DNA of 43,816 bases from Oscillospiraceae bacterium (GTDB taxonomy: Bacteria; Bacillota; Clostridia; Oscillospirales; CAG-272), in assembly GCA_015063585.1 (NCBI GenBank), contig SVTW01000013.1, forward strand, positions 1 to 43,816, given 5' to 3'. The translations under genes and the position numbers were made by a program. A model generated the notes under the pieces. That model was given only the letters and a program-made list of their open reading frames with translations. It was not told the DNA's origin and did no database searches. Shown here one piece after another: positions 1-43,816 of the stretch. Every line of letters begins with the position of its first letter. Within the stretch, counting starts at the first letter, position 1.

Positions 1-32
1 ATATTATATCATAAATCAGCAGAGAAAACAAG

Positions 33-207
33 AGTGATATTCCGACTTCGTCGGAGTGATATTATACGGCTGTGCCGTGTAGTGATATTGTTCGGCTGCG
101 CCTCACAGTGATATTTTATTCGCCTCCCAAACTCGCGTAGCGAATATAACTCGGCGTAAGCCGAATATCACTGCGAAGCAATATCACTCGCCAAGGCGAA
201 TAAAACT
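33..207. repeat. Array of AGTGATATT units separated by short hairpins
   Basis: Four direct AGTGATATT units start at 33, 55, 81 and 107, and two inverted copies (AATATCACT) lie at 164-172 and 180-188. Between them are short GC-rich inverted repeats such as CCGACTTCGTCGG and ACGGCTGTGCCGT. TTTTATTCGCC near 113-123 pairs with GGCGAATAAAA near 194-204, so the right half can close into one large hairpin. No open reading frame is convincing here. The unit is too short and the spacers too palindromic for a CRISPR. It abuts the 171-bp element directly. Confidence 0.7.
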
Positions 208-378
208 GAGGCTGCGCCAATGACGCAGCCTCTGCTCAAAAAAGCCGACGGTAGGCTTTTTTGTAGCGCGGAATTTGCGGTTTTCGACTGCAAAGCAGTC
301 AAAAATTGCGGTGTTTAGCCGCAAAGCAAAAACGTCGGGGGTGAGTACCAAATGCATTTTTGCATTTGACTCACCCCC
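208..378 (+). repeat. 171-bp dispersed hairpin element, copy A
   Basis: First of five near-identical 171-bp copies. In order it carries: hairpin 1, GAGGCTGCG pairing with CGCAGCCTC; hairpin 2, AAAAAAGCC pairing with GGCTTTTTT; hairpin 3, TTTTCGACTGC against GCAGTC plus A-rich bases; hairpin 4, GCGG against CCGC; hairpin 5, GGGGGTGAGT and AAATGCA against TGCATTT and ACTCACCCCC. The hairpin-1 loop is ccaatga, the reverse complement of the tcattgg loop in copies B, E and F. The other end lies 39 nt past the stop of the SDR gene. The gene to the left is outside the window. Confidence 0.92.
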
Positions 379-417
379 TTTGTGTAAGTTATCTGCTATT
401 GTAAAGGCAAATGAGCT

Positions 418-1200
418 TTATTCTTTCCAGAGCTCTCTGTTGATATTCGGCGTCAGTTGGGCAAGCATGCCGCCGTCCACGATGATCTCCGCTCCTGTCG
501 TATTACGAGACTGGTCACTTCCCAAATACCATGCCGCGTTTGCCACGTCTTCAAAGCTGGCAATATCGTGTATGGGGGTATAATTGGGAAGACAGTATTT
601 TGCGTTATTCACATTCTGCTCCCAACGAACCGTTTTTATCATGCCGGGCAGAACACAGTTGGAGCGAATCCCGTATTTCCCCCAATCTACGGCAAAGGAC
701 TTTGACATTGCGTTGATAGCGCTTTTCGATGAACAATAAGCGCATCTGTTTTCGGTTACTCTGACAGACGAGTTGGAGCCGATAAATACGATCGCGCCCT
801 TATGCTTTTCCTTCATCTGCTTTGCCGCTTCTCTTGCCATCAGAAAATTCCAACCGATATTGGTGGTATATACCCCCATAAAATCGTGGATATCCACTTC
901 AAGGCTTACCTGCCCGATCCCAAGGTTGGCGGCATTCAATACGAGTGTATCAAGCAAATATCCGCTTGCCCGAATATCGTCAAATATTTCCTTTACCTCA
1001 TTTTCCTCAAGGGTGGTCGTTTGATAAACGTACCCCTTTGAAAAGATCCCGTATTTCTCACGCAATTTTGCCGCCGCCGAGTCTGCTTTATTTCTGTCGC
1101 GGCTACCCACGAACACATCGTATCCCTCTTTGGCGAAGCGCTCGGCAATGGCAAAGCCGGTGCCGTCATGCGCTCCCGTTACAAAAACCGATTTTTTCAT
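418..1200 (-). CDS. SDR-family NAD(P)-dependent oxidoreductase
   Basis: A 260-residue classical short-chain dehydrogenase/reductase. The Rossmann motif TGAHDGTG is at residues 8-15, an NNAG-like LNAANLG near 89-95, catalytic serines in GSNSS at 141-145, and the YxxxK pair at Y155 and K159. The C-terminal IIVDGG is also typical. It is the last gene of a five-gene minus-strand operon, 20 nt after the DgoD-like dehydratase. In that setting it probably oxidises a sugar to its lactone or acts on a keto-deoxy sugar acid. The motifs establish an NAD(P) oxidoreductase, while the substrate is inferred only from neighbours. The ATG at 1200 follows an AAGGAGATAG-type ribosome binding site. Confidence 0.9.
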   Translation of the reverse strand: MKKSVFVTGAHDGTGFAIAERFAKEGYDVFVGSRDRNKADSAAAKLREKYGIFSKGYVYQTTTLEENEVKEIFDDIRASGYLLDTLVLNAANLGIGQVSLEVDIHDFMGVYTTNIGWNFLMAREAAKQMKEKHKGAIVFIGSNSSVRVTENRCAYCSSKSAINAMSKSFAVDWGKYGIRSNCVLPGMIKTVRWEQNVNNAKYCLPNYTPIHDIASFEDVANAAWYLGSDQSRNTTGAEIIVDGGMLAQLTPNINRELWKE

Positions 1201-1220
1201 TGATCCCTATCTCCTTTTCA

Positions 1221-2372
1221 TCACCAATCGGCAACACTTCCGTCCTCAAAATATTGGCGGGGAGTTGTCCATTTTCCGTCATAAAGCTTTTCTTTGATCG
1301 CTTCTTCGTCAAGCTCAACGCCAAGTCCCGGCTTTGTGGGGACGTCGATATATCCGTTTTGGAGTACAAAGGGCTCCTTGATGTAGCCGACACCAAGATC
1401 GCCTTTGTCGGGATTTCCGGGGTGCTCTTGAACGAGAAAGTTCGGCGAGCATGCGTCAACCTGCAAGCAAGAGGCGAGTGAGATCGGACCAAGGGGATTA
1501 TGAGGCGCGATGGAGCCGAAATAAAGCTCCATCATGGTGGCGATCTTTCGTCCCTCAAAAATACCGCCGCAGTGACAGATGTCGGGCTGAACGATGCTGA
1601 CCGCCTGCTTTTCAATCAGCTCTCTGTATTGCCATTTACTGAAAAGGCGTTCGCCTGCCGCGATCGGAATGGTGGTAGAACGTGCGATATTCACCATGCA
1701 GTCCACGTTCTCAGGCAGGCAGGGTTCTTCAATGAAGAAGGGCATATAGGGCTTTAATTCTTCGGCAAGTCTGAGAGCCATTGCGGGACTTACTCTGCCG
1801 TGAAAATCGATGGCAAGGTCAATATCCCAACCGATATGCTCCCGGATGCGCGCGAAGCGCTCAACGTGTGCTTTGGTGTTTGCGGGGGTGTCCACCTGCT
1901 TGATTGGCGGAATGATCGAATATTTGAGTGCCGTATATCCGTCGGCAAGACGTTGATCGGCAATCTCCAGCATTTCCTCCACAGAGAATTCTCCAACCGC
2001 TGCCGTACGCTTGATGTGCGTATACATTCTGATCTTTTCTCTGCATTTGCCGCCGAGCATCTCATATACGGGGCAGTTGTAGTATTTTCCCTTGATATCC
2101 CACATTGCCTGCTCGATTCCGCTGATGGCAGAGAGCATAAGAGGACCTCCGCGGTAAAAACCACCGCGGTAGAGCGCCTGCAAATGATGCTCGATCATCA
2201 TGGGGTCTTTGCCGATCAGATAGTCCTCAAACTCCTTGATCACGGCTTCTACAGCGTTGCAATGTCCTTCCAGCACGGGCTCACCAAGACCGTAAATATC
2301 GGTGTCGGTGTGCATTTTCAAAAACATCCAGCGGGGCTTTACCTTAATTATTTCAAGCCTTGTTATTTTCAT
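1221..2372 (-). CDS. Enolase-superfamily sugar-acid dehydratase, DgoD-like
   Basis: A 383-residue mandelate racemase/muconate lactonizing enzyme family protein that resembles E. coli D-galactonate dehydratase (DgoD, 382 aa) along its whole length. Shared blocks include PRWMFLK, GEP, FYRGGP, AGER, QPD and HNPLGPIS. The expected Mg2+ ligands are present as D189, E215 and E241, and the catalytic histidines as H191 (DFHGR) and H291, all six residues after the E. coli numbering as I recall it. The family removes water from an aldonate to give a 2-keto-3-deoxy acid. The gene overlaps the upstream hydrolase by 4 nt (ATGA), so the two are translationally coupled. Galactonate is likely but not proven, because related members act on other six- and five-carbon sugar acids. 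Confidence 0.88.
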   Translation of the reverse strand: MKITRLEIIKVKPRWMFLKMHTDTDIYGLGEPVLEGHCNAVEAVIKEFEDYLIGKDPMMIEHHLQALYRGGFYRGGPLMLSAISGIEQAMWDIKGKYYNCPVYEMLGGKCREKIRMYTHIKRTAAVGEFSVEEMLEIADQRLADGYTALKYSIIPPIKQVDTPANTKAHVERFARIREHIGWDIDLAIDFHGRVSPAMALRLAEELKPYMPFFIEEPCLPENVDCMVNIARSTTIPIAAGERLFSKWQYRELIEKQAVSIVQPDICHCGGIFEGRKIATMMELYFGSIAPHNPLGPISLASCLQVDACSPNFLVQEHPGNPDKGDLGVGYIKEPFVLQNGYIDVPTKPGLGVELDEEAIKEKLYDGKWTTPRQYFEDGSVADW

Positions 2373-3049
2373 ATCCGTTTGATCTCCTTGTAAAATTCGG
2401 GAACGACCTTGTTTTCATATTTAAAATCATGCAGATCCTTTTCGTCAAACAGACCGCAATGCATGGGAACGGCAACCGCGCCTATTCGCTCACAAAAGCG
2501 CTTGGCGTCCTCCATATTCATATTGTTCCCCACACCGTTCACGGGCAGGAACACACAGTCGATATGAGCGGGAAGATCGTCAAAGATCCGTTCATGATAC
2601 AGTGTATCACCCGTCACGTAATAGGTCTTTCCCTCGGCATGGATCACAACGCCAATGGCGCAGTCGTCGGAGTGCTCTGCATATACCGCCTGAAAGCGCA
2701 CGCCTTTTTCGGTCCACTCGGTTCCGCGATTGAATTGCACGTAGTTGTTTTGAATTCCTCCAAATTCCCGCCGCACTTTATTCCACGCGTTTCCCGATGC
2801 CAACACACAGACCTCGGTGTTTTCACCGAGATAATGCTTCAGGGTGTCGGGGTCGGTATGGTCGAGATGATCGTGAGTCAGTACGATCACGTCGGGACGA
2901 ATCGCCAAAAAGCGTTCGTCAACAGGCACTCTGCGCCAAAAATGCGGCTGTATCTTTTCCACACTGTTAGACAGATAAGGGTCAATAATGATTTTTACGT
3001 TCTTTGTTTCCAATAAAAGTCCTGCTTGTCCAAGCCAAGTGATCTTCAT
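2369..3049 (-). CDS. MBL-fold metal-dependent hydrolase, possible sugar lactonase
   Basis: A 226-residue metallo-beta-lactamase-fold protein. The metal motif HDHLDH is at 59-64, followed by further ligands in the AEHSDD, TGDTLYH and MHCGLFD regions. Overall size and order resemble the UlaG/UPF0173 group, which includes L-ascorbate-6-phosphate lactonase. Between a sugar epimerase and a sugar-acid dehydratase, lactone opening is the natural inference, but no residue proves the substrate. The start is chosen at the ATG with GGAGG about 10 nt upstream. A TTG two codons earlier (3055) is also possible but sits only 4 nt from GGAGG. It overlaps both neighbours by about 4 nt. Confidence 0.82.
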   Translation of the reverse strand: MKITWLGQAGLLLETKNVKIIIDPYLSNSVEKIQPHFWRRVPVDERFLAIRPDVIVLTHDHLDHTDPDTLKHYLGENTEVCVLASGNAWNKVRREFGGIQNNYVQFNRGTEWTEKGVRFQAVYAEHSDDCAIGVVIHAEGKTYYVTGDTLYHERIFDDLPAHIDCVFLPVNGVGNNMNMEDAKRFCERIGAVAVPMHCGLFDEKDLHDFKYENKVVPEFYKEIKRI

Positions 3050-4002
3050 TTGCAAATATCCTCCAAATAGATTTTTGAGCAGTAGGACTTACTCTCTCCG
3101 ACCTTTAAAAAATCAAATCCGCTTTCTTCTCTTGAAAAGGGGGCGTTTTGACAGTTGGCGAGGCAGGTTTGCGGTTCCAGACAAATATATCCGTCCCTGC
3201 CGCCGTTGTAGATCAGCCGAAAAGCGTATTTTGTGTCGTTTTCATAAACCATACGCAAGCCGATTGCCACATCTGTCAGCGACATTTCCCCTTGCCCCCT
3301 GTAGTGGCGGCTTGCCTTTTCCTCAAAGGGCTTGTACCTCCCCTCCGCCAAGGAAAGCGACGTGGCATCAAAGGCGAGCTTTACGCCTGTTGGTAGGTAA
3401 TTGATTTCCATATATCGCTCATATTCCTCGGATATATTGGCAAAAACACGAATATCCTCAGGGTGGCTATTGCCGGTAAACAGCGTGTTGAAGGTGGTGT
3501 GAAAGCCGAGAAAGAGCGGCATGTTGTCATTCGACAGATTGGTGACCGTTACCGTGTGATAAAAGCCGTCGTCCTTCAATTCGTATTCCATCACGATCTC
3601 AAATTCGTGCGGAAAGGCGAGATACGGGCGGCTTTTTGTCGCGGCGTAGCGGCACCTGATCTTACTCTTGTTTATTGCAATCGGTTCAAACGCGGTTCGA
3701 TGCAATTCTCCATGCAGATGGCAGCCGGTTGAAGGTTCATTGATCGGAAACACGTACTGTCTGCCCTCAAACGCAAACCTGCCGTTTTCGATTCGGTTGA
3801 CAGGGAACAGGATCGGCATTCCGTAAAGATAGGGATTATCAAGCTTTCCGTCCTTCGGGGGCTCGCGAAGCAACGCTGCATCGTATTTTTTATTCCGTAA
3901 AGAAATACAGTTTGCTCCATGGGTCAGATCAATGACAGCGCTCCAATCACCACGCGCAAGCTCAATCAAGTGTTTCATTGTTTGAAGCTTCAAATTCCGC
4001 AT
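3046..4002 (-). CDS. Aldose 1-epimerase (mutarotase) family protein
   Basis: A protein of up to 318 residues with galactose-mutarotase-family hallmarks. NPYLYGMPILFPVNRI is near 56-71, the HLHGELHR segment contains H97, GFHTTFN supplies a second histidine, and the late LEPQT...NAP carries the likely catalytic glutamate. The family interconverts alpha and beta anomers of free aldoses, which suggests the operon handles unphosphorylated sugar. The start is uncertain: M1 at 4002 overlaps the upstream glycosidase by 41 nt, while M9 at 3978 overlaps by 17 nt, and neither has a strong ribosome binding site. The stop overlaps the MBL hydrolase start. Confidence 0.88.
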   Translation of the reverse strand: MRNLKLQTMKHLIELARGDWSAVIDLTHGANCISLRNKKYDAALLREPPKDGKLDNPYLYGMPILFPVNRIENGRFAFEGRQYVFPINEPSTGCHLHGELHRTAFEPIAINKSKIRCRYAATKSRPYLAFPHEFEIVMEYELKDDGFYHTVTVTNLSNDNMPLFLGFHTTFNTLFTGNSHPEDIRVFANISEEYERYMEINYLPTGVKLAFDATSLSLAEGRYKPFEEKASRHYRGQGEMSLTDVAIGLRMVYENDTKYAFRLIYNGGRDGYICLEPQTCLANCQNAPFSREESGFDFLKVGESKSYCSKIYLEDICK

Positions 4003-5074
4003 CCGCCAACGCGCAGAATTCCCGGATCACCTCGATCTCATTGGGATCATAGGGGCGATGGTTGGGGCGGTAGAGGTCGTGGAACCATTTGGTGAAATCC
4101 ACATCCGGTTCGGTGCCGTTTGCATAGCGTTGCCAAGTGCCTTCCCAAGGCTCGTAGGTCTGATATTTTCCCGCCACGAAGCCCCAGTTGTAGCAACCTA
4201 TCTTTTCCAGATAAAACAGAGGAAAGAGCGAGAAGATATCGTTATGCAAGCATCGGCCGAGCCACTCGGTATTGAGAAGCGGACGCCCTTCCTTTTTCAG
4301 CTCCCGAATGATCTTGACGTGACGGTTATAATTTCCGTAGAAATGATAGGAAATGATATCCGAGACCTCTAAAATATACCGATCGATCTCACGTGACCGA
4401 TCCGCGCGGTTCTCGGGAAAAGAAAACAATCCCGCGGTCAGGGGTTGAATGGGATCGACCTCGCGCACGATCTCCACCAATGCTTTCAGATTGGGAAGGG
4501 TAATATCCCCCCGACGGCTGTTACCCGGCTCGTTGTAGATATCCCAAATGCAGATGCGTTCATCATCCTTGTATTTTGTTACGATCTCGCGCACCATGCG
4601 GAAATAATCCTCGCGGGTCTCGGGATCATCCAGGTAGAAATGCGGTGCGGGCCCCTTGTGCATCGTACTGTGCTGAGAGTGCTTTTTTCCTCCGTGATAA
4701 CCCCAATCATAGGTCTGCTCACCGATATAGGGTGCCTTCCAAAGCTCGGTCTTGGGAGGCATGCAATCGTTGGCAAGAACGATCATGCAGGAGATGCCGT
4801 ACTTGGCGCAGAGCGACAGATAGCGGTCAAATCGTTCCATAAATCCGTCGTGTTCTTCTTTCCAAACGACGTATTCCAGAATCAGACGAACCGTGTTGAA
4901 GCCGGTTTCCTGCATCAGCTTCAGTTCTTCCTCGGTGGTTTGGAAGCGCTCCTCAAAGCCAAGCGCCTGCCATTGATCCACGCGGTTGGCACAGTCTGCA
5001 CTCATGTAGTTACAGCCGCGCATCCACAGACGGGCATTATACCAATCCCAAATTTTTTCTTTACTCCATCGCAT
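3962..5074 (-). CDS. Clan GH-A glycoside hydrolase (GH5/cellulase-like)
   Basis: A 370-residue TIM-barrel glycosidase. WDIYNEP at 177-183 gives the acid/base glutamate E182 after an asparagine, and LNTEW at 268-271 gives the nucleophile E270, the arrangement of retaining clan GH-A enzymes. There is no signal peptide, so it is probably cytoplasmic and acts on imported oligosaccharides or glycosides. The exact family and linkage cannot be read by eye. It is the first gene of the sugar operon, with a strong GGAGG 12 nt before ATG 5074, and lies divergent from the AraC regulator. Confidence 0.8.
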   Translation of the reverse strand: MRWSKEKIWDWYNARLWMRGCNYMSADCANRVDQWQALGFEERFQTTEEELKLMQETGFNTVRLILEYVVWKEEHDGFMERFDRYLSLCAKYGISCMIVLANDCMPPKTELWKAPYIGEQTYDWGYHGGKKHSQHSTMHKGPAPHFYLDDPETREDYFRMVREIVTKYKDDERICIWDIYNEPGNSRRGDITLPNLKALVEIVREVDPIQPLTAGLFSFPENRADRSREIDRYILEVSDIISYHFYGNYNRHVKIIRELKKEGRPLLNTEWLGRCLHNDIFSLFPLFYLEKIGCYNWGFVAGKYQTYEPWEGTWQRYANGTEPDVDFTKWFHDLYRPNHRPYDPNEIEVIREFCALADAEFEASNNETLD

Positions 5075-5123
5075 GCAAGAGTCCTCCTTTTTTATTTTTT
5101 CTTGTGCTTTATCATTCCTTTTT

Positions 5124-5152
5124 TATATTGTAACAGATATAGGATTGACAAA
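5124..5152 (-). promoter_or_regulatory. Predicted promoter of the sugar operon
   Basis: On the minus strand TTGTCA (about 5147-5152) is followed after about 18 nt by TATAAA, upstream of the glycosidase. Its -35 overlaps the -35 of the divergent araC-type promoter, so one regulator bound here could affect both directions. This is weaker than the plus-strand promoter. Confidence 0.5.
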
Positions 5153-5173
5153 AAAGCCAAAACATGATAAAAT
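5145..5173 (+). promoter_or_regulatory. Consensus sigma-A promoter of the AraC-type gene
   Basis: TTGACA (5145-5150), a 17-nt spacer and TAAAAT (5168-5173), 25 nt before the predicted start codon. A perfect -35 with optimal spacing. Confidence 0.8.
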
Positions 5174-5198
5174 TATTCCAAAAGGTTAGGTGATGCAT

Positions 5199-5975
5199 AT
5201 GAAATATCATAACGAGAATTTTAACGGAACGCTTGACTTCCGCAGCAAATTTCATCAAAATTGGTGGGTAGAGCTACATCTCCACGAATACAGTGAGATC
5301 CTTTATTGTAAAAAAGGCGAGGGCGATATTTGGATAAACGGACGGAACAGCAAGCTCCGTTCCAATGAATTTATCTGGATTCCGCCAAATTACGTTCACC
5401 AATATGCGTTTCAAAACGCGGAGCTTGTTTGTGCCGTATTTTCCAATGATTTTATCCCCCTGTTTTTCTCCGCAATAGGAGGGAAAAGATTGGTCGTCTC
5501 GGCAATTCCCGCTGATGAATTATCCGCTGTTTTAGAAAGCCTATATTTGTTGAAAAAAGATCAACGCCTGAAAATATGCGGGCTTTTGAATCTGATTGCC
5601 GAAAAGGTTATGGAACATTCTCAATTTGAAGAAGCCAACTGCATGGACGGAGTTCTGCTGCAAAAGGTTGTGACCTATCTCTCCACGCATTATACAGAAG
5701 AGATCAAGCTTTGTCAGCTTGCCAAATTGTTTGGGTATAATGAAAAATATCTGTCACACGCGCTGCATTCTTTAACCGGAGTGCATTTTTCACAGCTTCT
5801 GACCTTCTACCGTATTGAGCACGCCAAAAAGCTGCTCTCGCAGCAACCGCAAAAAAACATAGCAAGCGTTGCGATGGAAAGCGGTTTTTCCGCAATCAAT
5901 ACCTTTCACAGAGCATTTTTCAAGCATATGGGAATGACACCGATGCAATATCGCAATCTGTTTAAAGAAAAATAA
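5199..5975 (+). CDS. AraC-family transcriptional regulator
   Basis: A 258-residue regulator. The N-terminal cupin-like sensor (about 1-100) contains LHLHEYSEILYCKKGEG and IPPNYVHQY. The C-terminal double helix-turn-helix (about 155-258) contains LAKLFGYNEKYLSHALHSLTG and VAMESGFSAINTFHRAFFKHMGMTPMQYR. Such proteins usually activate a neighbouring sugar operon when their ligand binds the cupin. It is divergent from the five-gene sugar operon and is the obvious candidate regulator. ATG 5199 is preferred because AGGTGAT at 5188-5194 is a good Shine-Dalgarno match for it; GTG 5190 and ATG 5193 in the same frame would lie inside that site. Confidence 0.93.
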   Translation: MKYHNENFNGTLDFRSKFHQNWWVELHLHEYSEILYCKKGEGDIWINGRNSKLRSNEFIWIPPNYVHQYAFQNAELVCAVFSNDFIPLFFSAIGGKRLVVSAIPADELSAVLESLYLLKKDQRLKICGLLNLIAEKVMEHSQFEEANCMDGVLLQKVVTYLSTHYTEEIKLCQLAKLFGYNEKYLSHALHSLTGVHFSQLLTFYRIEHAKKLLSQQPQKNIASVAMESGFSAINTFHRAFFKHMGMTPMQYRNLFKEK

Positions 5976-6083
5976 GGCGGGGAACATGCGCGAAAGAATG
6001 CACAAGAACGCCGTTCCGTATAAGCGATCGAAAAACGAAATTCCGCGCGTCAAAAAAGCCAACCGTCGCCTTTTTAAAATGAG

Positions 6084-6123
6084 GGGCTGCCTCAAATTGT
6101 AAATCTGAGGCAGCCCTTTTTTT
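6084..6123 (+). terminator. Rho-independent terminator downstream of the AraC-type gene
   Basis: An 11-bp stem, GGGCTGCCTCA (6084-6094) against TGAGGCAGCCC (6106-6116), followed by seven T. The preceding bases (about 6053-6077) look like a decayed hairpin 2 of the 171-bp element. The rest of 5976-6172 shows nothing else. The stem may also stop transcripts of the convergent ferritin gene, although the T-tract favours the plus strand. Confidence 0.85.
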
Positions 6124-6172
6124 GCTATCTGTAATTGTAAAAGGAAAGCGATTCTATCCTGCACATTTTGGA

Positions 6173-6682
6173 TCAAAGAACGAGGCTGGGCGCGGTGTAG
6201 ACTCTGCCCGCATATTCCTGATCCAGAGCGTACAGCCCCTTGGGATCGCTTCCGAAAAGCTTGTAACGGTTGATCATCGAATCGGCGTTATCCTCTTCCT
6301 CCATCTGCTCGTCAACGAACCAGTCAAGGAACTTCATGGTGCGATAGTCTCTCGCTTCATAGCACTCGTGATAGATGGCGTTGATCAGGCTTGTGACGTA
6401 ACGCTCATGCTCGGCGGCAACCTCAAGGGGATCGAGAATGCCCTCGTAAGTCTTGTCGGGCTTGGCGATCGCCTCAAGGGTGACCTTCCACCCGTTGTTC
6501 TGCATATATTTCATAAACAACAGGGCATGATCACGCTCCTCCTGCGCTTGGATCATATAGTAGTTTGCGTAACCGTCGAGATCGAGCTCATCGTAGTGAT
6601 TTGCGATATCAACGTAAAGATACGCACTGTAGAGCTCCTTGTTGATCTGCTCATTAAGCAATGTCTTTATTTTGTCGTTCAT
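6173..6682 (-). CDS. Non-haem ferritin
   Basis: A 169-residue ferritin that would assemble into a 24-subunit iron-storage cage and oxidise Fe2+ at its ferroxidase centre. Visible ligands are E16 in NKELYSAYLY, E49 and H52 in QEERDHA, and the later glutamates in HECYEARDY and DEQMEEEDN. The start at 6682 is set by AAGGAGGAGG just upstream; an open frame continues 22 codons further but lacks a site. It is the last gene of an operon with reverse rubrerythrin and DUF134, which indicates a role in iron sequestration and oxygen tolerance. Confidence 0.93.
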   Translation of the reverse strand: MNDKIKTLLNEQINKELYSAYLYVDIANHYDELDLDGYANYYMIQAQEERDHALLFMKYMQNNGWKVTLEAIAKPDKTYEGILDPLEVAAEHERYVTSLINAIYHECYEARDYRTMKFLDWFVDEQMEEEDNADSMINRYKLFGSDPKGLYALDQEYAGRVYTAPSLVL

Positions 6683-6764
6683 AATCCTCCTCCTTATTAG
6701 AAGCTTATTTAGTGTGAGAGGGGGAACTTTCCCAAAAGCCCCCCTCAAAATTACTCAATGTATA

Positions 6765-7313
6765 TTACTTGAAGTATCTCTCCAAGAGACCCTGGAACGC
6801 TCTGCCGTGGCGAGCCTCGTCCTTTGCCATCTCGTGAACGGTGTCGTGGATCGCGTCGAGGTTGAGCGCCTTTGCCATCTTAGCCAGCTCAAACTTGCCT
6901 GCGGTTGCGCCGTTCTCTGCTTCTACGCGAACCGTGAGGTTCTGCTTGGTGGAATCGAATACGCACTCTCCGAGCAACTCTGCAAACTTTGCAGCGTGCT
7001 CAGCTTCCTCAAGAGCGGCTTCCTTCCAATACAGTGCGATTTCGGGGTAGCCCTCTCTTGCAGCCACGCGGGACATTGCCAGATACATACCAACCTCGGT
7101 GCATTCACCCTGGAAGTTTGCGCGCAGACCCTCAATGATCTCAGCGGGAGCATCCTTCGCGATGCCAACCACGTGCTCGGTTGCCCAAGTCATTTCGCCG
7201 TTTTCTACGATCTCCTCAAACTTTTCGCCGGAAGCCTTGCAAAGGGGGCAAAGGTCGGGACGAACGTCCGACTCAACGATTTCTCCGCAAATAGTGCATC
7301 TCCATTTTTTCAT
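6765..7313 (-). CDS. Reverse rubrerythrin (rubredoxin-like domain first)
   Basis: A 182-residue protein with a rubredoxin-type Fe(Cys)4 site at the N-terminus (C6, C9, C22, C25), followed by a four-helix diiron domain with EXXH-type motifs in [10 protein letters not shown] and DEARHGRAF. Domain order is the reverse of classical rubrerythrin. The family reduces hydrogen peroxide in anaerobes, taking electrons through the rubredoxin centre. It lies between the DUF134 gene (24-nt gap) and ferritin (82-nt gap) on the same strand and has an AAAGGAG ribosome binding site. Confidence 0.93.
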
Positions 7314-7337
7314 AGCAATAAATCTCCTTTTTTGTTT

Positions 7338-7733
7338 TTATTCATTATTTTTTGATTGACAATGCTGTGCATACCGACAAGATGCGGCACACCGCTGCCT
7401 TTTTGTGCAGCTGTTCTTTTTTTCCGGAGGGCAGGCACATCCGATCTCGCAAACCTCGCAGTTTCCGTCAACGATCTCGATGCTCTTTCCGTTTACCATC
7501 GCGTCGGCAAGCTTTTCATGGGCACTGCCCAAAAGCATTGTAACGGTGGGGCGTGAAATCAGCATCTGCGCCGCGACCTCGGCTTGACTCAGGTGTTCCA
7601 GATCGTGAAGGCGAAGCACCTCGTATTCATCGGCTTCTAAAACGACCGTTTCCTCTTTGTTCTCAACGATCGGGATAAACTGCCGATGCCGTGGGGTGGA
7701 ACAGATGACACGTGCTTTCTTGGGTCTTGCCAT
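7338..7733 (-). CDS. DUF134 (UPF0251) family putative DNA-binding protein
   Basis: A 131-residue protein beginning MARPKKARVICSTPRH, the typical start of DUF134 proteins. A sigma-70 region-4-like helix-turn-helix follows (VLRLHDLEHLSQAEVAAQMLISRPTVTMLLGSAHEKLADA). The C-terminus is rich in cysteine (CEVCEIGCACPP and later CTKRQRCAASCRYAQHC), which suggests a metal or redox-sensing site. As first gene of the rubrerythrin-ferritin operon it may autoregulate that operon; this is inference. The start at 7733 follows GGAAAGGCGG. An upstream in-frame extension of 34 codons would run back into the promoter and is rejected. Confidence 0.85.
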   Translation of the reverse strand: MARPKKARVICSTPRHRQFIPIVENKEETVVLEADEYEVLRLHDLEHLSQAEVAAQMLISRPTVTMLLGSAHEKLADAMVNGKSIEIVDGNCEVCEIGCACPPEKKNSCTKRQRCAASCRYAQHCQSKNNE

Positions 7734-7794
7734 GGGTTTCCGCCTTTCCGGTGTTTTTTGTCTCGGATTTTTGCTTTCTTTCCTTGACACGCTT

Positions 7795-7823
7795 ATTATA
7801 ACACAATTTCTGACATATGTCAA
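7795..7823 (-). promoter_or_regulatory. Perfect sigma-A promoter of the DUF134 operon with overlapping palindrome
   Basis: On the minus strand TTGACA (7823-7818), 17 nt, then TATAAT (7800-7795), both full consensus. A perfect 12-bp palindrome TGACATATGTCA at 7811-7822 covers most of the -35 and is a candidate operator. Confidence 0.85.
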
Positions 7824-7877
7824 TAACTTTTTCAAAAATTTTTTAAAAATTTTTTTGTAAATCTTTTTTCAATTCTA

Positions 7878-7906
7878 TTGACAGATGCTGCCTTTTCGGT
7901 TACAAT
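7878..7906 (+). promoter_or_regulatory. Sigma-A promoter of the D,D-carboxypeptidase-like gene
   Basis: TTGACA (7878-7883), a 17-nt spacer and TACAAT (7901-7906), 34 nt before the TTG start. Divergent from the DUF134 promoter. Confidence 0.85.
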
Positions 7907-7940
7907 TTTGATTGTAGAAACAGGAAAGGAAACAAGTTGA

Positions 7941-9068
7941 TTGAACACAAAGCAGACAGCACCCAAAAGGGCACAACAGGGCAGTCACGAGCAGATCTTT
8001 TGCATCGCGATGCTGCTTTTTATTATATTTGAAATGATTTTATTGACCGTGATCCTCATTGGCGCGCTGACACCGCCTGCCGTGGCAACTCCTTCGGTGG
8101 GGGACGACGAGACCTCGTCGGGGGACGGAAGCGAGGAGGACACGACGAAGCCGGACGACACCAAAATCTTTTCGGGCGGCGTTGTTCCGTCGCGCCCGCA
8201 AGCCGATGAAAACACGCGTTTGATCGCGGGGATCGGGTCGCAATATGCGCTTCTTATAGATGCCAAGAGCGGTGCGGTCCTTGCCGCACTGGGCGAAAAT
8301 ACACGGTTTGAGCCGGCATCGCTGACAAAGGTGATGACCTTGATCGTCGCATGCGAGCATTTGGAGCCCGCCGATCTGGACCGTAAGCTTACGCTTTCGC
8401 AAGCGGCTTGGGATTACGCCCGTTCCGGTGCTTATACCGAGGCAAGCGTCGTTGGGCACGATGTTGGGGACGAGATTCGAATTCGTGACCTGCTTTACGG
8501 AATCGGAATGGAGTCGGCGGCGGATTGCACCGTGATGATCGTGGAAGAAGTTGCGGGAGATGAGGCGGCATTTGTAAAGCTGATGAATGATAAAGCGGCT
8601 GAGCTGGGGCTTACCGACACTCATTTTGATAATGCCATTGGACATGAGAGTGAGAATAACTACAGCACCGCCACCGAGATGGCAATGATCATGTCTTATG
8701 CGATGCAAAGCGACCTGATCCGGGAGATCCTTGGGTTGACACAGCACGCATTTCGCATGTGGTATTACAACGAAAGCGGGGTATATACCGAGTTCGGTTT
8801 TACCTATTACAGCACGCTGTTCCGCAGTCGCATGGAGACCTACAAAAAATATGCGAAGGAGGATTTTTCTCTTTCCAAGGTGAAACTGACGGCAGGAAAA
8901 ACCGGCTCGTTTATCACGTCCTCTTACGTTGTTTGCACTGCGAAAGCGAAAAGCGGGGGCGGGGAGTACATCCTTGTGTTGGGCGATGCACCCAAGCCCG
9001 AGGGCGCGTCTGCGGGATACGTGACCATGTGCGATATCAAAACGGTATTGGATACCTATATCCCGTAA
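7941..9068 (+). CDS. D-alanyl-D-alanine carboxypeptidase-like protein (peptidase S11)
   Basis: A 375-residue penicillin-binding-protein-like enzyme. A membrane anchor spans about 20-42, then comes an acidic low-complexity linker (about 50-90) and the S11 domain. The nucleophile motif is S127-L-T-K130 and the third motif K320-T-G. The middle motif reads S192-A-A194-D where S-x-N is normal, so the usual asparagine is missing. The family trims the terminal D-Ala from peptidoglycan stem peptides outside the membrane. Activity here is uncertain because of the altered motif. It starts at TTG 7941 behind AGGAAAGGA, since no in-frame ATG fits. Confidence 0.87.
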   Translation: MNTKQTAPKRAQQGSHEQIFCIAMLLFIIFEMILLTVILIGALTPPAVATPSVGDDETSSGDGSEEDTTKPDDTKIFSGGVVPSRPQADENTRLIAGIGSQYALLIDAKSGAVLAALGENTRFEPASLTKVMTLIVACEHLEPADLDRKLTLSQAAWDYARSGAYTEASVVGHDVGDEIRIRDLLYGIGMESAADCTVMIVEEVAGDEAAFVKLMNDKAAELGLTDTHFDNAIGHESENNYSTATEMAMIMSYAMQSDLIREILGLTQHAFRMWYYNESGVYTEFGFTYYSTLFRSRMETYKKYAKEDFSLSKVKLTAGKTGSFITSSYVVCTAKAKSGGGEYILVLGDAPKPEGASAGYVTMCDIKTVLDTYIP

Positions 9069-9091
9069 AGAAAAGAAATTCTATAAAGAAA

Positions 9092-9262
9092 GAGGCTGCG
9101 TCATTGGCGCAGCCTCTGCTCAAAAAAGCCGACGGTAGGCTTTTTTGCAGCGCGGAATTTGCGGTTTTCGACTGCAAAGCAGTCGAAAATTGCGGTGTTT
9201 AGCCGCAAAGCAAAAACGTCGGGGGTGAGTACCAAATGCATTTTTGCATTTGACTCATCCCC
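9092..9262 (+). repeat. 171-bp dispersed hairpin element, copy B
   Basis: Full-length copy beginning 23 nt after the carboxypeptidase stop, same direction as that gene. The hairpin-1 loop is tcattgg. One change in hairpin 5 (ACTCATCCCC) would still pair as a G-U wobble in RNA. It occupies nearly all of the gap before the amidase gene. Confidence 0.95.
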
Positions 9263-9313
9263 TTTTCGTTGCATATACTTGGTGTAGCAGAATTATTCAA
9301 AGGGGGGATCCAT

Positions 9314-9898
9314 ATGCTGCTCACCAAGCCCTACAACCGCGAGCGCGCGGTGGAATACGCACGGCGTTGGGCACTTGACCGCAATCCGCTTTTTGTCGAC
9401 TTTACCGGAATCGGCGGCAATTGCACCAATTTTGTTTCACAGGCGATCCTTGCGGGGAGCTGTACCATGAACTATACGCCCGAGTTCGGTTGGTATTACA
9501 TCTCGGCAGACGATCGCGCTCCTGCATGGAGCAGTGTGGAGTTCTTTTACGATTTCATGACGCAAAAGCCCGAATTCCGATCGCAGAACGGCGGCGTTGG
9601 ACCGATTGCCGTTGAGGTGCCGCGTGAATCGGTTATGATCGGCGATGCCGTACAGCTCGCTAGTCAAAGCGGTGATTGGTACCACACCCTGATCGTGAGC
9701 GGCTTTCGAGGCAACGACATTCTGGTGTGCGCGCAATCCGACGACGCGCTTGACCGCCCGTTATCCAGCTACCGCAATGCCGCTTCTTTCCGCTTTTTGC
9801 ATATTACGGGCGTGAATATCGAGATCAATGACGATCTTTGCTTTGAAACGTTGCTCGCGGGCGGAACGCCTGCGTCCGAAGCACCCGACACCATGTAA
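9314..9898 (+). CDS. Amidase_6-type putative cysteine hydrolase
   Basis: A 194-residue protein. The N-terminal block YNRERAVEYARRW and then GGNCTNFVSQAIL is the signature of the putative amidase domain PF12671, with the likely nucleophile cysteine in NCTNF. A later histidine in DWYHTLIVSG fits the catalytic partner. Related domains occur in spore and cell-wall proteins of Firmicutes. No signal peptide is visible. The start at 9314 follows AAAGGGGGGATC; a longer open frame from 9269 would begin at the end of the repeat and is not supported. The stop is only 7 nt from the stop of the convergent small membrane protein gene. Confidence 0.82.
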   Translation: MLLTKPYNRERAVEYARRWALDRNPLFVDFTGIGGNCTNFVSQAILAGSCTMNYTPEFGWYYISADDRAPAWSSVEFFYDFMTQKPEFRSQNGGVGPIAVEVPRESVMIGDAVQLASQSGDWYHTLIVSGFRGNDILVCAQSDDALDRPLSSYRNAASFRFLHITGVNIEINDDLCFETLLAGGTPASEAPDTM

Positions 9899-9905
9899 GT
9901 GGTAC

Positions 9906-10112
9906 TTATTTTTTATCGCGCTCGTCGTTCTCGGCAGAAAAGCTGCGGAAATAGTTTGCAATCGCCCCTGAAAACGGGAGCAGGACTCCCACAAGCATAC
10001 AGCCGAAGCCCAAAAAGATCAGCGTGCTGTCCGCAAGCAGGGAAAAACCGACAAGGATCGCGCCCGCAATCAAAAGTGCGGCGGCGAAAAGCGTGCTTTT
10101 CAGATTCTGCAT
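9906..10112 (-). CDS. Small two-helix membrane protein of unknown function
   Basis: A 68-residue protein with two hydrophobic segments (about 8-26 and 29-50) and a charged C-terminal tail (SAENDERDKK). I do not recognise a family. It starts 3 nt after the stop of thiT on the same strand, so it is almost certainly co-transcribed and under TPP-riboswitch control. A helper or partner of the thiamine transporter is possible but unproven. Confidence 0.7.
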   Translation of the reverse strand: MQNLKSTLFAAALLIAGAILVGFSLLADSTLIFLGFGCMLVGVLLPFSGAIANYFRSFSAENDERDKK

Positions 10113-10115
10113 GGT

Positions 10116-10694
10116 TCAGTTGCCTTCCACGATCAAACGGCGGAGCTGCGGAATCTTCAAAAGGATTGCCGCGCCCACAACGGTCAGGATCAATTCGGGG
10201 AGCATGTAGGAGCCATTGTAAACCAGGGAATAAAGGAGGGGACGGTTGACCCATTCCTGCCCGAACGCCACGAATTGCTCCAAATTTGCCCAAAGGATGA
10301 TGCCCGACAGAAAATGTGAGAGAAACCGCAGGGCGGAAACCAACACAATGCCCGCCATCATACCGGCAAATCCCTTTTTGCGCAGAACACCCGCAAGACC
10401 GATCACCGTAAAGGCGAGAATGTAATCCAGCAAAAGCGAGCCGATCAGCATCAAAGGCGTGAGTCCCCAGCCAAACACACCGCCTTGCAGGATCTGGAAC
10501 CAGGAATAGCAGAACGCTGTTCCGAGTCCCCATTTGATGCCGTGCTTGAAGGAAATCAAACAAAGCGGAAGCATGGAGAAAAGGGTAACCGATCCGCCCC
10601 AAGGGAGCTTATAGATCGGAATGTAGCTCAATACCACCGAAAGAGCCAGCAGAATTGCGCACTCACACAGCGCGCGTGTTTTTGTGTGTCTCAT
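10116..10694 (-). CDS. thiT: Energy-coupled thiamine transporter substrate-binding subunit ThiT
   Basis: A 192-residue integral membrane protein with about six hydrophobic segments. It matches the S-component ThiT of ECF transporters, with the start MRHTKTRALCECAILLALSVVLS, then LPWGGSVTLFSMLPL, the GLTPLMLIGSLLLDY region and a late YNGSYMLPE. ThiT binds thiamine with high affinity and needs the shared EcfA/A'/T module, which is not in this window. The start at 10694 has GGGAGGTG upstream. A TPP riboswitch and a terminator hairpin precede it, which supports the assignment independently. Confidence 0.92.
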   Translation of the reverse strand: MRHTKTRALCECAILLALSVVLSYIPIYKLPWGGSVTLFSMLPLCLISFKHGIKWGLGTAFCYSWFQILQGGVFGWGLTPLMLIGSLLLDYILAFTVIGLAGVLRKKGFAGMMAGIVLVSALRFLSHFLSGIILWANLEQFVAFGQEWVNRPLLYSLVYNGSYMLPELILTVVGAAILLKIPQLRRLIVEGN

Positions 10695-10711
10695 TTTGAC
10701 ACCTCCCAAAT

Positions 10712-10745
10712 AAAAATTGACCGCACGAAATCTCCGTGCGGTCAA
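10712..10745 (-). terminator. Riboswitch expression-platform terminator
   Basis: The 11-bp inverted repeat TTGACCGCACG / CGTGCGGTCAA (10745-10735 and 10727-10717 on the minus strand) is followed by a U-run (10716-10712), directly before the thiT ribosome binding site. It lies between the aptamer and the gene, as expected for transcription attenuation when thiamine pyrophosphate is bound. Confidence 0.9.
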
Positions 10746-10788
10746 TTCGCTGATCGGGGGAAGTCGACGCCCCTCAAATCTATGGAAA

Positions 10789-10872
10789 TCTCCCTACGCC
10801 GGTATTATCCGTATCAGGTAAAAGGGTTCGGCATTTGCCATCTCAGCCGTCCTCCATGGGACAGCACCCCCG
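10789..10872 (-). ncRNA. TPP riboswitch aptamer (THI element)
   Basis: On the minus strand the segment reads GGGGGTGCT ... CTGAGATGGC ... ACCCTTTTACCTGAT ... GGATAATACCGGCG ... AGGGA. These are the conserved CTGAGA, ACCTGAT, GGATAAT-CCGGCG and closing GGGA blocks of the thiamine pyrophosphate riboswitch. It controls thiT and the downstream small membrane protein gene. Confidence 0.97.
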
Positions 10873-10892
10873 ATTTTATGCGGTTCGAGCGT

Positions 10893-10921
10893 ATTATAGC
10901 ATACGCGGCTTGCTTTGTCAA
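10893..10921 (-). promoter_or_regulatory. Perfect sigma-A promoter upstream of the TPP riboswitch
   Basis: On the minus strand TTGACA (10921-10916), a 17-nt spacer, TATAAT (10898-10893). Both hexamers are full consensus, placing the transcript start about 15 nt before the aptamer. Confidence 0.9.
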
Positions 10922-10954
10922 TAGTTTTTTGAGATTTTTTTCGGACCTGCGGGA

Positions 10955-12322
10955 TCAGTAGTAATAGTTGACCCCAACCTCTTTCATTGTGGGGGCATCG
11001 GCATACACTTTATCCACCAGCACGATGTCGGCATAATATTTTTGACACTCTGCCATGAAAAGCTCCTCGATCAGGCTGGAATGGAAGTTTTCAAACCACT
11101 GCGTATTCACTTCATTGTCGTAAGCCTTTTCGGTGTAGGGATATTTTTTGATGATATGATAGCCGAAGGCAGAGGTGACCATTCGAACCTCCCCCTCCTG
11201 CATGGATTCAAGCTCGTTTACAATGTCATCCAGATAAGCGTATTTCTCGCCGGTTTCGGCATAGTCAACGCGTTTGTCCAGATAGTATCCGTCGTCAAAT
11301 TCGCCTATTTCCGCGGCATCGTCGCTGTGCTTTGTGAGCGCGTCCTCAAATTTCGTATAATCCGAATCGGTCAGCTCCGCGAAAAGATCCTCGGCTTTTT
11401 TCTTTACCTCTGCCAATTCATCTGCCGTCATTTCCTTGGTTTTATAGTCCGAGCCGTCCTCGGTCAGTTCATGAATCGGGGTTCCGAGCGTATTGTAGGC
11501 GATCTTTTTGCAGTCGGTTCCGGGAACGAAAAAGATCACGTCGCCTTTTTCGTCAACCAGCTCCTTGCCGTTTTTGTCATAGCCGATCTCACCGTTGAAG
11601 GTGTCGTAGTAAATATGTCCCTTTTTATCGCCCTCGCCGTAATAGTAGATCACGTCGCCGTTCTTGTCGGTTTCATAAACGTAATGATATGCGGCAACAA
11701 AGACTTGGCGGAAGTGCGCGTAATGCTCGACCATATATTCGTGCTTGATCACGTCACCGAGCTTGGAGGCCTTTTCTCCGTAAAGATGATTTTGCAGGGC
11801 TTTGATCTTTGCCTCAATGGTGTAGACCTCGCGCAGAATGTTATAGTTCGCGCCGTAAGCGGCAAGCAGGGAGTTGAGCTTGGTTTTGGAGCCGCCGCCG
11901 TCGGTCAGAACAAGCTCCTCAAGCCGCTCCTCAATTTTTTTCTCCTCGGTTGCCGAGAGCTTCAGCCCTTCCTTTTCAAACAAGTAGAGCGCTACCAAGA
12001 AGGTGCGGCAGTTATTCAAAATATTGCCGCGGTAATATTCGTCTATGGTTTGCAGATCGGTTCCGTTGAACTTATCGGAATAATCCCAAAAAGCCGGGTT
12101 TGTCGCATTGACTCCGTTGGCGGTGTAGCCGTAGAAGCAGAGGGTACCCTTCATGCGGGAGAGCAGAAGCTCGTAGACGTTGACCGAAATGCTGACCTTG
12201 ATGCCATCACGCTCCAGCGTGAGCATTGCCCGTCCGGTTTTATTACCACAGGAGACGAGCGGGATCAGGGTCATTACACAGACCAGCACAAAAGCCAGAA
12301 GGCGCAAAAAATGCTTTTTCAT
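10955..12322 (-). CDS. PpiC/SurA-like peptidyl-prolyl isomerase lipoprotein
   Basis: A 455-residue exported lipoprotein. The signal peptide ends in the lipobox LVSC with C25 as lipidated residue. A SurA_N-like helical region follows, with a parvulin-like segment near 330-410 (KFEDALTKHSDDAAEIGEF ... EGEVRMVTSAFGYHIIKKYP). The family folds exported proteins at the outer face of the membrane, as PrsA does. A long lysine- and aspartate-rich insertion (KNGDVIYYYGEGDKKG and similar) interrupts the usual layout. It lies 72 nt after mfd in the same direction, which fits the Firmicute order pth-mfd-isomerase. The start has AAAGGA upstream. Confidence 0.83.
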   Translation of the reverse strand: MKKHFLRLLAFVLVCVMTLIPLVSCGNKTGRAMLTLERDGIKVSISVNVYELLLSRMKGTLCFYGYTANGVNATNPAFWDYSDKFNGTDLQTIDEYYRGNILNNCRTFLVALYLFEKEGLKLSATEEKKIEERLEELVLTDGGGSKTKLNSLLAAYGANYNILREVYTIEAKIKALQNHLYGEKASKLGDVIKHEYMVEHYAHFRQVFVAAYHYVYETDKNGDVIYYYGEGDKKGHIYYDTFNGEIGYDKNGKELVDEKGDVIFFVPGTDCKKIAYNTLGTPIHELTEDGSDYKTKEMTADELAEVKKKAEDLFAELTDSDYTKFEDALTKHSDDAAEIGEFDDGYYLDKRVDYAETGEKYAYLDDIVNELESMQEGEVRMVTSAFGYHIIKKYPYTEKAYDNEVNTQWFENFHSSLIEELFMAECQKYYADIVLVDKVYADAPTMKEVGVNYYY

Positions 12323-12394
12323 CGGAGAAATCCTTTCTTTTTTTGCAACGTGAGCAGTTGATACCGATATTTTACCAAACGGATGTGGACGTAT

Positions 12395-15300
12395 CTATGC
12401 TTTTTGATTGCGAATTTCTATATATTTTTCAAACAAATTGTGAATAAGGGGAAGCGCGGCGTCGCCTTTTTGCAGACGCATGCAGATATGCGGCTCGCCC
12501 GACATCAGCACGCGTAGGCGTCCGAGTTCATCTGAGAGCTGCATCCAGATGTCGAAATCGAGCGATTTCGGATAGATGTGGATCTCGTTTCCTTCCTGCC
12601 GCAACGCGGTCATACCGCAACGGACTGCGAGGGAATGGATCAGCGCGATCTGCAACAAATTGCGTGCGGGGAGCGGGGGTTCACCGTATCGGTCTACCAA
12701 CTCGTCGGTGATATCCGAGAGGTCGTCGGTGGACGCGATCAGGGCGATCTTTTTGTAGAGTGCCATGCGCTGCGCGGGATAGGGCACGTATTTTTCGGGT
12801 AGAAAAGCGTCGAAGTTGAGTGACACCGTGCATTCGGTTTCGGGCTCCTGCTCCACACCCTTTTCCTCAAGCACCGCTTGGTTGAGCAGCTTGATATAGA
12901 GGTCATAGCCGATCGCGTCGAGATGACCGTGCTGTTCGGAGCCGAGCAGATTTCCAACACCGCGCAGTTCCATGTCGCGCAGAGCGATTTTGAAGCCCGC
13001 GCCGAATTCGGCATATTCACGTACGGCTTCCAGTCGTTTTTGCGCGATTTCGGAGATGGCGCGGTATGCGGGGAAGGTAAAATATGCGTAGGCACGGCGA
13101 GAGGAACGTCCGATGCGTCCGCGGATCTGATGAAGCTGGGAGAGTCCGAGCCGGTGCGCGTTCGATACGATCAGCGTGTTTGCGTTGGGAATATCCACGC
13201 CCGTTTCAATGATCGTGGTGCAAACGAGAATGTCGATCTCGCCCGCGAGCATCTGCTCCCAAATTCGTTCCAACTCTTCTTTATCCATTTTTCCGTGCGC
13301 CACCGTCACCCGCGCCTCGGGGATCGCGGCGGAGACTTTTGCGGCAAGCGTATTGATGGTTTCCACCGTGTTATGCAGGTAAAATACCTGACCACCGCGG
13401 CGCAATTCGCGTCGAATCGCTTCCTCAACGATCAATTCGTCCTCCTCAAGCACATAGGTCTGGATCGGCAAGCGGTTGAGGGGTGCCTCATCGAGGATCG
13501 AGATATCACGAATGCCACCCATCGCCATGTTGAGTGTGCGCGGGATCGGGGTTGCCGAAAGCGAGAGTACGTCAACGCCTTGTGCCAACTGCTTGAGCTT
13601 TTCTTTTTGCGCCACGCCGAAGCGTTGCTCCTCGTCCACGATCAAAAGCCCGAGATCGTGAAAGGAGATATCCTTTGAGAGCAGACGGTGCGTGCCAACC
13701 ACAATATCGACCTCACCTCTTGCCAGCCGCCGCAGGGTTTTGGTTTGTTGCTTGCTTGTGCGGAAGCGTGAGAGCATGTCAACGTTCACGGCAAAGGCGC
13801 GCATACGGCTGACAATGGTTTGATAGTGTTGCAGAGCGAGCAGGGTCGTTGGAACCAAAATCGCCACCTGCTTGCCGCCAAGGATCGCCTTGTACGCGGC
13901 ACGGAGTGCAACTTCTGTTTTACCGTAGCCAACGTCGCCGCAGAGCAGTCGATCCATCGGCGCGGCCTGCATCATGTCCTTTTTGATCTCGTCAACCGCG
14001 ATCAGCTGGCTTTCGGTCTCCTCATATTCAAAGGCTTCTTCAAAGGCTTTTTGATAGCTGTCGTCGGCAGGGAAGGCATGCCCCGGGCGGCGCATGCGCT
14101 CGGCATAGAGCTTGATCAACTCCTTTGCCATTTCCTTAGCGGCGCCCTTCGCACGTGATTTTGTTTTTTTCCAGGTGTCGCTTCCCATTTTGGAAAGCTT
14201 GACCGTGCCGTCATCGGCATGTGCTCCGATATATTTGGATACCTTGTCGAGCTTTTCAACCGGTAAAAAGAGTTTGTCGCTCCCCGCATAACGGATACCG
14301 ATATAGTCGCGTGTAACGCCGTCGCACGTCAAGGTCTCAATGCCCGTATACTGACCGATACCGTAGGTCTCGTGTACAACAAAATCACCCTCCGAGAGCT
14401 CGGCATAGGATAGAATGCTCTTGCTTTTTGCCTTTTTCCTGCGGAGCGGAGAATGCGCGGCGGGCGAAAGCCCGCCAACCCGTGTGTCGGGATGGAGCGA
14501 GAGCACCGCGATCTTGGCAACGATCAGCTCAAATCCGGGCAGAACGTCACGTGAGAGGATCGAAACCGCGCCGCGATCGGGCAATACGTCGGGATCCTTG
14601 CAGAGAACAAAGCCTTTTTCTGCGAGAAGCGTTTTGGTGCGGATCGCTTCGGGCTCGTTTTCGGTGAGGACCAGACAGCGATAGCCGCCGCGCAGATATT
14701 GGTCGAGATCCTCCAGAAAGAGCGCTTCGTTGTCGGCATAACACACCGTTTGCCTTGTGCGAAAGCCGAACAACCCCGCAAGGCGTTGATCGGTCACATT
14801 ATAGGCAATCGAATCGATATGAAGGGTCACGTTGGCTTCACAAAAGAGCCGAAGGGCGGCGTCCTCTTTCGCGTACTCGGCATATTTCGGCGCGATCGTG
14901 CCGCTTTCGAGCAGATCCACCACCGTTTGGTTGAGATGCCACGTGGCAGCCTTGAGACGGTCGTTGATCGCGTTTGTGCCGCGCATGAGGATCAGGCGCT
15001 TGCCTTCGAAATAATCCAGCAGGGTTGCGCGCTCGGGATAGATCAGCGTGATATATTTGTCAAGAAATCCCGGCTCACCCGTGCCATTGAGCGCGCGGTC
15101 GATCGCGGCACATTCCTTGAGGAGCTCGTCGCAGACCCGTTCATCGGATGCCGCGCGAAATTGTGCCAAAACGGCTTTTTTGAGCTTTTCAAGTGTTTCA
15201 CGGTCGGGTAGTAGCTCGCGCGCCGGAGGAAATGCCGCTTCACTGACGTCTTGTGTCATACGTTGTGTTTCGGGATCAAATAGTCCCATGCGGTCAATTT

Positions 15301-15949
15301 CGTCGCCAAACAGCTCGATGCGAAGCGCGTATGCCCCTGTGACCGCTCCGCCGTCGCGATCGGAAAAGGTTCCGTAGGGCGGGTAAATATCCATGATGCC
15401 GCCGCGCAGAGCAAACTGTCCGGGGCTGTCGACCAAGTCAACGCGAACATAGCCCGCGTTGGTCAGCCTCCGTGCAAAGGTGCTGATGTCGATCTGGTCG
15501 ATCTCGGTGATCCGAAGGGTATTCTTGCGCAGGGCATCGGGCGGCACCGTGTAACCGAGTGCGGCATCGGGGGTGGTGACGATGATCTCATAATCGTTTC
15601 CAAGCAATCCCGACAAGACGCGAAGCCTCTCATGCTCATACTCATGGGAGGCGGTGATGTTATAAAAGGTGAGATCGCGAGCCATAAAAAAGCCCGCGCG
15701 GATGCCATATCGCTCCAGCATACCGCAAACGCGAACGCAGTCCTTTTCCTCAGGGCAGAGAAGCAAAGCCGCGCCGCCGCGATAGGAGACGCTGTCCGCA
15801 AGGAGCGAGACGAGAAAGGCATCGGCGGCACCGTCGCAAAGCCCCGATGCAAGAATGGGAAGGGGATTGTGACGAAAATCACGCTCCAAGGTGTGCAGGA
15901 GCTGTTGATATTCGGTGTCACGACGGATCGATTCGGTGAGAATAGTCAT
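12395..15949 (-). CDS. mfd: Transcription-repair coupling factor Mfd
   Basis: A 1184-residue protein of the usual Mfd length. The N-terminal UvrB-like homology region is followed by the RNA-polymerase interaction domain around FVVHETYGIGQYTGIETL, then a RecG-like translocase with Walker A GDVGYGKTEVALRAA, the Walker B box DEEQRFGV and helicase motifs (SATPIPRTL, GRIGRSSRRAYAYF), and a C-terminal TRCF domain. Mfd removes stalled RNA polymerase from DNA damage and recruits UvrA. It starts 3 nt after the pth stop, so the two are one operon. Confidence 0.98.
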   Translation of the reverse strand: MTILTESIRRDTEYQQLLHTLERDFRHNPLPILASGLCDGAADAFLVSLLADSVSYRGGAALLLCPEEKDCVRVCGMLERYGIRAGFFMARDLTFYNITASHEYEHERLRVLSGLLGNDYEIIVTTPDAALGYTVPPDALRKNTLRITEIDQIDISTFARRLTNAGYVRVDLVDSPGQFALRGGIMDIYPPYGTFSDRDGGAVTGAYALRIELFGDEIDRMGLFDPETQRMTQDVSEAAFPPARELLPDRETLEKLKKAVLAQFRAASDERVCDELLKECAAIDRALNGTGEPGFLDKYITLIYPERATLLDYFEGKRLILMRGTNAINDRLKAATWHLNQTVVDLLESGTIAPKYAEYAKEDAALRLFCEANVTLHIDSIAYNVTDQRLAGLFGFRTRQTVCYADNEALFLEDLDQYLRGGYRCLVLTENEPEAIRTKTLLAEKGFVLCKDPDVLPDRGAVSILSRDVLPGFELIVAKIAVLSLHPDTRVGGLSPAAHSPLRRKKAKSKSILSYAELSEGDFVVHETYGIGQYTGIETLTCDGVTRDYIGIRYAGSDKLFLPVEKLDKVSKYIGAHADDGTVKLSKMGSDTWKKTKSRAKGAAKEMAKELIKLYAERMRRPGHAFPADDSYQKAFEEAFEYEETESQLIAVDEIKKDMMQAAPMDRLLCGDVGYGKTEVALRAAYKAILGGKQVAILVPTTLLALQHYQTIVSRMRAFAVNVDMLSRFRTSKQQTKTLRRLARGEVDIVVGTHRLLSKDISFHDLGLLIVDEEQRFGVAQKEKLKQLAQGVDVLSLSATPIPRTLNMAMGGIRDISILDEAPLNRLPIQTYVLEEDELIVEEAIRRELRRGGQVFYLHNTVETINTLAAKVSAAIPEARVTVAHGKMDKEELERIWEQMLAGEIDILVCTTIIETGVDIPNANTLIVSNAHRLGLSQLHQIRGRIGRSSRRAYAYFTFPAYRAISEIAQKRLEAVREYAEFGAGFKIALRDMELRGVGNLLGSEQHGHLDAIGYDLYIKLLNQAVLEEKGVEQEPETECTVSLNFDAFLPEKYVPYPAQRMALYKKIALIASTDDLSDITDELVDRYGEPPLPARNLLQIALIHSLAVRCGMTALRQEGNEIHIYPKSLDFDIWMQLSDELGRLRVLMSGEPHICMRLQKGDAALPLIHNLFEKYIEIRNQKA

Positions 15950-15952
15950 AAA

Positions 15953-16597
15953 TTATACCTGAGGCTTATAAGAGTTGCAGATCTGCATGGCGGCGTCAAA
16001 ATCGCCGTTCAAAAGCTTTTCAATGCCCGCGCGTGCTGTGGAAAAGGTGCCGCGGAGCAGGGTGAGCTCCTCTGCGGAAAAATTGGAAAGCACCCAATCG
16101 GCAAGGTCAAAGTCGGGGTGCGGCTTAGCCCCCACGCCCATGCGCAGGCGCGGGATCGCGTCGGTCCCCATGCGTGTAATAATATCATTCAGTCCCTTTT
16201 GTCCGCCGGCGCTTCCACGCGCACGGAGTCGCATCTTACCGGGGGCTTGCGCAATGTCGTCCGAGATGACAAGAATATGCTCGGGCGCGATTTTATAAAA
16301 GGCTGCCGCCTCGATCACGGCTGTTCCCGAGGCATTCATCAGCGTTTGCGGTTTCATGAGCAGCACGCGTTGATCGCCAATCATGGCTTCTCCGCAAAGC
16401 GCGTGGAAGCGGAGACGGTCAATGCGTGCGCCGCATGCCTCCGCCAAAGAGTCAATGGTCAGAAATCCCGCGTTGTGGCGCGTGAGCTTGTATTTGTCAC
16501 CCGGGTTTCCAAGTCCCACGATCAACCATTTGATCGGTGTGGCAGGGACCGCTTCCTTTTTTTCAATTTTACGGAACAAATCAAAAATATCCGCCAT
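15953..16597 (-). CDS. pth: Peptidyl-tRNA hydrolase
   Basis: A 214-residue Pth, somewhat longer than the usual 190 or so because of an N-terminal extension of about 20 residues (MADIFDLFRKIEKKEAVPA) before the conserved LIVGLGNPG. The catalytic histidine is H41 in TRHNAGF; DDIAQAPGKMRLRARGSAGGQKGLNDI supplies the other conserved block. It recycles peptidyl-tRNAs released from stalled ribosomes. First gene of the pth-mfd-isomerase group with its own consensus promoter. Confidence 0.97.
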   Translation of the reverse strand: MADIFDLFRKIEKKEAVPATPIKWLIVGLGNPGDKYKLTRHNAGFLTIDSLAEACGARIDRLRFHALCGEAMIGDQRVLLMKPQTLMNASGTAVIEAAAFYKIAPEHILVISDDIAQAPGKMRLRARGSAGGQKGLNDIITRMGTDAIPRLRMGVGAKPHPDFDLADWVLSNFSAEELTLLRGTFSTARAGIEKLLNGDFDAAMQICNSYKPQV

Positions 16598-16683
16598 GAA
16601 TTCTCCTCGCTTTTCCGCAACGCAAAACGCGCCCGATCCGGGAGGATCGACCGCTTCCGTGTCTGTAATGAACTGTCTACCAT

Positions 16684-16712
16684 ATTATACAATAAAACCG
16701 AGCAGATGTCAA
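16684..16712 (-). promoter_or_regulatory. Perfect sigma-A promoter of the pth-mfd operon
   Basis: On the minus strand TTGACA (16712-16707), 17 nt, TATAAT (16689-16684). Both hexamers are consensus. Confidence 0.9.
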
Positions 16713-16806
16713 ACCGATTTTGCGCGGATTGCCAACTGTTCATAAAATGTTTACAAACAGAAAATGCGATTATGTGGAAAAAACTATGGAAAAAAGGAAA
16801 AAAATG

Positions 16807-16815
16807 TGGTATAAT
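16807..16815 (+). promoter_or_regulatory. Extended -10 promoter of ppdK
   Basis: TGGTATAAT, an extended -10, about 98 nt upstream of the ppdK start. No good -35 is visible 17 nt upstream. A weaker alternative, TTGCCA-17-TACAAA, lies near 16729-16757. The A-rich leader between them and the gene shows no clear hairpin. Confidence 0.65.
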
Positions 16816-16912
16816 AACCTGTGCTGTGGTGCCAAAGTGCAAAATACGGCTTTTTGTTGTGCCACGGATCAACTCGTCAAAAAATATATTCATATATGGA
16901 GGATTACCAAAC

Positions 16913-19537
16913 ATGGCAAAGAAGTATTGCTATCTGTTTTCCGAAGGCGACGCATCCATGCGTGAGCTGCTCGGCGGTAAGGGCGCAAACCTTGCTGAAA
17001 TGACCAAGATCGGACTCCCTGTTCCTCAGGGCTTCACGATTTCCACCGAGGCCTGCACGCAGTATTACGAAGACGGCAAGCAGATCAACGATGGCATCAT
17101 GGCAGAGATCATGGAGTACATTGTGAAGATGGAGGAGGTTACCGGCAAGAAGTTCGGTGACTTGGAGAACCCGCTTCTCGTTTCGGTTCGTTCCGGTGCG
17201 CGCGCATCCATGCCCGGTATGATGGATACCATTCTCAACCTCGGTCTGAATGAGGACGTTGTTGAGGTTATGGCAAAGAAGTCCGGCAATGCACGTTGGG
17301 CTTACGACTGCTACAGAAGATTTATCCAGATGTATTCCGACGTTGTTATGGAAGTTGGAAAGAAGTACTTTGAGGAGCTCATCGATAAGATGAAGGAAGA
17401 GAAGGGCGTTAAGCTCGACGTTGAGCTGAACGCTGAGGACCTCAAGGAGCTTGCAAATCAGTTCAAGGCAGAGTACAAGGCAAAGATCGGTGAGGACTTC
17501 CCGAGCGATCCTAAGGTACAGCTGATTGGCGCAGTAAAGGCAGTGTTCCGTTCTTGGGACAACCCCCGCGCAAACGTATACCGCCGCGACAACGACATTC
17601 CCTATTCTTGGGGTACTGCCGTTAACGTACAGGCAATGGCATTCGGTAACATGGGTGACAACTGCGGAACCGGTGTTGCATTTACCCGTGACCCTGCAAC
17701 CGGTGAGAAGAAGCTCATGGGTGAGTTCCTGACCAACGCACAGGGTGAGGACGTTGTTGCAGGTGTTCGTACTCCTATGCCCATCGCTCAGATGGCAGAG
17801 AAGTTCCCCGCAGCATTTGAGGAATTCAAGAAGGTTTGCGAGATTCTCGAGAACCACTATCATGATATGCAGGATATGGAGTTCACCATTGAAAATGAGA
17901 AGCTCTATATGCTCCAGACCCGTAACGGTAAGAGAACTGCTCCCGCAGCTCTCCAGATCGCAGTTGACCTCGTAGCAGAGGGCCACAAGACCAAGGAAGA
18001 GGCTGTTCTGATGATCGACCCCAGAAACCTCGACACCCTTCTGCATCCCCAGTTCGATGCAAAGGCACTCAAGGCAGCAAAGCCCATGGGCCGTGGTCTT
18101 GGCGCATCTCCCGGTGCTGCTTGCGGACAGGCTGTATTCTCCGCTGAGGATGCAGAGACTTGGAAGGCAGCAGGCAAGAAGGTTATTCTCGTTCGTCTTG
18201 AGACCTCTCCCGAGGACATCACCGGTATGAAGGCTGCTCAGGGTATCCTGACGGTTCGCGGCGGTATGACCTCTCACGCAGCAGTTGTTGCTCGTGGTAT
18301 GGGTAAGTGCTGCGTTTCCGGATGCGGCGAAATCGCTATGGATGAGGAAAACAAGAAGTTCACGTTGGCTGGTAAGACCTTTGTTGAGGGTGACTATATC
18401 TCCATCGACGGTTCTACCGGTAACATTTACGACGGTATCATTCCCACCGTTGACGCAGAGATCTCCGGTAACTTCGGCACCATCATGGGATGGGCAGACG
18501 AGTTCCGTAAGCTCAAGGTTCGCACCAACGCAGATACTCCCGCAGACGCAAAGAAGGCTCGCGAGCTGGGCGCTGAGGGTATCGGTCTGTGCCGTACCGA
18601 GCACATGTTCTTCGAGGCAGACAGAATCGCTGCATTCCGCGAAATGATCTGCTCCGACACCGCAGCTGAGAGAGAAGCAGCTCTGGCTAAGATCCTGCCT
18701 TATCAGCAGGGCGACTTCGAGAAGCTCTATGAGGCTCTCGAGGGCAACCCCGTTTGCATCCGTTTCCTTGACCCGCCTCTCCACGAGTTCGTTCCCACCA
18801 CTGAGGAGGACATCGCAATTCTCGCAAAGGCACAGGGCAAGACCGTTGAGCAGATCAAGGCGATCATTTCTTCTCTCCACGAGTTCAACCCCATGATGGG
18901 TCACCGTGGATGCCGTCTGGCAGTCACCTACCCCGAAATCGCTAAGATGCAGACCACCGCTGTGATTCGCGCGGCTATCAACGTTCAGAAGGCACACGCT
19001 GATTGGAACGTAAGACCCGAGATCATGATCCCGCTGGTTGGCGACGTGAAGGAGCTGAAGTACGTGAAGGCTGTTGTTGTTGCAACCGCTGACGCTGAGA
19101 TCGCTGCTGCAGGCGTGAAGCTCGACTACGAGGTTGGTACGATGATCGAGATTCCTCGTGCATGCCTGACCGCTGACGAGATCGCTGCAAACGCTGACTT
19201 CTTCTGCTTCGGTACCAACGACCTGACGCAGATGACCTACGGCTTCTCTCGTGACGACGCAGGTAAGTTCCTCGGTGCTTACTACGATGCAAAGATCTTC
19301 GAGAATGATCCTTTCGCAAAGCTTGACCAGACCGGTGTTGGTAAGCTGATGAACATGGCAGTAACCCTGGGCAGACCCGTAAACAAGAACCTCCACGTAG
19401 GTATCTGCGGTGAGCACGGTGGTGACCCCACGTCGGTTGAATTCTGCCACAGCATTGGCTTGGATTATGTATCCTGCTCGCCCTTCCGTGTACCGATCGC
19501 ACGTCTGGCAGCAGCACAGGCAGCTCTGAAGGACTAA
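16913..19537 (+). CDS. ppdK: Pyruvate, phosphate dikinase
   Basis: An 874-residue PPDK, the standard length. The N-terminal nucleotide-binding domain contains GGKGANLAEM and SVRSGARASMPGMMDT, the central swivelling domain has the phosphohistidine motif GGMTSHAAVVARGMG, and the C-terminal PEP/pyruvate barrel ends with GTNDLTQMTYGFSRDD, CGEHGGDP and SIGLDYVSCSPFRVPIARLAAAQ. It interconverts PEP and pyruvate with ATP/AMP/PPi and is a central glycolytic enzyme of many anaerobes. Codon use is strongly biased (no TTA, CTA or TCA over long stretches), as in highly expressed genes. ATG 16913 follows TGGAGGATT. Confidence 0.99.
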   Translation: MAKKYCYLFSEGDASMRELLGGKGANLAEMTKIGLPVPQGFTISTEACTQYYEDGKQINDGIMAEIMEYIVKMEEVTGKKFGDLENPLLVSVRSGARASMPGMMDTILNLGLNEDVVEVMAKKSGNARWAYDCYRRFIQMYSDVVMEVGKKYFEELIDKMKEEKGVKLDVELNAEDLKELANQFKAEYKAKIGEDFPSDPKVQLIGAVKAVFRSWDNPRANVYRRDNDIPYSWGTAVNVQAMAFGNMGDNCGTGVAFTRDPATGEKKLMGEFLTNAQGEDVVAGVRTPMPIAQMAEKFPAAFEEFKKVCEILENHYHDMQDMEFTIENEKLYMLQTRNGKRTAPAALQIAVDLVAEGHKTKEEAVLMIDPRNLDTLLHPQFDAKALKAAKPMGRGLGASPGAACGQAVFSAEDAETWKAAGKKVILVRLETSPEDITGMKAAQGILTVRGGMTSHAAVVARGMGKCCVSGCGEIAMDEENKKFTLAGKTFVEGDYISIDGSTGNIYDGIIPTVDAEISGNFGTIMGWADEFRKLKVRTNADTPADAKKARELGAEGIGLCRTEHMFFEADRIAAFREMICSDTAAEREAALAKILPYQQGDFEKLYEALEGNPVCIRFLDPPLHEFVPTTEEDIAILAKAQGKTVEQIKAIISSLHEFNPMMGHRGCRLAVTYPEIAKMQTTAVIRAAINVQKAHADWNVRPEIMIPLVGDVKELKYVKAVVVATADAEIAAAGVKLDYEVGTMIEIPRACLTADEIAANADFFCFGTNDLTQMTYGFSRDDAGKFLGAYYDAKIFENDPFAKLDQTGVGKLMNMAVTLGRPVNKNLHVGICGEHGGDPTSVEFCHSIGLDYVSCSPFRVPIARLAAAQAALKD

Positions 19538-19572
19538 TTCGGATACTTGACAGATCCTAACAGTCAATAAAA

Positions 19573-19799
19573 GGGGTGAGTATCAGATGCAAAAAATGCA
19601 TTTGATACTCACCCCGACATTTTTGCTTTGCGGCTAAACGCCGCATTTTTTGCCTATTATATCGCAAAAATTATACGGAAAACAAGCGAAAGCCGAAAAT
19701 TCCGCGCTTCGGAAAGGTCTACCGTCGGCTTTTTTGAGAAGGGTCTGCGCCAATGGCGCAGACCCCCTCGCTTCCAAAAGGTGACGGTAGGCTTTTGGA
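19573..19799 (-). repeat. Degenerate copy C of the 171-bp element with an extra hairpin
   Basis: Minus-orientation copy, diverged in the middle. Hairpin 5 (GGGGTGAGTATC with ATGCATTT and GATACTCACCCC) and hairpin 2 (GTCTACCGTCGGCTTTTTT) are recognisable, and hairpin 1 has become GGGTCTGCG / CGCAGACCC, a compensated change. A second hairpin-2-like unit, CCAAAAG / CTTTTGG around GTGACGGTAGG, follows at 19774-19798. It lies between the convergent ppdK and phosphoesterase genes and probably terminates both. Confidence 0.8.
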
Positions 19800-19815
19800 A
19801 TGCCTTTTGACCATA

Positions 19816-20826
19816 TTACACTTGTTTAAAATAGGTGTATGTGCGAATATTTTCATTCGGGCGGATCAGCTCTGCCACGCGGTCGCTGCCCGCGCCAAAG
19901 CGCGTCATATAGAGCACGTTCTCCTTGATCGACATCACGTCAAAGGCAATTTCGGGATAGTCCTCGTAGTGGCGTTTGCGAGGCGGTGTGCTGGGCGCCC
20001 ATCTTCCGCGGAATGCCGAGAGGGTGGTGATGGTGGGGAGGTCGTCATCGTAGCGGATATTATCATAGTGAACGTGTCCCGCAATCATCGCAACCACGTT
20101 TTTGCACTGCTTCATGTGGTAGTACATGCGAGGACCGTTCAAAAGATCGTCATAGGGCTTGATCGCGTCGGGGAGCCCCTCACTTCCAAAAATTCCGCTG
20201 TTGCTGATGGGGGAGTGCGCAAACACCAAAATCTTGCGGTCGGTGTTGAGCACTTCACGCTCAAACCATTCGGCTTGTTTATTGGAAATTTCGAGTCTCC
20301 AGCCCGAAAGCGGATACTGTCCGTTTGCATCAGCCAAAAAGGGCTTGTCCGAGGTGTTCACAAAAGCAAAGCGATAGCGCGCATCGGATGTGTCCACGTC
20401 GATGTAGTAGTAATTCTCGGGCGTGGGGTTGTACTTCATGCAGAGCGCGTGCATCTCATCGGGAAGAATCCCGTTGCGTGTATCCCAGCCATGATCCATG
20501 CAGTTTCCAATGTAGTCGTCGTGATTCCCGATACAGCAGTGCACCGGAACCGACAAACGGTAGAGTGAATCCATGACCTCGTGCATGGATTTTCGGAAGG
20601 CGTCGGGATTCGGGTCATAATCGTTTCCAATATCTCCGCCGCAAATTACAAATTGAATTTCAGGGCATTGATCGAGCACGTACTGAATGGTGTCGATGCC
20701 CTCAACGGCGGTATGTCGGAACCGATGGTGCGGATCGGTAATAAAAACAAAATTGAGCGGCGCGTTGATCTCCTTGATCTTTGCAATTTTTTCATCATAC
20801 CCGTCGAGTGGATAAAGGTATTCCAT
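19816..20826 (-). CDS. Calcineurin-like metallophosphoesterase
   Basis: A 336-residue soluble metallophosphoesterase. The metal motifs are D31-P-H33, GGDIG, GNHDD, the histidine in FAHSP and GHVH, in the usual order. Family members hydrolyse phosphomonoesters or diesters using two metals; the substrate cannot be inferred from neighbours, as the gene stands alone. No signal peptide is seen. The start follows ACGGAGGAAAC. The hairpin-1 end of repeat copy C lies 50 nt past its stop. Confidence 0.88.
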   Translation of the reverse strand: MEYLYPLDGYDEKIAKIKEINAPLNFVFITDPHHRFRHTAVEGIDTIQYVLDQCPEIQFVICGGDIGNDYDPNPDAFRKSMHEVMDSLYRLSVPVHCCIGNHDDYIGNCMDHGWDTRNGILPDEMHALCMKYNPTPENYYYIDVDTSDARYRFAFVNTSDKPFLADANGQYPLSGWRLEISNKQAEWFEREVLNTDRKILVFAHSPISNSGIFGSEGLPDAIKPYDDLLNGPRMYYHMKQCKNVVAMIAGHVHYDNIRYDDDLPTITTLSAFRGRWAPSTPPRKRHYEDYPEIAFDVMSIKENVLYMTRFGAGSDRVAELIRPNENIRTYTYFKQV

Positions 20827-20989
20827 ATAAGTTTCCTCCGTATTTTGAGTCAGAAGTTGGTTTTTGGTGTTTGTTCTATTATATCATACCGAGCGCATAG
20901 TATCAATATCAAACTTTTTTTTAATATATTTTAATTGAAAATCGGAAAGCAAAAAAGCAACCTCAAGGATGTGCGAAAGGGCTTCTGTC

Positions 20990-21115
20990 AACTACATTTA
21001 CTTTGTAAGGGAAGTTATCTTACGAACAATGAAGTTTTTTTTGGAAAAGTGGGCAAATCGAGCTTCACTTGTGCGCCGTACAAACTTCACTGCAAAGCAA
21101 CATCACTTTCACGTA
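20990..21115. repeat. Possible decayed relative of the AGTGATATT array
   Basis: Read on the minus strand, AGTGATGTT, AGTGAAGTT and AGTGAAGCT occur in a row, separated by short GC-rich inverted bits such as GTACGGCGCAC, like the array at 33-207. It fills the gap between the phosphoesterase start and repeat copy D. Open frames across it of about 60-107 codons differ between frames and are not believable genes. Between 20827 and 20990 I see only AT-rich DNA likely to hold the phosphoesterase promoter. Confidence 0.4.
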
Positions 21116-21130
21116 AAAAGTATGAAAAAA

Positions 21131-21301
21131 GGGGGTGAGTCAAATGCAAAAATGCATTTGGTACTCACCCCCGACGTTTTTGCTTTGCGGCTAAACACCG
21201 CAATTTTCGACTGCTTTGCAGTCGAAAACCGCAAATTCCGCGCTACAAAAAAGCCTACCGTCGGCTTTTTTGAGCAGAGGCTGCGTCAATGACGCAGCCT
21301 C
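21131..21301 (-). repeat. 171-bp dispersed hairpin element, copy D
   Basis: Full-length minus-orientation copy with its hairpin-1 end 68 nt past the mntP stop. The hairpin-1 loop is tcattga. Otherwise almost identical to copies B and E. Confidence 0.95.
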
Positions 21302-21369
21302 CTTTTGTTTTTCAGCAGGTAAACCTGCTTTATGGAAGATACACATTGGTGCCGTTTTTATAGTTGGGC

Positions 21370-21978
21370 TCAAAATACGCCCGTGATAAAGATATTCAAA
21401 CCAATGATGATCAAAATGATTCCACCCAAAATGCCTGCTTTTCCCGCAATGAAATTGCCAAGCTTACGACCGATCAGAACCCCCATCAAGCAAATGATAA
21501 AGGTGACAAGCGCGATCAGCAGTGCTGCGAGAACTGCGGCAAATGCGTCGTATTCGGCAATGGTAAAGCCAACCGACAGGGCATCGATCGAGGTTGCAAC
21601 GCCTTGCAGAAGCAGAGCCCCGATGCCGAGACGGGCTGTACAGGAGCAGGGCTCATCCTTCTTTTCCGAGGGCTTGCAGGTAATGCCTTCCCAAAGCATT
21701 TTTCCGCCGATAAAGCCGAGCAGAGCCAAGGCGATCCACGGAATAAAGGGTTCAAAGATCTGAAAATAGGCAAGCAGGGTATGCACGCAGAACCATCCGG
21801 CCAGCGGCATCAGTGCTTGAAAAATCGCAAAAACACCCGCGATCAAACAGGTTTTGCGAACGCACATGCGCGGTTCGTTCATGCCGTTTGCAAGAGAGAC
21901 CGAAAAGGCATCCATCGCAAGCCCGACACCGAGCATGATATTGTTGAAAAAGAAGAGAAAATCGAGCGGTGTTGTCAT
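21370..21978 (-). CDS. mntP: Manganese efflux pump MntP
   Basis: A 202-residue membrane protein with six hydrophobic segments and the two internal-repeat signatures GLAMDAFSVSLANG (about 18-31) and GVATSIDALSVGFTIA in the second half; their aspartates are the expected metal residues. MntP exports Mn2+ from the cytoplasm. A hydrophilic, cysteine-containing loop (CKPSEKKDEPCSC) separates the halves. It overlaps the trxB stop by 4 nt and is the last gene of the nrdG-nrdD-trxB-mntP cluster, so it is not placed behind a manganese riboswitch of its own. Confidence 0.93.
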   Translation of the reverse strand: MTTPLDFLFFFNNIMLGVGLAMDAFSVSLANGMNEPRMCVRKTCLIAGVFAIFQALMPLAGWFCVHTLLAYFQIFEPFIPWIALALLGFIGGKMLWEGITCKPSEKKDEPCSCTARLGIGALLLQGVATSIDALSVGFTIAEYDAFAAVLAALLIALVTFIICLMGVLIGRKLGNFIAGKAGILGGIILIIIGLNIFITGVF

Positions 21979-22889
21979 AAGGAGTCGATGTATCGGCAGG
22001 CAGCAATTGCCGCAACCGCTCCGTCAGAGGTTGCTGTTGAAACCTGTCTTACTCCTTTCGCGCGGCAGTCTCCTGCCACAAAAATTCCGCTGCTGACGGT
22101 TGTGCAATCCTCGCCCGAAGCAAAATAGCCTGCTGGATCCAGCGTGGCAACGTCGGCAAAAGCGCCATTTTCAGGTACAAGTCCAATGGCAACAAACATG
22201 CCGTCCACGTTCAGCGTTTGCTCCGCGCCGTCGGCAACACGTCGAATCACAATGCGTTCAAACTCCGTCATATCGGAGGGAATCTCGGCAACAACGGTGC
22301 CCGTGAGGATCTCCACGTTTCCTCTTTTGCGTAGGATCTCCTCCAGGCGACGCTCTCCCGTGAGAAAATCGAGATTTTGAATGACGTATACCTTTTTGCA
22401 TCCTTCGGAGAGTAAAATTGCCTCTTGCAAAGCCGAATTGCCGCCCCCGACCAATGCAACGGTCTTGTTTTTGTAGAATGCGCCGTCACAGACCGCGCAG
22501 AAGGAGATCCCGTCTCCGATGTATTTTTCCTCATTGGGCAGACCCAAATGACGGTGTCGCGCGCCGTTTGCAAGGATCACGGCACGGCATTCATATTCTG
22601 TGCCGGATTCGGTTTCCACCACTTTTACGGAGCCCTCGTCGCGCACGCGGATAACGGTTTCCACCTCTACGTCGGCACCCTGTCCCAACGCATGGCTTAC
22701 CAACTTATCGGCAAGCTCGCTTCCGCTGAGCGATTCATAGCCCGGATAATTCTCCACCTTTGGAGAGAAGACGATCTGACCGCCAAACGCATCTTTTTCT
22801 AAAATCAGAACGCTTTTATTGGCGCGTCTTGCGTAAATTGCCGCGCAAAGTCCGGCGGGACCGCCACCTACAACCACAATGTCGTACAT
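21975..22889 (-). CDS. trxB: Thioredoxin-disulfide reductase
   Basis: A 304-residue flavoprotein: the FAD motif VVGGGPAGLCAAIYA at the N-terminus, the redox motif CAVCDG in the middle, the NAD(P)H motif VGGGNSALQEA, and the FAD-binding GIFVAGDCR with VRQVSTATSDG at the end. It passes NADPH electrons to thioredoxin-type proteins. It follows nrdD by 114 nt and overlaps mntP. ATG 22889 has AAGGAG at good distance; an extension to 22943 would read into a hairpin and is rejected. The fused thioredoxin-like domain of the upstream NrdD is a natural electron acceptor (inference). Confidence 0.95.
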   Translation of the reverse strand: MYDIVVVGGGPAGLCAAIYARRANKSVLILEKDAFGGQIVFSPKVENYPGYESLSGSELADKLVSHALGQGADVEVETVIRVRDEGSVKVVETESGTEYECRAVILANGARHRHLGLPNEEKYIGDGISFCAVCDGAFYKNKTVALVGGGNSALQEAILLSEGCKKVYVIQNLDFLTGERRLEEILRKRGNVEILTGTVVAEIPSDMTEFERIVIRRVADGAEQTLNVDGMFVAIGLVPENGAFADVATLDPAGYFASGEDCTTVSSGIFVAGDCRAKGVRQVSTATSDGAVAAIAACRYIDSL

Positions 22890-22912
22890 GATATTCTCCT
22901 TATATTTTTTTT

Positions 22913-22943
22913 GTGGGAAATCTCCAAACCGGAGATTTCCCAC
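22913..22943. other. 13-bp intergenic hairpin between nrdD and trxB
   Basis: A perfect inverted repeat, GTGGGAAATCTCC / GGAGATTTCCCAC, with a 5-nt loop. On the transcribed minus strand it is followed by a run of A, not U, so it is not an ordinary terminator for nrdD. It could shield or process the mRNA between the two genes. Confidence 0.7.
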
Positions 22944-23003
22944 AGGATTTTAAGGCATTTTGAGCACGCGATTATTCGGATTGAGCCGAAGTGAACGCTC
23001 CGA

Positions 23004-25382
23004 TCAAGCCTTTACGGTGTCTTGAATAAACTTTTTGATATTGGGGACCGAAACAAACTTTTCAGCCTCGCCGCCAACAACGCTGACGAGCGTGGGAGCC
23101 TGACGGATCTTGAGGGAATCGGCAAGGGCTACGTTTTCCTCAGCCAGGATCTTGGTGTAAGCAACGCCTGCTTTTGCAAGCAGCGCTTCTGCGATCTTAC
23201 AGTTGGGGCAGGTTGCCGACGCGAAGAGATATACGCCGTCCGTAAGGGTTGCCGTATCGGCGGTATCCTCGCAAGCGCAGGTCTCCGCGATTGGGCCGTT
23301 GTGCGTGAGCACCGAGGTTTCGATGTTGTAAACCTTGCGCTCCTTATATTCCTGCGATTTTCCGTCGTTCCAGTTCTTCACAGGGCGGTAATAGCCGGTG
23401 ATACGGCTGTAAACCTCTGCTTCCTTGCCGCACTTGGGGCAGGTGAAATGCTCGCCTGCGATATAGCCGTGCTCGCGGCATACCGAATAGGTGGGCGAGA
23501 GCGAATAGTAGGGCAAACGGTAGTTTTCAGCGATCTTGCGTACGATGTTTGCGGCAGCCTTCCAATCGGGCAGTTTTTCACCGAGGTATGCGTGGAATAC
23601 GGTACCCGAGGTGTAGAGCGTTTGCAAGCCGTCCTGAATATCGAGTGCGGAGAATACGTCATCGGTGTAACCAACGGGCAGGTGAGAGCTGTTGGTGTAG
23701 TAGGGTGTTTCACCCTCGGATGCGCAAACGATATCGGGATAACGCTTGCGGTCATGCTTTGCGAGACGGTAAGCCGTCGATTCAGCGGGAGTTGCCTCAA
23801 GGTTGTACAGATCGCCGTACAGTTCTTGATAGTCGGAGAGACGCTCGCGCATGTGGTTGAGCACTTCCTGAGAGAACTCTTGGGTTTCCTTGTGCGTCAT
23901 ATCCTTCTTGATCCATCTTGCGTTGAGTCCTGCCTCGTTCATGCCGACAAGACCGATGGTGGAGAAGTGGTTGGCAAAGGTTCCGAGGTATCTCTTGGTG
24001 TAGGGATACAGCCCCTCGTCCAGCAGGCGGGTAATTACGGTACGCTTGATCTTGAGCGAACGCGCGGAAATATCCATCAGATGATCGAGACGGCGGAAGA
24101 AATCCGCTTTGTCGGTTGCCAGATAAGCGATACGGGGCATGTTGATGGTTACAACTCCAACCGAGCCCGTGCTCTCGCCGCTACCGAAGAAGCCGCCCGA
24201 CTTTTTGCGCAGCTCACGCAGGTCAAGGCGCAGACGGCAGCACATACTGCGCACGTCCGAGGGCTCCATATCACTGTTGACGTAGTTGGAGAAATAAGGC
24301 GTGCCGTACTTGGAGGTCATCTCAAAGAGCAGCTTATTGTTTTCGGTCTCCGACCAGTCAAAATCACGCGTGATCGAGTAGGTGGGAATGGGGTATTGGA
24401 AGCCGCGTCCGTTTGCGTCACCGTCGATCATGATCTCGATGAACGCGCGGTTGATCATATCCATTTCCTTTTTGCAGTCGCCGTACTTGAAGTCCATTCT
24501 CTTACCGCCAACGATCGCGTACTCGTCCTCAAGGTCATGCGGAACGGTCCAGTCGAGCGTGATGTTCGAGAAGGGTGCCTGTGTACCCCAACGGCTGGGG
24601 GTGTTTACACCGTAAACAAAGGATTCGATGCACTTCTTTACGGCGTCGTAGCTCAGGTTATCGGTTCTGACAAAGGGCGCGAGGTAGGTGTCAAACGAGG
24701 AGAATGCCTGTGCGCCTGCCCATTCGTTCTGCATGATGCCGAGGAAGTTGACCATCTGGTTGCAGAGCGTTGCGAGATGCTTGGCGGGAGCGGAGGTGAT
24801 CTTACCGCCAACGCCGCCGAGACCCTCCTCAATGAGCTGCTTGAGCGACCAGCCTGCGCAGTAGCCCGTGAGCATCGAAAGGTCGTGCAGGTGGATATCT
24901 GCGTTCTTGTGCGCGTTTGCGATCTCGTCGTCATAGATCTCGGAGAGCCAATAGTTTGCTGTGATCGCGCCCGAGTTGGAAAGGATCAGCCCGCCTACCG
25001 AATAGGTAACGGTGGAGTTTTCCTTTACGCGCCAGTCAATGTTCTTTACGTATTTGTCAACCAATTCCTTGTAGTCGAGAATGGTGGACTTCATGTTGCG
25101 CATCTTCTCGCGCTGACGGCGGTACAGAATGTATGCCTTGGCAACGTCTGCATAGCCTGCCTGGACCAGAACGGTCTCAACGCTGTCCTGAATATCCTCC
25201 ACAGCGATCAGCTCGTCGGCAACCTTCGGCTCAAAATCGGAGGTAACCTTCAGGGCGAGAAAATCAATGATGTTTTCGTTGTATTGGCGCTCGCAAGCCT
25301 CAAAAGCCTTTTTGATCGCCTCGGAGATCTTCGAAATGTCGAACTCCGTAATTTTTCCGTCTCGTTTGTTTACGCGATACAT
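23004..25382 (-). CDS. nrdD: Class III ribonucleoside-triphosphate reductase NrdD with C-terminal thioredoxin-like domain
   Basis: A 792-residue anaerobic ribonucleotide reductase. An ATP-cone fills about 1-95, the glycyl-radical barrel follows, and the radical glycine is G662 in SRITGYYRP, after the zinc-type segment CREHGYIAGEHFTCPKCG. The usual protein ends soon after NWNDGK. Here about 95 extra residues follow: a linker with a CxC pair (C702, C704), then a thioredoxin/glutaredoxin-like fold with redox motif CPNC (725-728) and a cis-proline-like QAPT. It makes dNTPs without oxygen, and the fused domain probably re-reduces the active-site disulfide. Upstream is its activase nrdG, downstream trxB. 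The start follows GAGGAG. Confidence 0.96.
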   Translation of the reverse strand: MYRVNKRDGKITEFDISKISEAIKKAFEACERQYNENIIDFLALKVTSDFEPKVADELIAVEDIQDSVETVLVQAGYADVAKAYILYRRQREKMRNMKSTILDYKELVDKYVKNIDWRVKENSTVTYSVGGLILSNSGAITANYWLSEIYDDEIANAHKNADIHLHDLSMLTGYCAGWSLKQLIEEGLGGVGGKITSAPAKHLATLCNQMVNFLGIMQNEWAGAQAFSSFDTYLAPFVRTDNLSYDAVKKCIESFVYGVNTPSRWGTQAPFSNITLDWTVPHDLEDEYAIVGGKRMDFKYGDCKKEMDMINRAFIEIMIDGDANGRGFQYPIPTYSITRDFDWSETENNKLLFEMTSKYGTPYFSNYVNSDMEPSDVRSMCCRLRLDLRELRKKSGGFFGSGESTGSVGVVTINMPRIAYLATDKADFFRRLDHLMDISARSLKIKRTVITRLLDEGLYPYTKRYLGTFANHFSTIGLVGMNEAGLNARWIKKDMTHKETQEFSQEVLNHMRERLSDYQELYGDLYNLEATPAESTAYRLAKHDRKRYPDIVCASEGETPYYTNSSHLPVGYTDDVFSALDIQDGLQTLYTSGTVFHAYLGEKLPDWKAAANIVRKIAENYRLPYYSLSPTYSVCREHGYIAGEHFTCPKCGKEAEVYSRITGYYRPVKNWNDGKSQEYKERKVYNIETSVLTHNGPIAETCACEDTADTATLTDGVYLFASATCPNCKIAEALLAKAGVAYTKILAEENVALADSLKIRQAPTLVSVVGGEAEKFVSVPNIKKFIQDTVKA

Positions 25383-25459
25383 ACTTCTCCTCTTTCTTTT
25401 TTTCTTTCTTATTTTTAGGGTGTCATTTTTCGGGGGAACTCCTGTTGGGCCATATCCCT

Positions 25460-26149
25460 TCAGGACATGCCGCGCAACGCGGCACGGGGGAAATAGGGTT
25501 TCACTGCCGAGAGCAGTGCTTGCATTTCTTCCTCGGAAAACGCGGAAACGTTTTCGCCGAGGAGGTTACCGGAATCCACAAAGCATTGGATAAAGTAGGG
25601 GTCGTTACCGCCCAACCATTTTCCGAGTGACGCGAAATCAGCGGGGGAGTGAATGCCCTTTACAGCCGTTGTGCGAAATTCATGCGCGATCCCGCTCTCG
25701 CGGAGGAGTGTTGCGCTCCGTTTCACGGTTTGCGGATCGATCTCACACCCAACCGCGAGCGGATACCCCTCGGGCGAGCTTTTGAGATCCATTGCAACGT
25801 AGTCGACAAGGCCTTGGGAGAGAATGCTTGCAAGCCGATCGGGCAGCGTTCCGTTTGTATCGAGCTTTACCGAAAAGCCCATATCACGGAGCATTTTGAG
25901 AAATGCCGCAAGGTCGGGCTGCAGAAGCGGCTCACCGCCTGTCACGCAAACACCGTCGAGAAGCCCCTTTCGCTTGGCAAGATAGGTAAGCACGTCTGCC
26001 TCGGCGCTCGCATGCGCGATCGGTGTTTTCACGAGCCCGGCATTGTGACAAAACGGGCAGCGGAGATTACAGCCGCCGGTAAAGACCGTGCAGGCGACCC
26101 GTCCGGGATAATCGAGCAGCGTCATTTTTTGATAGCCCTGAATGTTCAT
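25460..26149 (-). CDS. nrdG: Anaerobic ribonucleoside-triphosphate reductase activating protein (radical SAM)
   Basis: A 229-residue radical SAM enzyme with the CxxxCxxC cluster motif C27, C31 and C34 (GGCNLRCPFCHN). The following GGEPLLQP is the SAM-binding region. It generates the glycyl radical on NrdD. The N-terminal MNIQGYQKMTLLDYPG is typical. It precedes nrdD by 77 nt on the same strand. ATG 26149 is preferred because the frame upstream of it is not conserved-looking and AAGGAAGG lies just before. The promoter and two NrdR boxes are upstream. Confidence 0.94.
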   Translation of the reverse strand: MNIQGYQKMTLLDYPGRVACTVFTGGCNLRCPFCHNAGLVKTPIAHASAEADVLTYLAKRKGLLDGVCVTGGEPLLQPDLAAFLKMLRDMGFSVKLDTNGTLPDRLASILSQGLVDYVAMDLKSSPEGYPLAVGCEIDPQTVKRSATLLRESGIAHEFRTTAVKGIHSPADFASLGKWLGGNDPYFIQCFVDSGNLLGENVSAFSEEEMQALLSAVKPYFPRAALRGMS

Positions 26150-26215
26150 CGCGGACCCGCCTTCCTTTTCCATGCATTTTTGCATAGCTCACCCAAACGG
26201 TGAGACAGCGTTAAC

Positions 26216-26244
26216 AGTATACCATATTTCAAAAGGCTTGTCAA
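26216..26244 (-). promoter_or_regulatory. Sigma-A promoter of the nrdG-nrdD-trxB-mntP operon
   Basis: On the minus strand TTGACA (26244-26239), 17 nt, TATACT (26221-26216), about 67 nt before the nrdG start. The first NrdR box ends only 9 bp upstream of the -35. Confidence 0.85.
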
Positions 26245-26253
26245 TAGATATTG

Positions 26254-26269
26254 ACACAATATTTTGTGG
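26254..26269. promoter_or_regulatory. NrdR box 1
   Basis: ACACAATATTTTGTGG closely matches the NrdR operator consensus acaCwAtATaTwGtgt. It is adjacent to the nrdG promoter and 32 bp (about three helical turns) from box 2. Confidence 0.88.
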
Positions 26270-26285
26270 TTTTTTTGAAATTTTT

Positions 26286-26301
26286 ACACTATATATTGTG
26301 G
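26286..26301. promoter_or_regulatory. NrdR box 2
   Basis: ACACTATATATTGTGG matches the NrdR consensus almost perfectly. The tandem pair with start-to-start distance of 32 bp is the arrangement known for cooperative binding of this ATP/dATP-sensing repressor. The nrdR gene is not in the window. From 26302 to 26500 I see only T-rich DNA with no gene. Confidence 0.9.
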
Positions 26302-26500
26302 TTTTACGAATTTTCGTCATTTTTATCAAAAGGCTCTGCTTCTTTTTGTTCATCTTGCATTTTTTATGAGAATCTTCCAATTTTGCCGCCTCATTTTTTC
26401 TTTTTCACGCCTTCCGATCGGCTTGCGTTTTTCTCGCTCTTTTTTGGTTCCATTTCCGATGCAGGGCTTTTCCGGCAGCTTTGAAAGTTTCGGGAAACGG

Positions 26501-26529
26501 TTGACAAGCGCATTGGAATATGGTATAAT
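26501..26529 (+). promoter_or_regulatory. Perfect sigma-A promoter of the ene-reductase/aconitase-X operon
   Basis: TTGACA (26501-26506), 17 nt, TATAAT (26524-26529) preceded by TGG, an extended -10. The transcript would start about 50 nt before the first gene. Confidence 0.9.
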
Positions 26530-26584
26530 GAACCTGTTAACATCGAATGATCATAAATATTATGAAGCAAAGGAAACGAAAACG

Positions 26585-28654
26585 ATGCAAAAAACAGATT
26601 CAAAGTATGAAGCGCTGTTTACCCCGTGGAAGATCCGAAACGTGGAGATCAAAAACCGAATCGTGCTTTGCCCGATGGGAGGTACTTCTCTGTTCGGTTG
26701 GTTTGAGCTTGGCGGCTGCCACTTTGACAAAGAAGCGGCAAAGCTCTTTCTCGAACGCGCAAAGAATAACGTGGGACTGATCATTCCCGGAATTGCCCCC
26801 CTCAGAGACACCTTTTGGGGAAAATGGCTTTGGCAGAATCCGAAGATGTTTGATGAACTGAAGCTCTTTATGGAGGAGATCCATAAAACGGGAGCCAAGC
26901 TTTTCATTCAGCTCACTGCGGGAATGGGACGCTCTTGGGCGATCACCGAGCTTGTTGCGCCTCTGCATAAGAACAAGATCACCCGCGCGTTGATCAAGCC
27001 CATTTTGGATACCTCTCACGAGCTGGCATCTCCCAGCCCTCAGCCCTCGCGCTGGGCGCATGATATCGAGTGCCCCGAAATGACCGTGGAGCAGATCCAC
27101 GAGATCATCGAAGCCTTTGCCAAGACCGCAAAGCTTTGCCGCGACGCAGGGGTAGACGGTGTTGAGGTTCATGCGGTGCACGAGGGTTATCTGCTGGACC
27201 AATTTTCGATCGAATTCTTTAATAAACGCACCGATGAATACGGCGGAAGCTTTGAAAACCGCTATCGCTTTGCCACCGAGGTCGTAAAGGCGATCAAGGA
27301 GGCATGCGGTGAGGACTATCCCGTTTCGCTCCGTTATTCGGTAGAATCCAAGATGAAGGGCTTCTGCGAAGGCGCGCTTCCGGGTGAGGATTATACCGAG
27401 GTTGGCAGATGCATGGAGGAATCCGAGCGTGCCGCGAAGTATCTTCAGGACGCGGGCTATGATATGCTCAATGCCGACAACGGAACCTACGACTCCTGGT
27501 ATTGGGCGCACCCGCCGATGTATATGCCTGAAAACTGTAATCTTGAGGACGTTGCGCACATTAAGAAATTTGTAGATATTCCGGTCGTATGTGCAGGTAG
27601 AATGGACGCCGAGGTTGGTGCCGCCGCCATTGCCGAGGGCAGAATTGATGCCATGGGCGTGGCACGTCAGTTCCTGGTGGATCCCGCATGGGTCACAAAG
27701 CTCATTGAGAACCGCCTGGAGGAGATCAAGCCCTGTATCTGCTGTCACGCGGGGTGCTTTAACTTCTCGTCCTCCAAGGGGCATGCCAACACGCAGGATC
27801 TGACCGACACAATGGGTCTTGCGCGTTGCGCACTCAATCCCGAAACGATGCAATCCAAGAAATATTACGTCGCACCCGCGAAAAAGCCAAAGAAGATCGC
27901 GGTCATCGGCGGCGGTATCGGTGGTATGGAGGCTGCGATCCTTTGCGCGAAGCGCGGACATCGCGTTACGCTTTACGAAAAGAGCGGCAAGCTCGGCGGC
28001 GTATTTGTTGCGGCTGCTGCACCCTCGTTTAAGGAAAAGGATCGCGCGTTGATCGCATGGTATATTCGAGAGCTTTCCCGATATCCGATCGAGGTCAAGC
28101 TCAACACCGAGATCCGAGACGTAAAGGCGCTTGATGCCGACGAGATCATCGTTGCAACCGGTGCAGTTGCAAAACGGATTCCCGTCAAGGGTGCGGAAAC
28201 GGCAGTGGAGGCTGTGGATTATCTGCTCGGGAATCAGACCGTTGGAGAGAACGTGGTTGTGATCGGCGGCGGTCTCACGGGCTGCGAGATCGCATACGAC
28301 CTGTATTTGAAGGGCAAGAAGCCCACGATCGTGGAAATGCAGGACGACCTCATCACCACCAAGGGCATTTGTCTCGCAAACACCAGCTATCTGCGTGATT
28401 TCTTCAAGACCAACCGTGTCCCCGTATATCTGGAAACCTCGCTGTCCGAGATCGGTGACGGTTGCGTGACCCTGAAGGATAAGGCGGGGAAGACCTTCAC
28501 CGTGAGCACCGATTCGGTGATCCTTTCGGTAGGCTATAACCCCGCGCCCGTTGTTTCCAAGGGCAGTCACGTTCACGTGATCGGTGACGCAAAGGCGGTA
28601 GGAAACCTGCGTACGGTTATCTGGGGCGCATGGGACGTTGCAATGAAGCTTTGA
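26585..28654 (+). CDS. Old-yellow-enzyme-type NADH:flavin oxidoreductase / ene reductase with FAD domain
   Basis: A 689-residue three-domain flavoenzyme of the 2,4-dienoyl-CoA reductase/enoate reductase type. The FMN barrel (about 1-375) contains GYLLDQFSIEFFNKRTDEYGG. A cysteine cluster CICCHAGC from C384 fits the [4Fe-4S] site. An FAD Rossmann motif VIGGGIGGMEAAI lies near 440 and an NAD Rossmann motif VIGGGLTGCE near 560. Such enzymes reduce activated C=C bonds with NAD(P)H; BaiCD/BaiH of bile-acid dehydroxylation belong to the same group. The start is ATG 26585 after AAAGGAAACG and 56 nt after the promoter; the open frame further upstream covers the promoter. It is followed 48 nt later by aconitase-X genes. 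Confidence 0.93.
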   Translation: MQKTDSKYEALFTPWKIRNVEIKNRIVLCPMGGTSLFGWFELGGCHFDKEAAKLFLERAKNNVGLIIPGIAPLRDTFWGKWLWQNPKMFDELKLFMEEIHKTGAKLFIQLTAGMGRSWAITELVAPLHKNKITRALIKPILDTSHELASPSPQPSRWAHDIECPEMTVEQIHEIIEAFAKTAKLCRDAGVDGVEVHAVHEGYLLDQFSIEFFNKRTDEYGGSFENRYRFATEVVKAIKEACGEDYPVSLRYSVESKMKGFCEGALPGEDYTEVGRCMEESERAAKYLQDAGYDMLNADNGTYDSWYWAHPPMYMPENCNLEDVAHIKKFVDIPVVCAGRMDAEVGAAAIAEGRIDAMGVARQFLVDPAWVTKLIENRLEEIKPCICCHAGCFNFSSSKGHANTQDLTDTMGLARCALNPETMQSKKYYVAPAKKPKKIAVIGGGIGGMEAAILCAKRGHRVTLYEKSGKLGGVFVAAAAPSFKEKDRALIAWYIRELSRYPIEVKLNTEIRDVKALDADEIIVATGAVAKRIPVKGAETAVEAVDYLLGNQTVGENVVVIGGGLTGCEIAYDLYLKGKKPTIVEMQDDLITTKGICLANTSYLRDFFKTNRVPVYLETSLSEIGDGCVTLKDKAGKTFTVSTDSVILSVGYNPAPVVSKGSHVHVIGDAKAVGNLRTVIWGAWDVAMKL

Positions 28655-28702
28655 TGCTTGACGCATGCAATTAAAATATTATAGAAGGAAAGGGCTCAGA
28701 CT

Positions 28703-29977
28703 ATGATTCTGACAAAAGAACAGCAAGAGATTCTCGGCGGCTCTCAAGGCGAGGTCATGGCTAAGGTGATGCAGACCGTTATTCGCTACGGAGAGCTGTT
28801 CGGTGCGGAGCGTCTCGTTCCCGTAACGAGCAAATATAACCATTTGGTTACGTCATTTGGATTGAAAATGATGACTCCCGTGTTTGATCTGATGCAGCAG
28901 CTCATTGACGCGGGCGCGGTTTCCGGACAAAAATTTTCGGCAGATCCCCGTCCGCTGGATCCCAACGTTCCCAAAAACTTTTTGCAAAATCTGATCTTCA
29001 ATAAATTTATGTACTCCAAGCAGGAAGCCTATGAGGAACAGCTTCAAAAGCTTGGTATGCTTGATAAGAACGCTTTCACCTGCGCCTGCTATTTGGACGA
29101 GGTCGGTAACAAGCCGGCGCGCGGAGACGTGCTGAGCTGGGCGGAATCCTCTGCCGTGGTGTATGCCAACTCGGTGCTCGGCGCACGCTGCAACCGCAAT
29201 TCGGGTATCATTGATATCATGGGTTCGATCGCGGGTTACGTTCCCGAATTCGGACTCCTGACCGACGAGGGCAGACGGGCGACCTGGATCGTAGAGATCA
29301 AAACGACCAAAAAGCCCGAAGCACAGCTTCTCGGTTCCGCCATCGGTATGAAGGTGATGGAGGCGGTTCCCTATGTTAAGGGGCTGGATCGCTGGCTCGG
29401 CTCTGAGCTTGACGATGCCGCATGCGCGTACCTCAAGGATTTCGGCGCGGCAACGGCTTCCAACGGTGCTGTGGGTCTTTATCACATTGACAACCTCACG
29501 CCCGAGGCAAAGGATATGGGCGACGCGCTGATCAAGGAGGGGGCGCAGGTCTACGTGATCGACGATGCCGAGCTCCAGCGTGTTTACGACAGTTATCCCG
29601 TGATCTGGAAGAACGTTGACGCGAAGCCAAAGCTTTGCTTTATGGGCTGCCCGCACATGAGCTTGGAGCAGCTCAAGAGCTGGACCGACCGTGTGGAGTC
29701 GGCACTGCAGGCGGCAGGCAATAAAAAGGTTGTGATCCCCACGGTATTCACCGCGGCACCCGACGTGATCAAGGAGTTTGAAAAAACGCCCTATGCGGCA
29801 CGTCTTAAGGCAACCGGTGTGATCGTATCTTATATTTGTCCTTTGATGTACATGAACAATCCGCTTTGCGGAAAAATGCCGGTTATCACCTCGTCCAACA
29901 AACTGCGCACCTATACCACGGCGCGGTATTATACCGATGACGAGATTCTGGCACAGATCACGAAAGGGGGCAAATGA
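28703..29977 (+). CDS. Aconitase X catalytic (large) subunit, DUF521
   Basis: A 424-residue AcnX large subunit. Recognisable segments are MILTKEQQEILGG at the start, CACYLDEVGN (C127, C129), WAESSAVVYANSVLGARCNRN (145-166, with C163), CFMGCPHMS (312-320) and ICPLMYMNNPLCG (378-390). These cysteines are candidates for the iron-sulfur ligands. Characterised AcnX enzymes dehydrate hydroxy acids: cis-3-hydroxy-L-proline in bacteria and mevalonate 5-phosphate in archaea. The substrate here is unknown. The gene overlaps the small subunit by a few bases and follows the ene reductase. ATG has AAGGAAAGGG upstream. Confidence 0.92.
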   Translation: MILTKEQQEILGGSQGEVMAKVMQTVIRYGELFGAERLVPVTSKYNHLVTSFGLKMMTPVFDLMQQLIDAGAVSGQKFSADPRPLDPNVPKNFLQNLIFNKFMYSKQEAYEEQLQKLGMLDKNAFTCACYLDEVGNKPARGDVLSWAESSAVVYANSVLGARCNRNSGIIDIMGSIAGYVPEFGLLTDEGRRATWIVEIKTTKKPEAQLLGSAIGMKVMEAVPYVKGLDRWLGSELDDAACAYLKDFGAATASNGAVGLYHIDNLTPEAKDMGDALIKEGAQVYVIDDAELQRVYDSYPVIWKNVDAKPKLCFMGCPHMSLEQLKSWTDRVESALQAAGNKKVVIPTVFTAAPDVIKEFEKTPYAARLKATGVIVSYICPLMYMNNPLCGKMPVITSSNKLRTYTTARYYTDDEILAQITKGGK

Positions 29978-29979
29978 TC

Positions 29980-30423
29980 ATGAAAAAATTTCAAGGCAGA
30001 GTCGTAGCGCCGGGAAGCGTTACGGCAACCGCGCTGGTTTCCCATGGCGGACTTAATACCCTTGCATCCTTCCAGAAGGCATTGCAGTTTGGTGATAAAA
30101 AGGCAACCTGCGGCGATCAGAACAACCCGGATCTGTATGGCAGAGAGATGGCGGGCAAGGCACTTTGTCTGCCGCAAACCATCGGTTCAACCACGGGCGG
30201 CTTGGTGCTCTACTGCGCGTGTGCCATGAAGAGACAGCCTGCCTGCATGCTGTTCTCTCAGCCCATCGACTCACTTGCGGGTGCGGGCGTGATCCTTGCC
30301 GACGTTTGGTTGGAGGGTGTGAAGATGCCGGTTGTCGATTCGCTGGGGGAGGACTTCCTCAACTATGTCAAAGAGGGCATGACGGTAACCGTCAAAGAGG
30401 ACGGGATCGTTGAGGTTGAATAA
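29980..30423 (+). CDS. Aconitase X swivel (small) subunit, DUF126
   Basis: A 147-residue DUF126 swivel-domain protein. It begins KKFQGRVVAPGSVTATALVS and carries LPQTIGSTTGGLVLY, whose GST segment is the conserved substrate-binding loop, then SQPIDSLAGAGVILADVW. It forms the active site together with the large subunit. Split large and small subunits are best known from archaeal phosphomevalonate dehydratase, while many bacterial AcnX proteins are fused. Start 29980 lies 9 nt after GGGGG; ATG 29974, inside the overlap with the large-subunit stop, is the alternative. Confidence 0.9.
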   Translation: MKKFQGRVVAPGSVTATALVSHGGLNTLASFQKALQFGDKKATCGDQNNPDLYGREMAGKALCLPQTIGSTTGGLVLYCACAMKRQPACMLFSQPIDSLAGAGVILADVWLEGVKMPVVDSLGEDFLNYVKEGMTVTVKEDGIVEVE

Positions 30424-30441
30424 ATAAATACCCGAAAATGC

Positions 30442-30612
30442 GAGGCTGCGTCATTGGCGCAGCCTCTGCTCAAAAAAGCCGACGGTAGGCTTTTTTGTAG
30501 CGCGGAATTTGCGGTTTTCGACTGCAAAGCAGTCGAAAATTGCGGTGTTTAGCTGCAAAGCAAAAACGTCGGGGGTGAGTACCAAATGCATTTTTGCATT
30601 TGACTCACCCCC
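30442..30612 (+). repeat. 171-bp dispersed hairpin element, copy E
   Basis: Full-length copy starting 18 nt after the aconitase-X small-subunit stop, same direction. In hairpin 4 CCGC reads CTGC, which still pairs as a wobble in RNA. It fills most of the gap before the flavodiiron promoter. Confidence 0.95.
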
Positions 30613-30672
30613 TGTTATTTGCGTCTTTTTTGCTATATCAAAAATAGGATGCGGGTATGTAAAATTTGAGTG

Positions 30673-30701
30673 TTGATTTTTTCAAAAAATAATGTTATAA
30701 T
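30673..30701 (+). promoter_or_regulatory. Sigma-A promoter of the flavodiiron protein gene
   Basis: TTGATT (30673-30678), a 17-nt spacer, TATAAT (30696-30701), 42 nt before the start codon. Confidence 0.8.
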
Positions 30702-30743
30702 AAATCGAAAATGATTTTTTCATGATTGGAAAGGATGCTACTT

Positions 30744-31901
30744 ATGAAAATTACAAATGATATTTTTTACGTTGGAGTCAACGATCACGAGCTGGATTTG
30801 TTTGAGGGGCAATACGTTGTTCCAAACGGAATGGCATATAACTCCTATGTGATCATGGACGAAAAAATTGCCGTGATGGATACGGTAGATGTGCGTTTTG
30901 GAGACGAGTGGCTTGCCAATCTGCATGCCGTTCTTGGGGATCGCTCGCCCGACTTTCTCGTGGTTCAGCACATGGAGCCCGATCATTCCGCCAATATTAC
31001 CGCTTTTATGCAGGCATATCCCTCGGCAACGGTTGTGGCTTCCGAGCGCGCGTTTGTCATCATGAAGCAGTTTTTCGGCAAGGACTATCCCGAGCGCCGC
31101 ATCGTGGTGAAAAACGGCGACACACTTTCGCTCGGTCGGCATGATCTGACCTTCTTATCGGCACCCATGGTGCATTGGCCCGAGGTGATTGTCACCTATG
31201 ATGCATGCGATAAAGTGCTTTTCTCTGCCGACGCATTCGGGAAATTCGGTGCGCTTGATGTGGAGGAGGATTGGGCATGTGAGGCGCGCAGATACTATTT
31301 TGGAATCGTTGGAAAATACGGCGCGCAGGCAAAGCGATTGCTTGACGCGGCGGCAAATCTTGAGATTGAACGCATTTGTCCGCTTCACGGTCCCGTTCTT
31401 TCCGAAAACCTTGCGTACTACCTTGGACTGTACCAAACCTGGACAAGCTATGGCGTGGAGAGCGAGGGCGTTGTGATCGCATATACGTCGGTTTACGGCA
31501 ACACCAAGCGCGCTGTGGAGCTTTTGGCGGACGAGCTGCGCCGCGGCGGTTGCCCGAAGGTCACGGTGAACGATCTCGCGAGATGCGACATGGCAGAGGC
31601 GGTAGAGGACGCATTCCGATACGGTCGGATCGTGCTTGCTACCACCACCTATAACGGGGAGATCTTCCCGTTTATGCGTACGTTTTTGCATGAGCTTACC
31701 GAGCGGAATTTCCAAGGCCGCAAGGTTGGCATCATCGAAAACGGAAGCTGGGCTCCCATGGCGGCAAAGGAGATCCGCGCGACACTTGCTTCCTGCAAAA
31801 ATCTGACCTTTACGGATACCACTGTTACGATCCGTTCGGCAATGACCGAGGAGAACCGCGCGCAGATCGCCTCGCTTGCCAACGAGATCTGCAACGGATA
31901 A
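30744..31901 (+). CDS. Flavodiiron protein (FprA/Roo-type)
   Basis: A 385-residue A-type flavoprotein. The N-terminal beta-lactamase-like domain carries the diiron ligands H76-x-E78-x-D80-H81 (HMEPDH), then the histidine in MVHWPE, the aspartate in SADAFG and the histidine in PLHGP. The C-terminal flavodoxin domain starts near 250 with YTSVYGNTKRA as FMN loop. It reduces O2 to water or NO to N2O and protects anaerobes. The start at 30744 follows GGAAAGGATG. The ZIP transporter follows 12 nt later. It probably takes electrons from a rubredoxin encoded elsewhere. Confidence 0.96.
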   Translation: MKITNDIFYVGVNDHELDLFEGQYVVPNGMAYNSYVIMDEKIAVMDTVDVRFGDEWLANLHAVLGDRSPDFLVVQHMEPDHSANITAFMQAYPSATVVASERAFVIMKQFFGKDYPERRIVVKNGDTLSLGRHDLTFLSAPMVHWPEVIVTYDACDKVLFSADAFGKFGALDVEEDWACEARRYYFGIVGKYGAQAKRLLDAAANLEIERICPLHGPVLSENLAYYLGLYQTWTSYGVESEGVVIAYTSVYGNTKRAVELLADELRRGGCPKVTVNDLARCDMAEAVEDAFRYGRIVLATTTYNGEIFPFMRTFLHELTERNFQGRKVGIIENGSWAPMAAKEIRATLASCKNLTFTDTTVTIRSAMTEENRAQIASLANEICNG

Positions 31902-31913
31902 AGGAGAGGGCGC

Positions 31914-32672
31914 ATGACACCGGTTTTGTTAACGGCGGTCGGAGTGGGCGGTGCCACAATGGTGGGGGCACTGATCGGCTTTATTTTCAAAAATATTTCT
32001 CACCGTTTTCATGATATCGTGCTGTCCTTTGCCGCAGGCGTGATGCTGGCGGCGGCAGTGCTTGGATTGATCGTTCCGTCGCTTGAGGCAGGCGGACGGT
32101 TTGCCGTTGTGATTACGGTCATTGGCATTTTCTGCGGTGCGTTTTGCCTGAATCTGATCGACCGTCTCGTACCGCACCTGCATCGCTTGATGGGGGTGGA
32201 CAGCGAAGCGCATGCTGTTTCAAGCGCGCACCTGAACCGTGTTCTGCTGTTTGTAATTGCCATCGCGATCCACAATCTGCCCGAGGGAATTGCGGCAGGG
32301 GTCAGCTTCGGCAGTGACAACATTGCACAGGCAATCACGGTGGCAGGCGGTATCGCGTTGCAAAATATTCCCGAGGGAATGGTTATCATCGCGCCGATGC
32401 TGGCGGCGGGGGTCGGGCGCGGACGGACGCTCCTGATCGCGCTTCTCACGGGCGTTGTTGAAGTGGTTGGAACGCTCATCGGCTATTTCGCGGTCAGCCT
32501 TTCCACGGCGATCCTGCCGTTTGCGCTTGCGTTTGCGGGCGGAACCATGCTCTACGTTATCAGCGATGAGATGATTCCCGAAACCCACGCGCACGGGTAT
32601 GAACGTGGCGCAACCTACTCGCTTCTCATTGGATTTTGTTTTATGCTGGTGTTTGACTTTTTCATCGGATAA
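31914..32672 (+). CDS. ZIP-family divalent metal transporter
   Basis: A 252-residue membrane protein with eight predicted helices. The two hallmark metal motifs are HNLPEG and QNIPEG in transmembrane segments IV and V, and a third, DEMIPETHAHG, follows near the end. ZIP proteins (ZupT-like) import Zn2+, Fe2+ or Mn2+ into the cytoplasm. Pairing with the iron-dependent flavodiiron protein hints at iron, but the motifs do not settle the metal. Ribosome binding site AAAGGAGAG; co-transcribed with the flavodiiron gene. Confidence 0.93.
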   Translation: MTPVLLTAVGVGGATMVGALIGFIFKNISHRFHDIVLSFAAGVMLAAAVLGLIVPSLEAGGRFAVVITVIGIFCGAFCLNLIDRLVPHLHRLMGVDSEAHAVSSAHLNRVLLFVIAIAIHNLPEGIAAGVSFGSDNIAQAITVAGGIALQNIPEGMVIIAPMLAAGVGRGRTLLIALLTGVVEVVGTLIGYFAVSLSTAILPFALAFAGGTMLYVISDEMIPETHAHGYERGATYSLLIGFCFMLVFDFFIG

Positions 32673-32683
32673 GCCCGGCATTG

Positions 32684-32730
32684 AAAAAAGAGTGTCCCCT
32701 TGCGTTTGCGTTTGGGGACACTCTTTTTTT
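32684..32730. terminator. Bidirectional intrinsic terminator
   Basis: A 10-bp stem, GAGTGTCCCC (32690-32699) against GGGGACACTC (32714-32723), with six A before and seven T after. It ends the ZIP gene on the plus strand and the AlkD-like gene on the minus strand, whose stop codon touches it. Confidence 0.93.
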
Positions 32731-33434
32731 CAGAGCGTTGCACGTATTTCGCGGAGCAACGCTTTTTGTTCGTTTGAAATTCGGTTGCTCTCAATTGCCT
32801 TTTGGATCGCCCGACGCGCTACCCATTCGTCAAGCTGCGGCTTTGCGAGATAGGGGAGTGTGGACTCCCATTGAAAGGCAAGCGCGGTGGCGAAATACCA
32901 TGCCACCATCATTTTGACGTAGTATTCTTCCTTTCGGATCGAAGCAATTTGAGCGTGATATTTCACGGAAAAGCTTGAGCCGAGAAAATGCAACATGCGC
33001 ATCTCGATCGCAAAACGCAGAGTATAGGGATGCGGAGAGGAGAGCCATTGCAAAATCGCCGCATCGAGGCGGGGATCCCCGTTTTTGAATGCGCGCGGGC
33101 GCAGAGAATCGCAGGTTGCCCAATTATCCACAAACGGCAAAAAACGGTTGACCGCGGCGAGCACGGTATCAAAATCCGAAATCTCCGACAGGAGCAGGGC
33201 ATGGAGATTGTTTTCCTCGCAGTAGGTGTGTGGCAGGGAGTCGAGAAAGGCACCGTCGGTGCGGTTGTGCCGAAGCTCGCGTGCAAGCTGACGAAGCAAC
33301 GGCATCCGAACGCCGATCACAAGCGCGGGATCCACCGAGGGGATCAGCTTGGATTGAAAGCTGCGGTAGCGTTCGTCCCGCAAAGAAAAGAGACGAGCTT
33401 GGACCGCACTTGAGGCAATGGAATCACTCTGCAT
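32730..33434 (-). CDS. DNA alkylation repair protein (AlkD-like)
   Basis: A 234-residue all-helical HEAT-repeat protein. YRSFQSKLIPSVDPALVIGVRMPLLRQLARELRHN is the typical start of the DNA alkylation repair (PF08713) family, and VDNWATCDSLRPRAF, RFAIEMRMLHFL and KMMVAWYFATALAFQW are its conserved blocks. Members such as AlkD remove N3- and N7-alkylated purines; not all family members are proven glycosylases. ATG 33434 lies 1 nt past the stop of the acetyltransferase gene and has GAGGG upstream; the longer frame is rejected because it runs into that gene. Confidence 0.9.
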   Translation of the reverse strand: MQSDSIASSAVQARLFSLRDERYRSFQSKLIPSVDPALVIGVRMPLLRQLARELRHNRTDGAFLDSLPHTYCEENNLHALLLSEISDFDTVLAAVNRFLPFVDNWATCDSLRPRAFKNGDPRLDAAILQWLSSPHPYTLRFAIEMRMLHFLGSSFSVKYHAQIASIRKEEYYVKMMVAWYFATALAFQWESTLPYLAKPQLDEWVARRAIQKAIESNRISNEQKALLREIRATL

Positions 33435-33435
33435 A

Positions 33436-34029
33436 TCAGCCCTCGTAACGGGGATAGCGATCGCGGTCCGACTCGGTGATCGCGCGCATAACGCGGCAGG
33501 GAACGCCCACCGCAATTACACCCGCGGGAATGTCATGCGTTACAACGCTTCCCGCACCGATCACGGTATTCTCTCCAATCGTAACACCTCCGAGCACGGT
33601 CGTTCCCGCACCGATCCACACGTTGTTGCCAATTCGAATGGGAAGGGCTGCTTCGAGTCCCTCATTGCGCTGTTCGACGTCAATGGGGTGCTCGGCGGTT
33701 GTAAACGTGCAGTTGGGGGCAATGAAAACATGGTCACCGAAGGTTACCTTTCCGCCATCGAGGATCTGACAGTTTCGGTTCGCAAAAAAATAATCGCCAA
33801 TTTCAATATTGTAGCCATAATCGCACCAAAAGGGCGAGCTGATATAAACGTCTTTTCCCATTTTTCCCAGGATCCGACGCATGAGCGCGGTACGTGCTGA
33901 AAAATCCGATGGTTTGATGGAATTAAGCTCGTAGCAAAGGTCGGCGCAATGCATCACCTCACCGATCAATTCCTTGTCATAGTTTGCGTTATAAAGATAG
34001 CCGCGCGCGGCTTTTTCCTTTTCCGTCAT
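33436..34029 (-). CDS. Sugar O-acetyltransferase (maltose acetyltransferase family)
   Basis: A 197-residue protein. The N-terminal Mac domain (MTEKEKAARGYLYNANYDKEL) is followed by a left-handed beta-helix of hexapeptide repeats (VFIAPN, IGNNVWIGAGTTVLGGVTIGENTVIGAGSVV). The catalytic histidine is in TAEHPID. It transfers acetyl from acetyl-CoA to the 6-hydroxyl of sugars or thiogalactosides, often as a detoxification step. It has its own promoter at 34070-34098 and is co-transcribed with the AlkD-like gene. Confidence 0.93.
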   Translation of the reverse strand: MTEKEKAARGYLYNANYDKELIGEVMHCADLCYELNSIKPSDFSARTALMRRILGKMGKDVYISSPFWCDYGYNIEIGDYFFANRNCQILDGGKVTFGDHVFIAPNCTFTTAEHPIDVEQRNEGLEAALPIRIGNNVWIGAGTTVLGGVTIGENTVIGAGSVVTHDIPAGVIAVGVPCRVMRAITESDRDRYPRYEG

Positions 34030-34069
34030 TTGGTTTTCCTTTCAGGAGTCAGAATTTTTGCTTAGCATT

Positions 34070-34098
34070 ATTATAGCTCTTTTTGATCGAAAAAGCAA
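34070..34098 (-). promoter_or_regulatory. Sigma-A promoter of the acetyltransferase-AlkD operon
   Basis: On the minus strand TTGCTT (34098-34093), 17 nt, TATAAT (34075-34070). Confidence 0.75.
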
Positions 34099-34170
34099 GC
34101 TTTTTTCAATAGAAAGTCGGGGCAAACGTTACCGCATAAGCGAAAAAACAGACCGTTTGCCCGCGCACTG

Positions 34171-34199
34171 TTGACTTTTTGCGGAGGTTGCGATACAAT
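34171..34199 (+). promoter_or_regulatory. Sigma-A promoter of the LytTR gene pair
   Basis: TTGACT (34171-34176), 17 nt, TACAAT (34194-34199), only 14-20 nt before the start, giving a very short leader. Confidence 0.8.
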
Positions 34200-34219
34200 A
34201 AACATGGGGAGGGATGAAA

Positions 34220-34657
34220 GTGAGATATGAGGTTTTGATCGACCCGACGTGCGAGGAATGCGTTACGATACGGGTGCGTGAGCGGAATGAAACAGTGGAG
34301 GCACTGATCCGATTGCTGGATGCGCCACACGCGCCTTTGATCGGCTATGAGGAGGGCGGTGGTGTGCCGCTTGACCCCATGGACGTGTGTTGTTTTTTGG
34401 TTGAGGACGGACACGTGTTTGCCCTGGTAGGAGAGCACCGCTACCGCATAAAGCGGCGGTTATATCAGCTTGAGGCTTGTCTGCCGCATTATTTTGTAAA
34501 GATCCATCAGTCCGCCATTGCGAATTTACAACAGGTGGAGCGGTTTGAAACCTCGTTTGGAGGCTCTCTCTGTGTCTATTTTCAAAACGGATACCGCGAT
34601 TTTGTTTCGCGGCGCAATTTGCGTCAGGTGAAAGAAAGGATGGGGATTGGAAAATGA
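34220..34657 (+). CDS. LytTR-domain DNA-binding regulator
   Basis: A 145-residue protein (147 if started at ATG 34214). The C-terminal half, YRIKRRLYQLEACLPHYFVKIHQSAIANLQQVERF and GYRDFVSRRNLRQVKE, is a LytTR DNA-binding domain. The N-terminal half resembles the short domain seen in stand-alone LytTR regulators that pair with a membrane protein. GTG 34220 is preferred because GGAGG at 34208-34212 is 7 nt from it, whereas ATG 34214 would be 1 nt away. The end overlaps the DUF3021 gene by 4 nt. It is likely a small inhibitor-type regulatory pair. Confidence 0.87.
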   Translation: MRYEVLIDPTCEECVTIRVRERNETVEALIRLLDAPHAPLIGYEEGGGVPLDPMDVCCFLVEDGHVFALVGEHRYRIKRRLYQLEACLPHYFVKIHQSAIANLQQVERFETSFGGSLCVYFQNGYRDFVSRRNLRQVKERMGIGK

Positions 34658-35082
34658 AACAGGTGATGAAGAAGTTTTTATTGCGCGGAATGATGTTTGC
34701 GGGCTTTGGACCCATCGTGGTCGCCATGATATATGCATGTTTGGAGGCAAGCGATCCCGACTTTCACGTGTACGGTGGGGAAGTGTGCTTGGCAATTGTC
34801 TCCACCTATCTGCTTGCTTTTGTTCAGGCGGGTGCAACGGTTTTCAATCAAATCGAGACATGGTCGATCCCAAAGTCCCTTTTGTGGCATTTTTCTTCGC
34901 TTTATGCGGCATATGTGTTTTGCTATCTGATCAATCGCTGGATCCCGTTCCGTTGGGAGGTCCTTTTGATCTTCACGGCAATTTTTGTTGCCGTTTATTT
35001 CGTAATTTGGCTCTCGGTGTTTCTTTCGGTTCGGGCGGTCGAGCGCCGTCTCAACGCGCGTTTGCAAAAGAAAAAACAATAG
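34654..35082 (+). CDS. DUF3021-family membrane protein, LytTR partner
   Basis: A 142-residue protein with four hydrophobic segments (about 10-28, 45-66, 75-93, 105-130) and a basic C-terminus. It fits DUF3021 proteins, usually encoded just after a LytTR regulator. The membrane protein is thought to hold the regulator in check until an envelope signal arrives; this is inferred from other Firmicute LytTR systems. Translationally coupled to the LytTR gene. Confidence 0.83.
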   Translation: MKQVMKKFLLRGMMFAGFGPIVVAMIYACLEASDPDFHVYGGEVCLAIVSTYLLAFVQAGATVFNQIETWSIPKSLLWHFSSLYAAYVFCYLINRWIPFRWEVLLIFTAIFVAVYFVIWLSVFLSVRAVERRLNARLQKKKQ

Positions 35083-35130
35083 GGGCGTCTCATTTGCGCA
35101 GATAACATACACGGTACAAAGGAACAAAAT

Positions 35131-35184
35131 CGCCTGCCACCGTCAAAAAGCCTTGCTTTTTGACGGTGGCAGGCGGAAATTTTT
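35131..35184 (+). terminator. Very long terminator-like hairpin, 21-bp perfect stem
   Basis: Arms 35131-35151 and 35155-35175 are perfectly complementary over 21 nt with a 3-nt loop; they begin CGCCTGCCACCGTC and end GACGGTGGCAGGCG. A T-run (35180-35184) follows. It ends the LytTR/DUF3021 transcript. The stem is much longer than needed. Confidence 0.85.
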
Positions 35185-35188
35185 GCTA

Positions 35189-35269
35189 GCCGCGGTCTCG
35201 ACCTTTGCCGTGTTCTCATACGGCTGGCGCGGTCAAGACTGCGGCTTCTGTATCGAACCGAGACGATAC
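35189..35269. other. Nested inverted repeats, possible structured RNA
   Basis: Outer arms GCCGCGGTCTCGACC (35189-35203) and GGTCAAGACTGCGGC (35231-35245) pair with two mismatches. An inner stem GCCGT / ACGGC lies at 35207-35224. A third hairpin, GTATCG / CGATAC, lies at 35250-35269. No open frame is supported. It sits between convergent genes, next to the long terminator. Confidence 0.5.
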
Positions 35270-35289
35270 CTTGCTTGAAAATATTGCGT

Positions 35290-35805
35290 TTATTCTTCCA
35301 ACTGTTTTTTTTGCGCGTGATAGCGGATCAGCCCGACGATCGAGGAGCCGATCGCCATGCTTTCGTTGATGATACCGCCGATTGAGAATACAATACAGTT
35401 ATAGATCAACACCATCGGGGAGGTGATCAAAATGCTTTTACGAAGGAGCGTTGGACGACCGGCACCGATTGCGAGCGTGTTGAGCGTGAGTGCGAGGACG
35501 GCAAAGATCGAATACCACCCCTGCCATGAGAGGATCCCGCCAATTGCCATCAGCACCGCAAAGAGGATCGGTACAAAACGGCGTAAGAACGGTTTTTTAT
35601 CTTTATGGTAAAACGCAAGATTGCGCAGAATTGCAAGAACGTTCAATACGAACGCGGGATAAGCGCCGATCAGCAGGTAATTGAGGCAAAAGCAGACCGA
35701 ACTGCCCCCCTGCATAAGCAGTATTTTTTTGTTGCTGTTCATTTGGTAGGTGAGGATTGTGAAGAAAACACCTACCAACCCAAAAATCTGACCGAGTAGT
35801 TCCAT
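35290..35805 (-). CDS. YgjV-like inner membrane protein
   Basis: A 171-residue protein with about six short hydrophobic helices. It resembles the bacterial inner-membrane family YgjV, with GQIFGLVGVFFTILTYQMNSNKKIL at the start and NTLAIGAGRPTLLRKS later. Function is unknown. It lies 58 nt after the 382-residue unknown gene, same strand, so the two may share a transcript. Confidence 0.65.
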   Translation of the reverse strand: MELLGQIFGLVGVFFTILTYQMNSNKKILLMQGGSSVCFCLNYLLIGAYPAFVLNVLAILRNLAFYHKDKKPFLRRFVPILFAVLMAIGGILSWQGWYSIFAVLALTLNTLAIGAGRPTLLRKSILITSPMVLIYNCIVFSIGGIINESMAIGSSIVGLIRYHAQKKQLEE

Positions 35806-35863
35806 TCGAGATCCTATGTTTTGTGGAGATTTGGTTTTGCGAGCCTTTTGATTGCGTTTTGGT

Positions 35864-37012
35864 TCAATCGATCAATTCGAGCGCGTCGAAATCAACCGAA
35901 TAAACTACCTTTTGCGCCCCCGACACAACAAGAGGAATTTCGGTGGCAAATTCACGGCTTGCGTTGGCTTTGATCCCGTCGGAGAGCCATTCCCCCGCAC
36001 CGCCGAGAATTTTGTTATCGGTGGAAAGGAATTGATAATGCAACGTAAGCGCACTCAGCGGGGCATCGTACGCGCTGTGCAGCTCACCGCGCAGGCGCAT
36101 CGAGGTCTCCTGCTTTCCCATGCGGCAGGTAAGCATTTTCACGTGCTTCATAATCGGCGTGCTGAGCTTCAGGTGATTGCGCGCTCTTGCCGTTGCCGCG
36201 ATTCCGGCCGTTGCCGCACCGCGGATCCGACGGGTAACGCCGTAATGGTAAACGGTTGCCGGGTCGATACTGCGAATACGGTCATTCACCGTGGCGATCA
36301 CGTCACCGTTTCGATCCTTGAGCGTAATATCCAGCTCCACGTCGTACGCCATGCGATCGGGGTTGGGGTTTTCAATATCAATACCAAGCGAGAGCGGATA
36401 GCTTTCGCCTTCGCGTTTTCCGGCGGTTCCGCCGAGCGCGCGTATCTTCAGCGGGAGCGGATCGGGTTCGGGCGGTGCTGTCAGCTGATCAAAAATACTT
36501 CGGAAGGATTCGTAATACTTCCATGTATAGGTACTTTGCGGATTGCGGGAACCCATATAGGCATACTCCATCAGACAAACCGTAAACATGCGCAGATAGC
36601 GCATGACGTCGTTGACTTGGCCTGCGTCAATGCCGAAGGCAAGACAGGTGGACCAATACGAGCCGTCGAGCAGGGTAAAGCGGTTTCCGTATTTGTTTTT
36701 CAAAACGCGGTAGGTGTCTCCCTTTGGATCCCGAAAGGCGGATATCACAGTGTCGACCACAGTATGCGGGAGAACGGGTTGCACCGCCTGTCGGTAAAAC
36801 TGCTCGGCTTCCTCGCGCGGCACACCCTGTTCTTTTGCCTCGGAAAGCAGGGCGAAGGAAAACTGCTCGCCCATATTCAGATCGGGCGAAAGCTGTGCCA
36901 GGTCTATTTGCTTGTCCGCGTATAAAACGCAGGGCAGCGAGAGAAAATCCGCAATATCGCGCATGACCTCGCCAACGCTTTTTCCAACCGCATTCCGAAA
37001 ATCGTTTTCCAT
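35864..37012 (-). CDS. Unknown 382-residue protein
   Basis: I do not recognise a family. It has no signal peptide or membrane segment. The N-terminal half (about 1-170) looks helical. After a proline-rich hinge (TAPPEPDPLPLKI) the C-terminal half is beta-rich with repeated ideas such as DVELDITLKDRNGDVIATVNDRI and LTLHYQFLSTDNKILGGAGEW, reminiscent of FxLYD-type beta-sandwich domains. The start is ATG 37012 after GAAAGGAAG. It has its own promoter and an inverted repeat in the leader. Confidence 0.75.
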   Translation of the reverse strand: MENDFRNAVGKSVGEVMRDIADFLSLPCVLYADKQIDLAQLSPDLNMGEQFSFALLSEAKEQGVPREEAEQFYRQAVQPVLPHTVVDTVISAFRDPKGDTYRVLKNKYGNRFTLLDGSYWSTCLAFGIDAGQVNDVMRYLRMFTVCLMEYAYMGSRNPQSTYTWKYYESFRSIFDQLTAPPEPDPLPLKIRALGGTAGKREGESYPLSLGIDIENPNPDRMAYDVELDITLKDRNGDVIATVNDRIRSIDPATVYHYGVTRRIRGAATAGIAATARARNHLKLSTPIMKHVKMLTCRMGKQETSMRLRGELHSAYDAPLSALTLHYQFLSTDNKILGGAGEWLSDGIKANASREFATEIPLVVSGAQKVVYSVDFDALELID

Positions 37013-37040
37013 TTTTTGATTCGCTTCCTTTCAGAATTTG

Positions 37041-37132
37041 TTTGCGGAAACCGCAAGATCCATCAAAAATGAAGGAAAACGGTGTTTCCGCAAAAACAAT
37101 ACTATTATACACTATTTTTTTTGATTTCGCAA
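37041..37132 (-). promoter_or_regulatory. Promoter and leader inverted repeat of the 382-residue gene
   Basis: On the minus strand TTGCGA (37132-37127), 17 nt, TATAAT (37109-37104). The leader then holds the 11-nt inverted repeat TTTGCGGAAAC (37041-37051) and GTTTCCGCAAA (37084-37094), which could fold before the ribosome binding site. Confidence 0.7.
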
Positions 37133-37181
37133 TAATTTTTTGAAAATACTTTACTTTGTTGCGGTTTTTATTTCAAACCCG

Positions 37182-37210
37182 TTGACAAAGTGCAATTGTT
37201 GTGCTATAAT
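37182..37210 (+). promoter_or_regulatory. Perfect sigma-A promoter of gdhA
   Basis: TTGACA (37182-37187), 17 nt, TATAAT (37205-37210). A leader of about 108 nt follows before the start codon; I see no known riboswitch in it. Confidence 0.9.
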
Positions 37211-37325
37211 AATTTCGTTTTTAAGGCATGATTGGAAGGATTTGAGCCGAAATATTGCGACTTTGTGAAATTTTCGACAAACAAACTTGCAATCCCCCAA
37301 CGTGCAATTTAAGGAGGAGCAAATT

Positions 37326-38678
37326 ATGAGCATTCAAAACGAATATCTGAAAAAGGTGTTGGAAAATGTGATTCAGCGCAATCCCGGTGAATCCGAATTC
37401 CACCAGACTGTAAGCGAGGTTCTGGAGTCTCTGGAGCCCGTTGTGGAAAAGAGACCCGAGCTGATTGAAAAGGGAATCATTGATATGATCGTAGAGCCTG
37501 AGCGTGTGATCAAATTCCGCGTTCCGTGGGTCGATGATCAGGGCAAGGTTCAGGTAAACCGCGGTTACCGCGTACAGTTCAACAGCGCGATCGGTCCGTA
37601 TAAGGGCGGTCTTCGCTTCCATCCCTCTGTTACGGAGAGCATTATCAAGTTCCTCGGCTTTGAGCAGACCTTCAAAAACTCGCTCACGGGTCTCCCCATG
37701 GGCGGCGGTAAGGGTGGCTCCGACTTTGACCCCAAGGGTAAGAGCGACCGTGAGGTAATGGCTTTCTGCCAGAGCTTTATGACCGAGCTTGCAAAATATA
37801 TCGGTCCCGATACCGACGTTCCCGCAGGTGATATCGGTGTTGGCGCGCGTGAGATCGGCTATCTCTTCGGTCAGTATAAGAGACTGCGCGATGAGTTCAC
37901 CGGCGTGCTCACGGGTAAGGGACGCTCCTACGGCGGCTCGCTGATCCGTCCCGAGGCAACCGGCTTCGGCGCGGTTTACTATACGGTTGAGATGCTCAAA
38001 TCCTTCGGTGAGGACGTAAAGGGTAAGACTTTTGCGATCTCGGGATTTGGAAACGTAGCTTGGGGTACGGTTATCAAGGTCAACGAGCTGGGCGGCAAGG
38101 TTGTCACCCTGTCGGGCCCCGACGGTTACATCTACGATAAAGACGGTATCTCCACGCCCGAGAAGATCAACTTCATGCTCGAGATGCGTGCTTCCTGCCG
38201 CAACCGTGTGCAGGACTATGCCGACAAGTTTGGCGTCCCCTTCTTCGCAGGCAAAAAGCCTTGGGGCGAAAAGGTTGACGTGATCATGCCCTGCGCTACG
38301 CAGAATGAGGTTGGCATGGCTGATGCAGAGAAGATCGTTGCAAACGGCATTAAGTACTACGTTGAGGTTTCCAATATGCCTACCACCAACGAGGCAGTTG
38401 CATACCTGAAGGCAAACGGCGTGGTTGTTGCGCCCTCGAAGGCAGTCAATGCCGGCGGTGTTGCCGTTTCGGGACTTGAGATGTCGCAGAACTCGATGCG
38501 TTACAGTTGGAGCGCAGAAGAGGTTGACGAAAAGCTTAAGGGCATCATGAAGAATATCTACGAGAGCTCGGTTGCCGCCGCTAAGGAATACGGCATGGAG
38601 GGCGACCTCGTTGCAGGTGCAAACATCGCAGGCTTCCTCAAGGTTGCAGACGCGATGCTCGCTTACGGAGTGGTTTGA
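37326..38678 (+). CDS. gdhA: Glutamate dehydrogenase, hexameric NADP-type
   Basis: A 450-residue glutamate dehydrogenase of the short hexameric class. GPYKGGLRFHPSV and LTGLPMGGGKGGSDFDPKGKS hold the substrate lysines, PAGDIGVGAREIGYLFGQYKR follows, and GKTFAISGFGNVAWG is the dinucleotide fold. It fixes ammonia onto 2-oxoglutarate. NADP preference is assumed from the overall similarity to GdhA. Codon use suggests high expression. ATG 37326 follows AAGGAGGAGC. Confidence 0.97.
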   Translation: MSIQNEYLKKVLENVIQRNPGESEFHQTVSEVLESLEPVVEKRPELIEKGIIDMIVEPERVIKFRVPWVDDQGKVQVNRGYRVQFNSAIGPYKGGLRFHPSVTESIIKFLGFEQTFKNSLTGLPMGGGKGGSDFDPKGKSDREVMAFCQSFMTELAKYIGPDTDVPAGDIGVGAREIGYLFGQYKRLRDEFTGVLTGKGRSYGGSLIRPEATGFGAVYYTVEMLKSFGEDVKGKTFAISGFGNVAWGTVIKVNELGGKVVTLSGPDGYIYDKDGISTPEKINFMLEMRASCRNRVQDYADKFGVPFFAGKKPWGEKVDVIMPCATQNEVGMADAEKIVANGIKYYVEVSNMPTTNEAVAYLKANGVVVAPSKAVNAGGVAVSGLEMSQNSMRYSWSAEEVDEKLKGIMKNIYESSVAAAKEYGMEGDLVAGANIAGFLKVADAMLAYGVV

Positions 38679-38698
38679 TCCAACCGTTTCATAATCAC

Positions 38699-38731
38699 AG
38701 AAGGAGAAGCCCGCGCGGCTTCTCCTTCTTG
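38699..38731 (+). terminator. Hairpin downstream of gdhA
   Basis: A 13-bp stem, AGAAGGAGAAGCC / GGCTTCTCCTTCT, with a 5-nt loop, 20 nt after the stop. The T-run is poor (TT only), so termination may rely on the hairpins of the adjacent repeat copy F. Confidence 0.65.
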
Positions 38732-38738
38732 CATAAGT

Positions 38739-38909
38739 GGGGGTGAGTCAAATGCAAAAATGCATTTGGTACTCACCCCCGACGTTTTTGCTTTGTGGCT
38801 AAACACCGCAATTTTCGACTGCTTTGCAGTCGAAAACCGCAAATTCCGCGCTTCAAAAAAGCCTACCGTCGGCTTTTTTGAGCAGAGGCTGCGCCAATGA
38901 CGCAGCCTC
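38739..38909 (-). repeat. 171-bp dispersed hairpin element, copy F
   Basis: Full-length minus-orientation copy whose hairpin-1 end lies 6 nt past the stop of the GtaA-like gene. The loop is tcattgg, and hairpin 4 carries one change (CCAC). It separates two convergent operons. Confidence 0.95.
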
Positions 38910-38915
38910 AAAATT

Positions 38916-40892
38916 TTATTTCTTCCACTTCACGGTGCCCTTGTATTCAAGCAGCTTGATGAAGAGACCGCCCTGAACGGTACGGTTGCGGAAGCTCTTA
39001 TCCGGAACGGGTTCGTCGTAGTTGCCCGTAACGTAGGAGCGCGACATATACGCCTTGTGCTCACCGGTGAGCGTCCAATACCAGTCGGTCATCGGTACGC
39101 GGGAGGGCGTATAGTGGAATGCTCTCCAAAGCGGTTCCACGAAATCCTCAAAGGTGTCGCGGTTTTCCGCGAGGGTTGCGGTCCAAACCAGCCAGTCGCT
39201 CTTAGTGTAGGGCTGACGGCTGTCAAGCGGCAGTCCGTAGGGCTGAACGTGCTTGCGATAGGATGCGACCTCACTCTCAATGACCTCACGCGGCATGATC
39301 TCGGTGCCAAACAGCTTATCCCAAACGATGTTGTATTTCATCGAGAAGGTGTTGGGCTTGTCAAATGCAAGACGGTAGGAGCCGTCGCCGTTTGCGGCGC
39401 GCGTTGCCCAATCGGGTGCAAGCTCACGTGCCATCGCAAGATATTTTTCGCTGTCCTCTTTTTTGCCGAGCATATCGCACAGGATTCCCAGGCTCGCAAT
39501 ACCCATGATCGCCTTAAGCGTCAGGTTGCAGTTGTGTGCGAGATGTCCCGCAAAGTCATCGGTGCAGAGCTGGTTTTCGGGATCCTTTCCGTTTTGGATC
39601 AGGTATTGAACCCAGCCCTCAAGCACGTCAAAGTGCGATGCCGCAAAGGAAGCGTCACCGTCAGCAAGCGCGGTAGCGGCCTCCATGATCAGCATGTTTC
39701 CACATTCTTCAACCGGCATTTGCTTTTCGTAGAGCAGCACGCCGTTTTTGAGTCCGTAAACCTGACCGTTGACCTTCGGATAACGTCCCGCGTCGTGCGG
39801 CGCAAAATCATATTTGAGTTCTTTTTTCCATTCATCGGATGCGGCATATTTGTAGATCGGGCGCATCATACCGCGAACAAGCTCGGGGTTATAGAGCAGG
39901 AAGAGCGGGATGGAGGGGTAGGAAACGTCAACCGTTGCGGCACAGCCGTTGGAGAAGCACTCCTTGGAGATCCAAAGGATCTCGCCGTTCTCATCCACCG
40001 CCAGCTTGTGCGCGGCAAGCGTCTGGCGGAATGCGAGCTCAAGCAATTCGGCGTATTTCTCACCGCCCGCGCGAACTGCGTCGAGGAAGAGCCGATCGGA
40101 AAATTCATCACAGGTCTTGATGAGCGTTTCATACTCCGCGTGCGCCTTTGCAATTTCATCGGTGATCTTGGCACCGTTTCGGTTCCACCAAGAGGGAAGC
40201 GCCTTGCCGAAATATTCAATGGATTTTACGTCATCGTAAGAGAAGGTAACAAGTGCCTTGCCGTTGACTTCGGTTTCGAGCGTGACCCAAGTCATACCCT
40301 CGTCCTGCTTTGCGGCAACCGTTGCGTTCTTTGCGGAAAGATAGAAATAACCCCATTCGATGGCAAGGAAGTCGCCCGAACGCTCAAGCATACGCTGCGA
40401 TTTACTGCCCATCTTGATATGGTCCATACCGTTTTCCGTAAGCGTCTCGGTAACGACCTCGTCCTCTCCCGCGCGGTCCAGACAGATCTGCTCGGAAACG
40501 GCAAGCTTAACCGCGGTTTTATGCGCGGCACCGTCCATGGAGCATACCTGAAGGGAGAGATAGCTGACGGGACGGGTGAGATAATAAAAATCGGTGGGAA
40601 GAATGGGCGATGTAAAGACGGCGGTGAGCTTTACACCGGCGCCTTGGAAAACATAGGTGGTACTCAGGGCATTGACGTTGGACGAGACCTGCGTGAGTGC
40701 CGGCTCGTTTTCTGCCTTCTCAGCGCCGATGAAGCGGTAATCAACCCCATCAACCGTGAGGTAGCCGCGAATCGGCATCTGCTTGGCAGTCCAATGCACA
40801 GTGTCGGCTCCGTTGAGCAGGTCGGTGTCTGCCCAAACCGAAAAATAGGGATCAATGGTGATCAGCGGTGTTGCGGGTGGTCTTAAACGCAT
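38916..40892 (-). CDS. GtaA/DUF4965-type glutaminase-like protein
   Basis: A 658-residue protein without signal peptide. The N-terminal part (RPPATPLITIDPYFSVWADTDLLNGADTVHWT) is the DUF4964/DUF5127-like beta domain. The C-terminal helical-barrel part (SKECFSNGCAATVDVSYPSIPLFLLYNPELV, YDFAPHDAGRYP, EECGNMLIMEAA, TDDFAGHLAHNCNLTLKAI, DWLVWTATLA) is the six-hairpin DUF4965 region. Fungal GtaA relatives are called glutaminases, but this bacterial group is poorly characterised and glycosidase activity is plausible from its barrel fold. It is the third gene of the VanZ-phosphoesterase, trxA, GtaA cluster; 30 nt separate it from trxA. Confidence 0.85.
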   Translation of the reverse strand: MRLRPPATPLITIDPYFSVWADTDLLNGADTVHWTAKQMPIRGYLTVDGVDYRFIGAEKAENEPALTQVSSNVNALSTTYVFQGAGVKLTAVFTSPILPTDFYYLTRPVSYLSLQVCSMDGAAHKTAVKLAVSEQICLDRAGEDEVVTETLTENGMDHIKMGSKSQRMLERSGDFLAIEWGYFYLSAKNATVAAKQDEGMTWVTLETEVNGKALVTFSYDDVKSIEYFGKALPSWWNRNGAKITDEIAKAHAEYETLIKTCDEFSDRLFLDAVRAGGEKYAELLELAFRQTLAAHKLAVDENGEILWISKECFSNGCAATVDVSYPSIPLFLLYNPELVRGMMRPIYKYAASDEWKKELKYDFAPHDAGRYPKVNGQVYGLKNGVLLYEKQMPVEECGNMLIMEAATALADGDASFAASHFDVLEGWVQYLIQNGKDPENQLCTDDFAGHLAHNCNLTLKAIMGIASLGILCDMLGKKEDSEKYLAMARELAPDWATRAANGDGSYRLAFDKPNTFSMKYNIVWDKLFGTEIMPREVIESEVASYRKHVQPYGLPLDSRQPYTKSDWLVWTATLAENRDTFEDFVEPLWRAFHYTPSRVPMTDWYWTLTGEHKAYMSRSYVTGNYDEPVPDKSFRNRTVQGGLFIKLLEYKGTVKWKK

Positions 40893-40922
40893 GATGTTAT
40901 CTCCTTGATTTCGTTATATTTT

Positions 40923-41231
40923 TTATCCAATCAAATTGTTAATTGCCTGCTTGGATTGCACGCCAAGCGTTTGCCCTGCGGGCTTTCCGTCACGGAACAG
41001 GATCAGGGTGGGGATACTCATGATCCCAAAGCGAACCGCAAGCTCTTCTTCTTCGTCTACGTTAACCTTTCCAACCTTGATGTCGGTACGTTCTTCCGCG
41101 ATTTCGTCAACCGTGGGGGCGAGCATACGGCAAGGGCCGCACCAGGCTGCCCAGAAGTCTACAAGCACGGGGCGGTCGGAGTTCAGAACCTCTGCCTCAA
41201 AGTTTTGAGCGGTAATTTTAATAACTGCCAT
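40923..41231 (-). CDS. trxA: Thioredoxin
   Basis: A 102-residue thioredoxin with WCGPC (C31, C34) after VDFWAAW, and the cis-proline in SIPTLILF. It reduces protein disulfides using TrxB, encoded at 21975-22889. ATG 41231 follows AAAGGAGACA; a longer frame reaching back over the preceding gene's stop is rejected. It lies 17 nt after the VanZ-phosphoesterase gene. Confidence 0.97.
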
Positions 41232-41248
41232 GTTTTTGTCTCCTTTAT

Positions 41249-42556
41249 TTATTTCTGTTTTTTTGTTTTCGTTGTTTTGCGCGCTTTTTTGGTTTGTACG
41301 GTAGGCGCGGTACTTCCGCAATGGATCATTACAAGCTCAGGTGCGTTGAAAATGCGGGGGATCAGGGTGTGATTTCCGATTCCGCGGCTGATCACGCATC
41401 TGCCGTCGATTACGCCTGCGGTGTATTTCGGGAACAGACCTTGCCCCGGCGCATAAACGCCGCGCCCGAAGATGCGCCACTGTCCGCCGTGAGCGTGCCC
41501 CGAAACGGTCAATTCAATGTCCGTGCCTTGAATGTACGGAACAAAGTATTCGGGGTGGTGGCAGAGCAGGATGCGAAATCCGCCGGCGGACGAAAAGCGT
41601 TTGAGTGCTTTCGCATCGGGACGGCTCTCCTTGCCGTTGAGCCCCGAGGTCAAGCCGCAAATGCAAAGTGTGCCGTGGTCAACGCAGGTATTATCCAGGA
41701 GCACAGCCCCCGTATCGGCAATGCGTTTTCGAACTGCCGTCGGCAGCGGTTTCGGTCGATGCATACGCGTGGGGTGATGGCTGTGATAGCATCCGATCTC
41801 ATGATTCCCAAGCGAATAGAAGGTAGGCGCGAGGGCAACGCAATCGCGCAGAAACGCAAATCCCGCAGCGTTTTCGTCCAAAAGCTGATCATCTTCCATC
41901 AGGTCTCCCGGAATCAGGATCAGGTCGGGCTGTTCGGCGCGGAGCGCTTGCATGAGCGAGGGGGGATATTTGCCGTGCAGGTCGGACACCAGCGCGATGC
42001 GCAGATCGATCCCCTGCGGTGCGGCAATGGTATAATGGGTCGTTTTCATAATGCGGCAGGATCTTCCTTTCGAGCACTTCCGATAAAGCAAGACTACACC
42101 AAGGAGAATCGAGGCGCACAGGAGCGCACCGATCATATCAATGAGCACGTCGGTAAATTGGGGTCCGCGTTGATCGGAGAGCATTTGGTGGAGCTCGTCG
42201 GAGCAGGCATAGAGAAAGGTGAATGCCTGTGATATGGCAAAGCGAGGCAGAATCGCGCCCTTCCATGTCAGGAGCAGGAGAAAGGTCAGGGTAGCGAGGG
42301 AGCCGAATTCCGCCATATGCGCGAGCTTACGGATGTAGGGATGGAGCTTTTCTATAATGCTTTGCTGTTCGGACGGTGGCTTGCTTTCAAAATCTTTTAC
42401 GGTTACCTGTGCCACCGCCTGTGTTACCCCCGCGCTGGTTTTGTCCGATTCTTCACCGCTTTGTTCGGAAAAGAAAAAAATGACCGTCATATTCAGCAGG
42501 ATCAGCACACAGAGCAAGATGCGCAAGCAACTCAGCTTTGTTATCTTCTTTTTCAT
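41249..42556 (-). CDS. Fusion of a VanZ-like membrane domain and a metallophosphoesterase
   Basis: A 435-residue protein. Residues 1-160 are VanZ-like: [51 protein letters not shown], with about four hydrophobic segments. Residues 186-415 are a metallophosphoesterase of the YkuE/YaeI type: SDLHG (D192, H194), PGDLM, GNHE (250-253), [15 protein letters not shown]. The C-terminus is lysine-rich. The two parts are in one frame without a stop; a weak internal start (MKTTHY, residue 170) has GGAAG about 18 nt upstream. The enzyme would face the cytoplasm or outside at the membrane. Substrate unknown, possibly a lipid or undecaprenyl phosphate. Confidence 0.88.
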
Positions 42557-42601
42557 AATATCCTTTTTTTGTGTGTTTCATACGCAAAACTACGCATAAT
42601 T

Positions 42602-42610
42602 ATTATACCA
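42602..42610 (-). promoter_or_regulatory. Extended -10 promoter of the VanZ-phosphoesterase operon
   Basis: On the minus strand TGGTATAAT, about 46 nt before the start codon. The -35 region is only weakly matched. Confidence 0.6.
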
Positions 42611-42788
42611 CATATTAAAAAAAAAACAAGACCTTTTAAGTCAAATCAGAAAAGTATTTTGATATTCTTTTTTCAGGCTTGCGCGGCGGTTTGTCATAGT
42701 AAACAAGCAGCGGGAATCGTTCTTGTGTATTATCACTTAAATGTGCAAAAAATACTTATTTTATCGCTTTGAAAACGCAAAAAAATAA

Positions 42789-42817
42789 TAGTCAAAAAAA
42801 GGTATTTATGATATAAT
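42789..42817 (+). promoter_or_regulatory. Likely promoter of the surface protein gene
   Basis: TAGTCA (42789-42794), 17 nt, TATAAT (42812-42817). The -10 is perfect and the -35 weak. The rest of 42611-42788 is AT-rich without a gene. Confidence 0.55.
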
Positions 42818-42916
42818 TATAGATGAATGCTGCACGGGCAATATTGTGGGAAATATATGTTTTTGCGGCAGAACAAACAAGGGGCAGTGCCCCGAAAAGA
42901 AAAAAGGAGAATTTTT

Positions 42917-43816
42917 ATGAAAAGAATCGTATCCATGCTTTTGGCGATCTGTATGGTTCTTTCGATGTCCTGCATCGTGATCGCGGCAGACGGCTTGACC
43001 GCCGACACCACGTGGTACAACGCAGACGCGAAGGATCTCTACATTTCCGACGCCGCTGACCTGCTCGGATGGGCAACGCTCGCATCCGAGGGCAAGACCT
43101 TTGCGGGTCAGACCATTCACCTGACCGCTGACATTGATTACAACCCGGGTTGGACAGCAACTGTTACCACCGAGGGCGACGTTGTCACGGTTGCGGAAGC
43201 TCCCGCGAACGTGTTCCCCGGAATCAAGGAATTTGCGGGAACCTTTGACGGCGAAGGCTATGCGCTCAGAGGCATTTACATGAAGAACGAGGCTGTAAGC
43301 GGACACTACGGCTTTATCAGCCAGACGAAGGGACAGGCTGCCATTCAGAATCTCGTTTTTGAAAACAGCATCGTTTACGCAAAGACCTCTGCCGATGCCA
43401 ACAACGGTATCAGCGCATTGGTTGGCGGTATTTACGATCAGGTTGGACAGACCGAGGGCACCTACACGCTCGACGTTACCAACGTATATCTGGACGTTGA
43501 TCTCGTTGTAGAAAGACATTCCACCACCAAGAAGTGGATGGTTGGCGGCATCATCGGCCGAATCCAGCACATGAGACAGCCCGAGGTGGACGCTACGACC
43601 GGTGTTGTAACCGATTATTCGGTTGATATCAACTCGGTTGTTGTGGCAGGCGGTATCTACACCGTTGTGAAGAATGACGGCGCACTGAAGAAGACTGCCG
43701 CAAACGGCGTGCTCAACGTTTCGATGCTCGCAGGCGGAACGAAGGGCGAGGGCGCTACCAATACCGGAACCGGCGCGGCACAGTCCGAGTTCGGTATCAC
43801 CACTTGGATGTGGAAC
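42917..43816 (+). CDS. Secreted surface protein with beta-helix-like repeats (3' end cut by the window)
   Basis: An open frame from ATG 42917, after AAAAAAGGAGAA, runs to the window edge without a stop (300 codons visible). The N-terminus MKRIVSMLLAICMVLSMSCIVIAAD is a signal peptide with probable cleavage after A24. The following DAADLLGWATLASEGKTFAGQTIHLTADID and then FAGTFDGEGYALRGIYM is the pattern of surface proteins with GLUG-type or right-handed beta-helix repeats. Later segments (QNLVFENSIVYA, LVGGIYDQVG, VGGIIGRIQ) fit such repeats. It is probably an exported adhesin or polysaccharide-binding protein; the C-terminal anchor is outside the window. Confidence 0.85.
   Translation, partial: MKRIVSMLLAICMVLSMSCIVIAADGLTADTTWYNADAKDLYISDAADLLGWATLASEGKTFAGQTIHLTADIDYNPGWTATVTTEGDVVTVAEAPANVFPGIKEFAGTFDGEGYALRGIYMKNEAVSGHYGFISQTKGQAAIQNLVFENSIVYAKTSADANNGISALVGGIYDQVGQTEGTYTLDVTNVYLDVDLVVERHSTTKKWMVGGIIGRIQHMRQPEVDATTGVVTDYSVDINSVVVAGGIYTVVKNDGALKKTAANGVLNVSMLAGGTKGEGATNTGTGAAQSEFGITTWMWN

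Follow-up and report, generated by a model that had tools for sequence, protein, structure and literature searches.

A 171-nt five-hairpin repeat at gene 3′ ends of an Oscillospiraceae bacterium, a putative bidirectional terminator of convergent genes

Results

Copies of the repeat in the window

The window, that is, the whole stretch of 43,816 nt that was analyzed, contains five near-identical copies of a 171-nt repeat, one degenerate copy, and one probable remnant (Table 1). Re-checking of the coordinates and the covariance model recovered the five copies of the initial annotation with the same ordered hairpins, and the coordinates reproduced the distances between the H1 end and the facing stop codon (23, 68, 18, and 6 nt; degenerate copy, 50 nt). 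The degenerate copy was also present (148.6 bits, covariance model), but its former bounds, 19573–19799, were better replaced by 19572–19765 on the minus strand. The remnant consists of a hairpin of the second end type (see below) followed by an H2-like hairpin, and its scores were weak (25.2 bits, E 1.6e-6, nhmmer, positions 6023–6095; 27.8 bits, covariance model). At E up to 1, the covariance model listed 18 matches in the window. Seven were the copies, the degenerate copy, and the remnant, and the remaining 11 lay on or next to a copy or the remnant, where they matched the opposite strand or part of the hairpins; three of these 11 outscored the remnant. The near-identity of the copies may be slightly inflated by the short-read assembly of the metagenome bin. 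The H1 end of copy A adjoins a match to Gut-1 RNA (139–208).

Table 1. Copies of the repeat in the window and hairpins of the reference copy
Feature	Position	Strand	Context or basis
Copy A, full-length	208–378	+	H5 end 39 nt from stop of gene 418–1200 (−)
Probable decayed remnant	about 5982–6117	−	Between convergent called genes 5586–5975 (+) and 6173–6661 (−)
Copy B, full-length, reference	9092–9262	+	Tandem gap, 23 nt past stop of 7941–9068 (+)
H1 of copy B, left terminal hairpin, bears left imperfect terminal repeat	9092–9116	+	Fold, covariation, ends
H2 of copy B, A6/T6 hairpin, resembles a terminator in either direction; loop end of stem with only three G-C pairs	9118–9151	+	Fold, covariation
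Three-way junction of copy B: closing stem, H3 (9165–9189), and H4 (9190–9208)	9152–9219	+	Fold, covariation
H5 of copy B, right terminal hairpin, two-base bulge; flank then TTTT	9221–9262	+	Fold, covariation, flank
Degenerate full-length copy, expanded H3	19572–19765	−	Between convergent 16913–19537 (+) and 19816–20826 (−)
Full-length element	21131–21301	−	Tandem gap, 68 nt past stop of 21370–21978 (−)
Full-length element	30442–30612	+	Tandem gap, 18 nt past stop of 29974–30423 (+)
Full-length element	38739–38909	−	Between convergent 37287–38678 (+) and 38916–40892 (−); stops 60 and 6 nt away

Predicted fold and covariation

The predicted fold of copy B had an energy of −95.4 kcal/mol, compared with a mean of −51.7 kcal/mol for shuffled sequences, and none of 200 shuffles was as low. 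The GC content of the element is about 50%. Compensatory changes in its relatives preserve H1, H2, the three-way junction, and H5. Both sides had changed in 30 of 67 pairs, a number that none of 500 shuffles reached (mean 15.0). G-U pairs (76 cells) outnumbered A-C mismatches (36 cells) in a count in which four second-type rows were skipped, in H1 only, and this indicates that the plus strand is the folded strand. For the copies of a genome from another genus (G244; 27 rows, of which two were identical and were merged), the compensated cells numbered 15; 1000 shuffles averaged 8.6 and reached at most 17. G-U numbered 80 versus 62 for A-C. The fold is only weakly maintained after insertion. With an E threshold of 1, the 3171-nt locus that contains copy B gave no Rfam match, and no match above the gathering score lies inside any window copy; the Gut-1 match touches base 208.

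Location at gene 3′ ends

The core pattern was found at 81 places in the element's own genome, that of an uncultured gut bacterium (G000; 2.24 Mb, 86.5% complete), a few of which were possibly counted twice on overlapping contig ends, while the reversed control gave none. Of 40 extracted copies, 37 had a length of exactly 171 nt, with 0–4 differences from their majority sequence. The view of the initial annotation that this is an amplified, terminator-like, and recently spread repeat comparable with REP or MITE elements was supported.

The gene context was judged at 80 distinct places, three of 83 rows of this genome having been dropped as second hits of a place. The locus set excluded nhmmer hits below 45 bits and locus L026 (one copy, C43:22314), and genes were called with a hexamer score devised for this analysis instead of a published program. 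At 31 of the 80 places, most of which are at contig ends, one of the two sides had no called gene. The 49 doubly flanked places, six of which have one neighbor more than 700 nt away, comprised 36 convergent, 13 tandem, and no divergent gene pairs. The share of convergent pairs was 32 of 39 when both neighbors were at most 300 nt away, and 33 of 45 when only full-length copies were counted. The gaps of the window that lack a full copy (5 convergent, 27 others) served as the comparison, with an odds ratio of 15 (p 3e-7). For G244, 17 of 27 places were convergent, 10 tandem, and none divergent.

Of the 73 places at which a gene was called on the H1 side, 68 have a stop codon facing that side, and most copies are thus neither in random orientation nor inside genes. 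Genome-wide, the H5 side likewise faces a stop codon at 45 of the 56 places that have a called gene on that side, and in the tandem cases the preferred orientation was found in 28 of 36. The statement that the element is always oriented toward a stop codon therefore holds for most H1 sides, but the distribution of gene pairs shows that it mainly describes a location at gene 3′ ends, above all between convergent genes, and the orientation bias is secondary. At the convergent places, the median gaps to the two stop codons were 18.5 and 23.5 nt, and in 14 of 36 cases neither gap exceeded 30 nt, leaving little room for another terminator.

Ends, flanks, and insertion sites

Contrary to the initial annotation, terminal inverted repeats are present. 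They are imperfect, GGGGCTGCGTCATT versus GGGGGTGAGTCAAAT, and were found by eye and not by a statistical test. Copies of a second type have closer terminal repeats, GGGGCTGTCTCAAAT versus GGGGGTGTCTCAAAT, also compared by eye. Among the 26 rows compared, a few deviate. The end types are mismatched within L052, L187, and L203, which combine a left end of type 1 with a right end of type 2.

The order of the flanks is A-rich, element, T-rich. At least four T within 6 nt were present in the right flank of 31 of 40 copies, compared with 12% of windows in other non-divergent gaps, and at least four A within 6 nt in the left flank of 22 of 39 copies. A GC-rich hairpin followed by a T-run is therefore formed by H5 and the right flank in 31 of 40 cases, and by H1 and the A-run on the other strand in 22 of 39 cases. 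The left flank is A-rich without a fixed word, and its A-runs were not significantly more common at convergent (21 of 33) than at tandem places (4 of 10; p 0.28). The flanking runs vary while the element is constant, and they are thus a property of the site. No target duplication was found with 40 copies: exact matches between the flanks of 2 nt and 3 nt occurred once each (expected 2.1 and 1.2), and those of 4–12 nt did not occur. At the locus tested, identity to the closest genomes did not exceed 79%, and no empty site could be resolved at the base level.

Candidate terminators and orthologous gene ends

H2 had been described as ending in six T and resembling an intrinsic terminator. It is terminator-like in both directions, but the six T lie inside the stem, paired with six A and beside only three G-C pairs at the loop. 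A role of H2 as the main terminator was not supported; better candidates are H5 with its flanking T-run for one strand and H1 with the flanking A-run for the other.

At readable orthologs without the element, a plain hairpin terminator followed the gene in 10 of 15 cases and none was clear in five. These terminators were read by eye, because an automatic scan for a hairpin plus T was too permissive for counting. In the first set, a terminator was seen in four of five cases, near the stop codon in G009 and G016 and within about 100 nt in G020 and G006, while G025 was unclear. The G009 and G016 orthologs of gene 29974–30423 have a plain terminator just past the stop codon. In the second set, all five readable orthologs had a terminator, and the contig of the sixth ended. 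The third set comprised pairs with the element on one side only, and a terminator was present in one of five (L215); in L018, L102, L105, and L111, which had none, another reading frame seems to follow the gene.

On balance, we lean toward the interpretation that the element is a non-autonomous, MITE-like repeat of hairpin modules at gene 3′ ends, with a predicted function as a bidirectional terminator of convergent genes. It mainly lies where two genes converge, and there it would end both transcripts. On the plus strand, the polymerase leaving the H1-side gene would transcribe the folded element, and H5 with its flanking T-run, helped by H2, would end the transcript. On the other strand, H1 and the flanking A-run, read as a T-run, would stop the transcript of the opposite gene. 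An enzyme acting in trans, for which the imperfect terminal repeats GGGG-S-TG-NN-TCA are likely recognition ends, would place new copies at A-run/T-run sites, and no target duplication would arise. Elsewhere, a strong terminator would silence genes, and insertions there would therefore disappear.

Alternatively, the element might be a purely parasitic MITE-like repeat without a terminator role, inserted into AT-rich intergenic DNA and surviving only at tolerant gene 3′ ends. Pneumococcal repeats with the same convergent bias were interpreted in this way in PMC3049150, and the weak constraint on pairing in G244, the variable A/T runs around an invariable element, and the element-free orthologs that show no terminator there would fit as well. 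We nevertheless regard this explanation as rather unlikely. The gaps of at most 30 nt on both sides at 14 of the 36 convergent places and the plain terminators at most readable orthologs mean that, without termination by the element, many of these genes would have no terminator. In addition, the polarity of the A/T flanks makes terminator tails in both directions.

Distribution and module exchange

The distribution within the family is patchy: of its 295 genomes examined, 32 contain relatives of the element, its own genome included. Of 390 other genomes drawn over the class, none does. A blastn match was obtained in 11 of 35 genomes. The model found nothing in 65 of 70 loci fetched via window gene 12395–15949, which we take to resemble Mfd; the five distant matches were left out. 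Carriage by plasmids or phages was rejected, as the plasmid and phage collections contained no match and the exact 39-base core was absent from viral contigs; the same pattern was also absent from genome_contigs. Integron attC sites seem unlikely, as the copies are dispersed and not in cassette arrays.

The relatives differ by the exchange of modules at hairpin borders. H3, H1, and H5 have been exchanged, H3 is dispensable, and in one arrangement a Gut-1-like array is fused to H5. The analysis also suggests that Gut-1, an orphan RNA of Rfam, is itself a hairpin repeat dispersed in these genomes. In a compound form, a passenger of about 225 nt replaces H3. Its left part has four different left flanks (L193, L195, L209, and L210) and its right part two different right flanks (L195 and L396), and therefore, the compound form multiplied as a unit.

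The well-represented species (G000, G012, G013, and G003) have their own versions, and at one site at which both flanking genes are conserved, the versions of G012 (L097) and G000 (L179) are different. These two results would suit ancient host terminators at fixed sites, whose similarity was maintained by gene conversion (concerted evolution) and which hardly moved to new sites, if at all. That explanation is improbable: many orthologous gene ends have plain terminators, only five of 40 fetched loci of other species share the element-adjacent gene with a G000 element, which in our rough judgement, and not by calculation, is attainable by chance, and G244 has 41 blastn matches, query included, compared with 0–2 model matches in each of five genus-mates. 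Just as improbable is a 3′-UTR RNA element or small RNA (an mRNA stabilizer or protein-binding RNA) with a functional three-way junction, which would agree with the junction covariation, the G-U excess on the plus strand, and the tandem orientation bias, but at convergent places would be antisense to one of the two genes, and is at odds with the dispensable or exchangeable H3 and the empty Rfam search around copy B.

Candidate mobilizing enzymes

Models for Y1 (PF01797), IS1182-type (PF13751), and reverse-transcriptase (PF00078) proteins found nothing in the element's own genome, which is 86.5% complete. Among the 35 genomes, which are incomplete, PF01797 was above the cut-off in five, namely in three of the 11 blastn-positive genomes (G003, G018, and G020) and in two of the 24 others (G014 and G017). 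Mobilization of the RAYT/REPIN kind was rejected because PF01797 is missing from the own genome and from eight of the 11 matching genomes; the rejection does not extend to the other three, in which it is present. PF00078 was found in eight of the 35 genomes, two of which carry the element (G003 and G016), and spread by reverse transcription was rejected because the model had no match in G000, G012, and G013. PF13751 was restricted to G013 and G030 (four matches), and an IS1182-type partner was rejected because the end motif is absent from these four loci. As no transposase partner was identified with these models, the mobilization proposed in the initial annotation is an inference.

Discussion

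The repeat family is dense and was recently amplified, and in one genome it seems to provide the terminators at the ends of dozens of genes. A literature search that covered few subscription papers did not reveal a comparable repeat from this group. Since the species differ in version and copy number, the family is a natural experiment on whether a basic transcription signal can be taken over by mobile repeats. A more specific form of insertion, which we consider doubtful, is that the folded plus strand was swapped for the hairpin of a native terminator, whose A-run and T-run stayed in place. If true, such a replacement of hairpin for hairpin would account for A/T flanks that show no target duplication, for the absence of plain terminators, and for modules being swapped at the borders of hairpins, and over time it would rewire transcript ends across one bacterial family.

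Several known systems share features with the element. REP/BIME sequences and REPINs are RAYT-associated palindromic extragenic repeats, and REPs are about 20–40 nt long. The element resembles them in its extragenic location at gene 3′ ends, its many copies, and its species-specific versions, but it is a 171-nt unit of five hairpins, and no Y1/RAYT match was found in its own genome. Elements derived from IS200/IS605 depend on a Y1 transposase and have a short, invariant target word on their left side; in contrast, the left flank here is A-rich but not fixed, and G000 has no Y1 match. As is typical of MITEs, the element is short, non-coding, and multicopy, with imperfect terminal inverted repeats; the target-site duplication of MITEs is lacking.

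The SPRITE repeats, as described in PMC3049150, contain one 18-bp duplex and a long U-rich tract, have a GC content of 28%, and lie near the 3′ ends of coding sequences, 15 of 30 between convergent genes, with AAAA/TTTT ends; no target duplication was established there, and no IS with matching ends was found. The element is likewise short, interspersed, and terminator-like, with a location at coding sequence 3′ ends, an enrichment between convergent genes, A/T runs, and no target duplication. By description, it differs in its five hairpins, the GC content of about 50%, the three-way junction, the GGGG-S-TG-NN-TCA ends, the position of the A/T runs in the flank, and its host, which belongs to another class of Bacillota. 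BOX elements of S. pneumoniae are described in the same source as modular (boxA-boxB-boxC), predicted to form folded RNA, and over-represented between convergent genes, with reported target duplications and some similarity to the ends of ISSpn2 (PMC3049150). The modular composite structure, the predicted folded RNA, the variable middle module, the lone modules, and the convergent bias are common to both. In contrast to BOX as described there, the element has no target duplication and no known partner, and its middle module is not tandemly repeated; some relatives have lost or exchanged it, and in others a passenger with hairpin ends takes its place. In PMC1590033, the bidirectional intrinsic terminators of low-GC Firmicutes are A/T-flanked hairpins near convergent genes; those are simple hairpins, whereas the element is a dispersed, near-identical composite. 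Taken together, it is probably a MITE-like modular repeat of the SPRITE/BOX type, more elaborate than these, and a putative transcription stop for its flanking genes.

Copies in the window and in the genome

The five 171-nt copies that the initial annotation had placed in the window were found at exactly these positions. The sixth copy that it described is indeed degenerate, but its bounds had to be corrected from 19573-19799 to those in the table, and it turned out to be diverged but full-length.

Table. Coordinates of the element and of other features in the window
Feature	Window coordinates	Strand	Remark
171-nt copy	208-378
171-nt copy B, reference	9092-9262	+
171-nt copy	21131-21301
171-nt copy	30442-30612
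171-nt copy	38739-38909
Sixth copy	19572-19765		diverged, full-length
Probable remnant	~5982-6117		second end type, weak score
Gut-1 RNA match	139-208	-
TPP riboswitch	10774-10881	-	74.3 bits

The genome containing the window has at least 46 blastn matches to the element, with the best 40 of 151 candidates scored. A core pattern of 38 bases, searched with up to three mismatches, matched 81 places, of which 35 were in forward and 46 in reverse orientation, and the reversed pattern, used as control, matched none in this genome. Many of the core places are contig ends that break within the repeat, and thus, the true copy number may deviate slightly from 81. Of 40 extracted full copies, 37 were 171 nt long, two 170 nt and one 172 nt, and the 37 copies of exactly 171 nt had zero to four base differences from their majority sequence. 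As the genome is a fragmented bin of 99 contigs (86.5% complete), differences between copies were possibly smoothed by assembly.

Location at gene 3' ends

Genes were called with a hexamer score trained on the same genome, and 80 distinct places were judged after removal of second hits and exclusion of copy C43:22314. Among the 49 places with called genes on both sides, 36 were convergent, 13 tandem and none divergent. The distribution was similar when both neighbors lay within 300 nt (n=39; 32 convergent, 6 tandem with H1 towards the stop codon, 1 tandem reversed) and for full-length copies only (n=45; 33, 10 and 2, respectively). Where a gene was called on the H1 side (73 places), its stop codon faced the element in 68; for the H5 side, this held for 45 of the 56 such places. 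The intergenic gaps of the window comprise 23 tandem, 7 divergent and 6 convergent cases; with those window gaps that contain no full copy as background (5 convergent and 27 of other kinds), convergent places were enriched with an odds ratio of 15 (p 3e-7).

The other genomes of the genus yielded 39 fetched loci, 30 of them with genes on both sides: 17 convergent, 10 tandem with H1 towards the stop codon, 3 tandem reversed and none divergent. In G244, a genome of another genus of the same family, the respective numbers were 17, 7, 3 and 0 (n=27, two of which share flanks). Two G244 loci, L359 and L360, have identical element and flanks on separate contigs, which reflects either a duplicated assembly or a segmental duplication.

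The element had been described as always oriented towards a stop codon. In the own genome, H1 pointed towards the stop codon in 11 of the 13 tandem places and away from it in 2, and in 28 of 36 when all tandem places were pooled (p 0.001). The orientation rule thus holds, but it comes second; the main placement rule is location at gene 3' ends.

Orthologous gene ends that lack the element were inspected by eye for plain terminators. A plain hairpin terminator follows the orthologs of window gene 29974-30423, which precedes the copy at 30442, in four genomes (G009, G016, G020, G006), and the reading was unclear in G025. For a gene preceding a G244 copy, a plain terminator lies directly past the stop codon in all five readable orthologs of genus-mates. 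Five further pairs, in each of which just one partner has the element, showed one such case (own-genome L215 versus L095 of G012); at L018, L102, L105 and L111 there was no plain terminator, and apparently another reading frame comes next. In total, 10 of 15 readable orthologs had a plain terminator where the element is absent. At the convergent places of the own genome, the leftover gaps were short, with medians of 18.5 and 23.5 nt.

Ends and predicted terminators

The initial annotation had reported no terminal inverted repeats. Inspection of 26 aligned copies (6 from the own genome) by eye showed imperfect ones: read inwards, both ends begin with GGGG-S-TG-NN-TCA or a variant, and a few of the rows depart from the motif. 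End types sometimes differ within one element (L052, L187, L203). Around 40 copies, no flanking duplication of 2-12 nt was found above expectation.

Of 40 right flanks, 31 had at least four T within 6 nt, and 22 of 39 left flanks had at least four A, compared with at least four T in 12% of the 6-nt windows of other non-divergent gaps. Because the repeat is nearly invariant while the tracts vary, the tracts are a property of the site. With them, H5 becomes a predicted hairpin-plus-T-run terminator on one strand, as does H1 on the opposite strand. H2, which the initial annotation had likened to an intrinsic terminator, is a weaker candidate than supposed, its six T being paired with six A beside three G-C pairs.

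Predicted fold and covariation

Copy B folded in silico as RNA with -95.4 kcal/mol (z -11.5) in the order H1, H2, a three-way junction enclosing H3 and H4, and H5; its reverse strand gave -81.2 kcal/mol (z -10.2). For covariation, the 26 copies were aligned by sequence only and compared with the copy B fold. Paired cells amounted to 90.4% versus 84.1 after shuffling, and changes on both sides occurred in 30 of 67 pairs (shuffled 15.0) and 95 cells (shuffled 27.9); none of 500 shuffles was as high in any of these values. G-U cells outnumbered A-C cells (76 versus 36; 51 versus 31 by genome and pair), favoring the + strand as the likelier folded strand. The G244 copies, which are diverged among themselves, gave a weak signal (15 compensated cells versus 8.6 shuffled, maximum 17 of 1000; G-U 80, A-C 62). 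In our reading, the structure would have been selected in the copies that spread, not at each site.

Modular variants

Modules can be absent or exchanged. H3 is missing from L181 and L189, L180 ends after H4, L377 joins H1 directly to H4-H5, and L187 and L203 carry H1-H4 followed by an H5 of the second type; solo H5 hairpins occur at L376, L388, L390 and L391. Behind four left flanks (L193, L195, L209, L210), a hairpin-ended passenger of about 225 nt replaces H3, the compound form being complete in L195 only, and L396 holds a second right junction of this form. In L204, the passenger occupies the H1 position. This hairpin-packed passenger (L195:2207-2435, - strand, and L204) has GGGGCTGATTCATT at both ends and is possibly a second repeat family.

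Among the 35 genomes of the genus, 31 had a match at E up to 0.001 to Rfam's Gut-1 RNA, which was given in 2010 as 'Human gut only' (PMC2864571); 24 were above the cut-off. G015 had 34 matches; the E. coli control also matched, but below the cut-off. In the window, Gut-1 appears as an array of short hairpins with GTGATATT-like words as spacers, which makes it a probable dispersed repeat. Gut-1-like arrays (L384 and L102, by eye, and window 1-208) adjoin the 171-nt element or, as in L384, are fused to its H5 end, and therefore the two may recombine or have common sites.

Distribution and search for a mobilizing enzyme

Blastn matches were found in 11 of the 35 genomes of the genus, two of them with one weak match each, and each well-represented species has its own version of the element. 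A covariance model (E up to 1e-5, 8 candidates scored per genome) matched 32 of 295 genomes of the family, including the own genome, in 17 of 71 genera; in a class-wide draw of 391 genomes (E up to 1e-8, 6 candidates scored), only the own genome matched. The closest named relatives of window gene 12395-15949, which we take to be Mfd-like, are mostly Clostridia bins from herbivore guts.

Models for Y1, IS1182-type and reverse-transcriptase proteins had no match in the own genome (86.5% complete). Y1 occurred in 3 of 11 element carriers versus 2 of 24 other genomes, and reverse transcriptase in 2 of 11 versus 6 of 24; no mobilizing enzyme was found with these three kinds of model. G244 (genus g31) has 41 blastn matches including the query, and its five genus-mates have 0-2 model matches each, which makes them a good contrast for tracing a mobilizing gene.

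Comparison with known repeats

No such repeat was found described for this bacterial group in the literature searched. Among known repeats, the element most resembles the pneumococcal SPRITE and the modular BOX repeat. SPRITE is described as terminator-like with AAAA/TTTT ends, 15 of 30 copies at convergent sites and no duplication established, and BOX as modular (PMC3049150). A review counts BOX, RUP and SPRITE as prokaryotic MITEs and regards terminator roles as conceivable (PMC10969869). The 171-nt element shares with SPRITE the terminator-like character and the convergent sites, and with BOX the modularity. Its size and architecture are different, as are its end motif and GC content, and we therefore regard it as a variant within a known kind of repeat.
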